Positions 1-64,000 of a DNA stretch of 64,000 bases are shown piece by piece. A program made the translations under genes and the position numbers. The DNA is from Thelephora terrestris (lineage: Eukaryota > Basidiomycota > Agaricomycetes > Thelephorales > Thelephoraceae), in assembly GCA_015956445.1 (NCBI GenBank), contig WIUZ02000015.1:894001-958000 (forward strand). The letters are read 5' to 3'. A model generated the notes under the pieces. The model was not told where the DNA came from, did no database searches, and worked only from the letters and a program-made list of their open reading frames with translations. Every line of letters begins with the position of its first letter. Positions within the stretch are counted from its first letter, which is position 1.

Positions 1-71
1 CCCGACACTCCTCATCCATCTGCTAATCCTCTAGCGCCCCACAAACAGTAAGCAGGCCCACAACCCTGACA
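1..71 (+). mobile_element. Family-2 LTR-like element, right end only
   Basis: The first 71 bases match the last 71 bases of the family-2 elements that end at 28172 and 35895, including the C-terminal codons of their sense ORF and the terminal CCTGACA. The rest of the element lies left of the window, so its TSD cannot be checked. CCAAT at 72-76 would be the right-hand duplication. Confidence 0.85.
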
Positions 72-1526
72 CCAATCTGGTTCCGAAGTACGCCCATCTC
101 GTGATTAGTCTGTGATATTGAATGTTAGAATATTTTTCAAGTCCGTGGCATAAATACTTGCCGAGAGGATAACTGCATCATCCCTGTGCAGGCAGTATGG
201 GAGGTTAGGGTAGACGGCATTGAACTCCTGCTGGTAGACAGGGACAGTAGGATTGGACCATGGCAACATGCCAGAGAAAGTGATCTTCATCATGTGTCGA
301 ATGAATGTGTTTTGGAAGTTGGGATGTATGTTCAGCGGCAGATCCTTTAGTCCTGGGACCTGAGTTTTTCCGGCCTCATCCTTGCATCTCCTTGGGAACG
401 AATAGACTACTGGATGTACCGGTGTCGTGCTTGTGGGTGGTGTAGTGTTATGTTCTATACAGAAGATAACTAGACCCAGTTGGTTTGCTTAGAGACTAAG
501 TGTATAGAAGCTAAGCAGGCTGGTTGAGTAGTCTATGAATGCAACTAACAACTCCACAGGGTGAGCGGGGTTCCTCTTTCCGGCTCTTGGACCTGATGAG
601 TTCGCTGAGGGATCTACTCTGTGAGTGTGTCCTTCAGTATTATTCCAAGGGAATCAGACGTACTATATCACTCAGTTGTTCCTGTTCCTTGATTAGACGC
701 TTATCTGGTGTGTGGGGGGTTTGGTGGTGATTTGATGGGAATGGAGTTCCTGATCTAAGGGGAGATCAAGAGTGGAGGGGATGATCTACTGGGGTAGACC
801 AAAGGGGGGGGGGAAAGAGGGGGATGCTCAAAGGGTGTGTTTGAGGCTGAATTCCTAAGGTTGTGCTTTGATGCTGTGCTTTGATGCTGTGCTTAGGGCT
901 GTGCTTAGGGCTATGCCTAAGGCTGTGTTGAGGCTGTGTCGTGTGACTAGACCTAAAAGGGAATGTGTACACTTACACCTGGGGCTGTGCTAAATATGTT
1001 GTAAAGGTGACAAGATATGTCGTAAAACTGGGAGGGTATAACTGATACCCTAAACCTTGCTGCAGATGACGTTTAGTACATCTAACTGATATGTCTTCAA
1101 TAATCTTCAGATAATAAACCTATGTCATAAAATATGTCGTAAGACCTTGTGGTACTGCTAAATCTGTCACTCAGTCAGTCACTTCTCTGAGGTGGAGGGT
1201 TATCTGCCTGAAGTTTCAGACTTCAGTACTAACAGATACCAAATACTCCCAACGTCTCAAGTGTACTAAGTGTCAGGCCGACGCGACCTCTACAGTTCGA
1301 TAGCACTCTTGCTATCCAAACCTATCACACACAGGGGTCAAACACACAGTTATAACCCTGTTGCAAACCCAGGGATATCGGAAGTCTCTTCACAGACTAG
1401 ATTGGAGAAGAGGAGAAAGAAGGAGACAAGGGTCTTCAGGTACTCTTGCTCTAAGCACACAGCAATAGAGGTCACGGAGAGTCTGATGATAACAAATCTA
1501 AGGAGTACAGGCTAAACTACTCTGAG

Positions 1527-1905
1527 TATATATACTACTTAGATTTGTGACGTGACAGTGACATGTAACTACCCTAAAGATACAAACACAGACAAACATG
1601 GTCCGTGCGCAGCACTGCATGGTCTGTGCGTTACGTAGTGACTAATGCTACAAATTATCAGCTGATAAACGAAAGTGTGGCGGCCAATAGCAATTTGAGA
1701 GCATTACAAAGCAGTTACAAAGCATGACGTAGCCTGGGAATGTTCGGAAGGAATGTGGGTATGACTGACTAACAGCCAATGGCAAAAGGGGAGCATATGA
1801 CTAAGAAATAGGGGCATATGATGTCATGTGGGTCATGTGCAGTAAACAATAGAAATGATGACTCAACTCCTGAGTCGTGGAAGGGGTGTGGCATTTGGTA
1901 TATAA
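1527..1905. promoter_or_regulatory. Divergent promoter region of family-1 copy A
   Basis: A leftward TATATATA box (1527-1534) for the LTR and a rightward TATATAA box (1899-1905, 60 bp before the gene's ATG) face away from each other. Two copies of the motif CATGGTCYGTGCG lie at 1597-1609 and 1618-1630, upstream of the LTR TATA in its reading direction. The same motif occurs at 6056-6068, 17798-17810, 24915-24927, 35037-35049, 39062-39074, 42019-42031 and 46634-46646, in families 1, 2 and 5. Confidence 0.6.
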
Positions 1906-1964
1906 CCAAAGGGGGTTGGATGACTGGGTCTCTCAACAAACCCACCTTTGTTACACACACCAAC

Positions 1965-3228
1965 ATGCCTCGTGCTTCTACTCGCAATCCCACTCGTCGT
2001 TCTTCCTCTTACTCTCCCGTTCAGGAGAACAACTTCAACATCGACCGCTTCTCCCATGCCCGCCGTGATCCGTCTCGTCCTTATCCCACCTTGGGAGCCG
2101 TTATGGACCGGACTGCCACCGCCGACCCTAATGAGGGGTTCTCTGATTTAGGTGGGAGGTCTGGTTGCGCATTCCGATTTAGGAAAGCGAACTAACTCCT
2201 TTTAGGTTTCAGGGACTTTCTCCAAGCTGCTCGTAGGGTGTCTCGGCGCAAGTTGGCGCGTATCGAGACTAACCCGTATGCGAACGAACTCCTCAATAGG
2301 GGTGTTGAGTTCGTGACTGAGTCCAACGAGACCTTCAACTCCATGTTGGAGGCCAGCGTTCTCCATACGGGGAACGTTGGGTCCATGTTGATGGACGAAG
2401 TGGCTCATGTCAATGAGCGTATCGATGGACGTCGTGAGGAGATTGAAGCCTTGGAGAACTGGAAGGAAGATATGCAGGGAGTCATTCACGGGCAAGAGGA
2501 TAGCGTTGTTCGGCAGGGGGCCGACATTGATTTACTAAAGGTAAATGTGGGGTCGGGAGATATTTGACATCTCTAACCTAACATTTCCTTTTAGGGAGAG
2601 GTGTCTACCCTCAAGGACTTGGTCCGGGCTCTAGTTACCAAAACCGGAGAGTTGGAGGACGATAAGGTAAGGGGTAGGGGTTGAAGATAATTGATCTCTT
2701 CTAACCCTATTCCTTTAGGTTCGCCTTACTCGTCGTGTCTCTGAGTTGACCGGAGAAGTCCGGGATCTCCAGAGAAGGTGTAACGAGCCAGGGGTCCGAG
2801 TCGAAGAAGAGGAGGGAGAAGAAGTTCTGCATCGGGCCGGGTCGCCGATAATTCCCAATCGGGCTGAGTCGCCACCTGCTCGTTTGTTGGTTCGTCACGA
2901 GAACAGGTTGGTTCCCGTTGATGATGAGGTTATCGAGATCGGGAGCGACGAGTTCTATCAGAACTTGGGAGTTGTTCGTAGGGACACCCCTCGTCCTGGG
3001 TTCGTATCTACTCCTTGGGGTAGTCGCCGTCAATGGCCTGCTCTGGAGTACGATCCGTATGCCGAGTTCGTTCCTGATAGCGAACCGAACTCTGACACAG
3101 AGCTTCCAGATTACGACGACCTGTCGGACGTAGACCCGAACGAGATCTGGGAGCAGAACTGGCTGAATGAGGAGTTGGTGAGATCGGCATTGGAAGTAGT
3201 ACAAAGGATCCGAAGAGATATTGATTAA
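1965..3228 (+). CDS. Antisense coiled-coil protein gene of family-1 LTR, copy A
   Basis: The ATG at 1965 begins MPRASTRNPTRR, a basic serine-rich N-terminus. Three short introns are predicted: 2152-2205, 2541-2594 and 2667-2718 (52-54 bp, GT...TTTTAG or TTTAG). They leave four exons and a product of roughly 365 residues ending at the TAA at 3226. The middle (exons 2-3 and the start of exon 4) has long heptad-like stretches rich in E, L, R and D, consistent with a coiled coil. The tail is acidic and proline-rich. A TATATAA box lies at 1899. There is no similarity I recognise to gag, pol, env or a known enzyme. The gene is antisense to the LTR's own promoter. Function is unknown; a DNA- or RNA-binding or regulatory role is only a guess. 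Confidence 0.65.
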
Positions 3229-5300
3229 ATAACTCTTTTGTACTGTCGGCTTCCAATGAATCTTCTTTCTATTTTGTCTATTGTGCGTGATCCATGAGTC
3301 GTAAAGCATAATGGTTTTCATAAATCCAATCCAAGGGTCAGATTAATAAGCCGGTTGACTTCTGCGAGAGGTCAGCGCGCGACACTTATTAATACATCCC
3401 TTGTTGTCGGTAGCCTGAATATCTACTAGTCGTCCAGGGGCAACGGAGGGCCAGGTAGGGGGGATCTTCGTATGAAGGTCCGCCGGTACATGTTCACGTA
3501 TTATACCTCGGGTCTTCTGGGGTATCTTAACTAGTAGCACGTTCCACGTATTGGACTTTGAGTCGTTAAGCATAGGGCATATTGCATAATAAACAGTTTT
3601 CCGCCGTGTTTAGGGCAGGGCACCAACTGACTTAGTGGTGATGAGGCGTTAAATAAAGGGAATAAAAGGGGGTAAAACGGCGAAATCATCACACTAAGCT
3701 TATTCAGTTCTTCTGACTTAGAACTTCTTCTCACAGAGGGTAGGGCTAAACATGGTATATGATTGCTCAAAATCACTCAACCACACAGTCCTAAGGGAAT
3801 TGAGGTAGATACTTTAGAGGGTAGATGTAGAGAGAGAGGGGGTAGATGTAAAGTGGGGGGGGGGGGGGGGGGGGGGGAAAGAGACACTGAGCAAAAGGAT
3901 GCTCAGCTGATGTGAGGATAGAGCAAACTGTGCTTTTCTCCTGAGCAGTAGGTACCTGTTTTTCTCTTAGAAGTGGGGTTGAGGTCTATATATACTATTT
4001 TACACAAGAATGTTCCAGAACATTCCAGCACTTTCCAGCATGTTCCAGGAAGTTCCATGATGTTCTAGGGCTTTCCATGGCTATCTGATCTCTTGATCTA
4101 ATCTCTAGGATTCTTATCTTGTCTTATCTAGAATGGATTATAATTAGACTTTCTGTTATCTAATCTTATCTGGCTTAAATACTTCTTTAATCATTTAAAT
4201 AATCCATTGTTCAACTTGTTGACTATAAATTGTGCATAAAATCGTAAATAAATAATGATAATCCTGGGGTCCGACACCGGAGTGGTGGCAGGGACTCCTT
4301 GAAAGAGGTGCGAAGCATTGTCAACAGCTGCATTGAACTGGAATGGGAAAGATTGTTGGTTGAGATAAGATGCGAGAGAATCTGGTGTGGGCGTCATAGG
4401 GCTGAACAGAGTTGTGTTCGACATAGCCGGGAACATTTCTTGTTGCCAAGAGGCTGACAGCAACGGACTGAGCACTTGAGACGAAGGTGACGGTGTGAGG
4501 ACCTGGGACGAAGGCAACAGCATAGAGACCTGGGGCGAAGGCGAAGGCATAAAGACCTGGGACAAAGGTGAAGGCGTAAGGACTTGCGATGAAAATGATG
4601 TCGAGAGCGTTGGGGTGGACGACCGAGACAAATTTGCCTTCGTGACAACCTGGTGCCAGTTGTTCACAAGGCCAGTGAACTGGGGCTATGTGGGCTAAGG
4701 TCCGATGGGGAGAAGATGGGGTGCCCTGTCAACATCGATGAAGGTGGTCCTTGGTTGTACGATGCCTCCTAGCTTCGTAGGGACACATAGGGAACTGTAG
4801 GGAAATGAAGGGAAACATTGGGAACGTCGGGGCGTGTAGGGAGATGTAGATAACAAGAGGGAACTAAAGATAATTTGGGAGGTCAGGATCTTTGGGATGA
4901 CAACGGGACGCTAGAGACGACGACGAGAACGCAGGGACGCAGGTATGATGATGAGAACGATAGGGAAGACGCAGGAGACTATAGGGAGACGACGACAACG
5001 AGTGGGGAACAATAGGGAGAGGAAAACATGGGAATCAGTCCCCTGGATTGGTCTCTGCTGAGTCTATCGAATACAGAGGCTTATATACTAATATAGGAGG
5101 CTCTGAGAACAAAGGAATCAAGAGGGAACAAACCAAATGATGTCAAATGAACCAAATGACGAGTTCATGACATAGGAAGGGCAAGGGATTGAAGGGAATG
5201 ACCAAGGAAAGAGATGTGGTTGAGAAATGAACCAAAAGGAAGTGATCGAGCATAGGGATCAAAGGATTGAGGGGGATGGTGTAGGGAGATGTCGCGAAGG

Positions 5301-5434
5301 TATAAGGAAGTCAGGAGAAGATATAGGGAAGTCGGGAGAAGATATAGGGAAGTCGGGAGAAGATATAGGGAAGTTGGGAGAAGATATAGGGAAGTCGGGA
5401 GAAGATATAGGGAAGTCGGGAGAAGATATAGGGA
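5301..5434. repeat. 21-bp minisatellite in the family-4 LTR
   Basis: About six units of AGAAGATATAGGGAAGTCGGG in tandem, slightly degenerate. The other family-4 copy has only about two to three units (around 47072-47131, opposite strand), so the array length varies. A 21-bp period keeps frames open, which explains the long but meaningless ORFs across it. Confidence 0.9.
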
Positions 5435-5708
5435 GGGGTTGCGAATGGTATAGTGTTGGGAGGAATATAGGAAGGTCGGGGGGGGGGGGGTAGCGAGAGA
5501 TAGCAAGGATACCAAAACATCGGGAAAGTCGCGAAGCATCGGGATGAGTAGGTTAGTATAGGGAAGGGAGTAGTGAGGTGAAGGGAGATATACGGATATG
5601 TAGGAAAGTATAGGGAAGGGTAGGGAGGTGTAGAGAGTATAGAAACATCGTGAAGGCATCGCGAGGGAAAGGAACGTAGGGAATGTTTCCGACGAGTACT
5701 CCAGAGAA

Positions 5709-8134
5709 TGTCAGGCCGACACGACCTCTACAGTTCAATAGCACTCTTGCTATCCAAACCTATCGCACTCAGGGATCAAACACACAGTTATAACCCTGTT
5801 GCAAACCCAGGGATATCGGAAGTCTCTTCACAGACTAGATTAGAGAGGGGGAGAAAGAAGGAGACAAGGGTCTTCAAACACTCTTGCTCTAAGCACACAG
5901 CAGTAGAGGTCACGGAGAGTCTGATGATAACAAATCTAAGGAGTACAGGCTAAACTACTCTGAGTATATATACTACTTAGATTTGTGACGTGACAGTGAC
6001 ATGTAACTACACTATGGATACAAACACAGACAAACATGGTCCGTGCACAGCACTGCATGGTCTGTGCGTTACGTGGTGACTAATGCTACAAATTATCAGC
6101 TGATAAACGAAAGTGTGGCGGCCAATAGCAATTTGAGAGCATTACAAAACAGTTACAAAGCATGACGTAGTCTGGGAATGTTCGGAAGGAATGTGGGTAT
6201 GACTGACTAACAGCCAATGGCAAAAGGGGAGCATATGACTAAGAAATAGGGGCATATGATGTCATGTGGGTCATGCGCAGTAAACAATAGAAATGATGAC
6301 TCAACTCCTGAGTCGTGGAAGGGGCGTGGTATTTGGTATATAACCAAAGGGGGTTGGATGACTGGTCTTCCAACAAACCCACCTTTGTTACACACCGCCA
6401 ACATGCCTCGTGCTTCTACTCGCAATCCTACCCGTCGCTCTTCCTCCTACTCTCCTGTTCAGGAGAATAACTACAACATCGACCGCTTCTCCCATGCCCG
6501 TCGTGATCCATCCCGCCCTTATCCTACTTTAGGAGCTGTTATGGACCGGTCCGCCACCGCCGACCCTAATGAGGGGTTCTCTGATTTAGGTGGGGGCCCT
6601 GCTTGCGTATTCCGGTTTTGGAAACCAAGCTAACTCCTTTTAGGTTTCAGGGACTTCCTCCAGGCCGCTCGAAGGGTGTCTCGGCGCAAGTTGGCGCGCA
6701 TTGAGACTAACCCATATGCGAACGAACTCCTCAATAGGGGTGTCGAGTTCGTGACTGAGGCTAACGAGACCTTCAACTCCGTGTTGGAGGCCAGCGTTCT
6801 CCACACGGGGAACGTTGGGTCCATGTTAATGGACGAAATTGCTCATGTCAACGAGCGCATTGATGGTCGTCGTGAGGAAATAGAGGCCTTGGAGAATTGG
6901 AAGGAGGATATGCAGGGAGTTGTTCATGGACAGGAAGATAGCGTTGTTCGACAGGGCGCCGACATCGATTTGTTGAAGGTAAGAAAGTTTGGATCCGGAG
7001 TAATTGACCTTTCTGATTCAAACTTTCTTCCTAGGGAGAGGTGACTACTCTCAAAGACTTGGTCCGGGTTCTGGTTACTAAAACCGGAGAATTGGAGGAC
7101 GATAAGGTAACGGGTAGGGGTTGAAGGTTTTTGATGTCTTCTAACCCTATTCGTTTTAGGTTCGCCTTACCCGTCGTGTCTCCGAGTTGACCGGAGAAGT
7201 TCGGGATCTCCAGAGGAGGTGCAATGATCCGGAGGTCCGAGTTGAGGAGGAAGAAGGGGAAGAGGTTCTGCATCGGGCCGGGTCGCCAATCATCCCTAAC
7301 CGGGCTGAGTCGCCGCCCGCTCGTTTGTTGGTTCGTCACGAGAACAGGTTGGTTCCGATCGACGATGAGGTCATTGAGATTGGGAGCAACGAATTCTACC
7401 AGAACGTAGGAGTTGTCCGTAGGGACACTCCTCGTCCTGAGTTCGTTTCTACTCCTTGGGGTAGTCGCCGTCAACGGCCTGCTCTGGAGTATGATCCGTA
7501 CGCTGAGTTTGTTCCCAATAGTGAACCAAACTCTGATACGGAGCTTCCAGATTACAATGACTTGTCGGACGTGGACCCGAACGAGATCCGGGAGCAGAAC
7601 TGGTTGAATGAGGAGTTGGTGAGATCGGCCTTGGAAGTGGTACAGAGGATTCGCAGAGATATTGATTAAATAACTCTTTTGTACTATTTGGCTTCCAAGG
7701 AATTTATCTTCTATCTTGTCTATTGCGCGTGATCCATGAGTCGTAAAGCATAATGATTTTCATAAGTCCAATCCAAGGGTCAGATTAATAAGCCGGTTGA
7801 CTTCTGCGAGAGGTCAGCGCGCGACACTTATTAATACATCCCTTGTTGTCGGTAGCCTGAATATCTACTAGTCGTCCAGGGGCAACGGAGGGCCAGGTAG
7901 GGGGGATCTTCATATGAAGGTCCGCCGGTACATGTTCACGTATTATACCTCGGGTCTTCTGGGGTATCTTGACTAGTAGCACGTTCCACGTATTGGACTT
8001 TGAGTCGTTAAGCATAGGGCATACTGCATAATAAACAGTTTACCGCCGTGTTTAGGGCAGGGCACCAACTGACTTAGTGGTGATGAGGCGTTAAATAAAA
8101 GAAATAAAAGGGGGTAAACGGCGAAATCATCACA
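5709..8134 (-). mobile_element. Family-1 gene-bearing solo LTR, copy B
   Basis: 2426 bp, TGTCAGGCC...ATCATCACA, flanked by the TSD GAGAA (5704-5708, 8135-8139). It has the same layout as copy A: leftward LTR promoter at the left, antisense spliced gene on + (6403-7669). It is the most diverged of the four copies. It sits in the family-4 LTR. Confidence 0.85.
6403..7669 (+). CDS. Antisense coiled-coil protein gene of family-1 LTR, copy B
   Basis: The same four-exon gene as in copy A, beginning MPRASTRNPTRR at 6403 and ending at 7669. Introns lie at matching places and differ in sequence and length more than the exons do. In the last exon (about 160 codons) a hand comparison with copy A gives about 50 silent and about 10 amino-acid-changing differences. 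Such a ratio is expected of a protein kept by selection and not of drifting junk. The coiled-coil region and acidic tail are conserved. Function is unknown. Confidence 0.65.
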
Positions 8135-8322
8135 GAGAATGGAGGCACATCACCGGACAGCTTGTTGTGGGTTGTCGGCCGGATCTCGTTGAACGAACTG
8201 TACGTCTTAGTACGCTTGAGACCCCTTGAAAATGGAATCAGAGCATGGCCGAAAAAGACCCTCAAAATGTACTGGGGATCATAGTCATTCAGGGGAATCC
8301 TTTTCCCACCGACAACTACATA

Positions 8323-9449
8323 CACTGGGGGCAGGGGTTGGTTTACTGAGTCAGTAAACTGTGAGTAAATCACAAGTAAATGGAAAAAGAACCTAGCAAA
8401 ATACTTGCCTGGCAAGCACAAAGCAAATTCACAATTTACTGAGCCAATTTACCTGCAATTTACTGGGTTCAGTATGCATTCAGTATGTTTGCATTTTACT
8501 GGGTCATGTGACCACATTTTCTCCATTAGGTAAACCTCAGAAAAATTCACAATTTACTGAATAAATTTACCTGCAATTTACTGAGCCACTTGCCCAATCA
8601 ATATGTTTTTAATTTGCTGAGTGGTTTGATCACGGTTTACTGATGATGTTCCTGATTGGTCAATTTTAAAAATAGCCAAAAATTTACCTGGACGTGACAT
8701 TGTCAGTAAACTGCAAGTTTTCTTTCAGTAAATTGGAAATATACGTCAGGTAAACTGGGGAAACATGTGACAATTTGATTGTGGTTTACTGGACTCAGTA
8801 ATTTACTTACAGTTTACACGTGTTTTCTGGTTTACTTTATGTGTACTTGTGATTTACTGAAAGAAAACTTGCAGTTTACTGATAAAGACACGTCCTGGTA
8901 AATTTTCGAGTTTTTTTCAAATTAGCCAATCAGGTACATCGTCAGTAAACTGGTTAGGTTTTTTTCTGATTTACTGAGTCCAGTAAACCACAATCAAATT
9001 TTCACATGTTTTCCCAGTTTACCTGACGTATATTTCCAATTTACTGAAAGAAAACTTGCAGTTTACTGACAATGTCACGTCCAGGTAAATTTTTGGCTAT
9101 TTTTAAAATTGACCAATCAGGAACATCATCAGTAAACTGTGATCAAACCACTCAGCAAATTAAAAACATATTGATTGGGCAAGTGGCTCAGTAAATTGCA
9201 AGTAAATTTATTCAGTAAATTGTGAATTTTTCTGAGGTTTACCTAATGGGGAAAATGTGGTCACATGACCCAGTAAAATGCAAACATACTGAATGCATAC
9301 TGAACCTAGTAAATTGCAGGTAAATTGGCTCAGTAAATTGTGAATTTGCTTTGTGCTTGCCAGGCAAGTATTTTGCTAGGTTCTTTTTCCATTTACTTGT
9401 GATTTACTCACAGTTTACTGACTCAGCAAGCCAACCCCTGCCCCCAGTG
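8323..9449. mobile_element. Palindromic CACTA-like non-autonomous element 1
   Basis: The whole 1127 bp is a near-perfect inverted repeat. The ends are CACTGGGGGCAGGGG and its complement, flanked by the 3-bp TSD ATA (8320-8322, 9450-9452). The arms are full of the motif CAGTAAACTG and its relatives. No coding capacity. CACTG ends with a 3-bp TSD fit the CACTA-like group of DNA transposons. It interrupts an exon of the companion gene. Confidence 0.85.
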
Positions 9450-9793
9450 ATAGTCCTTGGCGTCGAGTTTGGTTGGGGCCTTGGATCCAACAATGAGTCG
9501 GTCGATGTCCTCAGGGCTGCTGTCTCTTAAGAACTGAAGAAAGCGGGTGTCAGCAGGGGCGCAGGTGGTACAGACGCAGATTGACTCACCAGAGGCTCTT
9601 TCGAAACAGAATCACTGTCATCCGGGTGCTCGAAAGTGGCAAGATGAGCTTTGAGCTCACGGATTTGGTCGGCCTTTGAGATCTTCTTGGTTTGACGCTT
9701 CGCAGTGGGTATACCAGCCTTGATCTTTGTGGCGTTGGTCATGACAGGCGCTGCAGGGCGAGCGGTCTTGTTCTTGGCACGTGTTCCAGCCAT

Positions 9794-10376
9794 GATGAAA
9801 AAGTAAGACTAACGAGTGAAGTGGTTGAGTAAACGAAGCAAGGGATAGGAAATGTAAGGTAAAAGGAAAGTGAGAGGGTTGGGGGGTGAGGAAGCATGGA
9901 CTCACCAGTGCCATCTTATAAGACAACAGAAATTTGAATTGGAGTGCCCAGGTGCAGAGCGGTTGTATTGGGCGTGTTTGATTTGTGTCAGAAATTGACA
10001 TTGCGAGAACCGTGAAGGAGGTGGCTGGTGTTGAAGAGGCCGAGTTGGTCTGTGTTGTTGAGACTGGTGCAGACCAAGCAATGTCAAGGAAGTTGGCCTC
10101 GATGCAGTCGGGGGTGCCAGCATGGCCGATATCGGACAGGGTGACGTGGACCCCAGATCCTATGCAGGGAACTCCTGAAATGTTGACAGGAGTGGTGGTG
10201 GTTGACATTTTGTTTTGCGGTTCAGATGAGGGCAGAGAAACAAAAGGTTGCAAGAGGTCACTGGTCACCAGTCACGAGGAGCTGAAGTAGAAATCAATGA
10301 AGTCCCACGGCAGCCTCCCACTGCCACGTCGCTTCTACCCATCGTTTCCTCCACTTCCCCCTCACTGTTCGCCCTA
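9794..10376. other. Region between the two divergent transposon genes
   Basis: This stretch separates the companion gene (-) from the transposase (+). An open frame on - starting at the ATG at 10208 (MSTTTTPVNISG...) runs to about 9915 and ends at a possible donor (GTGAGT near 9905). It could be a 5' exon of the companion gene or a separate small protein. No clear TATA box is seen. Confidence 0.35.
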
Positions 10377-12119
10377 ATGGCGACCAGCCAAATCGCTTTT
10401 TTTACTTGCAGCGAGTGTGGCAAGGTATGCAGGTCTGTCCGTGGGTTGACCCAACATCAATCTGTCCATCATTTGCTTCCTCGGCTTGGAAATCCCACCC
10501 AGATCTTTCATCACGAATATCACCCACTCCTCAATGGTAACCTTTGTTTTATCTACTTGTCCCTATGCTCACAGCATCCCAAAAGGATTGCCCTGTGACC
10601 GCCATGGCTGTTTTCTCCTGCCAGGCATGCCGCCATCACTACCACCATCAAACCCAAACGATGACTGGACGCCTTTCACCTCCTGAGCAGGATTCAAGCT
10701 CGCCGACATTTTGTACCTTAAGGCCCACCTCTCTCAAAGCATCATCAACAATCTTCTTGAGGTCTGGAGCGCTACCCTTGTCCCCCATGATGATCTTCCC
10801 CCCATCACCGACCATCAAGACCTCCATGCCCAAATCGACGCCATCAAATTAGGCAACATTCCATGGAGATCATACACTGCGCAGTGCCAGTGGCTCCGCC
10901 CGAGCAACAGCCCAGTACCAGAGTGGATGCAGACCAAGTACCAGCTCTGGTATTGCAATCCTTGGCAGGTCATCCATCAGATCCTCGCAAACCCCAAGTT
11001 CTCCTCGGGTATGGACTACACACCCCACAAGGACTTCCAAGATGGGGAACAACAATACTGAGACTTTATGAGTGGGAACTGGGCCTGGGAACAGTGTGTA
11101 AGTCAATGTGTGGGTGCCAAGTCAATGCTCGCTCACAGTTTCTCACAGGATCAGATTGCGACAGACGCCACGACCCATGGGTCGATGTTCATTCCAATCA
11201 TTCTTGGGTCTGACAAGACGACTGTCTCCGTCGCAACCGGTCAACACTCATATCATCCTGTTTACCTATCGGTTGGGAAAGTTCACAACCGCCTTCAACA
11301 GGCGCATAGGGCCGCCCTCGTTTTGATCAGCTTCCTTCCAATCCCTAAAGGTAATTGATGTATAACCTAATCATTGCATGCTCAAGCTAACACAAACAAC
11401 AGGTACATGTGATGATGCAAAGAGCAAAATCTTCCGCGACTTCTGTCATTGTCTCTTTCACGGGTGTCTCGCTGTGGTGAATGGCAGCACCAAACCTTAC
11501 ATGGCTACGTGGGACGTCGTTTGTTGTGCCGACTACCATTTCCGCCGTGCGATCTATGGCATTGGCCCACACATTGCAGATTATCCTGAACAATTACTTG
11601 CTGCAGGTGTCATGTATGGATGGTGCATAACGTCCATATTTCCTTACTGCTCATTACGCTTGAGTGAAACCATATTTCTTTAGGTGTGATGCTGACCACA
11701 CAGACCTCAATGGGTCACCTGCTGTGCTTTGTACCCTCAGGCAACTCCTAAGGCTCTCCAATTCTCAGAACGAAGATACTCTCTGGTACGGCTATGTGTC
11801 AGGAACATGGTATTTTTAAACTTTTTATAACACGCTCTTTCTTTGAACTCTTCTTACCTCTTCTTATGTTTGAATGCTTCACACTCCTTATCCTTCACAC
11901 CCATCATTCAAAATACACACAACACGCATACATTCACCGCAAATTGGAACAACATGGCTATACTAAGTGCTATCAATGTCCTGTCAAAAGTCGACTCTAT
12001 CTACGGCAGGCCTCAAGGTCATCAGCTGTCCATCCCGGAGATTGAAGAACTGGCCCCTCCTCGCAAGGATCTCTCCGAACATGGCGTCCCCATCCTCCGC
12101 ACTCAACTGAACGTCTAGT

Positions 12120-14017
12120 TCAAGTCAATACGAAGAGACTCCTTCGTAGGGTCCCACCAGCCGCCCAGATGTCACTGAACTGCGGAACACCTGGTCCCAC
12201 ATCTCCATCACCGGGTGACTGCTTGGCAGCACTGTCGACATAGTCGAAGAGCGATCCCCTGTCTCCCTCATCGGAGGCCTGGGCGGGATCCTGTACTGCG
12301 AGTCGGGTGAGGTGCCTAAGCTGGACCTCCGACTCGACCTGTCGGTTGGGACGGTTGACCCGGTATCGGAATGGTCTTCCCGAACCTCGACCAGACTCGT
12401 CACCATCCGACTCAACTGGACGAGGGTAAGGGTAAGCTGAAGGTGCCATGCAATGAGCAACACAGCGTCGAGAGCGTTTACAACGCTGCCCTGAAGTCAC
12501 CGGATGTACCTTGGTGACCCTCGGAGCTTCTTCGGCCCGGTCAACAACCATGACCTCATCCTCGATCCTCACCAACTGACTGATCGGCTGCAGTGGGCAG
12601 CGTCTACAGTTCTCCTTGTCGGAATTGGCCAAAGTAGAAGCTGGAGCCGGAGTTGGGATGGGAGCCTCGTTCTCTATGGGGGGCATGGCGTAGGACAACG
12701 GGTTAGGCGATGGGAGTACCACCTCATCGGTGTACTCCAACTCAAACGGAACATCGGCCGTACCCTGGCCAACTAAGACGGGACCTTCCTTGCAGTTGCA
12801 AGTCTTGTTCTGCAAGGACTCGACCTGCGCGGTCAACATGGACACCAGATCCTCGAGTTCATCGACCTAAGAGAACGTTAGTCACTTTCACAAAAGAAAG
12901 TGTACTTCGCATCTCTCACCTGAGAGCTCTCCTCGTCGATCTTCTTGGAATGCCTGTCCAAGTGGTTATCCCGCCTATTGAAAGCCCTGGTCATATTCTC
13001 ATCCCGGATGCCCAAGCCTCCAACCAAGTCCTGATGGTTAGCTATTATCATCTCCAACGCCTCGTTCGTCCTCTTCTGGAAATCAGCCATGGTCTCTTTC
13101 ATTAAGAGACCCTCGGCGGACAGACGAAGGACGTCTGCCTTCGCTTCCTTCACCTCGCACTCCAACCGTTCAACCTAGGCAGTTTGGTTAGTTGAGAGTC
13201 ATACTCGAATATCCAAACGGAAAACCTACTCGGTTTTCCCCCTCTCAAACGAGCGACTACAACAGCGTGGTGGAAGCGGTGGCATGGTGGACCACCCAAG
13301 GAACAGTGGCCCCGTGCTCCAATAGGTCCTGATCGTAGATACCCCTCTGCAGGGTGTACCAGAGCTCCTTCTTGATTGGATGCTCCAGTTCTCCAAACCT
13401 ACCCCTCATTTGATGGATCGTCTTTTCGGCAATCATGGACCGGACCCAGAGCTCATCGTCCCAGGTCAACCCCATCAAATGTGGGATCGTCTCCCTGAGA
13501 CATGCGGCGTCCACCTGCTTGACGACCTCCAAGATCTACGGACGAAGTTAGAACTAATACAACCAAAGTTCTAGCTCCCCCCCACCTGCTCATCGGTGGT
13601 GTAGGGAACCCCCACCACAGTGGGCAATGGAGTGCAATCTGATCCGGATTTTCCCCTGTTTATGTTCCGATTAGGATAAATATTCGGTGTGTTTCCTAAA
13701 CTAGTATATACCTGAAAATCCGAGAATAATCCAACAAGGATTATTGTCTGAATATTTTTCAGATTATCTAAAATTTTCCGCTGTGCCAGCCAATCAGCTG
13801 GCTCCAATCACAATATTCCGTGCCGGAATATTTTACAAGTTTCCCAACATTTTCTTAGTATTATTACCAGGGATTTTACAGTACTAAACTAATACAGAAA
13901 ATGTAAGTAATATTTATCCTAATCGGAAAATAAACAGGGGATAATCCGGATCGGATTACACCCCATTGCCCACTGTGCGCCTCATTGGCATAGGTCTTGC
14001 GGCCAGCGGCACGACGG
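12120..14017 (-). pseudogene. Antisense spliced gene of family-3 LTR, copy 1 (main part)
   Basis: This is the larger part of the multi-exon gene seen whole in copy 2 (49518-47916). The first exon begins at the ATG at 39944, and the gypsy element separates it from the rest. A small inverted-repeat element (13618-13975) lies in or beside an intron. The last exon (12845-12120) encodes an acidic, proline-rich domain with Cys-rich NCKEG. It is roughly three-quarters identical in protein to copy 2. The copy is broken, in a few places at least. A short + ORF converges on it and stops 1 bp away (TAG at 12116-12118). Confidence 0.6.
13618..13975. mobile_element. Small inverted-repeat element (MITE) in family 3
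   Basis: About 358 bp bounded by inverted CAGTGGGCAATGG / CCATTGCCCACTG. The inner repeats (ATCCGGAT..., TTTATTTTCCGATTAGG-like) are also inverted. It is absent from the matching place in copy 2 (about 49417). I could not settle the TSD. No coding capacity. Confidence 0.65.
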
Positions 14018-14984
14018 TGAACTAGCCACAAAGCCTTTGGAGTCCGAGGGGGCAGAGATGGCAGTTAGAAGGTCGGGTCCTCGGTTTAGAGGCGCGAGCC
14101 TCGAGGAAATCTGTGGGAAGCTAACGAAAGGTGAGAGAGAAAGTCGGGAAGAGAACGGGAGAACGAGGCAGAAGGCAACAGGAAAGCCAGGGCACGAAAC
14201 TACCAATAGTCAACTAAGGGAAACATCGGGAAACGTCAGGACAAGAGAGTCAGAAATTGGGACACCAGCGGGACACGGGAGACCAGAGGGACGACGAGAA
14301 CAAGGGTGAGAAGACAAGGGAGGACCGTAGCAACGCTGCTAGGCCTCAGAAGAGAGAGAGAGAGAGGAAGAGAGAGAGAGGGAACACTGCTGAGTGATTC
14401 TGTGGTTTATCGAATACAGGGGCCTTTATATACAATGCTAAGGGCTCTGAGAACGAAGGGAACCAAAGGGAACGAACCAAAATGATGTCAAGAGACCTTA
14501 TGACGATTCTATGACATAGGGAAGGCGGGGGATCGAAGGGAATGATGAAGGAAAGGAATGTGGTTGAAAAACGAACCAGAGGGAGGTCTGGAGTCGCAAG
14601 CAGGGCGATCGATCGAGACGTGATCGGGACGCAGGGAATGGAGATAGGGAGATGAAAACTAAAGATATAAAATGTACTGAAAAGTCGGGACACGATCGGG
14701 ACTGATCGGGACGTGATCGGGAGGGAATGTGAAGGAAACAAAGTCCTAGGGATACTAAATGCTAAGGAACGCAGGTCGCAGGTTGAAAGGGGAAAATGTC
14801 GGGACGTTGGGATGTTGCAAAGGGGGATAAGGAGAGAGGGAAGTGTAGCGAAGCAAAGGGACAGGCGAGTCCTTGTCGGGACAGTTGAGAATGCTGAGGG
14901 AAGTCATCTAGACCTCGCGCAGCGGTTGTTGATAGTCGAGAGAAGGTCGCGATTCCGGATAGTGTCCGAAATACGGTCACGACA
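14018..14984 (-). repeat. 3' LTR of the gypsy element
   Basis: 967 bp. A TATA-like GTATATAAAG lies on the minus strand near 14430. A purine tract (AAGGAGA, 14985-14991 read on -) abuts its inner edge and is a good polypurine-tract candidate. The other LTR lacks about 90 bp found here around 14640-14710. Confidence 0.85.
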
Positions 14985-15376
14985 TCTCCTTGGGACTTCA
15001 GCGAGCAACCGTCCTCAGTTGTCTTGAGGCGCAAGAGGAGTCTCCTTGGGACTTCTGATAGAAACTCGGGGGGCCGAGAGAAAGGGATAGTGAGGAATAG
15101 GGAAAAGTCGGGATAGAGGGAGTGTGGAACGAAAGGAAATCTAACTAGAAGAGGTGCTTTGTGGATATAGAAAGTGTCCGATAGTAAGGTCCAAATGAAA
15201 GAGTAAAGTCATGTAGATAGGAAGAGTGAACGAATAAATGGAGCAAGAAACAATGAGGGATAGTCCGTGGTCAGGAACAATATGGGCGGGACGTAGAAGT
15301 GGATGATATAAAGGCATAGCAGTGAGTCGGGATGGATGAAAGGGGAATAGTGTAACATAGGGATGGGATGTGCTAA

Positions 15377-16510
15377 TCAAAGGGAAGGAGGGGATAGGGA
15401 AACATAGGAATGGTCGTCGGGAAGGGAAGAAAGGTAGCAGACATCCTCGGGATCATCCCAAGTGAAGTCCCCATCATCGTCCAGATCAGAGACCAGCGGG
15501 ATATCGGTAGCCGTGCGCGGGAAGTAGGGGATGAGTTGGAAGCCTGCGACGCGAAGCTGAGACTGTGCTCCATTGAGTTCAGCCACAATATATGATGTCC
15601 CCTTTGTCTTGCGCACAACAACCATTGGACCGAGGTAGCGAGGCTTGGTCTTCCTGTTCAAGGACTCCTCAACGCGAGTGTTGCGCACCAGAACCAAAGC
15701 TCCGGACTCAAAGTCAAAATCAATGACGCGGGAACCATGGTGCAGTTCGAACTGCTCCAGATTCTTCTGACGGGACTCCGCAACCCTCTGACACATGTCT
15801 TTGAGATCTTCGGGACGTTTCGCGAGCCGCTGGGCACGAAGCGCGACTAACTCCTCAGTAGTGATGCCAAAATCCTGGGTGGGGGCTAGATAGGTGGCTT
15901 CGGTGATATCGAATGGTAGGAGTGGGTGGACACCATGAGCCAGGAAGTAGGGGGAGTAGCCAGTAGCCTTGCGGATAGTAACGCGCTCAGCCCAGAAAAC
16001 CTGTGGGAGAACCTCGCGCCACTTGGCCTTGTTGCCCTGACAAGTCTTCATGATAGCCTCGCGAACGTCGAAATGCTTCGACTCAACAATCCCATTAGCC
16101 TGAGAATTATAGCCCGAGATCCTAATGTGTCGGATCCCGTACTGTTCTCCAAGCATATCAACGGCGGCGATGTAGGGAGCGGCGTTGTCGGTGACAATCT
16201 CATCGAGACCACCCCAACGGCAGAGGATGTCCTGAAAGATGAACGTCGAGATGACCTTGGCAGAGTCCGCAGTGGTAGCACGTCCCTCAGGCCAAGAACT
16301 CATCGCACAGTGGGCATGGACCACGTAGCGATAGTTTCCGACGCGAGGCATGAGGAAGGTATCCATGTGAGCTTTGCGGAAGAGCGAGGGGACAGGCGGG
16401 ACGATAGGAGGGATGTGGAAGTACTTGGTCTGTCGCACCTGACACTCGTGGCAAGTCCTAGTATACCAGTGGACGTCCTTGGCAAGCTCGGGCCACCAGA
16501 ATCGGACTGA
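15377..16510 (-). CDS. Gypsy integrase region (fossil)
   Basis: The frame shows a Cys-containing segment near the N-terminus. The integrase core follows, with its three acidic positions in the contexts HMDTF, TDNAAPY and NGIVESKH, matching the D,D-35-E pattern of retroviral-type integrases. A C-terminal GPMVVVRK segment resembles the GPY/F module. No chromodomain is visible. It is the last pol domain before the 3' LTR. Part of the fossil gypsy element. Confidence 0.85.
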   Translation of the reverse strand, partial: SVRFWWPELAKDVHWYTRTCHECQVRQTKYFHIPPIVPPVPSLFRKAHMDTFLMPRVGNYRYVVHAHCAMSSWPEGRATTADSAKVISTFIFQDILCRWGGLDEIVTDNAAPYIAAVDMLGEQYGIRHIRISGYNSQANGIVESKHFDVREAIMKTCQGNKAKWREVLPQVFWAERVTIRKATGYSPYFLAHGVHPLLPFDITEATYLAPTQDFGITTEELVALRAQRLAKRPEDLKDMCQRVAESRQKNLEQFELHHGSRVIDFDFESGALVLVRNTRVEESLNRKTKPRYLGPMVVVRKTKGTSYIVAELNGAQSQLRVAGFQLIPYFPRTATDIPLVSDLDDDGDFTWDDPEDVCYLSSLPDDHSYVSLSPPSL

Positions 16511-16972
16511 GAGAGACTGAGTCGTCGCGAAGATACCCTTGTGTCCTAGAACATCGTGAGCATAGCGAACAAGCTCGAGGCGTTCACTAGGCTTCGGGAC
16601 AAGCTGAGGGGATCCCGACTGACACTTCCGAAAGAGGCTACCTTCGTAAAGAAAGTAGTCAGTGGCTTGTCGGATGAAGAGTCTGTACTGCTCGTCAGAA
16701 AGATCGGGAGGTCACGAAAGATCGGTCAAAAACTGGCGAATAAGGGAAACTCTGTCATCGCGACGAAGGGCCTTCACCGAGCAAGGGATCTCAAGAGGGG
16801 GAGAAGATAGAGGGGAAGGAGAGCGAATAGAAGGGGAGGGAACATGTGAAGCGGAATAAGAAGAAACAGGCAAAGTAGGAGAACAAGAGGGAAGCAGGAA
16901 AGCGGGAACTACAGACGAAGGAATAGTGGGTGAGTCCGAAATATAGGAATGCTGTCAGGGTTGTAGGCCTGC

Positions 16973-17596
16973 TTACTGTTTGTGGGGCGCTAGAGGATTA
17001 GCAGTGGGGTGAGGGGTGTCGGGTCTGACTTTGAAGGGGGTTCCAGGTGTGGAGACGAGGGGAGGTGGGATATCAAGAGAGAGAGGCGACTCTGTCTGAT
17101 AGGGGTGGACGGGTGAGTGGTAGTCTTGGCAGAACTGGTGGAGTTGCTGCACAAAGGGTTCGAAGTCTTGGTCGCTAAGGCGTTCGAAATTGACGAGGTA
17201 TTCTATAACCGAATAAGGTAGTTCAGCTGGGATTTCCCACCAAAGAACGATGATAGCAGGAGAGTGGGTGTGTATGTTAGTGGTGAGGTGAACTCGTGGA
17301 GAAGGGAAGTAGAAGGCTGGGCTGATACTGAAGTAGACGGTCGCGAGGACGCTCTCAGTAAGATCTGAATTCCAAAGGAATTGGTGATCTGCCCCTAGAA
17401 GAAAGGGAGGAGTGGTGACTCCGGCGTCGAGTGCTGCAAAGGGTCGGTAGTAAGGGAAGTGGGTGAGTAAACCGGTGGTTCGGTTTACTTGGAGACTTCT
17501 GATGAGTTTATACTCCCAGATAGACCTCCTAGCGTCAGGGATAACTGGGCGCTGAACGGGGCTTGTAGAGGGGAAGGGGTTCGGCGCACTGAACAT
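16973..17596 (-). CDS. Sense ORF in R-U5 part of family-2 LTR (207 aa), copy 1
   Basis: One uninterrupted frame of 207 residues starts MFSAPNPFPS and ends PLAPHKQ. The stop codon is only 20 bp from the end of the LTR. The protein has a hydrophobic, aromatic-rich middle and a proline-rich tail. The same frame, of the same length, is open at 35252-35875. Differences between the two are largely silent. I recognise no domain. It lies downstream of the LTR TATA box, so the LTR transcript would carry it near its start or end. Confidence 0.6.
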   Translation of the reverse strand: MFSAPNPFPSTSPVQRPVIPDARRSIWEYKLIRSLQVNRTTGLLTHFPYYRPFAALDAGVTTPPFLLGADHQFLWNSDLTESVLATVYFSISPAFYFPSPRVHLTTNIHTHSPAIIVLWWEIPAELPYSVIEYLVNFERLSDQDFEPFVQQLHQFCQDYHSPVHPYQTESPLSLDIPPPLVSTPGTPFKVRPDTPHPTANPLAPHKQ

Positions 17597-18251
17597 ACAC
17601 TAGCAGGAGGATTCCTGCTGAAATGAGTTAGAAGGCGTAAGACGTGAGAAGAATTTCTCAGCTTACTTTTATTCAGGTTGTGGTTAGAGGAGTACAGAAG
17701 AGATTGAGAATGGGGAAAAGAAGGAGCGAACGCTCTTCCTTATATACCCAATCCTCTACAGGAGTCATTATTCTACAACGAGTCAAACAAGAGTCAACAT
17801 GGTCTGTGCGTAGTTTAGGGTAGGGTAGATGAGTCAGAATGAGGGGACTTAGGGCGATCGATAGTAATTACTCATACGGGAACAATAGGGGCGCGGGTCA
17901 ATGGAAGCCTTCAGGGATTTTCTCGCGTTTCATGGTAGCAATAGAAGCGTGATGGGGATTTCTCATGATCGATGGGGATTTCTCTGGATCCATGGCAGCA
18001 ATAGAAGCGTGGTGGGGATTTCCCATGATCGATGGGGATTTCTCTGAATTGATGGGATCTCGATTGGGGTTGAGGGTTCGTTTGTCCTAATTGGGACTTT
18101 AATGAATAATAGGTTATTGTTTTCCCCTTTCGATTCCCCTTTGAGTCAGGGTGTATTTAAGTCAGGGGGATTAATGATTGTTCCCCTCATCGTCTCTTTT
18201 CCACTCCCACCAAACACCCATACCACCTTCTCCCAAATTTCCAGCACTATT

Positions 18252-19058
18252 ATGTCTTCCTTCGTTGCCAACAACGTCGTGCTCAACGCTGCCGCTACCC
18301 CCTTCACCCCGTCCTTCGAGACGAATGTTCCCTTCGACGTGGAACAACACTTGTACGACACCCCTGCCGCCATTGCTCAGGACAACGAGGCGACCATCAA
18401 CTTCCTCACGGCTCACAACGCTCCTCCCCAGTTCTGGGAGGAGGCCGGTTATGAAGACCCCCGTCTTGATCTTTTCGATGCTCCCCATGCTGGAGCAAGA
18501 GGTTTACTGAGCCGCATGTCGGATGCGGAGTACAATGATCCCATTCGGACTCGTTTGGATCGTCCTGGAGTTCCTCGTCTGTTGGATGCTATGGAGCGCG
18601 AAAGAGAGGATAGGATCCTTAGACTGGAGAGGAGGATGGATACCATGTACGTGGTCGTTAACAGTTTGAACGAGGATTTCTCTCACTTCGCTTTGGAACA
18701 TTGGGGACCTTTCCAGGCATCTCTCTTCCGGTACTTCGGTCATCAATGTCGCGGAGCTTATTGCACCGACCCCCCCTGCAAGTCCCCAGTCATCCCTTCG
18801 CCACCGCCAGGATCAGGGAATTCCTCTTCCCCCATCCCCTCCCTGGAGTCCTGCCCCAGTTCGTCAGATGGTGGAGCGATCCCAGAAGAAGAAGAACCGC
18901 AAGAATCCGATGACTCGTTCTGGTCAACGCTGTCGTCCCTCCGACAAGTCACGTCAGGTTCGGATGAAGTTGAAAGTGGAAGTGGCGGGTCTCCAGGACA
19001 GGTATGGATTTGCCTTAGTGAGTGCAGCCTTGTCGGACGTGAAGCGGGAGATGCATGA
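18252..19058 (+). CDS. Antisense gene of family-2 LTR, copy 1
   Basis: The ATG at 18252 starts MSSFVANNVVLNAAATPF. The frame runs 268 codons to 19058. The central MEREREDRI... segment is helical, and the sequence FSHFALEHWGPFQASLFRYF is strongly conserved between copies. CYS-rich AYCTDPPCKSP and an acidic Ser/Pro-rich part follow. A second frame on the same strand (about 18960-19224, Cys/His-rich) is also well conserved between copies 1 and 3, so an alternative exon is possible. It is antisense to and divergent from the LTR promoter. Copy 1 has about 27 more residues in the middle than copies 2 and 3. Function is unknown. Confidence 0.6.
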   Translation: MSSFVANNVVLNAAATPFTPSFETNVPFDVEQHLYDTPAAIAQDNEATINFLTAHNAPPQFWEEAGYEDPRLDLFDAPHAGARGLLSRMSDAEYNDPIRTRLDRPGVPRLLDAMEREREDRILRLERRMDTMYVVVNSLNEDFSHFALEHWGPFQASLFRYFGHQCRGAYCTDPPCKSPVIPSPPPGSGNSSSPIPSLESCPSSSDGGAIPEEEEPQESDDSFWSTLSSLRQVTSGSDEVESGSGGSPGQVWICLSECSLVGREAGDA

Positions 19059-19334
19059 TAGTTTGCATCATGATGTGTTGGGGTGTAGAGAATGTTGGCA
19101 GGATCCGGTGACGCGGGCTTGGTCTTATTGTCCTGAGAGTGTACACAATCCTCACCACTTTGCTCATCGTTGTCCTCTTCCTCAGGACTGTCCATGCGAT
19201 GTTGACCCGTTTGTACTTGTCTAAGTTTGTAGTTCCCTTTATTTACCTTTGTATTATTATTACTGTGAATGCGACCAATGTCTTGAATTATTTGTGAGAT
19301 CTTGGTTACTATGTCACGTGTTCGTGACAAATGC

Positions 19335-22300
19335 ACTATGGAAAGAAGAGGGTCATGAAAAGAGGGAGTGTGAAGGTCAATATAGAAACCAGTGTTCGAG
19401 TCAATCCAGTCCTCGAGCTCGTCACCATCGTCGCGAGGAGGATCCTCTGGAGCGCGAGGACATCGGGACAGTCCATCGGCTCCAGTGTGCTTCTCTGCAG
19501 GAACATGGACGAGCTCGAAGTCAAACAAGAGGATAGCAGATATCCAGCGGTTCACGGCGTCGTTAGGGTGCAAGGTAGGGGAGTTGATCATGCCCTTGAC
19601 GAACTTCGCGTCCATCTCTACAACCAGCTTCTGCACACCAATGGTGAAGATCTGAGTGTGCTTGAGGGCACGGAAGAGGCCATAGAGCTCGAGCTTAGCC
19701 TGGGAGTAGCGAGACTCGTGATCGTTGAAGGTGATAGAACCAAACCTGCTGGGATAGCACTTCCCATTCTCTCCAATCTGGAAGAGAATGTGCCCGACGC
19801 CGTTTGCGCAGGAGTCGACAGCAAGGATAACTGGTCTGTTGGACTCATACTCAATGGGGTGCAAGGCAGGAGAGGAGAGGATGGTAGCCTTGAGTCTCGC
19901 CATAGACTCTAGCTGCTGGGGGCCAATCTCGAAGGTGATACCCTTCCGAGTGAGATGAATCAGAGGCCTCGCAACGAGTGTGTAGCCCTTGATGAAGATC
20001 CTGAGAACTCCACAAGTGCCCAAAAACGCGCGAACCTCAGAAACACTCTTCGGGATGGGCCAATCCTGGATAGCCTGCACACGCGAAGGATCTGCAACTC
20101 GGCCTTTGTAAGTACAAACGTGTCTGAGGATATCAGCACGAGGGACACCAATAAAGGCCTTCTTCCCGCTGAACGTAGCTCCGTAGGACTCTACTCGCTG
20201 GATGATACAATGGACAGCCTCGAGATGCTCCCAGACAAATCACCGAATATCGGGATTGTCGGGAACAGTCTCGTAGGAACCGTCGGGAAGCTCGTAGCGA
20301 GACTTAGGACCTTTGATAGGGACGTCATCAGCAAAGGGTTGAGTCCAGTGAGGAATCTCGGGTCTTAGGATGTGAGTGACGTCACCCTGAAGAACAGCAG
20401 GAGAGTTTGTCCAGCCCATTGGGAGAACGGTGAGCCTGAAGGAACCCAGAGGAGTGTTGAAGGTAGTCATGTCGTGAGACCTCTCGTGAAGCTGGCGTTG
20501 ATCAAAGGAAACATAGAGGTTGAGACACTGGGGGCAAGGGGTCAAATACCTGGTGGGTACATGCTGAACACATTGTGATCACAGTCAACAAGTGATCATA
20601 ATGTGCCCAGTGGGGGAAATTTGAATACATTCAAAATGTGCCTGGCCATGTGAGTCCAATGTGCCCAGTAGGCACATTTTGATTGTGATCACAATGTACC
20701 CATCAATGTGATCTCAATGTGCCCACTGGGGACATTTTAATTGCAATCACAATGTACACATCAATGTGAACTCAATGTGCCTGCTGTGCACATTTTAATT
20801 TCTTTCACAATGTTCCCATCAATGTGTTCTCGATGTACTCAGCTCATTACATTATAGTTTCTTTCACAATGTTGTCCACAATGTGTCCAGCATGTGGCTG
20901 AGCCACTCATTCAAAATTCTTTCAAAGATTATCCAGTGATGTGTCTATAATGTCCCCAGGGGGTTCTTTTTGAAGTAATCACAATGTAATCACAATATTG
21001 TTCAATTTCATCATGAACTTTCAAAGAAATCACTATGTGTATGGCTGTACACATTCTAGACACATCACTGGATACTTTGTGAAAGAAGTTTGAATGAGTG
21101 GCTCAGCCACATGCTGGACACATTGTGGACAACATTGTGAAAGAAACTATTATGTAATGAGCTGAGTACATCGAGAACACATTGATGGGAACATTGTGAA
21201 AGAAATTAAAATGTGCACAGCAGGCACATTGAGATCACATTGATGTGTACATTGTGATCGCAATCAAAATGTCCCCAGTGGGCACATTGAGATCACATTG
21301 ATGGGTACATTGTGATCACAATCAAAATGTGCCTACTGGGCACATTGGACCCACATGGCCAGGCACATTTTGAATGTATTCAAATTTCCCCCACTGGGCA
21401 CATTGTGATCACTTGTTGACTGTGATCACAATGTGTTCAGCATGTACCCACTGGGTATTTGACCCCTTGTCCCCAGTGAGAGTGGTGTAGATAGATCGCG
21501 CAGCAAAGTCCTCTGCAACGATCTTGGTGTAGGGAGGCATTGCGGCATTGCGAACAGTGACTGCGTTCAACGGCTCCAGAGAGTGAACTAGGCGGAGGGA
21601 CTTGCCATCCTTCTTGAAGACACAAAACCATCGGGAATTGTAGGACGAAGAGGAGGGTTCATAGACACCCGACCGCCACTTGTCCTCGATGATCCTGATG
21701 ACTTCCTGAAGGATGCCACAAGGAATAGGGCCTTGCTTCAGAACCCACGGAACATGCGAGATATGAGGGATCTCGATGGGTGCGAAGTACTGGGGATCAA
21801 AGGCACCTCGTTCCTCATCAGTCCAGGCAAAAGCTGCATGATGCTGGGCAACAATCCACTCAGCTAGTTTGATCTCTTCAGGCCAGAGAAGATCCTTCCC
21901 GATGTCCATCCTGTCACAGCGCTCGCGAGTGAATCTCCCCGTCGGGATGAAGTCGGGAGGATGAGAAGGGAGAGGGAGGAGATTCATGAGGAGATCGGGA
22001 TGCTCGTGACGGACAATCCGGAAGTTCTCTGGCAGGGTCGTCGCTACCGGCCTAGTCTTGTTTGCCACCTTCTTGTAGAGAAGGGATTCGAAGTCGCCAT
22101 CAGAACCTAGATCCAGTAAGGGGCTCTGAGTGAAGTGCTCAGGAAGCCAGACGCTAGCAAGCTGGAGAGGTGTGTAGGGATTCGTAGGTGATGGTGGGAT
22201 GGCGTTACGGAGGGCGGCAAAAGACAGGAAGACGTTGCGACGATCCATGGAGGGGAAGGAGGTGAAGAAGGAGGTGAGGGAACTATAGAAATCTACTGAA

Positions 22301-22408
22301 GTGGAAGATGTGGAGGAAACAATAGGACCAGTACTACGAAGAGAAGATGGAGAAGGGAATCTAGATCTAAAATCGGGAACCTGTCGAGAAGGAAGGGGAA
22401 TAATGCGG
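19335..22408 (-). CDS. Gypsy reverse transcriptase and RNase H region (fossil)
   Basis: On the minus strand the RT begins in the block 22400-21482, with a typical linker and the segments SRWFCVFKKDGKSLRLVHS and LNAVTVRNA. It resumes at 20522 with the RT core, including a FADD box in the YxDD position. RNase H follows (LAVDSCANGVG, LELYGLFRALKHTQIF) to about 19340. A palindromic element at 20526-21478 separates the two RT blocks. A family-2 element follows the RNase H end. Confidence 0.85.
20526..21478. mobile_element. Palindromic CACTA-like non-autonomous element 2
   Basis: 953 bp, inverted repeat over its whole length. The ends are CACTGGGGGCAAGGGGTC and complement, with the 3-bp TSD AGA (20523-20525, 21479-21481). 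The arms are made of variants of ATGTGATCACAATGT-like motifs. It shares its ends and most of its body with element 3 (32992-33944) and only the tip with element 1 (8323-9449). It is inserted in the RT region of the gypsy element. Confidence 0.9.
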
Positions 22409-23308
22409 TGAACAGGGGTTCCTCTTGGGGACCTCCGTGGTGGCAGAGGATCAAGGCCCAGAGAGTTCCTGTGAAGGTGGGTCCTAGGTTGTACAGTGTC
22501 AAGGAACTCCAAGCAGCGACTGGGGAACAGTTGCGAAGAAAGCACGAAGGTGGAGATACCAGAAGAGAGCTAGAGACAAAGCAAGAAGAACAGAGAGATC
22601 ATGAGAGTTCCGAAAGAGTTCCGAGGGGTTCCGAAGGGAAGATTCGACGAGGGGAGCAGAGAACACTAGGGGAAGACACTGAGGAAAGCAAGAAGACACT
22701 GGGGACGACGAGGGGACTAGGGCAAAGCTTCAGACTAAGAGGAGGGGAACATGGCTGACTGGACTTCAATAGGATGGAGCGTCATTATCTCCGGAGTAGC
22801 TAGTACAGGATATATATTACTAAGGTCTGCTCTGAGAAGGATCCAGAGAAGAAAGGAGGGAAACTGCGAAATAGGGACCTATGATGCAATGGCGAAGTCA
22901 TAGGGGAAGAGGAGAAAAGGGGAAAGTTGTCATAAAGGGGGAACTAAGCAAAGGGGGAAGTCTTCTGGAGAAGAGAAAGCTCCGGCGAAGGAGAGGAAGC
23001 TCTGGTGGATAGGAAGCTCCGGCGAAGAGGAAGTTCGCAAAGAGGAAGCTCTGGTGAATGGGAAAGCTCCGGCGAAGAGGAAGAAGTTCCGAAGAGGAGG
23101 AGGTTCCGAAGAGGAGGAGGTTCCGAAGAGGAGGAGGTTCCGAAGAGGAGGAGGTTCCGAAGAGGAGGAGGTTCCGAAGAGGAGGAGGTTCCGAAGGTTG
23201 CAAAGGCGGTTGCAAAGGTTGCAAAGGGGAGGAAAAGCGAAGAGGAGGAATGAGGACTGAGGACAGCAAACCTCAGAATCCCACATCCCCAGAACTGGAG
23301 GCACTACA
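22409..23308 (-). mobile_element. Family-4-like solo LTR
   Basis: 900 bp, TGAACAGGGG at the left and GGAGGCACTACA at the right, flanked by the 4-bp TSD GCGG (22405-22408, 23309-23312). Both ends resemble those of the family-4 LTRs, but the body has diverged. A TATATATT-like box near 22811 fits a leftward LTR. It has no gene. It sits in the gypsy linker between protease and RT. Confidence 0.8.
23086..23196. repeat. 17-bp minisatellite
   Basis: About 6.5 tandem units of GTTCCGAAGAGGAGGAG. As 17 is not a multiple of three, the array opens three frames on each strand, which gives charged low-complexity ORFs with no meaning as proteins. Confidence 0.9.
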
Positions 23309-23711
23309 GCGGGAGGGTGAAGGTACAATAGGGAATGAGCCAATGGGCGTAGAGATAATGTTGGGAGAAGAGGGAGGAGAGATATCGAAAGAAGGCTGTT
23401 CGTAAAATGAAAAACAAGAGGAGGTAGGATAGAAATCAGGAGATGTCACGAATGCGTGACATAGTAACCAAGATCGCACAAGTAATTCAAGACATTGGAC
23501 TTATTCGCAGTAGTAATAGTACAAGGATGGGAAAAAGGAACTACAAATTCAAACAAGAACAAACGGGTCAACATCGCATGAACAGTTCTGAGGGAGAGGG
23601 TAACGATGAGCGAAGTGGTGAGGATTATAAATACTCTCAGGACAATAAGACCACTCTCGCGTCACCGGATCCTGCCAACACTCCCTACACCCCAACACAT
23701 CATGAGACAGA

Positions 23712-24452
23712 CTATCGTACATCTCTCGTCACACGTCCGACAAGGCCCCGCTCACTAAGGAGAACCCATAGCGGTCTTGGAGACCCGCCACTTCCACCTT
23801 CAACTTCATCCTCACCTGCCATGACTTCTCGGAGGGACGACAACGTTGACCAGAACGAGTCATCGGACTCTTGCGGGTCTTCTTCTTCTGGGACCTCTCC
23901 ACCATCTGGCGAACTGGGGCAGGACTCCAGGGAGGGGATGGAGGGAGAGGAACACCCTGATCCTGGCGGTGGCGAAGGGATGACTGGGGACTTGCAAGGG
24001 GGGTCGGTGCAATAAGCCCCGTGACACTGGTGTCCGAAATATCGGAAGAGAGATGCCTGGAAGGGTCCCCAATGTTCCAAAGCAAAGTGAGAGAAGTCAT
24101 CATTTAAACTGTTCATGATGACGTACATGAGGTCCACACGCTTCTCCAACTTCGCAATCCTATCCTCCCGCTCCCTCTCCATGGCGTCCAACAAACAAAC
24201 GGCCCCAGGGTGAGCAGCTTGAACACGAGGCCCAGAAAGCCTGGGATCCTCGTAACCAGCCTGTTCCCAGAACTCGGCGGGGGCGTTATGAGCGGTGAGA
24301 AAGTTAACGGCAACCTGGTTGTCGTGAGCGATGTTGGCAGGAGAGTCATACAAGTGTTGCTCCATGTCGTAGGGAGCATCCGTCTCGAAGGACGGGGTGA
24401 AGGGGGTGGCGGCAGCGTTGAGCACGACGTTGTTGGCAACGAAGGAAGACAT
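23712..24452 (-). CDS. Antisense gene of family-2 LTR, copy 2
   Basis: It starts MSSFVANNVVLNAAATPF at 24452 and runs to 23712, about 246 codons. It matches copy 1 along its length, including the helical MEREREDRI part, the HWGPFQASLF block and the acidic Ser/Pro-rich part. It is shorter than copy 1 in the middle and the tail is altered. It diverges from the LTR TATA box at 24979. Confidence 0.6.
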   Translation of the reverse strand: MSSFVANNVVLNAAATPFTPSFETDAPYDMEQHLYDSPANIAHDNQVAVNFLTAHNAPAEFWEQAGYEDPRLSGPRVQAAHPGAVCLLDAMEREREDRIAKLEKRVDLMYVIMNSLNDDFSHFALEHWGPFQASLFRYFGHQCHGAYCTDPPCKSPVIPSPPPGSGCSSPSIPSLESCPSSPDGGEVPEEEDPQESDDSFWSTLSSLREVMAGEDEVEGGSGGSPRPLWVLLSERGLVGRVTRDVR

Positions 24453-25319
24453 GGTAGTACTGGATATTTGGGAGAAGGTGGTACTGGTGTTTGGTGGGAG
24501 TGGAAAAGAGACGATGAGGGGAACGATCATTAATCCCCCTGACTTAAATACACCCTGACTCAAAGGGGAACCGAAAAGGGAAAACAATAACCTATTATCC
24601 ATTAAAGTCCCAATTAGGATAAACGAACCCTCAGCCCCAATCGAGATTCCATCAAAAAACCGAGAAATCCCCACCGATCATGAGAAATCCCCATCAGTCT
24701 TCTATTACCACCATGAAACGAGAGAAATCCCCATCGATCACAGGAAATCCCCACCACGCTTCTATTGCTACCATTGATCCAGAGAAATCCCCATCGAACA
24801 CGAGAAGTCCCTGAACGCTTCCATCGACTCGTGCCCCTATTGTTCCCGTATGAGTAATTACTATCTGTCGTCCTAAGTCCCCTCATTCTGACTCATCTAC
24901 CCTACCCTAAACTACGCACAGACCATGTTGACTCTTGTTTGACTCGTTGTAGAATAATGACTCCTGTAGAGGATTGGGTATATAAGGAAGAGCGTTCGCT
25001 CCTTCTTTTCCCCATTCTCAAACTCGAATAAACAAGTAAGCCTGAAGAATTCTCTTCACGCCTTACTCTTTCTGATTCATTCTAGCAGGAATCCTCCTGC
25101 CAGTGTATGTTCAGCGCCCCTAATCCTTTCCCCTCTACCAGCCCAGTTCAGCGACCAGTTGTCCCTGACGCTAGAAGGTCTATCTGGGAGTATAAACTCA
25201 TCAGAAGTCTTCAGGTAAACCGAACCGCCGGTTTACTCACCCACTTCCCCTACTATCGACCCTTTGCAGCCCTCGACGCCGGAGTCACCACTCCCCCCTT
25301 TTTATTGGGAGGCGATCAT

Positions 25320-27736
25320 TGTCAGGCCGACGCGACCTCTACAGTTCAATAGCACTCTTGCTATCCAAACCTACCACACGCAAGGGTCAAACACACAGTT
25401 ATAACCCTGTTGCAAACCCAGGGATATCGGAAGTCTCTTCACAGACTAGATTGGAGAAGAGGAGAAAGAAGGAGACAAGGGTCTTCAGGCACTCTTGCTC
25501 TAAGCACACAGCAGTAGAGGTCACGGAGAGTCTGATGATAACAAATCTAAGGAGTACAGGCTAAACTACTCTGAGTATATATACTACTTAGATTTGTGAC
25601 GTGACAGTGACATGTAACTATCCTAAAGATACAAACACAGACAAACATGGTCCGTGCACAGCACTGCATGGTCTGTGCGTTACGTGGTGACTAATGCTAC
25701 AAATTATCAGCTGATAAACGAAAGTGTGGCGGCCAATAGCAATTTGAGAGCATTACAAAGCAGTTACAAAGCATGACGTATCCTGAGAATGTTCGGAAGG
25801 AATGTGGGTATGGCTGACTAACAGCCAATAGCAAAAGGGGAGCATATGACTAAAGATAGGGGCATATGATGTCATGTGGGTCATGCGCAGTAAACAATAG
25901 AAATGATGACTCAACTCCTGAGTCGTGGAAGGGGCGTGGCATTTGGTATATAACCAAAGGGGGTTGGATGACTGGGTCTCTCAACAAACCTCCCTTTGTT
26001 ACACACAGCCAACATGCCTCATGCCTCTACTCGCAATCCCACCCGTCGCTCTTCCTCCTACTCTCCTGTACAGGAGAACAACTACAACATCGACCGCTTC
26101 TCCCATGCCCGCCGTGATCCGTCCCGCCCTTATCCCACCTTGGGAGCCGTTATGGACCGGACCGCCACCGCCGACCCGAATGAGGGGTTCTCTGATTTAG
26201 GTGGGGGCCCTGCTTGCGCATTCCGATCTAGGAAACCAAGCTAACTCCTTTTAGGTTTCAGGGATTTTCTCCAAGCTGCTCGTAGGGTGTCTCGGCGCAA
26301 GTTGGCGCGTATCGAGACTAACCCGTATGCGAACGAACTCCTCAATAGGGGTGTTGAGTTCGTTACCGAGTCCAACGAGACCTTCAACTCCGTGTTGGAG
26401 GCCAGCGTTCTCCATACGGGGAACGTTGGGTCCATGTTGATGGACGAAGTGGCTCATGTCAATGAGCGTATTGATGGACGTCGTGAGGAGATCGAAGCCT
26501 TGGAAAATTGGAAAGAGGATATGCAGGGGGTCATTCATGGGCAGGAGGATACCGTTGTTCGGCAGGGGGCCGATATCGATTTGTTGAAGGTAAATGTGGG
26601 GTCGGGAGATAATTGACTTCTCTAACCCAACATTTCCTTTAGGGAGAGGTGACTACTTTGAAGGACTTGGTCCGGGCCCTTGTTACTAAAACCGGAGAGT
26701 TGGAGGACGATAAGGTAAGGGGTAGGGGTTGAAGATAATTGATCTCTTCTAACCCTATTCCTTTAGGTCCGCCTTACTCGTCGTGTCTCCGAGTTGACCG
26801 GAGAAGTCCGGGATCTCCAGAGGAGGTGTAACGGGTCGGAGGTCCGAGTCGAAGAAGAGGAGGGAGAGGAAGTTCTGCATCGGGCCGGGTCGCCGATCAT
26901 CCCTAACCGGGCTGAGTCGCCACCCGCTCGTTTGTTGGTTCGTCACGAGAACAGGTTGGTTCCCGCCGATGATGAGGTTATCGAGATCGGGAGCGACGAG
27001 TTCTATCAGAACGTAGGAGTCGTTCGTAGAGACACCCCTCGTCCTGGATTCGTATCTACTCCTTGGGGTAGTCGCCGTCAATGGCCTGCTCTGGAGTACG
27101 ATCCGTATGCCGAGTTCGTTCCTGATAGCGAACCGAACTCTGACACAGAGCTTCCAGATTACGACGACCTGTCGGACGTAGATCCGAACGAGATCCGGGA
27201 GCAGAACTGGCTGAATGAGGAGTTGGTGAGATCGGCATTGGAAGTAGTACAAAGGATCCGAAGAGATATTGATTAGATAACTCTTTTGTACTGTTGACTT
27301 CCAATGAATTTTCTATATTGTCTATTGCGCGTGATCCATGAGTCGTAAAGCATAATGATTTTCATAAGTCCAATCCAAGGGTCAGATTAATAAGCCGGTT
27401 GACTTCTGCGAGAGGTCAGCACGCGACGCTTATTAATACATCCCTTGTTGTCGGTAGCCTGAATATATACTAGTCGTCCAGGGGCAACGGAGGGCCAGGT
27501 AGGGGGGATCTTCGTATGAAGGTCCGCCGGTACATGTTCACGTATTATACCTCGGGTCTTCTGGGGTATCTTGACTAGTAGCACGTTCCACGTATTGGAC
27601 TTTGAGTCGTTAAGCATAGGGCATACTGCATAATAAACAGTTTACCGCCGTGTTTAGGGCAGGGCACCAACTGACTTAGTGGTGATGAGGCGTTAAATAA
27701 AGGGAATGAAAGGGGGTAAACAGTGAAATCATCACA
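25320..27736 (-). mobile_element. Family-1 gene-bearing solo LTR, copy C
   Basis: 2417 bp, TGTCAGGCC...ATCATCACA, TSD ATCAT (25315-25319, 27737-27741). It is almost identical to copy D (39962-42378) over the gene region and so is among the youngest insertions. The first 100 bp differ more from D than the rest does. It is the innermost layer of a five-layer nest. Confidence 0.9.
26014..27276 (+). CDS. Antisense coiled-coil protein gene of family-1 LTR, copy C
   Basis: The same four-exon layout as copy A, starting at the ATG at 26014 and ending at 27276. The large middle and last exons encode protein identical to copy D. A TATATAA box lies about 65 bp upstream. The coiled-coil and acidic tail are as in the other copies. 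It is one of the best preserved copies and hence a good candidate for an expressed gene. Confidence 0.65.
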
Positions 27737-29245
27737 ATCATCAGTTCCTTTGGAACTCCGATCTCACTGAAAGCGTCCTAGCAACCGTCTATTTCAGTAT
27801 AAGCCCAGCGTTCTACTTCCCCTCCCCGCGTGTTCATCTCACCACTAACATCCACACCCATTCTCCTGCTATTATTGTCCTTTGGTGGGAAATTCCAGCT
27901 GAATTGCCCTACTCTGTTATAGAATATCTCGTCAACTTCGAACGCCTCAGCGATCAAGACTTCGAACCTTTCGTGCAGCAACTCAATCAGTTCTGCCAAG
28001 ACTACCACTCACCCGTTCACCCTTATCAGACAGAATCACCCCTCTCTCTCGATATCCCTCCTCCCCTTGTTTCTACGCCCAGAACCCCCTTCAAAACTAG
28101 ACCCGACACCCCTCATCCATCCGCTAATCCTCTAGCGCCCCACAAACAGTAAGCAGGCCCACAACCCTGACAGGAGAAACAAACTGGCTTGTGGGGAACG
28201 AAGAGGGAGAACTTAAGTCATGCGCAGAATAAGAGGAAAACAATTGATTGTCAGAATCTAAAGTAAGTGCCAAGTCCGAAGAAGTACAAGAGTCCGAAGA
28301 AATATTAGTACAGTCCAAAGGGTCGGGAACAAGTTGCGAAAAGGAATAGGAGGTAGGGAAAGGAATGGGAGACGAAGGTAAGACATCTCAGCAGCTGCTG
28401 TCCAGTCAATACAAAAGTGGAGGTCAGATAACTGAGGAGCTATTACAATAGTGCAGGTCCGTATCTACCAATGCAAAAGTGGCTTTGCCCCCAGAACCAC
28501 CCAGACGGCACCTCAGCCGAATGGAGAAATACCAAAATGTTGGGTCTGATGGCCCATCAGCAAGTATTCCCAATTAGGCAAGTACCGGAGGAGTGGATCA
28601 CCCATGTGGCTGGGTATGCTTACGTAATAAAAATATTTAAATGTTGAAAAATGCAGAAAAATCCAAAAATTAATAGAAAATTCCCACGGGTGTCAGGGAG
28701 AGCAGAAAATGAAAAATGAACTGTGGGAATTTTGGATCAAAAATTTCCGCAAAGGGGTATTTTGATAGCTGACATAAGCAGGTCATGTGACTGACCAAAA
28801 AAGGAAAGTTTTGATGGCTGACATAAGTAGGTCATGTGACTGAAAAAAGTGGGTGTTGCTTATGTAATCAGGTCATGTGACCGACCAAAAAAGGAAAGTT
28901 TTGATGGCTTACATAAGTGTCTCAAAAATGCTTTTGGAGGGGACTTTCCCAAAAAGGAAATTCCTTTTTAGGAAATATTTGATGGATTGCCAAAAAAGGA
29001 AATTTTGATGGCTTACATAAGCAACTCAAAAATGATTTTGACAAAAAATCCCAAAAAAGAAATTTCCTATTTAGGAAAGACTTTCCAAAAAAGGCAATTT
29101 GATGGCCTATGTAAGTAACTTGAAAATGCTTTTGGCAAAAATTACTAAAAAAGGAAATTTTCTATAAAAAAAATTATATGCCAGAAAAATTCCAGAATAT
29201 GTATAAATATTTTATAAAAATTATCCCTTTTTTTTTTGTCCATTA

Positions 29246-29517
29246 CAGCGAGTTGCAAATCGATAGACGTGTTTTTGAAAAAACAGGACTGTTTTTTTTT
29301 GTTTACACTGTGACATATAAACAAAGATATTTGAATTCAAAATCTGACGGGGATCAAAATCGGGTATCGATGGATGGTGCCGTGGGACGGCAAACCACGG
29401 AGAGCGCTCAGTTCAGTGGGCCTCGGGGTCAGAAACCTTTGTTTATGTGTCACGGTGTAAACAAAAAAAAACTATCCTGTTTTCCCAAAAACACGTCTAT
29501 TGTTTTGCAACTCGCTG
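29246..29517. mobile_element. Small TA-flanked inverted-repeat element inside the palindrome
   Basis: 272 bp bounded by CAGCGAGTTGC... and ...GCAACTCGCTG, with TA on both sides (29244-29245, 29518-29519). The other arm of the palindrome (near 31730-31740) lacks it and shows the empty TA site. This is typical of a Tc1/mariner-type MITE. Confidence 0.85.
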
Positions 29518-29679
29518 TAAATAGCCCAAAATTTCGATATTAATGTATTTTCTGCCCCTAAAAATCCAGAAAATCTCCAAAATTTAATTAAAAATTAAAA
29601 ATTACATATATATCCATAATCTTTGCTATATCATAAAATACAGACCCATTTGTGGTCATAAACTAGCCCTAGACCTAAA

Positions 29680-30240
29680 CCTAGTCCTAGACCTGACCTA
29701 ACCTAACCTAAACCTAAACCTAAACCTAAACCTAAACCTAACCCTAACCCTAAACCTGAGCCTAACCTCACCTAGTTTGGCCTTATCTTATCTTATCTTG
29801 AACCTGCTCTAAACCTAAACTTGAATCTAAACCTAACCTCAACCTCAACCTATCCTAACCTAACTCAACCTACCCCTAACCTAACCTGCCCTAAACCTAG
29901 CCTGCCCTAAACCTAACCTAGCACTAAGCCTAACCTAGCACAGAACCTAGCTTAGGACCAAACCTAAACCTAAACCTAACCTGCCCTAAGCCTAACCCAA
30001 TTCTAACCTCACCTAGTCCTAACCCTGACCTGGCCTTGTTTGGCCTTATCTTATTTTATCTCATCTTATCTTATCTTACCTTATCTTGTCTTACCTAGCC
30101 TAAACCTAACCTAACCCAGCCTAACCTAACCTGACATAGTCCACTTAACCTAATCCACCACACAGATCACCCAACCTAACCTAACCTAGGGTGGTCCACC
30201 TGACCTAGCCTGATGCAACTTGACTTGATCTCATCTAATC
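29680..30240. repeat. Telomere-like CCTAAACC/CCTAACC tract, left arm
   Basis: Irregular runs of CCTAA, CCTAAA and CCCTAA units plus CTTATCTTATC stretches. They resemble degenerate telomeric DNA (TTAGGG in many fungi), but most units are TTAGG or TTTAGG. The complementary tract is in the right arm. Confidence 0.8.
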
Positions 30241-31019
30241 AGCTGTTATCTTATCTAACCTTAATTTAAATACCCTAGCTAACCAACATCTGACTCAACC
30301 TCACCTGGCTCACTAGCACATAACTGGGCTATGGGAACATGCTGTGAGCTGCACCATCCCATGTCCCATATCCAACTGTCAACCAAGCACAACAACTGTG
30401 GTGGACCTACAAGTTAGTGGACCTATAAGCCCACAGACCCCCACAACTATAGACTGTTCACTCAGTTGTTCACTCAGTAGAGACATCCATTATCTGACCT
30501 CACCATGTACCACCCCCACCCTGTGTTCTGTGCCAGACCACAACTTCACCACAACTCAAGTTTAATCACCTGGCTGAACCTGCAAGCCAGATAGATATAG
30601 ACTACCAGTTACGCATCCATGGATTTGTAAGCCTGAGAGTACATGTTTCAGCCAGGTGGCTGAACTTGAGTTGTGGTGAAGTTGTGGTCTGGCACAGAAC
30701 ACAGGGTGAGGGTGGTATATGGGTGAGGTTGGATAACAGGTGTCTCCACTGAGTGAACAGTCTACAGTTGTGGGTCTGTGGGCTGGTAGGCCCACTAACT
30801 TGTAGGTCCACCACAGTTGTTGTGCTTGAGTGACAGTTGGATACAGGATATGGGATGGTACAGCTGATAGTGTGTTCCTATAGCCCAGTCATGTGCTGGT
30901 GAGCTGGGTGAAGTTGGGTTAGATGTTGGTCAGCTAAGGTGTTTAGATTAAGTGCAGATAAGATGACAGCTGATTAGATAAGATCAAGTCAAGTTGCATT
31001 GGGCTGGGCAGGTGAACCA

Positions 31020-31590
31020 CTTTGGGTTAGGTTAGGTTGGGTGATCTGTGGTGGACTAGGTTAAGTGGGCTGTGTCCGGTTAGGCTAGGGTAGGTTAGGT
31101 TAGGTTTAGGGCAGGCAAGATAGGATAAGATAAGATAAGGCCAAACTAGGTGAGGTTAGGTGTAGGGCAGGTTAGGTTTAGGTTTAGGCTTTGTGCTAGG
31201 TGAGGTTTAGGTTAGGTTTAGGTTTAGGTTATGTTAAGTTCAGGGTTATGTTAGGTTAGGTTAGGTTAGGGTAGGGTAGGTTAGGTTAGGTTAGGGTAGG
31301 TTAGGTTAGGTTAGGGTAGGGTAGGTTAGGTTAGGTTAGGGTAGGTTAGGTTAGGTTAGGTTAGGTTAGGTTATGTTTAGGTTTAGGGTTAGGTTTAGGA
31401 TTAGTTTATGGTTAGATTTAGGGCAGGTTTAGGTTTAGGTTTAGGTTTAGGTTTAGGTTTAGGTTTAGGTTCAGGTTTAGGTTTAGGTTCAGGTTTAGGT
31501 TTAGGTTCAGGTTTAGGTTTAGGTTCAGGTTTAGGTTTAGGTTCAGGTTAGGTTAGGTCAGGTCTAGGACTAGGTTTAGGTCTAGGGCTA
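31020..31590. repeat. Telomere-like GGTTAGG/GGTTTAGG tract, right arm
   Basis: The inverted counterpart of the left tract. It is more regular and seems expanded: runs of TTAGG (about 31250-31370) and of GGTTTA with GGTTCA variants (about 31430-31550). Confidence 0.8.
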
Positions 31591-32991
31591 GTTTATGACC
31601 ACAAATAGGTCTGTATTTTATGATATAGCAAAGATTATGGATATATATGTAATTTTTAATTTTTAATTAAATTTTGGAGATTTTCTGGATTTTTAGGGGC
31701 AGAAAATACATTAATATCGAAATTGTGGGCTATTTAATGGACAAAAAAAAATGGGATAATTTTTATAAAATATTTATACATATTCTGGAATTTTTCTGGA
31801 TTTATCCAACCAGAAAACCCATTTTTTCGATATTTTTGGAATTAATTGACCATTTTGGGTTCTTTCTAGATCCGTGGGAATTTTTTTGGTATTTTTTAGG
31901 ATTTTTCTGGCATTTTTCCGATTTTTCTGGCATATAATTTCCTTTTTTAGTAATTTTTGCCAAAAGCATTTTCAAGTTACTTACATAAGCCATCAAATTG
32001 CCTTTTTTGGAAAGTCTTTCTTAAAAAGGAAATTTCCTTTTTGGGATTTTTTGTCAAAATCATTTTTGAGTCGCTTATGTAAGCCATCAAATATTTCCTA
32101 AAAAGGAATTTCCTTTTTGGGAAAGTCCCCTCCAAAAGCATTTTTGAGACACTTATGTAAGCCATCAACACTTTCCTTTTTGGTCAGTCACATGACCTGC
32201 TTATGTCAGCTATCAAAATACCCCTTTGCGGAAATTTTTGATCCAAAATTCCCAAAGTTCATTTTTCATTTTCTGCTCTCCCTGACACCCGTGGGAATTT
32301 TCTATTAGTTTTTGGATTTTTTTTGGATTTTTCTGCATTTTTCAACATTTAAATATTTTTATTATGTAAGCATACCCAGCCACATGGGTGATCCACTCCT
32401 CCGGTACTTGCCTAATTGGGAATACTTGCTGATGGGCCATCAGACCCAACATTTTGGTATTTCTCCATTCGGCTGAGGTGCCGTCTGGGTGGTTCTGGGG
32501 GCAAAGCCACTTTTGCATTGGTAGATACGGACCTGCACTATTGTAATAGCTCCTCAGTTATCTGACCTCCACTTTTGTATTGACTGGGCAGCAGCTATTG
32601 GACATCTGAAGAAAACGAAGGAACAGGGTCGGTGTCACGAACGCGTGACATGGTAACCAAAATCGCACAGATAATCAAAGACATTGGTCTTATTCGAACT
32701 ACTAGAAGTACAAAGGAAGCTAGTAACGATCGTAAATCTAAACCAAGACCAACGGATCTATGTCACAAGCACAATCCTGAGCAAACGGGCAACGGTGAGC
32801 GAAATGATGAGGGTTGTGTACACTCTCAGGACAATACGAATACGCTCGCGTCACCGGATCCTGCCAACAATCCCTACACCCCAACACATCATGATACAAA
32901 CTATCATGCATCTCTCGCTTCACGTCCGACAAGGCCGCGCTCACTAATGCGAACCCATAGCGGTCCTGGAGACCCGCCACTTCCACCTTCA

Positions 32992-33944
32992 CACTGGGGG
33001 CGAGGGGTCAAATACCTGGTGGGTACATGGTGAATACATTGTGATCACAGTCAATAAGTGATCGCAATGTGCCCAGTGGGGAAATTTTGAATACATTCAA
33101 AATGTGCCTGGCCATGTGAGTCCAATGTGCCCAGTGGGCACATTTTGATTGTGATCACAATGTACCCATCAATGTGATCTCAATGTGCCCACTGGGGACA
33201 TTTTGATTGCGATCACAATGTACACATCAATGTGATCTCAATGTGCCTGCTGTGCACATTTTGATTGTGATCACAATGTTCCCATCAATGTGTTCTCAAT
33301 GTACCCAGCTCATTACATAATAGTTTCTTTCACAATGTTGTCCACAATGTGTCCAGCATGTGGCTGAGCCACTCATTCAAACTTCTTTCACAAAGTATCC
33401 AGTGATGTGTCTAGAATGTGTACAGCCATACACATAGTGATTTCTTTGAAAGTTCATGGTGAAATTGAACAATATTGAGATTACATTGTGATTACTTCAA
33501 AAAGAACCCCCTGGGGACATTATGGACACATCACTGGATACTTTGTGAAAGAAGTTTGAATGAGTGGCTCAGCCACATGCTGGACACATTGTGGACAACA
33601 TTGTGAAAGAAACTATTATGTAATGAGCTGGGTACATTGGGAACACATTGATGGGAACATTGTGAAAGAAATTAAAATGTGCACAGCAGGTACATTGAGC
33701 TCACATTGATGTGTACATTGTGATTGCAATCAAAATGTCCCCAGTGGGCACATTGAGATCACATTGATGGGTACATTGTGATCACAATCAAAATGTGCCT
33801 ACTGGGCACATTGGACTCACATGGCCAGGCACATTTTGAATGTATTCAAATTTCCCCCACTGCGCACATTGTGATCACTTGTTGACTGTGATCACAATGT
33901 GTTCACCATGTACCCACCAGGTATTTGACCCCTCGCCCCCAGTG
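32992..33944. mobile_element. Palindromic CACTA-like non-autonomous element 3
   Basis: 953 bp, the same length and family as element 2. The ends are CACTGGGGGCGAGGGGTC and complement, TSD TCA (32989-32991, 33945-33947). It is an inverted repeat over its whole length, and it cuts the tail of the antisense gene of family-2 copy 3. Confidence 0.9.
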
Positions 33945-34597
33945 TCAGCTTCATCCGAACCTGACGTGACTTGTCGGAGGGACGACAACGTTGACCAGAA
34001 CGAGTCATCGGATTCTTGCGGCTCTTCTTCTTCTGGGACCTCTCCACCATCTGGCGAACTGGGGCAGGACTCCAGGGAGGGGATGAAGGGAGAGGAACGC
34101 CCTGATCCTGGCGGTGGCGAAGGGATGACGGGGGACTTGCAAGGGGGGTCGGTGCAATAAGCCCCATGGCATTGATGTTCGAAGTATCGGAAGAGAGATG
34201 CCTGGAAAGGTCCCCAATGTTCCAAAGCAAAGTGAGAGAAGTCATCATTCAAGCTATTCATGATGACGTACATGAGATCCACGCGCTTCACCAATTTCGC
34301 AATACGATCCTCCCGCTCCCTCTCCATAGCGTCCAACAGAAGGACGGCTCCAGGGTGTCTAGCCTCGACCCAAGGCCTAGCAAGTCGGGGATCTTCATAC
34401 CCGGCCTGTTCCCAGAATTCGGCAGGAGCGTTGTGAGCGGTCAGGAAGTTTATCGCCACCTGATTGTCGTGGGCGATGTTGGCGGGGGTGTCGTACAAGT
34501 GTTGCTCCACATCGTAAGGAGCATCCGTCTCAAAGGACGGAGTAAAGGGGGCAGCGGCAGCGTTGAGCACGGCGTTGCTGGCGACAAAGGCAGACAT
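33945..34597 (-). pseudogene. Antisense gene of family-2 LTR, copy 3 (interrupted)
   Basis: It starts MSAFVASNAVLNAAAAPF at 34597 and is open down to the palindromic element at 33944. The protein is close to copy 2 and keeps the conserved HWGPFQASLFRYF block. The Cys/His-rich frame seen downstream in copy 1 is also open here, beyond the inserted element (32992-32738). Confidence 0.6.
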
Positions 34598-35251
34598 GGT
34601 GAGATAGATGTTTAGAAGAAAGGGGTGGTTGATTTGGTGGGAGTGGAAAAGAGACGATGAGGGGAACGATCATTAATCCCCCCCGACTTAAATACATCCT
34701 GACTCAAAGAAAACTCAAAGGGGAAAACAATAACCTATTATCCATTAACATCCCCATTAGGATAAACGAACCCTCAGCCCCAATCGTGATCCCATCAATT
34801 CAGAGAAATCCCCATCGATCATGGGAAATCCCCATCCGTCTTCTACTGCTACCGCGAGACGAGAGAAGTTCCCATCGATCGCGAGAAATCCCCACTAGTC
34901 TTCTAGTACCACCGTCAATTGCGAGAAATCCCCATTATGCTTCTAATAACTCCGTCACTATTGTTCCCCTATTTCATTTCGTCATTTGTCGTTCCAAAGT
35001 CTCACTCCCCTGACTCGTCCAACCTACCCTAAACTGCGCACAGACCATGTTGACTCATGTTTGACTCATTGTAAAATAATGACTCCTGTAGAGGATTGGG
35101 TATATAAGGAAGAGCGTTTGCTCCTTTCTTTTCCCCATTCTCAATCTCTTCTGTACTCCTCTACCCATAACCTGAATAAAAGTAAGCTGAGGAATTCTCC
35201 TCACGCCTTACCTCTTCTAACTCATTTCAGCAGGAATTCTCCTGCCAGTGT

Positions 35252-35875
35252 ATGTTCAGTGCCCCTAACCCTTTCCCCTCTACCAGCCCAGTCCAGCGAC
35301 CAGTCGTCCCCGACGCTAGAAGATCTATCTGGGAGTATAAGCTCATCAGAAGTCTTCAAGTAAACCAAACCGCCGGTTTACTTACCCATTTTCCTTACTA
35401 CCGACCCTTTGCAGCCCTTGACGCCGGAGTCACTACTCCCCCCTTTTTATTAGGAGCAGATCACCAATTCCTTTGGAATTCGGATCTTACTGAGAGCGTC
35501 CTCGCTACTGTCTACTTCAGTATCAGCCCAGCCTTTTACTTCCCCTCTCCACGCGTTCACCTCACCACCAACATCCACACCCATTCCCCTGCTATCATCG
35601 TTCTTTGGTGGGAAGTCCCAACTGAATTACCTTATTCCGTTATAGAATATCTCGTCAATTTCGAACGTCTTAGCGACCAAGACTTCGAACTGTTTGTGCA
35701 GCAACTCAATCAGTTCTGCCAAGACTACCACTCACCCGTTCACCCTTATCAGACAGAGTCACCTCTCTCTCTTGATATCCCTCCTCCTCTTGTCTCCACA
35801 CCCGGAACTCCTTTCAAAACCAGACCCGACACTCCTCATCCTTCCGCTAATCCTCTAGCGCCCCACAAACAGTAA
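35252..35875 (+). CDS. Sense ORF in R-U5 part of family-2 LTR (207 aa), copy 3
   Basis: MFSAPNPFPS to PLAPHKQ, 207 codons, the same length as copy 1 with mainly silent differences. A TATATAAG box lies 150 bp upstream. A possible leader intron (GTAAGCTGAGG... to TTTCAG, about 35185-35230) precedes the ATG. The stop is 20 bp from the LTR end. No known domain was recognised. Confidence 0.6.
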   Translation: MFSAPNPFPSTSPVQRPVVPDARRSIWEYKLIRSLQVNQTAGLLTHFPYYRPFAALDAGVTTPPFLLGADHQFLWNSDLTESVLATVYFSISPAFYFPSPRVHLTTNIHTHSPAIIVLWWEVPTELPYSVIEYLVNFERLSDQDFELFVQQLNQFCQDYHSPVHPYQTESPLSLDIPPPLVSTPGTPFKTRPDTPHPSANPLAPHKQ

Positions 35876-36125
35876 GCAGGCCCACAACCCTGACAGTCGG
35901 GAAAGAAAGGGAGACAAGAGCCGGAAAACGATGCTGATGGTGGTGCATATGAGGCGAGAGGCAACATGGGAGACATGCATGAAAACTGATTATATGATCG
36001 CTGAGAGGAAGGAGGAGTTCTGCTATCGAGAGCCTGCAGGAAGCCGAAAGATCGCGACAATTCTAGGAGGGGACCAAACGCTTCGCTATGACTGAAATGT
36101 GGTTGGGAGGGGCTCGTAGAATCGC

Positions 36126-38446
36126 CTACAAACGAAAATTTACGGCAGGTCCTCGCGAAGGCTTGGGAGGACGAGGGCTCGTCGAGAAGACGTAAGGAGT
36201 TCCAGTCTTGGGATCTCTGACATGAATCTTGTGAATACCGCCAGCGTGGCTGATATCCATGCAAGATAGGACGTCAAAGAAGGGTCTACCAAGAAGAACC
36301 TCAAAAGGAGCGTCCTCAACGACCTGGATCTGCAAGAAAACAGTGATCTGTCCTAGAGTGACAGGTTGCTGCTCGACCATCCCGAGGGTCAGAGTAGTAC
36401 CACTGTTTGCAGACTCCATAGCCATCGCCTTGTTGGCAGTGATAGGAGACCGAAGTTTCTCCCAGATATCCTTCCGCATCACGACAATTTGTGCTCCGCT
36501 GTCCAGAATGCACTCAGGTTCGACTCCTGGTGCGAAGGTAGGATAGATAACTCGTAGCGGGAGGGAGGGAGCAGCAGAGGAAGTCGTCGGGTTGTATTTG
36601 TGGACGTCGAGATAAACTGCGGGAGAATCGGGCTCCAAGAAGGAGGTAAGGTAGGAATCCGTAGAATCCTTCGTGATAAGGTTTGCCGCAACCTTTCGCG
36701 TCGAGACCAAGTCCTTGACATGCTTGCGCGCATCTGTCGAGACAGCCAGGATCTCGCGAGCTGAGATCTGGACCTTAGCATCTAGAGCCCTGTCAATGAC
36801 ATCGTTGACGTTGACAGAGGACTCAATCGCAGAGTGGTAGCGATGCTTCGAGTGATCAGCAGAAGGCTTGGGGGGCATGTCGAGAGGCTTCATAGGACCT
36901 TGGGGACGAGCGGGAGGATCTACAGGTGCTCCAGGCTTCCCAGCGAGGTGAGGAGGGGTATCCCGATGAGGGAACGGCTTTAGGGGAACTCGCTGGCCGT
37001 GGATATTCGGCTGAGGGGGAGCGGGAGCAGGAGAGGAAGCGGGAGGAGGAGCTGGGGCCTTCTGGCAGGAAGGGAACCCAGTCTTGCGAGGAGGGACCTC
37101 AACACCATCAAACTGTTCGTGACGAGCCTTGCGAGCTTTGTAGAGGGATTGAAATCTCGCATGCGCGATGTTTAGCTCCTCATCGGAATCGTCAGGCTCA
37201 AAGGAGGAGACCTCGACCTCAAAGGCATACTCATCGTTGCTCTCGAAGAAGTTGGTCGCGGCGGGCTCGTACTGGTTCCTCTGAGGGTTGCGACGTTTCC
37301 AGTCGGCGTAGTTGTCGAGACGTTTGCGCATGCAACTGCCAGGAACTGTTCGGGGGAGGAATCGACCATCGGGAAGAGTGATCTTGTTATCACTGTTCTT
37401 AATGATCTTTCCCTGCTGGAGGTACTGCCCGACAATGGGACAGACACGGAGGAAGTGGTCGGGAGCGTTGCAGAACATGCAGTAGCTCTGAGGACGAGGC
37501 TGGGGCTCCCACTGGGGGGGTTTTGTGCTACTCCTCCCGGAGTAGGGTAACCATCCGTCCTGGGATACTGCTGCGTCGCGACAGGAGGGGCTGAGTTGCG
37601 CTGATTCTGAGCGAGAAGGGTGCCCATCATCTTCAGCAGTTCCTCCATCTGTCCATTTTTCTCAACCTTGATCTCCGGCTCGACCTTTATCTCGCTGTCG
37701 GGATCTCGGGAATCCACAGCAAAGATAGCGGCCTCGTGGAGGTCCTCCAAGCTATAGCCGTCAGCGGAACGAACATCGGGCTTCTTTATTGCAAGCCTCT
37801 GCTTCATCAAGGTGCGGATAAACTGCGGGAAACCCTTTAGGTAGAAGGTGTTCCGCTCGCGAGTGGAGAGATGATCCTGCGCGATGAGATAGTCCGAAAT
37901 CATGGTAAACTTCCGATAATATGCACCAACTTCGTCCTGAGACATTGTGCGGAAGCACTGGGTCGCCTCCATATGTCTGTGGAGGTCCATGATGCTGTAG
38001 CGGCGATCACTGAGTAGGTGGGGGTAGCGCAGACGTACTTCCTCCCTAAATTCGTCGAGGGTAGGAGGGGGAACGCGACCAGGAGCCATGCAAGATACAT
38101 TCTCCCAGTTTTCGCTCTCGTCGCCGCCGTAGGAGATCGCCCACTCAATAGCATCAGCATCTGTGAGTCCCGCACGCTTCGTGAGCTCCGAGACATTCTT
38201 GAAGAAGGCCTTGAAGCCTCGCTCATCCTCTCGGAACTTGGGAGCGTCGCGAGTGTGCGAGAGGGGCATATAGAAGGGAGGTGCCGCCATGGTCTGCTGT
38301 GTAGGTGGAGGGCTGGGAGAAAGTGAAGCTATGGACGAAAGAGAAGAGACCGTGGAAGAGGGAATATGAAACGGGGATCGCGATGAATCTATCAGGGAAG
38401 TAAGGGAACTTGAATCTAAAAGATCAAAATTGTTGGGAACGTCCAA
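36126..38446 (-). CDS. Gypsy gag, zinc knuckle and protease region (fossil)
   Basis: Gag starts MDVPNNFDLLDSS at 38446. The capsid-like middle contains DADAIEWAISYGGDE and LHRHMEATQCFRTMSQDE. A CCHC zinc knuckle (C-x2-C-x4-H-x4-C, near 37440-37480) follows in the next frame. Then comes an aspartic protease with ILDSGAQIVVM at its active site (near 36500) and LLGRPFFDV. The order and spacing fit a basidiomycete Ty3/gypsy element. Gag and the later frame overlap, as is usual in families that shift frame. Confidence 0.85.
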
Positions 38447-38624
38447 AGAATTATCGGGAACAGCGGGATAAGGGGGAGAGAAACCTTCAACAAAAGGATC
38501 ACTAAAAGTGGGTGGGAAGGGTGGGACTGTTTCAGACAGATAATCCCGAAGGTCAGAGAGACGCTTCTCTGTGCGAGTAGAGGGAATGATGGAAGACTTA
38601 ATGAGTCAAAGGAACGGAAAAACC

Positions 38625-38643
38625 GGTCCCGGCGTGGGTTCCA
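38625..38643 (-). other. Candidate primer-binding site of the gypsy element
   Basis: Two bases inside the right (5') LTR, the minus strand reads TGGAACCCACGCCGGGACC. This begins with the TGG expected to pair with a tRNA 3' end. The tRNA was not identified. Confidence 0.55.
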
Positions 38644-38645
38644 GA

Positions 38646-39875
38646 TGAACTAGCCACAAAGCCTTCGGAGTCCGAGGGGGCAGAGATGGCAGTTAGAAGG
38701 TCGGGTCCTCGGTTTAGAGGCGCGAGCCTCGAGGAAATCTGCGGGAAGCTAACGAAAGGTGAGAGAGAAAGTCGGGAAGAGAACGGGAGAATGAGGCAGA
38801 AGGCAACAGGAAAGCCAGGGCATGAAACTACCAATAGTCAACTAAGGGAAACGTCGGGAAACGTCGGGACAAGAGAGTCAGAAATCGGGACACCAGCGGG
38901 ACACGGGATGTTGAACCGAAGGTCTGTGCCCGGCAACGGGTCAACCGGCTCCACCGCTTCATGCGAGAGCCGATGCCGGAGAGCGCTGAATAAGCGACCC
39001 GAAGGGACAGTGTCACATCAGTGACCCGATCGATCGGTATAACACGCGTGCCTTAAGCCGCCGCACGGACCATGCATCAGTCACGCTGTATAGATGTGAC
39101 GTTAATAGAGTAGATAGTATATATACCCCTCATGTGTCCATAGATCAATCAATCGCTTCTCTCTCTCTCTCCCCCACTTGCACTACTATATCTTCCCCTC
39201 TCAGGTAAGAACTAGAGTATGCCATGTAGTAGTATAGAATATACTCTACCTGCTCAACACGGGAGACCAGAGGGACGACAAGAACAAGGGCGAGAAGACA
39301 AGGGAGGACCGTAGCAACGCTGCTAGGCCTCAGAAGAGAGAGAGAGAGAGGAAGAGAGAGAGAGGGAACACTGCTGAGTGATTCTGTGGTTTATCGAATA
39401 CAGGGGCCTTTATATACAATGCTAAGGGCTCTGAGAACGAAGGGAACCAAAGGGAACGAACCAAAATGATGTCAAGAGACCTTATGACGATTCTATGACA
39501 TAGGGAAGGCGGGGGATCAAAGGGAATGATGAAGGAAAGGAATGTGGTTGAAAAACGAACCAGAGGGAGGTCTGGAGTCGCAAGCAGGGCGATCGATCGG
39601 GACGTGATCGGGAGGGAATGTGAAGGAAACAAAGTCCTAGGGATACTAAATGCTAAGGAACGCAGGTCGCAGGTCGAAAGGGGAAAACGTCGGGACGTCG
39701 GGATGTTGCAAAGGGGGATAAGGAGAGAGGGAAGTGTAGCGAAGCAAAGGGACAGGCGAGTCCTTGTCGGGACAGTCGAGAATGCTGAGGGAAGTCATCT
39801 AGACCTCGCGCAGCGGTTGTCGATAGTCAAGAGAAAGTCGCGATTCCGGATAGTGTCCGAAATACGGTCACGACA
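38646..39875 (-). repeat. 5' LTR of the gypsy element with a family-5 LTR inside
   Basis: It matches the left LTR (14018-14984) at about 98 percent by eye outside a missing stretch of about 90 bp and the nested family-5 LTR (38909-39259). The differences I could spot are transitions, largely of the CpG to TpG or CpA type. Confidence 0.85.
38909..39259 (+). mobile_element. Family-5 solo LTR
   Basis: 351 bp, TGTTGAACCG...CTGCTCAACA, TSD CGGGA (38904-38908, 39260-39264). A TATATATA box is at 39118-39125, with the CGCACGGACCATG motif 44 bp upstream (39062-39074). It is a conventional small LTR without a gene. Confidence 0.9.
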
Positions 39876-39961
39876 ACGGTCGATATGGGAGATGGTAGAG
39901 GTCCCTTGGGCGACCTTGTAGGTATAGTTGTTGGGGAAAGACATGTTGGTAAGATGATGGG

Positions 39962-42378
39962 TGTGATGATTTCACCGTTTACCCCCTTTCATTCCCTTTA
40001 TTTAACGCCTCATCACCACTAAGTCAGTTGGTGCCCTGCCCTAAACACGGCGGTAAACTGTTTATTATGCAGTATGCCCTATGCTTAACGACTCAAAGTC
40101 CAATACGTGGAACGTGCTACTAGTCAAGATACCCCAGAAGACCCGAGGTATAATACGTGAACATGTACCGGCGGACCTTCATACGAAGATCCCCCCTACC
40201 TGGCCCTCCGTTGCCCCTGGACGACTAGTATATATTCAGGCTACCGACAACAAGGGATGTATTAATAAGCGTCGCGTGCTGACCTCTCGCAGAAGTCAAC
40301 CGGCTTATTAATCTGACCCTTGGATTGGACTTATGAAAATCATTATGCTTTACGACTCATGGATCACGCGCAATAGACAATATAGAAAATTCATTGGAAG
40401 TCAACAGTACAAAAGAGTTATCTAATCAATATCTCTTCGGATCCTTTGTACTACTTCCAATGCCGATCTCACCAACTCCTCATTCAGCCAGTTCTGCTCC
40501 CGGATCTCGTTCGGATCTACGTCCGACAGGTCGTCGTAATCTGGAAGCTCTGTGTCAGAGTTCGGTTCGCTATCAGGAACGAACTCGGCATACGGATCGT
40601 ACTCCAGAGCAGGCCATTGACGGCGACTACCCCAAGGAGTAGATACGAATCCAGGACGAGGGGTGTCTCTACGAACGACTCCTACGTTCTGATAGAACTC
40701 GTCGCTCCCGATCTCGATAACCTCATCATCGGCGGGAACCAACCTGTTCTCGTGACGAACCAACAAACGAGCGGGTGGCGACTCAGCCCGGTTAGGGATG
40801 ATCGGCGACCCGGCCCGATGCAGAACTTCCTCTCCCTCCTCTTCTTCGACTCGGACCTCCGACCCGTTACACCTCCTCTGGAGATCCCGGACTTCTCCGG
40901 TCAACTCGGAGACACGACGAGTAAGGCGGACCTAAAGGAATAGGGTTAGAAGAGATCAATTATCTTCAACCCCTACCCCTTACCTTATCGTCCTCCAACT
41001 CTCCGGTTTTAGTAACAAGGGCCCGGACCAAGTCCTTCAAAGTAGTCACCTCTCCCTAAAGGAAATGTTGGGTTAGAGAAGTCAATTATCTCCCGACCCC
41101 ACATTTACCTTCAACAAATCGATATCGGCCCCCTGCCGAACAACGGTATCCTCCTGCCCATGAATGACCCCCTGCATATCCTCTTTCCAATTTTCCAAGG
41201 CTTCGATCTCCTCACGACGTCCATCAATACGCTCATTGACATGAGCCACTTCGTCCATCAACATGGACCCAACGTTCCCCGTATGGAGAACGCTGGCCTC
41301 CAACACGGAGTTGAAGGTCTCGTTGGACTCGGTAACGAACTCAACACCCCTATTGAGGAGTTCGTTCGCATACGGGTTAGTCTCGATACGCGCCAACTTG
41401 CGCCGAGACACCCTACGAGCAGCTTGGAGAAAATCCCTGAAACCTAAAAGGAGTTAGCTTGGTTTCCTAGATCGGAATGCGCAAGCAGGGCCCCCACCTA
41501 AATCAGAGAACCCCTCATTAGGGTCGGCGGTGGCGGTCCGGTCCATAACGGCTCCCAAGGTGGGATAAGGGCGGGACGGATCACGGCGGGCATGGGAGAA
41601 GCGGTCGATGTTGTAGTTGTTCTCCTGTACAGGAGAGTAGGAGGAAGAGCGACGGGTGGGATTGCGAGTAGAGGCACGAGGCATGTTGGCTGTGTGTAAC
41701 AAAGGGAGGTTTGTTGAGAGACCCAGTCATCCAACCCCCTTTGGTTATATACCAAATGCCACGCCCCTTCCACGACTCAGGAGTTGAGTCATCATTTCTA
41801 TTGTTTACTGCGCATGACCCACATGACATCATATGCCCCTATCTTTAGTCATATGCTCCCCTTTTGCTATTGGCTGTTAGTCAGCCATACCCACATTCCT
41901 TCCGAACATTCTCAGAATACGTCATGCTTTGTAACTGCTTTGTAATGCTCTCAAATTGCTATTGGCCGCCACACTTTCGTTTATCAGCTGATAATTTGTA
42001 GCATTAGTCACCACGTAACGCACAGACCATGCAGTGCTGTGCACGGACCATGTTTGTCTGTGTTTGTATCTTTAGGATAGTTACATGTCACTGTCACGTC
42101 ACAAATCTAAGTAGTATATATACTCAGAGTAGTTTAGCCTGTACTCCTTAGATTTGTTATCATCAGACTCTCCGTGACCTCTACTGCTGTGTGCTTAGAG
42201 CAAGAGTGCCTGAAGACCCTTGTCTCCTTCTTTCTCCTCTTCTCCTATCTAGTCTGTGAAGAGACTTCCGATATCCCTGGGTTTGCAACAGGGTTATAAC
42301 TGTGTGTTTAACCCCTGAGTATGATAGGTTTGGATAGCAAGAGTGCTATTGAACTGTAGAGGTCGCGTCGGCCTGACA
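39962..42378 (+). mobile_element. Family-1 gene-bearing solo LTR, copy D
   Basis: 2417 bp in the opposite orientation to copies A-C: TGTGATGATTT at the left, CGTCGGCCTGACA at the right, TSD ATGGG (39957-39961, 42379-42383). The empty site is visible in family-3 copy 2 near 49535. The LTR TATA (42116-42122) follows two motif copies (42019-42031 and 42041-42052) and leaves about 250 bp of R-U5. It is nearly identical to copy C over the gene. Confidence 0.9.
40422..41684 (-). CDS. Antisense coiled-coil protein gene of family-1 LTR, copy D
   Basis: Starts MPRASTRNPTRR at 41684 and ends at 40422, with four exons as in the other copies. The protein of the long exons is identical to copy C. It reads away from the LTR promoter. 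It looks whole. Function is unknown. Confidence 0.65.
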
Positions 42379-43185
42379 ATGGGGAAGTTGCTGGTGTTGC
42401 TGATCAAGGATGGCTCCAAGAAGATGTCCTTCTTATAGCCTAGATCAGTGATCCTTCACGTGACCTACCTCGACGAACATCATTGGTCCGGGTCACATCA
42501 ACTTCCGCCACTGTACCATCATCGTTGGCTTACTACATCAAGCTGACACCTCAGCCCGCGGGACGGCCTTGGAAGAACTTCGTTCCGGAACGCCTAGAAT
42601 ACGCGCGCACTAAAAATAGGTCTCATGACCTTGACGACCCCTTTTACGAACCCCTTTACAACCCTAATGACGCATTTATGACATCACGATAACGACCAAC
42701 CTTGGACCCTGATCACACATGGACAGTCACATCACAGTCTTCCTAATGAAAGGAAGGAATCGCCGCTATTAGGAAGGAGTGCCTTAGACTCCTTTTGGTT
42801 AGCTAAGCGAATGTGGAAGTAGCCGTTAGCGTGAAACACCGGCGAAGCATGTAATCCCTCATGTCCCATGAATCTAGGCCCGACCTCCTCATGTTCGGAC
42901 ATACGTTGAGGTTGCCACTAGTCCGTGATGCTGTTACCGCCTACAGACAACAAGGGATGATGTATGGTTTCCTATCTTTAGCCTCTCCAAAGGAGGCATT
43001 CAAGAAGGTCTCCACCTGACCCTTGGGTGTGATCCCCAGGTATGAACTTTCATGACCCCATGCCCCTATTTCTTTTAGGACTAGTGTTATCTTTACCCCT
43101 ATGTTCATGCGGACTATTGTTATCTTTTATGCATTCCTTCACATGCTAGTAAGGCCCTTTGTCCTTTATTCCCCCACGCGTCATA

Positions 43186-43812
43186 CAGTAGTTGACGGTT
43201 CCTATTAACACCGAAATTGATTTTTGAGCCCCCTCATTCGAAAATCCTTGCGTTCTTCTCAAAAGTTAGCGGGTTGTCTACCTATGTATCTAATCTATAT
43301 AGTGAGGGTGAATTCAAAGTAGAAATAGGCAAAGTGCCCATTCCACCGCGCTCAGACCATTCCCGCACTGAAACCGTGACAAATCAATCCTTTTAACAGT
43401 GTCACACATCACCCCATTTGATGCGTGACCATAACACAGTCACGCAGTCACACAAGTCTTGCCTCAGGTGATAAAATAGTGCTTCTGCTCGTTAAGTAGG
43501 CTAAATTGCCTCTGGAAGCCACCACGCATGAACGAAAATGACGGTAGGATAGTATAGACACCAAATATGACCATGTTTTGTTGTTGTGAGTAACCAATGG
43601 CTCATAACAGCTTTCATCAAATTTGCACTTTTGACGCGACTTCAAGATATCTCACTGCAACCTTCATAAAAAATTACAAAATACCTCAGGAACGTAGAAT
43701 GGTCCATAGGCTATATAATGGTACCAATTTTGCAGCTCTAACTTGGGTGTGGCGAGTGAAAACCCCATCTGTTAATAGGAATGATGGTGTTAATAGGAAC
43801 CATTAACTACTG
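43186..43812. mobile_element. TA-flanked inverted-repeat element (mariner-like MITE)
   Basis: 627 bp bounded by CAGTAGTTGACGGTTCC... and ...GGAACCATTAACTACTG, with TA on both sides (43184-43185, 43813-43814). It is absent at the matching site of family-3 copy 2 (about 50361). No coding region. It is inserted in the U3-like part of family-3 copy 1. Confidence 0.85.
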
Positions 43813-46016
43813 TACTTGTTCGCTTCCCTTACTTAGCATTCCCACACTCCTTATCTCCCTTTGTTCTGCCTTGATAAGGGTATATTAGGGTTACTGACGT
43901 CATGGCCACCCCTCTAGTATAAGTAGCAACTGTGGCTGTATCGTAGTACCTTAGTTTTGTTACCTCAGGAAATCCTCTGCCCTTCTCAGCCCAGTTGCAG
44001 TTAAGGACAAGTCAGAGTTTTCTGTTTGAACACAACACATCCCCCATCTGCTCTCCCTCCCGCTCTGCGCGTCAACTGCGCCTCATAACTATTGAACCCC
44101 AGCATTCACAACATAGAATACCTTGAGCGTCCAGTCGATCACCTGGTGGAGTCATCAATCCTGTTGTAGGGATAAACCCTTGCTTGTTAAACCGAATGAA
44201 GTACAGTTTAGGTTGGGTTTCTCTTTAGGATTTCGACCTGACTTGTAGTGACCATGGACAACCTACTGGAAGAATAGAGAAGTGATCTTTCTCTCACAGC
44301 TAGTTGGACTAGTGAGTACTCTGCGGAGTCAGCTCAGTGTACTGGTAGTTGTTGGGGTAGAGTGGCCCTGACACTATGGTATTGTGCCAGACTTCATGGT
44401 GAGTTCTGGTTTGCCACTGAACCTCCCTTATCTTGACCGTTGCTTCTAGCCATTCACCACTCAGTTCCCACGTGCAGATATATATGAACTGCTCACTCCA
44501 GACCTCCTCCACCAGGCCATCAAAGGGACATTCAAGGATCACCTCATCACATGGGTTGAAGAATACCTCAAGCTGGAGTACGGCCCGTCTCGGGGGTCAG
44601 AGATTCTCAATGAAGTCAATCAGAGGTTTGCTTTCACCCTGATCAATCCCTCACTTACCCTGACCTCCTCTCCAGAATTGCCCTTGTCCCTCTATTCCTT
44701 GGACTTCGCAGGTTCAAACAAGGGTGGAACTTCTAACAGTGGACTGGGAACAACTCTAAGGCATTCATGAAAGTTTTCGTCACCTCGCTGGAAGGCTTTG
44801 TTCCCATCGACATCATCAAGGCCCTCATGTCATTTTTGGATTTCTGTTATCTCACACGTCTGAACACTATCACTGAAAGTTCTCTCAACACTCTTGACAG
44901 CGCCCTCAATAAATTCCACCACCACCGCAAAATCTTTCAAGAGACAGGTGTGCACTCAACCGGTTTTTCCCTCCCCCACCAACATGCACTCACACACACT
45001 ACCACCATCACATCGAGAAGTTTGGGGCTCTGAACGGTTTATCTTCCTCAATCACCAAATCAAAGCATATCACCACCGTCAAGAAGCCATGGCGCCAATC
45101 AAGCCGCTACGAAGCCCTCGGCCAAATGCTCACCATCAATACCTGGAACGACAAACTTGCCGCTGCTCGTGTTGACTTTTCCACACGTGGCATGCTAAAT
45201 GGATCTTGTCTTAGCGAGGCTCTCCAGGAGCTTCATGACTCCCTCGAAGGTTCTACCAGTGGGAGTGATGATGCGGAGAGTGTTTTGGTCAGCAACAACC
45301 ACAGTGATGATGACTACAGCCAAGACCTCAATGCCGACGATGACAAGGAAGAAGCGGGCCCGATTGATGGCCCCTCCATGATGAGCGTCGTTTCTCTTGC
45401 CCATAAATGAGGTAAGTGGCTTTTCTTGTTCTATCAAGAAGGTCCTGCCTTTGCTGGAGTCCCTTCAATTTCTGCCTGTCCAACTTTCAACGCTGTCCAA
45501 GAAATCTCTGTCTTCCATTCCGCCAAGGCTACCTTCCACGCCCTGAGCAACAGTTCCGGCGTTGAGGGATATTACCGTGAGACTATCCGGTCCACCTCAA
45601 GGTGGCAAACGAGTGGTATCATCGTGCCCCGACAGGATCCTGTCCTCCTCGCTACTGGCTCAGACACTGCTGGAGTACGCGGCCTTGAAGTTGCAAGGGT
45701 CCAACTCCTCTTTTCATTCATGCTCGAAGAAGAACTTTTCGAATGTGCCCTTGTCCACGAATACTGCAAGAGCTTCACTGACCCCGACCCAGACAACAGC
45801 CTTTGGATCTTTGAACCAGATTACAGTGATGGCGGTTCCAGAATCACGTCTGTCATCCACCTCAATTCCATTGTCCGCGCTGCACATCTATCGCCTGTTT
45901 TCAAGGATAATACTCCAATGCCCAGGGAGATCAATTTTAGTCACACACTCGATGTATTCAGTGCCTTTTATCTAAACAATTACATCGATTATCACGCTTT
46001 TGAAACCCTGACCTAG

Positions 46017-46446
46017 CTACTTGTTGTCTTTACCGCTCCGATTGACCCCAAATATTATGTTCTTGATTGTTTTCTTGCTTGCCGATAACCTTGTTTAGAC
46101 GTGCCTGATAAGCTGCGGTCGTCGAAAATAAGTGTGATATAACTTCAACAATTTCGAGTAATTAAATTAAGCTGAAATAACAGGGTGCCTCTTTTACTGA
46201 TGATGGAAAAAGTTGTAATGCATCTCAAGCAATAGGGCTGATGCAATAGACTGGTAACCAGTCCCAAACACAGGTCCACATGTTCAGTTCCTTGCATGCC
46301 TTGTGCTGTATCCAACCCCACAGGGTGTGCTCACCCAGCTCTGGCTGGTACTTCACTGGAAGGTGCAGATCTTAATGGTGAGGTAAGTCCATCCTCTTTG
46401 GCCAGTGATAACAGGAGTAACACTGCATGTTGCAGTATCTTGTTCC
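46017..46446. other. Flank after the transposase, no gene seen
   Basis: No convincing gene. It contains a 39-bp sequence (46205-46243) repeated at 56564-56602. The inverted repeat that should end the Plavaka transposon was not recognised here. Confidence 0.5.
46205..46243 (+). repeat. 39-bp dispersed repeat, copy 1
   Basis: GGAAAAAGTTGTAATGCATC... matches 56564-56602 at 36 of 39 positions. The three differences are CpG-type transitions. It could be the edge of an old element. Confidence 0.7.
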
Positions 46447-47671
46447 TGTTGAGCAGGGAGTATATTCTATATACTACATGGGCGTACTCTATCTTACCTG
46501 AAGGGGAGGGGAGATTCTTAGTGTGTTTAGTAGATGGAAGAGAGAGAGAAGTAATTGATCAATTTACAGACACATGAGGGGTGTATATAGTTATTTACTC
46601 TATTGTCATCACATCGTTAACATGTGACTGGTGCATGGTCTGTGCGGTGGCATAAGGCACATGCATCCTACCAATCGCCCTGGGTTCCCATCAGAATGCC
46701 GGTCCTTCGGGTTACTTACTCATTGCCACCGGCATCAGCCCTTGCTATAAGTAGTGGGGCTGGTTGACCCGTTGACGTGCCTCCATTCTCTGGAGTACTT
46801 GTTGGCAACATTCCCTACGTACCTTTCCCTTGCGATGCCTTCACGATGTTTCGCAACATTTCTATACTCTCTACACCTCCCTACCCTTCCCTATACTTCC
46901 CTACATATCCGTATATCTCCCTTCACCTCACTACTCCCTTCCCTATACTAACCTACTCATCCCGATGCTTCGTGACTTTCCCGATGTTTTGGTATCCTCG
47001 CTATCTCTCGCTACCCCTCCCCCCCCCCCGACCTTCCTATATTCCTCCCAACACTATACCATTCGCAACCCCTCCCTATATCTTCTCCCGACTTCCCTAT
47101 ATCTTCTCCTGACTTCCTTATACCTTCGCGACATCTCCCTACACCATCCCCCTCAATCCTTTGATCCCTATGCTCGATCACTTCCTTTTGGTTCATTTCT
47201 CAACCACATCTCTTTCCTTGGTCATTCCCTTCAATCCCTTGCCCTTCCTATGTCATGAACTCGTCATTTGGTTCATTTGACATCATTTGGTTTGTTCCCT
47301 CTTGATTCCTTTGTTCTCAGAGCCTCCTAGATTAGTATATAAGCCTCTGTATTTGATAGACTCAGCAGAGACCAATCCAGGGGACTGATTCCCATGTTTT
47401 CCTCTCCCTATTGTTCCCCACTCGTTGTCGTTGTCTCCCTATAGTCTCCTGCATATTCCCTATTGTTCTCATCATCATACCTGCGTCCCTGCGTTCTCGT
47501 CGTCATCTCTAGCTTCCCGTTGTCATCCCAAAGATCCTGACCTCCCAAATTATCTTTAGTTCCCTCTTGTTATCTACATCTCCCTACACACCCCTGTCAG
47601 GAACATGGTATTTTTAAACTTTTTATAACACGCTCTTTCTTCGAACTCTTCTTACCAATTCTTATGTTTGA

Positions 47672-47914
47672 ATGCTTCACACTCCTTCTCCTTCACACCT
47701 ATCATTCAAAAACACACACACGCACGTACTATTCCCAGCGAATCCACAACCAGCTATACAAAGTGCTATCATCGTCCCATCAGAAATCGACTCTATCTAC
47801 AGCAGGCCTAAAGGTCATCAACTGTCCATCCCGGAGATCGTAGTGCTGGCCCCTCCTCGCAAGGACCTCCCCGAACATGGCGTCACCATCTTCGGCACTC
47901 AGCTGAACGACTAG
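47672..47914 (+). CDS. Small ORF convergent with the family-3 antisense gene
   Basis: 80 codons, ending GTQLND with TAG at 47912-47914, 1 bp from the stop codon of the antisense gene. The same arrangement is seen at 11843-12118 in copy 1. Differences between the copies are mostly amino-acid changing, so there is little sign of selection. It may be chance. Confidence 0.25.
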   Translation: MLHTPSPSHLSFKNTHTHVLFPANPQPAIQSAIIVPSEIDSIYSRPKGHQLSIPEIVVLAPPRKDLPEHGVTIFGTQLND

Positions 47915-47915
47915 T

Positions 47916-49518
47916 TCAAGCCGATAGGAAGAGATGCCTTCGAGCGGACCGATCAGCCTCCCAGATGTCACCGAACTGCTGAACACCTGGTCCCACATCT
48001 CCATTACCGGGTGACTGCTCGGTAGCACTATCGACGTAGTCGGCAAGCGACCCTCCGTCTCCCTCATCGGACCCCTGGGTGGGATCCTGTCTTGCGAGGC
48101 GAAGCTGGTGTCGGAGTTGGATCTCGGACTCGACCTGTCGGTAAGGACGGTGGACCCGATATCGGAATCCTCGCTCCTCACCTTGACCAGACTGGTCACC
48201 ATCCGACTCGACTGGTCGAGGGTAAGGATTAGCCGACGCGGTCATACGATGGGTGGGATGGCGTCGAGAGCATTTGCAACGTTGCCCCTTAGTCACCGGA
48301 CGTACCTCGGCGACCCTTGGAGCATCTTCAGCTCGGTCAACCTCCATGACCTCGTCCTCGATCTTCACCAACTGATGGATCGGCTGCAAGACACAGCGCC
48401 CACAGTTCTCTTTGTCGGAAGCGGCCAAGGTAGAAGCCGGAGCCGGAGTCGGGACGGGTACCGAGTTCTCGATCGGAGGCGTCGCATAGGACGACGGGTT
48501 AGGAGATGGGAGTACCACCTCATCGGCGTACTCCAACTCGAACGGAACATCGGCTGTCCCCTGACCGACCAATTTGGGACCCTCTTTGCAGTTGCAGGTC
48601 TTGTCCTGCAAGGACTCAACTTGCGCCGTCAGCACCGCCACCACGTTCTCGAGTTCTTCCGTCTAGAAGAAGTGTCAGCTTCCCTCATTTCGTCTTCGAG
48701 ATGAGGAAAGCTACCTTTTCATCCCTCCTGGCCAATGCCCCCTTGATGTTGTTGTCCCTAATCTTCAACCCGGCAATCAACTCCTGATGATTGGCGACCA
48801 TTGCCTCCAACGCCTCGTTTGTTCCCTGCTGGAAGGCGGCCAAGGTCTCCTTCATTTGAAGACCCTCCGCCGACAGACGAAGGACGTCCGCCTTTGCCTC
48901 TTTCACCTCCCGCTCTAAACATTCAACCTAGGCAGTTTGATTAGTCGAGAGTCATACTCGAATATTCAAACGGAAAACCTACTCGGCTTTCCCCTTCCCG
49001 AACGAGCGACCACAAGAGACTAGTGGAAGCAGTGGCGTGGCGGACGGCCCGAGGAACGGTTGCTCCATGCTCCAACAGGTCCTGATCGTAGATACCCCTC
49101 TGCAGGGTGTACCAGAGCTCCTTCTTGATCGGATGCTCCAGCTCCCCGAACCTACCCCTCATCTGGAAGGCCACCTTCTCCGCAATTATCGTACGGACCC
49201 AGAGTTTATCGTCCCAGATCAACCCCATCAAATGTGGGATCGTCTCCCTGAGACGTTCGGCATCCACTTCCGTGACGACCTCCAAGATCTAGAAGCCGTT
49301 AGTTTGTCATCAACGCCTAAAGAACGGACCTCTACCTAGAGGAAGGCGTTAGTGCAAACACACGAAGCTCTAGGTCTCCCCCATACCTGGTCATCTGTGG
49401 TGTAGGGAGTCCCCGCCGCACAGGCGTAGGTCTTGCGAGCAGCGGCACGACGGTCGATGCGGGAGATGGTGGAGATACCGTTAGCGACTTTGTAGGTATG
49501 GTTGTTGGGGAAGGACAT
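47916..49518 (-). CDS. Antisense spliced gene of family-3 LTR, copy 2
   Basis: The ATG at 49518 begins MSFPNNHTYKVANG. Exon 1 ends near 49387 (DDQ), and an intron region of about 95 bp follows. Exon 2 (to about 49000) contains IPHLMGLIWDD and RGIYDQDLLEHG. Exon 3 (about 48927-48718) is a Glu/Ala/Leu-rich helix likely to form a coiled coil. Exon 4 (about 48665-47916) continues the helix and then has a Cys-rich NCKEG, a proline-rich acidic part and an Arg-rich stretch. The introns end in CTAG and are near 50-60 bp. The plan of N-terminal basic part, helix and acidic tail is like family 1, but the sequences are unrelated. Function is unknown. Confidence 0.6.
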
Positions 49519-50440
49519 GTTTTGGTAAGATGATGGGAAAGTTGTTGGTGTTGCTGATCAAGGATGGCTCCAAGAAGACGTCCTTCTTATAGCCTAGATC
49601 GGTGATCCTTCACGTGACCTACCTCGACGAACCTCATTGGTCCGGGTCACATCAACTTCCGCCCCTGTACCATCATCGTTGGCTTACTACATCAAGCTGA
49701 CACCTCGGCCCGCGGGACGGCCTTGGAAGAACTTCGTTCTGGAACGCCTAGAACGCGCGCGCACTAAAAATAGGTCTCAAGACCCTGATGACCCTTTTAT
49801 GACATCACGAACCCCTTTACGACCCCTCATGACTTTACGATTACAATCAACCCTGGACCCTGGAACACACACGTGGGCACCGGGTATCAACATTTGGACA
49901 CTGTGCTTCTAATCGGATAGTAACCCTATCTGATCTAGTTGTGCTTTGGAAGCAGAGTAGGCCCGAGCCGAGAACGGCGGCCGAAGAATATAATCCCTGG
50001 TGCCACTTAGGAAGAACGATATTCCCAGGTGCTATGCCTAATCAAGACTGGGTCTGATCAAGCGATTACGGTTGCAACTCCCAGGTTACTGCCTGTCCGT
50101 TGGTATCATACCACCTACCGACAACAAGGGATGTGTAGAGTTCCTCGTTATCTCTGGCCAATCGCAGAAGCCACGAGACGGGCTCACCTGACCCTTGGGT
50201 GTGGTCTAGATTCAGGTACGAACTTTCATGACCCATGCCCCTTTTTCTTTTAGTACTAGTGTTATCTTTACCCCTATTTTTCATGCGGACACTCGTTATC
50301 TTTTATGCAAACCTTCACACGCTAGTAAGGCCCTTTGTCCCTTATTCTCCCACGCGTCACCATTGTTCGCTTCCCTTACTTAGCGTTCTCACACTCTTTA
50401 TCTCCCTTTGTTCTGGACTTGATAAGGGTATATTAGGTAT

Positions 50441-50469
50441 TGACGTCATGGCCACTCCTTTAGTATAAG
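50441..50469 (+). promoter_or_regulatory. LTR promoter of family-3 copy 2
   Basis: A perfect CRE-like TGACGTCA (50441-50448) lies 12 bp before TAGTATAAG (50461-50469). The same pair is conserved in copy 1 (43895 onward), despite divergence of the surroundings. Confidence 0.5.
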
Positions 50470-51113
50470 TAGCAACTGTGGCTGTATCGTAGTACCTTAG
50501 TTTTGTTACCTCAGGAAATCCTCTGCCCTTCTCAGCCCAGTTGCAGTTAAGGCCAAGTCAGAGTTTCTTGTTTGATCCAAGACACCCCCCCCATCTGCTC
50601 TCCCTCCCGCTCTGCGCGTCAACTGCGCCTCGTAACTATAGACTCCCAGCAGTCATATTAGAATACCTCGAGCGTCCAGTCAATCAACTGGTGGAGTCAT
50701 CAATCCTGTTGTAGAGATAAACCCTTGCGTGTTAAACCGAACGAAGTACGGTTTAGGTTGGGTTTCTCTTTAGGATTTCGACCTGACTTGCAGTGACCTC
50801 GGACAACCTACCGGAAGAATAGAGACGTGAATGTTCTCTCACAAGCTAGTTGGACTAGTGAGTACTCTGCGGAGTTGGCTCAGTGCACTGGTAGTTGTTG
50901 GGGTAGAGTGGCCCTGACAACCCCAACATTCCCAATGTTTCCCTTCATTTCCCTACAGTTCCCTACGTGTCCCTACGAAGCTAGGAGGCATCGTACGACC
51001 AGGACCACCTTCATCGACGTTAACAGGGCACCCCATCTTTTCCCCATCTGACCTTAGCCCACATAGCCCCTGTTCACCGTTGCCAGGCACAGACCTTCAG
51101 TTTGAACAGTTCC

Positions 51114-51797
51114 ATGGGCACGAGTTGGAAAACCTTGTAGTAATGACTCAGATCTTGGCAAAGAGCTTTGGAATTGGCTTGAAGATCAGGTTGTGAATAT
51201 TTGATCACCCCCATCCCATATACCCAGTTGAATTGAAACCCTGCTCTCTCTCGAATTCCACACACACATCATTTTATTTCTGTCCCAACAAACTAGGGTG
51301 TAGAACTGATGCCCTGACTGCTGAAGAACCACGGTAAAAAACCTGCCTGAGAACATATCACTGTTTTCTGGTTGAATCGACTGATTTTGTTACTCTGAAT
51401 TCTGTGCATGCTCTTTGACACCAGCAATATTGATAACCTTTGATGCAAAGGGTGGCCAATTCTTTTGTTCTGAATGCTCTGCTCAGGTTGCCAGCAAAAA
51501 CAAGCCTCAGGTGCAGAGTGATCACTGAATATATGTTGAAAGTGTTCCACCTCTGCATGTCAAACATAACACTTTGGATTCCTTGAAAGTACTTTAAATT
51601 ATCAACTGCACTTGAGGACCAATAACTTCTTTGTTTGTGGAACTTGTTAATCCCATCTGGTCATTACATGCTCCACTCTGGCACTTGTATGCATGTACTT
51701 AATTGCTGACCTCTGGAAAATTTTCATTTTTTAAATCACATGTGATTGTAGTGGATAGTACATGAGAGTCAGCAAGGAATACATTTACACTAGATCT
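51114..51797. other. Spacer before the NLR gene, no gene seen
   Basis: This is host or old repeat sequence between the family-5 LTR and the stop codon of the NACHT-WD40 gene. I see only short ORFs without recognisable content. It presumably includes the 3' UTR of that gene. Confidence 0.5.
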
Positions 51798-54700
51798 CTA
51801 CTGGAACAGTATGTGACTGAAGTCAAGAATAAACACCCTCCCTGATTTAAGACAAATGACCATATGCTGGCCATCCCACTGTACATCACTAGGCCTTCCA
51901 AACCCCTTAGCAAGTTGAAAGAGCACATTTCCAGTATCTTTCTCCTGAACCCTACATAGGAAAGTATCCCACAATATGGTGCCATTGGGGTGGAGCCTTG
52001 GGGGGATATCAATTAGTTTGACAGGTGATGACCCTGGGACCCCAAAATCCCACCCCTCCCATCCTTGTGGGGAGAAATCAACCCACACCTGTGAGCCATC
52101 CAGAGCAAGGACTCTTCCAAACCACTTGCCCTCCTGTATCTTCACTTCACCCACAACCTCCCCAGTCTGCATGGACAAAGCCTTGAAGTATTTAGTACCC
52201 CAGCAGAAGACCTTTGATCCATCTCCTGATATCATGATTTCTACAAGGCTGTCACTTGCTAGTCCAGACAAAGGAATTGCTGACAAGAGTTCTCCTTTCT
52301 CAGCATCCCAGATATGAATCTTTCTATCTTCATACCAGATACAGGTTATCCTTCCATCAATTAGCCTTATATCTCTCTTGTTGCTATCTCCAGTTAGTTT
52401 AGCTGGAGTTTGGAAAGAAGCCTTGCAGAGACCAGTTGATGTGTCCCAGACCCTGGCCATTCCATCCTGGTGGCTTGTGAGAGTGATGCCATTTTTGGCT
52501 TGAAGAGTAATAACCATTATGGCTGACGGATTGGATGCAGGATTTTGATAAGCCTCAAGTGGATCTGCTGATGAGGTGCCAATCTGCCAGAACTTGATTG
52601 AAGAGTCATAGGATGTGGAGACCAAGAAGGAAGGGGAAGAAAAAGCAAGTCCACTGATGGCATCAGTGTGTCCAATAAATGTGTCAATGGGGTGAAGATC
52701 TGGGCTTGTAGTGTCCCAAATGTATATGGTGGAGTAATCAGAAACTGCAATAAGTTTGCCATCAGGAGAAAAACAAGAGCGGTTGAAAATAGAGGTTGTG
52801 TGGAATGTAGCAATGATTTCCTTGGATTCATACTCTTGGACTGTGACCACCCTACTCTTGCATTGAATAAACCGGGTGCCATCTGGGGAAAATGTAATAT
52901 TTTTGCCATTGTATGCTTGTCCAATCTGGTTGCCATTCATGTCCCACTGCCGGAGTCCACCAGCAGACACAGTGATAAGGAGCTGAGGGTTTGTGGGAGA
53001 GAAGTTGACACTGCATTTCCCAAGACCTGGTTCCTTTCTGATACTGTGGCATTCTCCTGTTCGAATGTTATGCAAGTAGGCTGATCCATCAAGAAGTCCT
53101 GAGGCAATCATAACAGAGTCTGCTGAGATGGAGACAGTTTCAACAACATTGTTACTGGAGAAGGTCTTGATGATTCCACCAGTCTGCACATCCCAAAGCT
53201 TTACAGATCTATCATCACTTCCAGATACAAGCAGTACCCCATTTGGTGAGAAGGCGAGGCTGGCAACTGAACCAGTGTGTCCAGTGAAAATAGCCATATG
53301 GCTACCAGTGAATGCATTCAGGATGATAATTTTTCCTTTCTGTAAGCCAACTGCAATAGTGTTATCCCAATACGCAAGGGAGCGTACAACTTCATCAAAA
53401 GAAACAGTGCGGGAGCATGTTGCCCATTTCTCTGGAAGTCCCTTGACTACCTTGACCTCATTTAAGAGTTCTGCTCTGTAGTGGCTTTTAAGCCAAGAGG
53501 AGGTAGGACAAAATGGGAGGGCAGAATGGTATAGCTGGGAAGGAGAGTGATAGATGGTGTCAAAGTGTTCCAACAGGAGACGCTGGCTGTCATTGGTCCA
53601 CTCGCATGGAATTCCTGCCTGAATGATTGTTAGCATAGCTTCTGGCAAACAGACTGGACAGTACTTACTGAAGCACACCATTGTCCAATATCATTCATCG
53701 CAACAACCCCAACATCAAGTTTGTTTGTGAGGATAAGGACTTCAATCCAATGGAGGAGGAGTATATTGAAGAAATCATTGATTGCCTTCTGCACTTTTTC
53801 AACATATGGGCTGTGGCTAGGGATTTCCATAAGGTGTTTTGTCCAAAAGTGGCATGCATATTCCAGAGCATCTCCAATGTATTTCTTCTGGCGAGCAGAG
53901 ATATCCTCTACCTCACCAAGGACAACATAGTCATCTAGCCTGCAGATGTTCCTCTTCAGTTGTTTCTTCATCAAGTCAAGGCACAAAAGGAGAATTTCTG
54001 CATGATAAACTGCTGGATCCACATGGAACCATTTGCCTTTGCATCGCTCAGGGTTGGTGAGAAAGTCAGGAAATGACTTGTGGAATGGACGGATAGGGCC
54101 TTCTGTCTTCTCTGGTTCTGGCATAAGGAGGAGGGAATGGAGGGGGCGGAGGGTGGTGGAGATGTGGGAGACTCTGAGAAGGTCTGAGAGTGCCTTTGCT
54201 GAAAGAGGGTTAAGCACCAGTGCCACTGCCCCAACCACAATCTTGAAACGAGAATAGATTTTCTCTTTATCCTCATCACTGGCATCTACATCATCAACTG
54301 CTTGGTCAAGGACCTGGGTGTAGAGGGGGTCAATTCCTCTTCCTTCACGGGTGGTGCTTTGTGGAAGTGAGATGACCAGGTTCAGTTGTTCAGTGGGTAT
54401 GCGGCTCTTGGATGCCACAAAGTTTACAACTGTGGAAGCATAGATGAAGAAACCTGCTGCCTTCCTACAAAGAAAGTCAACATCAAGAGGGTTTGGCCAG
54501 TCCTGGCCTAAATCGCAGTCACTTCGGCTCCTGGCAATTTCAGCCAACTTGGTCCTGAAGAACAACTTGATATCATTATCCACCAAGGTCTTCTCAACAT
54601 CTTGCAACCTGAGCACTTCTGTAATAGGTTTGAGTGATGTGAGACGGAACCCAGAGCGGATTTGGGGTTCTGGACGACCAGTGATGAAGAACTTGACATT

Positions 54701-56266
54701 GGGGATCTCATCCACAAAGCGGGAGAGGATGGAGAGAATGGCAGAAGCAGGTTCACCATCCTTGCACTCGTCAAGGGCATCAATGATGATGAGGGTTGGA
54801 AAGTTGGCAGCTTGGAATGGAAGGACAATGAGCTTCTCCATCTGGGAACAGAGGGATTCTCGCCCGACATCTGGGACTGCTTTGAGGACCGGGAGCAAAT
54901 TCTCCCGGAAAAGTGGGTATTTGTGGGCAAGCTGGAAGGCGAGTGTTGGGAAGATTGTCTGAAGGTTGCTGCGGTCTGCAAAGTCTCGTGAGCAGAAGAA
55001 ACTGGCCCCAAGCTTTCCATCCGCAAAGCTTGATTCAGAGAATGTTTGGGCGATGGTGGATTTCCCTGTCCCGGCCAGACCGTTCAGCCAGAAGATGCGT
55101 TGGTCCTGTTTGTCTGTCAACCAATTCTCAATGTCCCTGAGGACATCCTGTCTCGTTCCCTTCAGGCATCCTTGCCTGTTCCCACTGCGGTACCCAGCAT
55201 CGGCGGCACGATACATCCGATCGAGGAGCGCAAGGTCTGCTGATTCCTGTCGACTGGTCAGTCTACAAAGTCGGGATCGAAGGGAGTGAGACCCACAATG
55301 AGCTGACAACTCTTATTGTAGATGTCTTGTTGTAACGAGGCCTGGTGCGGGCGTTAGGGGACCCAGAGGCGAGGAAAAAATAGATACACACTTGATACGC
55401 CACAATTGCATCGCGGATATCCTCAACCAGCCCTTGAAGTTGATCGGCGTTATCAATGTTGCTGAAAAAGCCCTCAACCTTTCCTTGTTGCGCCAAAAGG
55501 TTTAGATTTTGATGAATGTCTTGCAACTTCCTAGATGACCATGTAACCCCAGCCCTCGGTACCGGAAAGTATGGCTTACTGTTCCAGAACCTTTCTCCTT
55601 GATCCTTCCATGAGGTCACCCTTAGGGACCGGCGCGCAGAGCGACTCAGCGAGTGCTTCGATCCGCGGTGCCAAAGACTCGATAGATTGTTTATTCGCTT
55701 TGGTTCGCTGGCAAACCTCTCAGCGTTGTAAGCGTCGTATACGGAGGGAAACATTTACCTCGCAATTTTCCAGGATAAAACAGAGGCCCCCGGCGACAGA
55801 CTTGAGCGGACCAAAGGCATCGGCGGTGTCTCTCACCCCGCGGAGCACGAACTTGGCCCCAGAGGACGCAAGAGCCTTGAGGTTCGATTTGTTCTCGTTT
55901 TCATCTTTCGTAGCCGGCTCGATGGTAGGATTCGAGGAACTAGAGTGTGTGCCTTGTCCTCCGCCAACATCGGGTTGGACCTTGTCGGGTATGGTAGGAC
56001 GGTCTATTTTGTGCAAAAAGAGTGATTAGATGGTCGGTCTGGGAAGGAACCATTTGCATACCGTTCGATTCTTGACCACGGGAGGCCGGGAGACCGGAAA
56101 TCAGCGAAGTAGAGGCACCGGTCTGGAGATCCGGAGTTGATTCCGTGAGACGTGGTGCAGCCAGATCAACATCGCTCGGGCCTTCGATAGAGCCAAGCTC
56201 GCTCTTTGCTTTGCTTTTCTTTTGATGACGGCTTTTTGGTAGACGGAGGAATTCTCGCAATCCCAT
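51798..56266 (-). CDS. NACHT-WD40 protein (NLR-like STAND NTPase)
   Basis: Seven exons on -: 56266-56062, 56003-55759, 55707-55580, 55530-55392, 55341-55297, 55246-53669, 53618-51798. Introns are 49-58 bp with GT...AG. The exons total 4161 nt, exactly 1387 codons with the stop. The start is MGLREFLRL, followed by a Ser/Lys-rich region and a helical N-terminal domain (about 95-250, with LKSVAGGLCFILENCE). The NACHT domain has Walker A GLAGTGKST (about 310-318) and Walker B LIIIDALDE (about 406-414). A winged-helix and helical region follows, then WD40 repeats (about 845-1380; GHTGSVASLAFSPNG, SGSDDRSVKLWDVQTGG). Such proteins act as cytoplasmic signalling switches in fungal self/non-self recognition, with the WD40 part sensing a ligand and ATP-driven oligomerisation. 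The effector N-terminus here is not a named domain I can assign. The gene looks whole. Confidence 0.9.
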
Positions 56267-56563
56267 TTTCGCTGGTTTGGTGTAGATGATGGCGCGATAA
56301 CAGATAAAGGGACACGTGGCAGTTTGACCACATAAGCGCGGAGGAAACACATCAGAACATATCAGCCTAGTGAAGATATCTGTTGCACCTGTATACACAA
56401 GTCGAGAAGGTATAGATATACTTATCCGAGCTACATCCAACTCTCAAGCGCCGACGAAAAAAAAAAGCTCATGGATACATATTTAGGCAGAGGCGAGTAA
56501 CAGCAAAGGAGTGAAAACGAAAGGACGTAGCCATTGACACTGCGGTAGTTGTTGCCCCCGCAC

Positions 56564-56602
56564 GGAAAAAGTCGTAATGCATCTCAAGCGATAGGGCCGA
56601 TG
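56564..56602 (+). repeat. 39-bp dispersed repeat, copy 2
   Basis: It matches 46205-46243 with three CpG-type transitions. This copy has the CpG form at all three sites and so looks closer to the ancestral state. Confidence 0.7.
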
Positions 56603-56940
56603 GAAGTTTACGATGTACATACTTTGTGGAACAGGTGTGAAGCTCGGTCCCGGAGCAAACGAATCCAGCCTCAGGTCGGGGGGGGGGGGGGGGGGGGGGG
56701 GGCGTCCAAAATTAAAGGCTGGACGCATTGCCAATTCCTCTGTTGCAGTTCCGTACCAACGTCGATGCATAATGCCCGGATGATTATCGAACGACACGTT
56801 AGGAATCCATCCTGGGGTGGGGCAAACCGCGGTGGTTCAGCCAGACGAAGTGCATTTCTCACCCTCTTCATCCATAACAAAGAGACTTGTCTGACACGCA
56901 AGGAGGCAATGGGGGGGAGGACTGAGTACTGAGGTTCCAA

Positions 56941-57162
56941 TCAAAAGTAATCGAGATGCATCTTGCGCGTTGCACCATTACGGTATTCCCGGAAGCTCCG
57001 TGCCTTCGTCCGACTCACCACTTCTTCAAGTTCTTGCTTGCGTGACTGAGTCCATTTCTTCTGGACCGTGTCACCGGAAGCTACGCTTTGCTCAGACGCT
57101 CGAAGGTATTGGAAATCATCAAGCTTGGCCATTGATTGATGCATGATGTCTCCGGAGGGCAT
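56941..57162 (-). CDS. Possible 3' exon of an unknown gene
   Basis: On - a good acceptor (GCTAAC branch site, then TCCAG) stands just before an open frame of 73 codons (MPSGDIMHQSMAKLDDF... to HLDYF). It is rich in Lys, Arg, Glu and Gln and likely helical. Upstream exons toward 57700 are not clear. The ATG could also be a true start. No homology recognised. Confidence 0.3.
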   Translation of the reverse strand: MPSGDIMHQSMAKLDDFQYLRASEQSVASGDTVQKKWTQSRKQELEEVVSRTKARSFREYRNGATRKMHLDYF

Positions 57163-57849
57163 GCTGGAGTTAGCAAGAGGTTAACCTTCTAATGTCTGAT
57201 TGAGGCAAGTTCCTCCGTTCTTCGTTGACTCTTATCTTAGTTAACGGCGCACACGCATTACAAGACAATTCACGCAAACTCTTTGAATCCCCGCCAGGAC
57301 CTGGCCAAGCGAGCTGAAGCGCTGCGATCGTCTCTTTAATGATGCTGCTGCATAGTCACAAAACTTGCTATGTTGTAATACGTTGTAGCGCCAGCTGGAG
57401 TTACGCGTAAGTGGAGTCCCGTCTCTATTGGAGTCGATTGCTTTAAGGCTTGGATACAACAGCTTATTTCAAGGTATGTTCCCAACTCTTGATATCCACT
57501 CCGGGAGTTTCTCTAACTTGAGATAGTTTGTGTATCAAACCCCACGCACCGAATGCCACCGGTGTGGTACGGTGCGCAACTTGGCATCTCCTGCAGGCTA
57601 TGCCAGCACTCCGAGACGTTGGTGGAACAAATTCTAGAACCATCGATCGTCGTGAGCTTCTCCCCTGCCCCACGGTGACCCAGAGCCCCTTTTCGACCCA
57701 TTACCCATCCATTTTAGGTCCTCCGCTATTAGTCAAAGTTTAACATCAGTTCCTCAAATGTGTGGCGGATCACGTGCAGGCCTGGTGTATAAACGCGCGG
57801 TCCACGCTGCAGGCCCCCGCCTTCTCCTTCCCATCGTGCACACTCTGAA

Positions 57850-60800
57850 ATGGCCGCTCCTGCACCCAAAGGTCCTTGTCGTTATTTTGGGTCTCAAGAC
57901 GGATGTCGTCTTGGGAAGAGATGCAAATTTTCTCACGAACCTGGCTCGAGATCGAAGACGAGAACCCCACTACAGTCTCCTCACCGAAACGTATCATCAT
58001 CATCTACCTTTACCACGCCGAGAACCCGCCCGGCGAGAATCGGGAACCCTGCGCCGAGAAACGTTTGCAACTTCTATTGGAACACGGGCCAGTGCGAGCG
58101 CGGGTTTGACTGCACGTTCAGACATCAAAAGAAATCCGACCGACAAAATGACGCTGGCAACGCTTCTAGCGGAATCAAAGACGAGGAAGATACCGTGAAC
58201 GCAGCTTTAGAGTTCTTCACAATGGACAATCTAACGCAGATGGCCGGAGTTGGGTTAGCCAGTACTCAGGAGGGCACGCCAGAGAACGCCCACAATGCGA
58301 TTAAACGATATCTAGGAGGAGGACCTTTAAACAAGCCTTCCGATATGAAGCCGCTCACCTCTATTCTGGCGAGCGTTAATCGTAGAAACCGCTCTTGGGT
58401 ACGCATGATTCCGCACTGCACCGCGCAATCGATAAACACTAACCCTGTTGCAGTCGGTGGACAAGGCTCAGGTAATCTACCTTTACTTTTTGGAAGTTGT
58501 TTTGTTCATTGATGTTCCCAGGAATTTTTGGATATGATAATTCGGGTAGGTTTCGAGTGCCAACCTGAGGCTTCTTAGTGTTGATCGCATCATCAGAGCG
58601 ACGAACTGCCTAGTCGTATCGGTGACATCCTCAAGTTTCCGGATGTCAGCCCGAGAGCCGCAACGGGGTTAGCACACTTATCCTTCCAGCGTGATTACTT
58701 TCCGGTCCTTGAGGTCATTATTCCCTCCGGTCATTCTGTCGGTAAACTGAGGCATTCTCCAGTACTTCACGTCAGACCTTGTATTGAAGTCGACGTTGCA
58801 CCACAACATCAAGTGCGTTCCACCACCCGTAACTTGGCGTGCTTCCCTCTGACCCTACTCAGCGCATTATATGCAGTGTTATATGAGCATTGGGAAATCG
58901 TCTCAGCGATCATCGGATCCTCCATGCAATCCATGATTTCGAACCAGACCTGGAACGATCTAAATCCCGGACTTCCTGGAAACCTTCAGGGGAAACTTAC
59001 TGGGGCAGTGGTGTTCAAGACGTTATCAGAGCTCGTGATCCAGTATGCTTAAAAGATGGTTCTTTGCGCGATCTCTGCTTACTTTCCATCTAGAGTATTC
59101 AATCGATTCAAAACCGCCCTCGAGAGGTATCCGCAGCTCAACGAACTGGTCGGGCATCTCGCTGAATGGTTCGATGTCTGGGCCACCGGTGTCCAGTCTC
59201 AACCCCCGAAATTCCTGGATCCTGTTGCATCCAATCAAGAGACTTGCCAGTTGACTGTCCGGACCCTTCGGGAGACAATCGAGAGACTTCGCATCATTAT
59301 TGGACGCGAGCACCGTGCTACTGAATCAAAACGCATTGTTTCCAAGAAGCCTGTTCTCAGCCAGGCGGAGAAAACACAGGCGCTCTTGATGCGATTGGAA
59401 CAGGCTTATGCTTATGATCCTCCCGGTAACCTCCGCCCAGACGGACCCAGGCACGACAACGACTCTGCCAGCATCACGGATATTCGCATCTGTCCGACAA
59501 GTGAAGAACTCACGTGTCAGTTAGCCCCGTACCTTCCTTTCACGGTTCTCGGAGCTCAGCACCACCTCCCTGCGGGCTCAATGGAAAGGCATCTCGACAT
59601 ACAGTTCCGACTGTTACGCGAGGATTTAACGTCAGTACACCTCATGAACCTTCAGGCAGACCAGGTGTTAAATAACGTATAGGTACCCCATCCGGGAGTC
59701 TCTCAAGGTATTACGAGAGGATTTGGATGACATGTGGACCCACTCATATGGAAAAAAACGGGAACGGACGGAACTGGAGAAGATTATGGAGAAGGGTGGT
59801 GGTCTCTACAGATCGTCCGGCAGGGGGTCGGTCATCTTCACCGTCTACACCGATATACACTACGCTGGATTGAACACAGGACCCCGAGGGTTCTCGATTG
59901 GACTCACTCTTCGATGTCCACCTGGACCCGGAAGAGATCCCGACGCGAGAAAGAGATCCGATTATTGGCAGCACGCTGGAAGTAAACGATTGACTTCAGG
60001 CACTCTCGTGGCGTTGGTCCTCGTGTCTAGAGGATCTTCGAAGGCTTACTTGGCAAACCTTGTTTCGTCTGCGGAAGACATCGCCAAGTCTGCCGGACCC
60101 TCAGCAGACTACATCCAGGTCAATGCAACGTTCTTCGACCCAGAAGTAGAAATTGAGGCCCTCAGGATGGAGAGGATCTCCATCGACACGAATACCTTCG
60201 CCCTCTTGATAGACAACGGTGTCATGTTCGAATCCGTTCGGCCGTTCCTCAAAACTCTCAGCGACATCGATTCCTCTTTGATTCCTTTCTCCAGGTATAT
60301 TTGCGCTCAGGATCCACTCAACGACGTCCCAGTCCGTCCTCCAAAGTATGCCACTGCCCCGAAATTCCGCTTTCGGCTGCAGAGTGTAGCCAAACCGGGC
60401 CAGAAAATTGATCGGCTGGATGTAAACAACCCCGCGTCCGTTACTCGCGCTCGGGCCCAACTTCGGCAATTCAGCGTCTTGGATCCAAGCCAAGCAGATA
60501 GTGTCGTTGACGCTCTTACCAGGGAAGTTTCGTTGATCCAAGGGTGAGTCTTTGTTGCACTTTCCCGGAGATCCTGCTGAACATATTATCAGACCGCCCG
60601 GAACGGGGAAGGTGAGATTCCTTGAATATCTCACAAGTGTATACTGATGATGTGGTCCTAGAGTTACACGGGAAAGGAACTCTTCCGGATACTGCTCGAC
60701 AACAAGATCAAACCGATTGTGCTGATCGCTTTCACGAACCACGCGTTGGACCATATGTTGGGCTCTATCCTCGACGCAAAAATCACCAAAAAGATCGTCA

Positions 60801-63800
60801 GGTTTGGGTCCCGGTCGAGTGACGAGCGTATTGCAGAGTACAGCCTCTGGAACCTCGAGCAGACTTTTACCGATGACGCCGTGAATCACCAAATCCGGAG
60901 GGAGTACGCTGCCAAGAGAGGGGCCGAGGAAGACATGTACAAAGTGACGGATAGGATCCAGATTCCACACCCATCCGAGGCTCAAATCACAGAATATTTG
61001 GAGGAACACTGGGGGAAACACCTATCGGTGATGTACAGTCCGCCGGTATGGATCGTGGCGTACGCCGACCAATTGTGGAACTTTGAAGATGGCGAGGGCG
61101 AATGGATAGTCCAAGGAAAGGGAAAGAAGGGGAAGGGGAAAGAGGAAAGCCATCTTCTGGCTTGCACCTACTATGGACTCTGGAAACGCGGCCTGGATAT
61201 CACCTTCATCCAACCACCCCAACCTCGTTACGAAGTGGTTCCGTCATCCAACACATCGGGGAAGCGGAGATCGCAGAATGCTCAGTCTGAGGTCAAGCTA
61301 GTCCAGCCGACCCGAAAAGAGATGAAGGTGCACCGAAAAGAAATGTCCAAATTCTTCAACAAACTTGGCCCCGGCAACTCCAAGGTCCCTTCGGTTCCTA
61401 CTGGTGACAGACCACTTATCAAGCTTCAAGATTCGCCCGCCGTGTGGGAAATGAGCTTGGAAGAGCGGCAGCGATTGGCACAATACTGGGAAGAGGCAAT
61501 GCGGCGTCTTGCATACCACAATCATCTTGGAAAGTTTAAGGATTTACGGAAACAGTACGATGATGCATGCAAAAGATACGAGGACGTCGCTGATGACGTA
61601 AGGATCCAGCATATCTCCAAACATCACCCCGCTAACGTTTTCTAACAGAGGAGGCGACGTGTGTTGAAAGACATCGACTTGATTGGATGCACGACCACAG
61701 GTGAGTAAGGGTGATCTGTGTCTGCCTGTCTAAGCCAACCATCCAAATTTCCAGGTGCCGCAAAGCTCACTTCACTCCTAACGGTGATTTTTACCCTTGG
61801 GTTGAAGCGTGGTCTTGCTGATACACCCGCAGAGCATTGAGCCAAGAGTACTTGTTGTTGAAGAAGCGGGTCAAGTGCTTGAGGCACACATCCTTGCCTC
61901 CTTGGTGGAATCTGGTCAGTCTTCGTGCAGTGTTTTTTCTCCGCTAGCCTCTCACCGATACAACAGTCCAGCATCTCATCTGTATTGGAGACCCCAAGCA
62001 GCTGAGGCCCAATTTGGCGACGTTCTGTCAGCGAGTTTTTTAATGCGTATGTTTACGGACGCTCACATTCTTCCCGACAGCCCTATCCATGGATAGCAGC
62101 CGCGGCAAGGATCTCTTCAAGTTTGACCGTTCGCTCATGGAACGACTGGCGGACAACAGTTTCCCAATGTCACAGATCAATGTTCAACGCCGCATGCGCC
62201 CCGAAATCTCTCACCACATCCGGTATGAACTTTCAACACGAGAAAAGCACCAAACCTAATCTTTCCTTGCAGAACAATCCTGTACCCCAACCTTGAGGAC
62301 AACGAAATTGTGAAGCACTACCCGGACGTGACTGGGATGAGTGAAAATGTCGTGTTCTTTACCCATAACCACAAGGAGGATGGCGGCCAGGAGTCGGTTT
62401 CCAAAGTCAACTCATTCGAGGTACATCTTCCCTGGTTTTGGATCTGCAGAATCGCAAAACTCATTTTCCTAGGTCAAAATGACCGTGGATTTGGTCACGT
62501 ACTTACTACGCCAGGGGGAGTACAACAGTCAGGGTGACATCGCCGTACTTTGTGCATACTTGGGACAGTTGCAGAAGGTGCGCGCAGCGTTCCGATCGTT
62601 GAAGGTTACAGTTGCGGTCGATGAGCGGGACGAGGACCAACTTGTGAAGCAAGGACTTCAGGATGAGGATGAGGTACCCTCGACAGAAGAGGTTTCGGTC
62701 GTCAAACACGTGCGTTGAGCAAGACGGATGATGAGTACTTTGATCTCAACTGGGTCGTAATCCACAGGTTCGGCTTGGTACTGTCGACAATTTCCAAGGT
62801 CAAGAGGCGAAGATCGTTATTGTTTCGCTGGTCAGGAATTCGGGGGAGTTCGATACCGATAATGCATCAATCGGGTTTTTGAAGGTGGAAACCGTCCTGT
62901 GTGATCGCCCATACTACTTTACTGACGGTGACTTAGTCGGAGAACCGGATAAACGTCGCCCTATCGCGAGCCAAACACGGTCTCTATATCATGGGTAATG
63001 CTTCTAATCTACGGAAGAATCCTACTTGGTCTACGATACTTGAAGAGATGGAGAAAAAGGAGCAGATCGGTTTTGGTTTCCCAATCGTCTGCGCACGTCA
63101 CCCAGATAAAGCCAAGACCGTTTCTGAGCCTGGACAATTGCCGCTGGCTGCGCCTATGGGTATGAGCACGGGCTGTGCCACTAACACCCTACTTACACCC
63201 TTCACAGGTGGCTGTACACTTTCATGCGAGTTCAAGCTTTCTTGTGGACATATCTGCCAGTCACGGGTGAGGAAAAGTGTTTTCACGGCTCTAATTCATT
63301 CGCTCACATCTCTTGTATTGAATCACCCAGTGCCACGCTGACCTGGACAACCACAAGAGCACACTCTGTTACGAGAAATGTGTGCGCTTGGCCTGCATAC
63401 GTCACCACCCATGCGTCAGATCCTGTTATCAACCCTGCGGAGATTGCACGTTCCCTTTTTCTAATGTGACGCTTCCCTGCGGTCACGTAGAAGAGCAAGT
63501 TCCATGGTGAGTTTCAATGACACGTCCCTTTAGTAGCACAGATGCCAATTCTTACCGCATCCAGCTATCAACTGGAAAATTTGACGTCTGTCAAGTGTCA
63601 AAAGATTGTCGAAAGGAAACTCCCCTACTGCGAACATTCGAAACAGGTCGCTTGTCATCAGGACCCAGCCGATGTCGGTTGTACCGAGTTGTGTGACAGA
63701 CCGATGGACTGCTGTCCCAGGATATGCAAGGGAGGATGTGGGGAATGTCAGTCACGGAGCTTGACCGCCGGCGAGGTTCCGTCTGGACCAATCCCACGCG

Positions 63801-64000
63801 TAAAGCATGCCAAGCATTCTTGCGAGCGTGTATTGTATTGCCAACACCGTTGCGCACGCCCGTGTCACCCAGAGGAGCAAGGATGTGACAACCAGTGCGA
63901 ACAATCTTGCCGCCAACGTTGTACCCACTCCGAGTGTCTCGGGCCTTGTTTTGCTCCCTGCGACCCTTGTTTGGAATCGTGCCCATGGAGGTGTGACCAT
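57850..64000 (+). CDS. ZNFX1-like helicase with CCCH and NFX1-type zinc fingers, 3' end outside window
   Basis: The ATG at 57850 starts MAAPAPKGPC. Two CCCH fingers lie at residues 10-29 and 73-92 (both C-x8-C-x5-C-x3-H). A long helical region with several short introns follows (for example a donor at 58471, and an intron ending near 59093 and one ending near 59683). The SF1 helicase core comes next. Walker A GPPGTGKS is spread over three exons, with PPGTGK on a 19-nt exon (60593-60611) between introns 60544-60592 and 60612-60661. Further motifs are FTNHALDHM, VEEAGQ (about 61857), GDPKQLRP (about 61987), NFQGQE (about 62790) and ALSRAKHG (about 62958). From about 63205 on there are repeated Cys/His clusters of the NFX1 type (CGHICQSR, CERVLYCQHRC). 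ZNFX1 relatives such as fission yeast Hrr1 and nematode ZNFX-1 act in small-RNA silencing. The gene looks whole as far as it goes. Confidence 0.85.
60593..60611 (+). other. 19-nt micro-exon encoding the P-loop
   Basis: ACCGCCCGGAACGGGGAAG lies between AG at 60591-60592 and GT at 60612. With the preceding GG it reads GPPGTGK. Both flanking introns are about 49-50 bp. Without it the helicase would lose its ATP-binding loop and shift frame. Confidence 0.8.

Follow-up and report, generated by a model that had tools for sequence, protein, structure and literature searches.

Giant LTRs and LTR-like units with internal antisense genes in Thelephora terrestris

The 64,000-nt stretch of Thelephora terrestris DNA analyzed here, hereafter the window (GCA_015956445.1, contig WIUZ02000015.1, positions 894,001-958,000, forward strand), contains nine large repeated units that end like LTRs, lack pol, and carry protein genes running against the LTR. 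What are these units, and how did the genes come to lie inside them? We find that the units are probably (at roughly 80%) LTRs, nearly all of them single, of Ty3/gypsy chromoviruses in which a giant U3 holds a complete gene antisense to gag-pol.

Repeated units and their target sites

An initial annotation of this DNA had described nine elements in three families by their coordinates, TG...CA ends, exact 5-bp TSDs, and the absence of pol, and all of this was recovered in 9/9 units, with the nine coordinate pairs exact (Table 1). Exact 5-bp TSDs flank 36 of 38 copies, i.e. the nine window units and 29 further genomic copies (family 1, 9/9; family 2, 9/9; family 3, 18/20), compared with 1.0 match per 38 when flanks were randomly re-paired as a control. 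This count leaves out the window-copy loci (L001, L004, L006, L009, and L029) and 14 incompletely matching loci (L014, L017-L028, and L048).

The joined flanks of 3b, 1c, and 1d align over the junction with uninterrupted paralogous sequence elsewhere in the window (identities of 96.7% with 0 gaps, 87.4% with 0 gaps, and 93.0% with 1 gap, respectively), and these three are therefore insertions of whole units. The lengths of 3a (32.6 kb) and 2b (4.7 kb) result only from other elements nested within them. A search of the window found no reverse-transcriptase match within the nine units themselves; its one weak RVT_1 match, below the cut-off, lies in nested DNA inside the span of 3a. Families 1 and 2 share the terminal CCTGACA with family 3. 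The three families had been called unrelated, and this holds for the only pair compared, the proteins of families 1 and 3, which gave no significant profile match.

Table 1. Positions of the units, genes, and predicted signals in the window
Feature	Position	Strand	Details
Last 71 bp of a further family-2 unit starting left of the window	1..71	+	C7:892898-894071
Family-1 unit 1a	1271..3693	-	TSD CTAAG; gene matches 1965-3225 (+)
Family-1 unit 1b	5709..8134	-	TSD GAGAA; gene matches 6403-7666 (+)
Family-3 LTR 3a, diverged subfamily, split by nested insertions	11797..44373	+	TSD CTATG; gene pieces 39944-39876, 13535-11987
Family-2 unit 2a, apparently inside a gypsy remnant	16953..19329	-	TSD AATGC; weak RVT_1 match 20153-20509
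Sense ORF of 2a, 207 aa	16973..17596	-	Ends 20 bp ahead of the LTR 3' end
TATA box upstream of the 2a sense ORF, LTR strand	17740..17746	-	TATAWAR in 7/7 copies
Antisense gene of 2a	18252..19221	+	First frame from Met 18252; second conserved frame, with Cys/His-rich end, to 19221
Family-2 unit 2b, interrupted by 1c	23444..28172	+	TSD GGAGA; antisense first frame 24452-23712 (-); sense ORF split by 1c
Family-1 unit 1c, LTR sense on -, inside the sense ORF of 2b	25320..27736	-	TSD ATCAT
Antisense gene of 1c, 367 aa	26014..27276	+	Exons 26014-26200, 26255-26589, 26643-26714, 26767-27276; database model P0005 likewise 367 aa
Family-2 unit 2c, interrupted by a foldback element (~32990-33945)	32633..35895	+	TSD GTCGG; sense ORF 35252-35875 (+)
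Family-1 unit 1d, inside 3a	39962..42378	+	TSD ATGGG; gene matches 41684-40425 (-)
Family-3 solo LTR 3b, 3,325 bp	47595..50919	+	TSD ACCCC; paralogous empty site ~4769-4888; LTR type flanks gag-pol at C11:96422-109036
Antisense gene of 3b	47783..49518	-	Pieces 49518-49384, 49288-48980, 48927-48712, 48662-48291, 48208-47783; tblastn with P0092, 88-98% per piece; frame-specific constraint
Predicted promoter and RNA start of 3b	50464..50509	+	TATAAG at 50464; PBS-complementary 12-mer 50498-50509

Full-length elements of family 3 and the LTR-like families 1 and 2

Candidate full-length elements with two such LTRs, for which the initial annotation had proposed a search, were found for family 3 at 8 loci with a reverse transcriptase downstream; one of these eight candidates was read in detail and is full-length. 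This element (C11:96422-109036) has two 3299-bp LTRs with TG...CA ends and 0 mismatches, the TSD AGGAT at both sides, a PBS that complements the LTR's own predicted RNA start, and the PPT AGGAAGAGGATAA preceding the 3' LTR. Its gag frame (681 aa) contains zf-CCHC over the Pfam cut-off and Retrotrans_gag below its cut-off, while its pol frame (1322 aa) has protease, RVT_1, RNase H, H2C2, rve, SH3_Tf2-1, and Chromo, all over cut-off; the 3' LTR follows the end of the open pol frame after only 23 bp. The antisense gene is present in both LTRs, inside U3 and antisense to gag-pol.

A genome-wide search for the LTR/PBS junction pattern of family 3 gave 8 matches (control, 0). All 8 precede, by 2.2-3.13 kb and on the same strand, the 8 RVT_1 loci grouped as family 3 (E values of 8.1e-31 at seven and 5.6e-30 at one). 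The PBS-complementary 12-mer lies within the LTR in 19/19 family-3 copies, a result equaled by 1/2000 random 25-mers. The totals of 442 LTR ends and 8 junctions leave ~53 further LTR ends for each full-length element. A second pol lineage, outside the window and read over 3 kb at its 3' LTR, has a homologous antisense gene in that LTR (33% over 237 columns, E 2.7e-20). Judged from sequence, the family-3 units are real LTRs of a Ty3/gypsy chromovirus.

The LTR reading proposed for all nine units is thus borne out for family 3 by the 8 junctions and the C11 element, but found no such support in families 1 and 2. Specifically, no junction is shared between copies among 163 family-1 ends, or in 100 of at least 170 family-2 ends (one end only in both cases), and neither family has a place among the 8 PBS junctions, a pattern that a lone full-length copy with a different PBS could escape. 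At ~53 other ends per full-length element, as in family 3, ~3 family-1 elements would be expected, and we estimate the probability of seeing none at ~0.05. Because no copy flanking PBS-gag-pol-PPT was found, we call families 1 and 2 LTR-like and do not file them as LTR members. The term reflects their ends, TSDs, and common plan. Family 1 also has a start-site motif like that of family 3, which occurs in 9/9 copies and is matched by 1-4 of 200 shuffles, making it weak alone; the motif was not found in family 2. The LTR TATA box of the initial annotation exists in strict form, on the LTR strand, in family 2 only, and families 1 and 3 have just relaxed boxes, conserved in all copies inspected.

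Several family-1 candidates, picked by eye among the ends listed, were rejected. The intervals enclosed by two direct-oriented pairs (L052 and L053) have no intact gag-pol frames, that of L053 containing just a pol-like fragment of ~300 aa (by eye). Tandem pairs ~100-400 bp apart (C21, C59, and C45) have unrelated flanks, and two flanks that match the family-1 LTR over 12 and 13 bases, considered as PBS, are best read as nested insertions, the one on C16 adjoining another family-1 copy. Among the matches listed, family-1 and family-2 places near RT loci formed no consistent element by eye.

Ginger-type elements have TGT...ACA ends and an integrase-like transposase, and families 1 and 2 could be single-unit DNA transposons of a similar kind, with one or two genes, that mimic family-3 LTRs. 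Such an origin would suit the lack of a shared internal junction in 163 and 100 flanks, copies that seem young though single, the strong constraint on private changes, seen both in family 1 and in the sense ORF of family 2 (see below), and the two divergent genes of family 2. We nevertheless consider it unlikely, as no Pfam transposase was found in the frames scanned (the family-1 protein, the family-2 sense ORF, and the first frame of the family-2 antisense gene), and the ends, 5-bp TSDs, and CCTGACA terminus are as in family 3. Also against it, the antisense-gene plan is common to proven LTRs, the RNA-start motif of family 1 resembles that of family 3, and family 3 itself has many other LTR ends for each full-length element.

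Quite improbable, in our view, is that families 1 and 2 spread by copying one LTR-like unit at a time, never via a two-LTR genomic stage. One-LTR cDNAs made by the family-3 machinery would then be integrated directly, and the units' own genes would be selected per unit. Such multiplication would explain many young, coding-intact single copies without a found full-length parent; private nonsynonymous change is at most ~0.3% per copy vs. 3.9% synonymous change in family 1 (n = 9) and 6.2% in the family-2 sense ORF (n = 7).

Genes inside the units

Three introns of 52-54 bp divide the antisense gene of family 1 into 4 exons, and three checked introns of the family-3 gene measure 52-98 bp. All six have GT-AG borders in every copy (family 1, 9/9; family 3, 19/19), in agreement with the short introns noted previously. 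An additional intron near the C-terminus is present in the large family-3 model clusters examined (P0090, P0092, P0094, and P0096) and absent from P0081 (8 members), and the annotated family-3 models conflict at two splice sites, including the end of the first intron. Overall, the annotation mainly agrees with the antisense genes, with database models of 367 aa for family 1 and 480-486 aa for family 3. In both families, TATA-like boxes lie ~67-70 bp upstream of the start codon of the antisense gene.

Windowed pN/pS in the family-1 exons is ~0.03-0.17 in the gene frame, and the constrained frame switches at introns. Private changes in 9 family-1 copies comprise 91 synonymous and 24 nonsynonymous, with 0 stops and 0 frame-breaking gaps; 19 family-3 copies have 106 synonymous, 94 nonsynonymous, and 1 stop. 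Family-1 exon 4 is stop-free in 142/150 scored copies, these being the best 150 of 258 candidates and biased to intact ones. By these sequence criteria, the antisense genes of families 1 and 3 are real genes. For the protein product, Pfam gave only sub-threshold, coiled-coil-like matches, and searches of solved structures gave no useful result. A database search that depends on shared 5-residue words returned relatives from T. terrestris in 71/71 cases for family 1 and 71/72 for family 3, counting models in or outside LTRs, and no named relative from another organism for either family.

Family 2 has two genes. In the last 650 bp lies a 207-aa sense ORF that is strongly conserved and was missed by the initial annotation, and R-U5 is therefore not short in this family, contrary to what had been stated. 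Private changes in 7 copies number 64 synonymous and 9 nonsynonymous, with 0 stops, and the ORF is stop-free in 140/150 scored copies (the best 150 of 413 candidates, again biased to intact ones). Four homologues, all JGI-source, are each exactly 207 aa long at 71-88% identity. In the antisense gene, the conserved frame switches once close to the end, through a small intron or a frameshift, and the first frame is relaxed (34 synonymous vs. 46 nonsynonymous private changes).

Across the T. terrestris genome, leftover single ends number in the hundreds, often with an apparently intact gene copy, and annotated "hypothetical proteins," in clusters with as many as 41 members, match LTR genes.

The many intact copies of family-1 exon 4 and the family-2 sense ORF, within the selected sets of 150, would also fit a gene of the host, either cargo or domesticated, that selection keeps for the benefit of the fungus and that LTRs disperse. 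We think this very unlikely, given the lack of a named relative elsewhere in the above search and the homologous gene in the LTR of the second lineage, which points to a long-standing element gene. Long overlapping frames do occur on both strands, but an account of the ORFs as chance frames opposite other conserved sequence, or as unselected fossil genes, is already refuted as a general explanation by the pN/pS minimum in the gene frame and the frame switch at introns, by family-1 copies free of stops and frame-breaking gaps, by the family-2 sense ORF, in which synonymous private changes far outnumber nonsynonymous ones, and by the constant length of its homologues.

Proposed mechanism and known systems

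By its sequence, family 3 has the layout LTR(U3 2.9 kb - R-U5 0.42 kb)-PBS-gag-pol-PPT-LTR, with a Tf1-type self-priming signal. Under the favored reading of the units as LTRs, the genomic RNA would hold the complement of the gene once, in the U3 of its 3' end, and reverse transcription would copy this U3 into both LTRs, so that each new insertion would have two genes and each solo LTR one. Introns would survive because the genomic RNA is the opposite strand, where splice sites are not recognized; the initial annotation had suggested as much, and all 28 copies looked at are consistent with it. The antisense gene would have its own promoter, marked by the TATA-like boxes, and solo LTRs would be left when the giant LTRs recombine with each other. 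The coiled-coil-like product may be a trans-acting nuclear accessory protein, working in LTR transcription, anti-silencing, or integration, and since it would act in trans for the element, selection would retain the gene. Families 1 and 2 would be LTRs on the same plan, with full-length partners rare or absent here.

Tf1/sushi-type chromoviruses resemble family 3 in pol order, chromodomain, a PBS complementary to the predicted RNA 5' end, and a 5-bp TSD. Their LTRs measure a few hundred bp, whereas those of family 3 reach 3.3 kb and contain a spliced antisense gene in U3. The sag gene of MMTV is also a protein gene within the LTR U3, but in sense orientation and encoding a membrane superantigen. 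HBZ of HTLV-1 is a spliced antisense gene with its promoter in the LTR, and its product is a nuclear regulator. It differs in belonging to a retrovirus, in lying mostly outside the LTR, and in coming from the 3' LTR copy only, and we liken it by layout alone; HBZ is mentioned in PMC11963269.

Closer parallels are the antisense aORF-3R of plant LTR retrotransposons, i.e. Grande gene23, RIRE2, Retand, and PvRetro13 (PMC7264820; PMC11963269), and the antisense ORF brtn of the fungal element Boty (PMC8365987). Grande gene23 is driven by a promoter of its own and encodes a nuclear protein, and several plant antisense ORFs have Smc or predicted DNA-binding domains (PMC7264820; PMC11963269). All these elements are like family 3 in having a conserved gene antisense to gag-pol. 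Their antisense ORF, however, lies between pol and the 3' LTR, is present once per element, and is lost from solo LTRs, whereas the family-3 gene occurs twice per element and is retained in solo LTRs because it lies wholly inside U3. We also set the introns of the family-3 gene as a difference from these elements. Podospora crapaud, a fungal LTR element with variable LTR 5' halves and many solo or fragment copies, differs in that the text available to us describes only gag and pol ORFs and no LTR gene (PMC10787394). The literature surveyed, which consisted mostly of listings and included few subscription papers, yielded no account of a complete spliced gene within LTRs of this kind. Antisense accessory ORFs are already known from positions next to the 3' LTR, and the novelty would be the whole spliced gene inside the LTR.

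With the gene in U3, loss of gag-pol through LTR recombination would leave the gene in place. Each solo LTR is then a possible gene cassette, and hundreds of accessory-gene copies could persist after the enzymes of the element vanish. The clusters of "hypothetical proteins" that match LTR genes call for caution in gene counts. These elements may offer a natural case for three questions: the role of antisense accessory genes in retroelements, why such genes are antisense (i.e. the survival of introns), and whether solo LTRs are functional parts of an element population.

Full-length elements and the LTR status of family 3

The genome of Thelephora terrestris, an ectomycorrhizal mushroom, that harbors the window measures 40.6 Mb in 60 contigs. 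TG...CA termini and exact 5-bp target-site duplications (TSDs) had been claimed for the nine window units, and we find both in 9 of 9. With 29 copies from elsewhere added, an exact TSD is present in 36 of 38 copies (1.0 expected by random pairing), a count that omits incompletely matched loci (L014, L017–L028, and L048); the two copies lacking it, L031 and L036, both belong to family 3. Three units have uninterrupted counterparts elsewhere in the window, with joined-flank alignments of 120, 119, and 114 columns and 0, 0, and 1 gaps, and were therefore inserted whole.

The genome search for two LTRs around gag-pol, proposed in the initial annotation, succeeds for family 3 and not for families 1 and 2, for which no shared junction was found among the ends examined. 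Specifically, two direct-oriented family-3 matches on contig C11 enclose a gag frame of 681 aa with a Pfam zinc knuckle and a pol frame of 1322 aa with Pfam domains for aspartic protease, RT, RNase H, integrase (zinc domain and core), a Tf2-type SH3, and a chromodomain. The LTRs of this element are identical, 3299 bp each, and its TSD is AGGAT. The LTR/PBS pattern CCTGACA-N0-4-TAACAAA occurs at 8 places genome-wide (control, 0), and these pair one to one, on the identical strand, with 8 RVT_1 matches grouped as family 3 beforehand; the RT lies 2.2 kb downstream of the junction at one place and 3.1 kb at seven. Since junction and RT share one strand, gag-pol has the same orientation with respect to the LTR end in 8/8 full-length candidates, one of which (C11) was read in detail. 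Two of the junctions, with their RT domains, lie 9,310 bp apart in one orientation on contig C23, probably as a tandem with one common LTR.

Self-priming is a trait of the Tf1-type family. In the family-3 LTR, a TATA-like box precedes by 34 nt a 12-base PBS complement located 420 nt from the LTR 3' end; the complement is kept in 19/19 copies and is equalled by 1 of 2000 random internal 25-mers, which we read as the signature of Tf1-type self-priming. As judged from sequence, the family-3 units are LTRs.

A second pol lineage, with 3 kb of its 3' side sampled, has a purine tract, then TGTCAG, then a coiled-coil-like gene in antisense, whose product aligns over 237 columns with the family-3 protein at 33% (E 2.7e-20). 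Locus L053 holds a copy of a similar gene.

Features located in the window and elsewhere in the genome
Feature	Contig	Position
Family-1 antisense gene (copy 1c), exons; product 367 aa	C7 (window)	26014-26200, 26255-26589, 26643-26714, 26767-27276
Foldback element, two copies (~950 bp, 96% identical; halves mutual inverted copies)	C7 (window)	20524-21478; 32991-33946
Self-complementary region, 2.2 kb (arms ~80% identical, diverged repeats inside)	C7 (window)	29518-31736
LTR-like direct repeats	C7 (window)	14018-14984; 38646-39875
RT match, below cut-off	C7 (window)	20153-20509
Two adjoining frames, NTPase-like region then WD-like repeats (by eye)	C7 (window)	51798-55216 (-)
Full-length family-3 element	C11	96422-109036
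Paired family-3 junctions (G000)	C23	1032748-1045697
RT of second pol lineage	C12	1331701

Among other window features, one foldback copy interrupts family-2 unit 2c. The LTR-like direct repeats belong to what looks like another gypsy element splitting family-3 unit 3a, its putative gag and integrase regions being named by eye; a Pfam scan of two of its frames gives no match, its RT match at 20153-20509 stays below cut-off, and no ATG frame of at least 150 aa starts inside the repeats. The two adjoining minus-strand frames look like a fungal NLR-type gene.

Families 1 and 2

None of the 8 LTR/PBS junctions genome-wide belongs to family 1 or 2. The 15-base end of family 1 has 163 exact copies, whose 13-base flanks form 159 distinct sequences (four pairs); for family 2, at least 170 places have A or T at position -13, and the 100 flanks listed all differ. 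This search used the CCTGACA end only, so it could miss a lone full-length element whose PBS is different. At the family-3 ratio, 8 junctions to 442 ends in which position -13 is A, G, or T, one would expect about 3 full-length elements in family 1, so their absence is only mild evidence. About 233 nt from its end, family 1 has CCTTAGATTTGTTATCATCAG, with the core CTTAGATTTGTTA in 9/9 copies, close to the RNA-start region of family 3; 1–4 of 200 shuffles reach this motif's score. Nothing similar was found in family 2. Because junctions were not found and the start motif is weak in family 1 and absent from family 2, we call both LTR-like only, rather than classing them among LTR elements. The 5 bases adjoining the 163 family-1 ends (four duplicated flanks counted) prefer G/C at the first and last position and A/T at positions 2 and 4.

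Genes within the units and selection on them

The genes were described as pointing away from the LTR TATA box, and this is borne out in family 3: the annotated protein P0092 (481 aa) matches both C11 LTRs opposite to the gag-pol strand, in five pieces each, and also matches unit 3b. The predicted family-3 gene is thus antisense and within U3. The short introns reported for families 1 and 3 are likewise present: the three examined in family 3 are GT-AG in 19/19 copies, and the three of family 1 in 9/9. P0005, annotated in this genome, is as long as the family-1 product and aligns with all of it. Annotated family-3 models, which form clusters as large as 40 members, disagree on the first-intron end and on use of a last intron; the constraint pattern favors the frame that results when this last intron is used. 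Another annotated protein, P0001 (612 aa), combines an antisense gene of family 1 with a sense ORF of family 2 in one fusion and is probably a gene model spanning neighboring insertions.

In sliding windows, nonsynonymous change is low in the gene frame, which changes at introns. Private changes in family 1 (9 copies, 5 picked as best matches to unit 1a) are 91 synonymous and 24 nonsynonymous with 0 stops, and in family 3 (338 codons, 19 copies) 106 and 94 with 1 stop. If all private nonsynonymous change were post-insertion decay, mean family-1 copy age would be only ~0.3%; private synonymous change is 3.9%. Across 7 family-2 copies, the antisense first frame is relaxed (34 synonymous, 46 nonsynonymous, 0 stops) and the sense ORF has 64 synonymous, 9 nonsynonymous, and 0 stops. 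Stop-free reading is found for family-1 exon 4 in 142 of the best 150 of 258 candidates, and for the family-2 sense ORF in 140 of the best 150 of 413, samples that favor intact copies.

This family-2 ORF (207 aa) runs in the LTR sense within the last 650 bp, with a TATA box upstream in 7/7 copies. Four JGI-source homologues, probably from metagenomes, are exactly 207 aa at 71–88% identity; for this protein, neither a Pfam match at E up to 1 nor a credible relative in the PDB was found.

Mechanism and precedent

Anatomy, strand, introns, selection, and the LTR status of family 3 are read directly from DNA. Gypsy elements with an antisense accessory gene are of an already known kind; for a spliced gene lying entirely within each U3, and persisting in solo LTRs, we found no report in a literature search that left most subscription journals outside. 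U3, at the RNA 3' end, would be copied into both LTRs, the introns of the antisense gene would not be spliced out of the genomic RNA, and long LTRs would recombine to solo LTRs; all three steps follow from established knowledge of LTR retrotransposition. The antisense gene would be driven by its own promoter. Some plant antisense accessory ORFs are nuclear, or have Smc or DNA-binding domains (PMC7264820; PMC11963269), whereas Pfam matches here are sub-threshold and coiled-coil-like only. By parallel with these plant ORFs, the gene product may act in trans in the nucleus.
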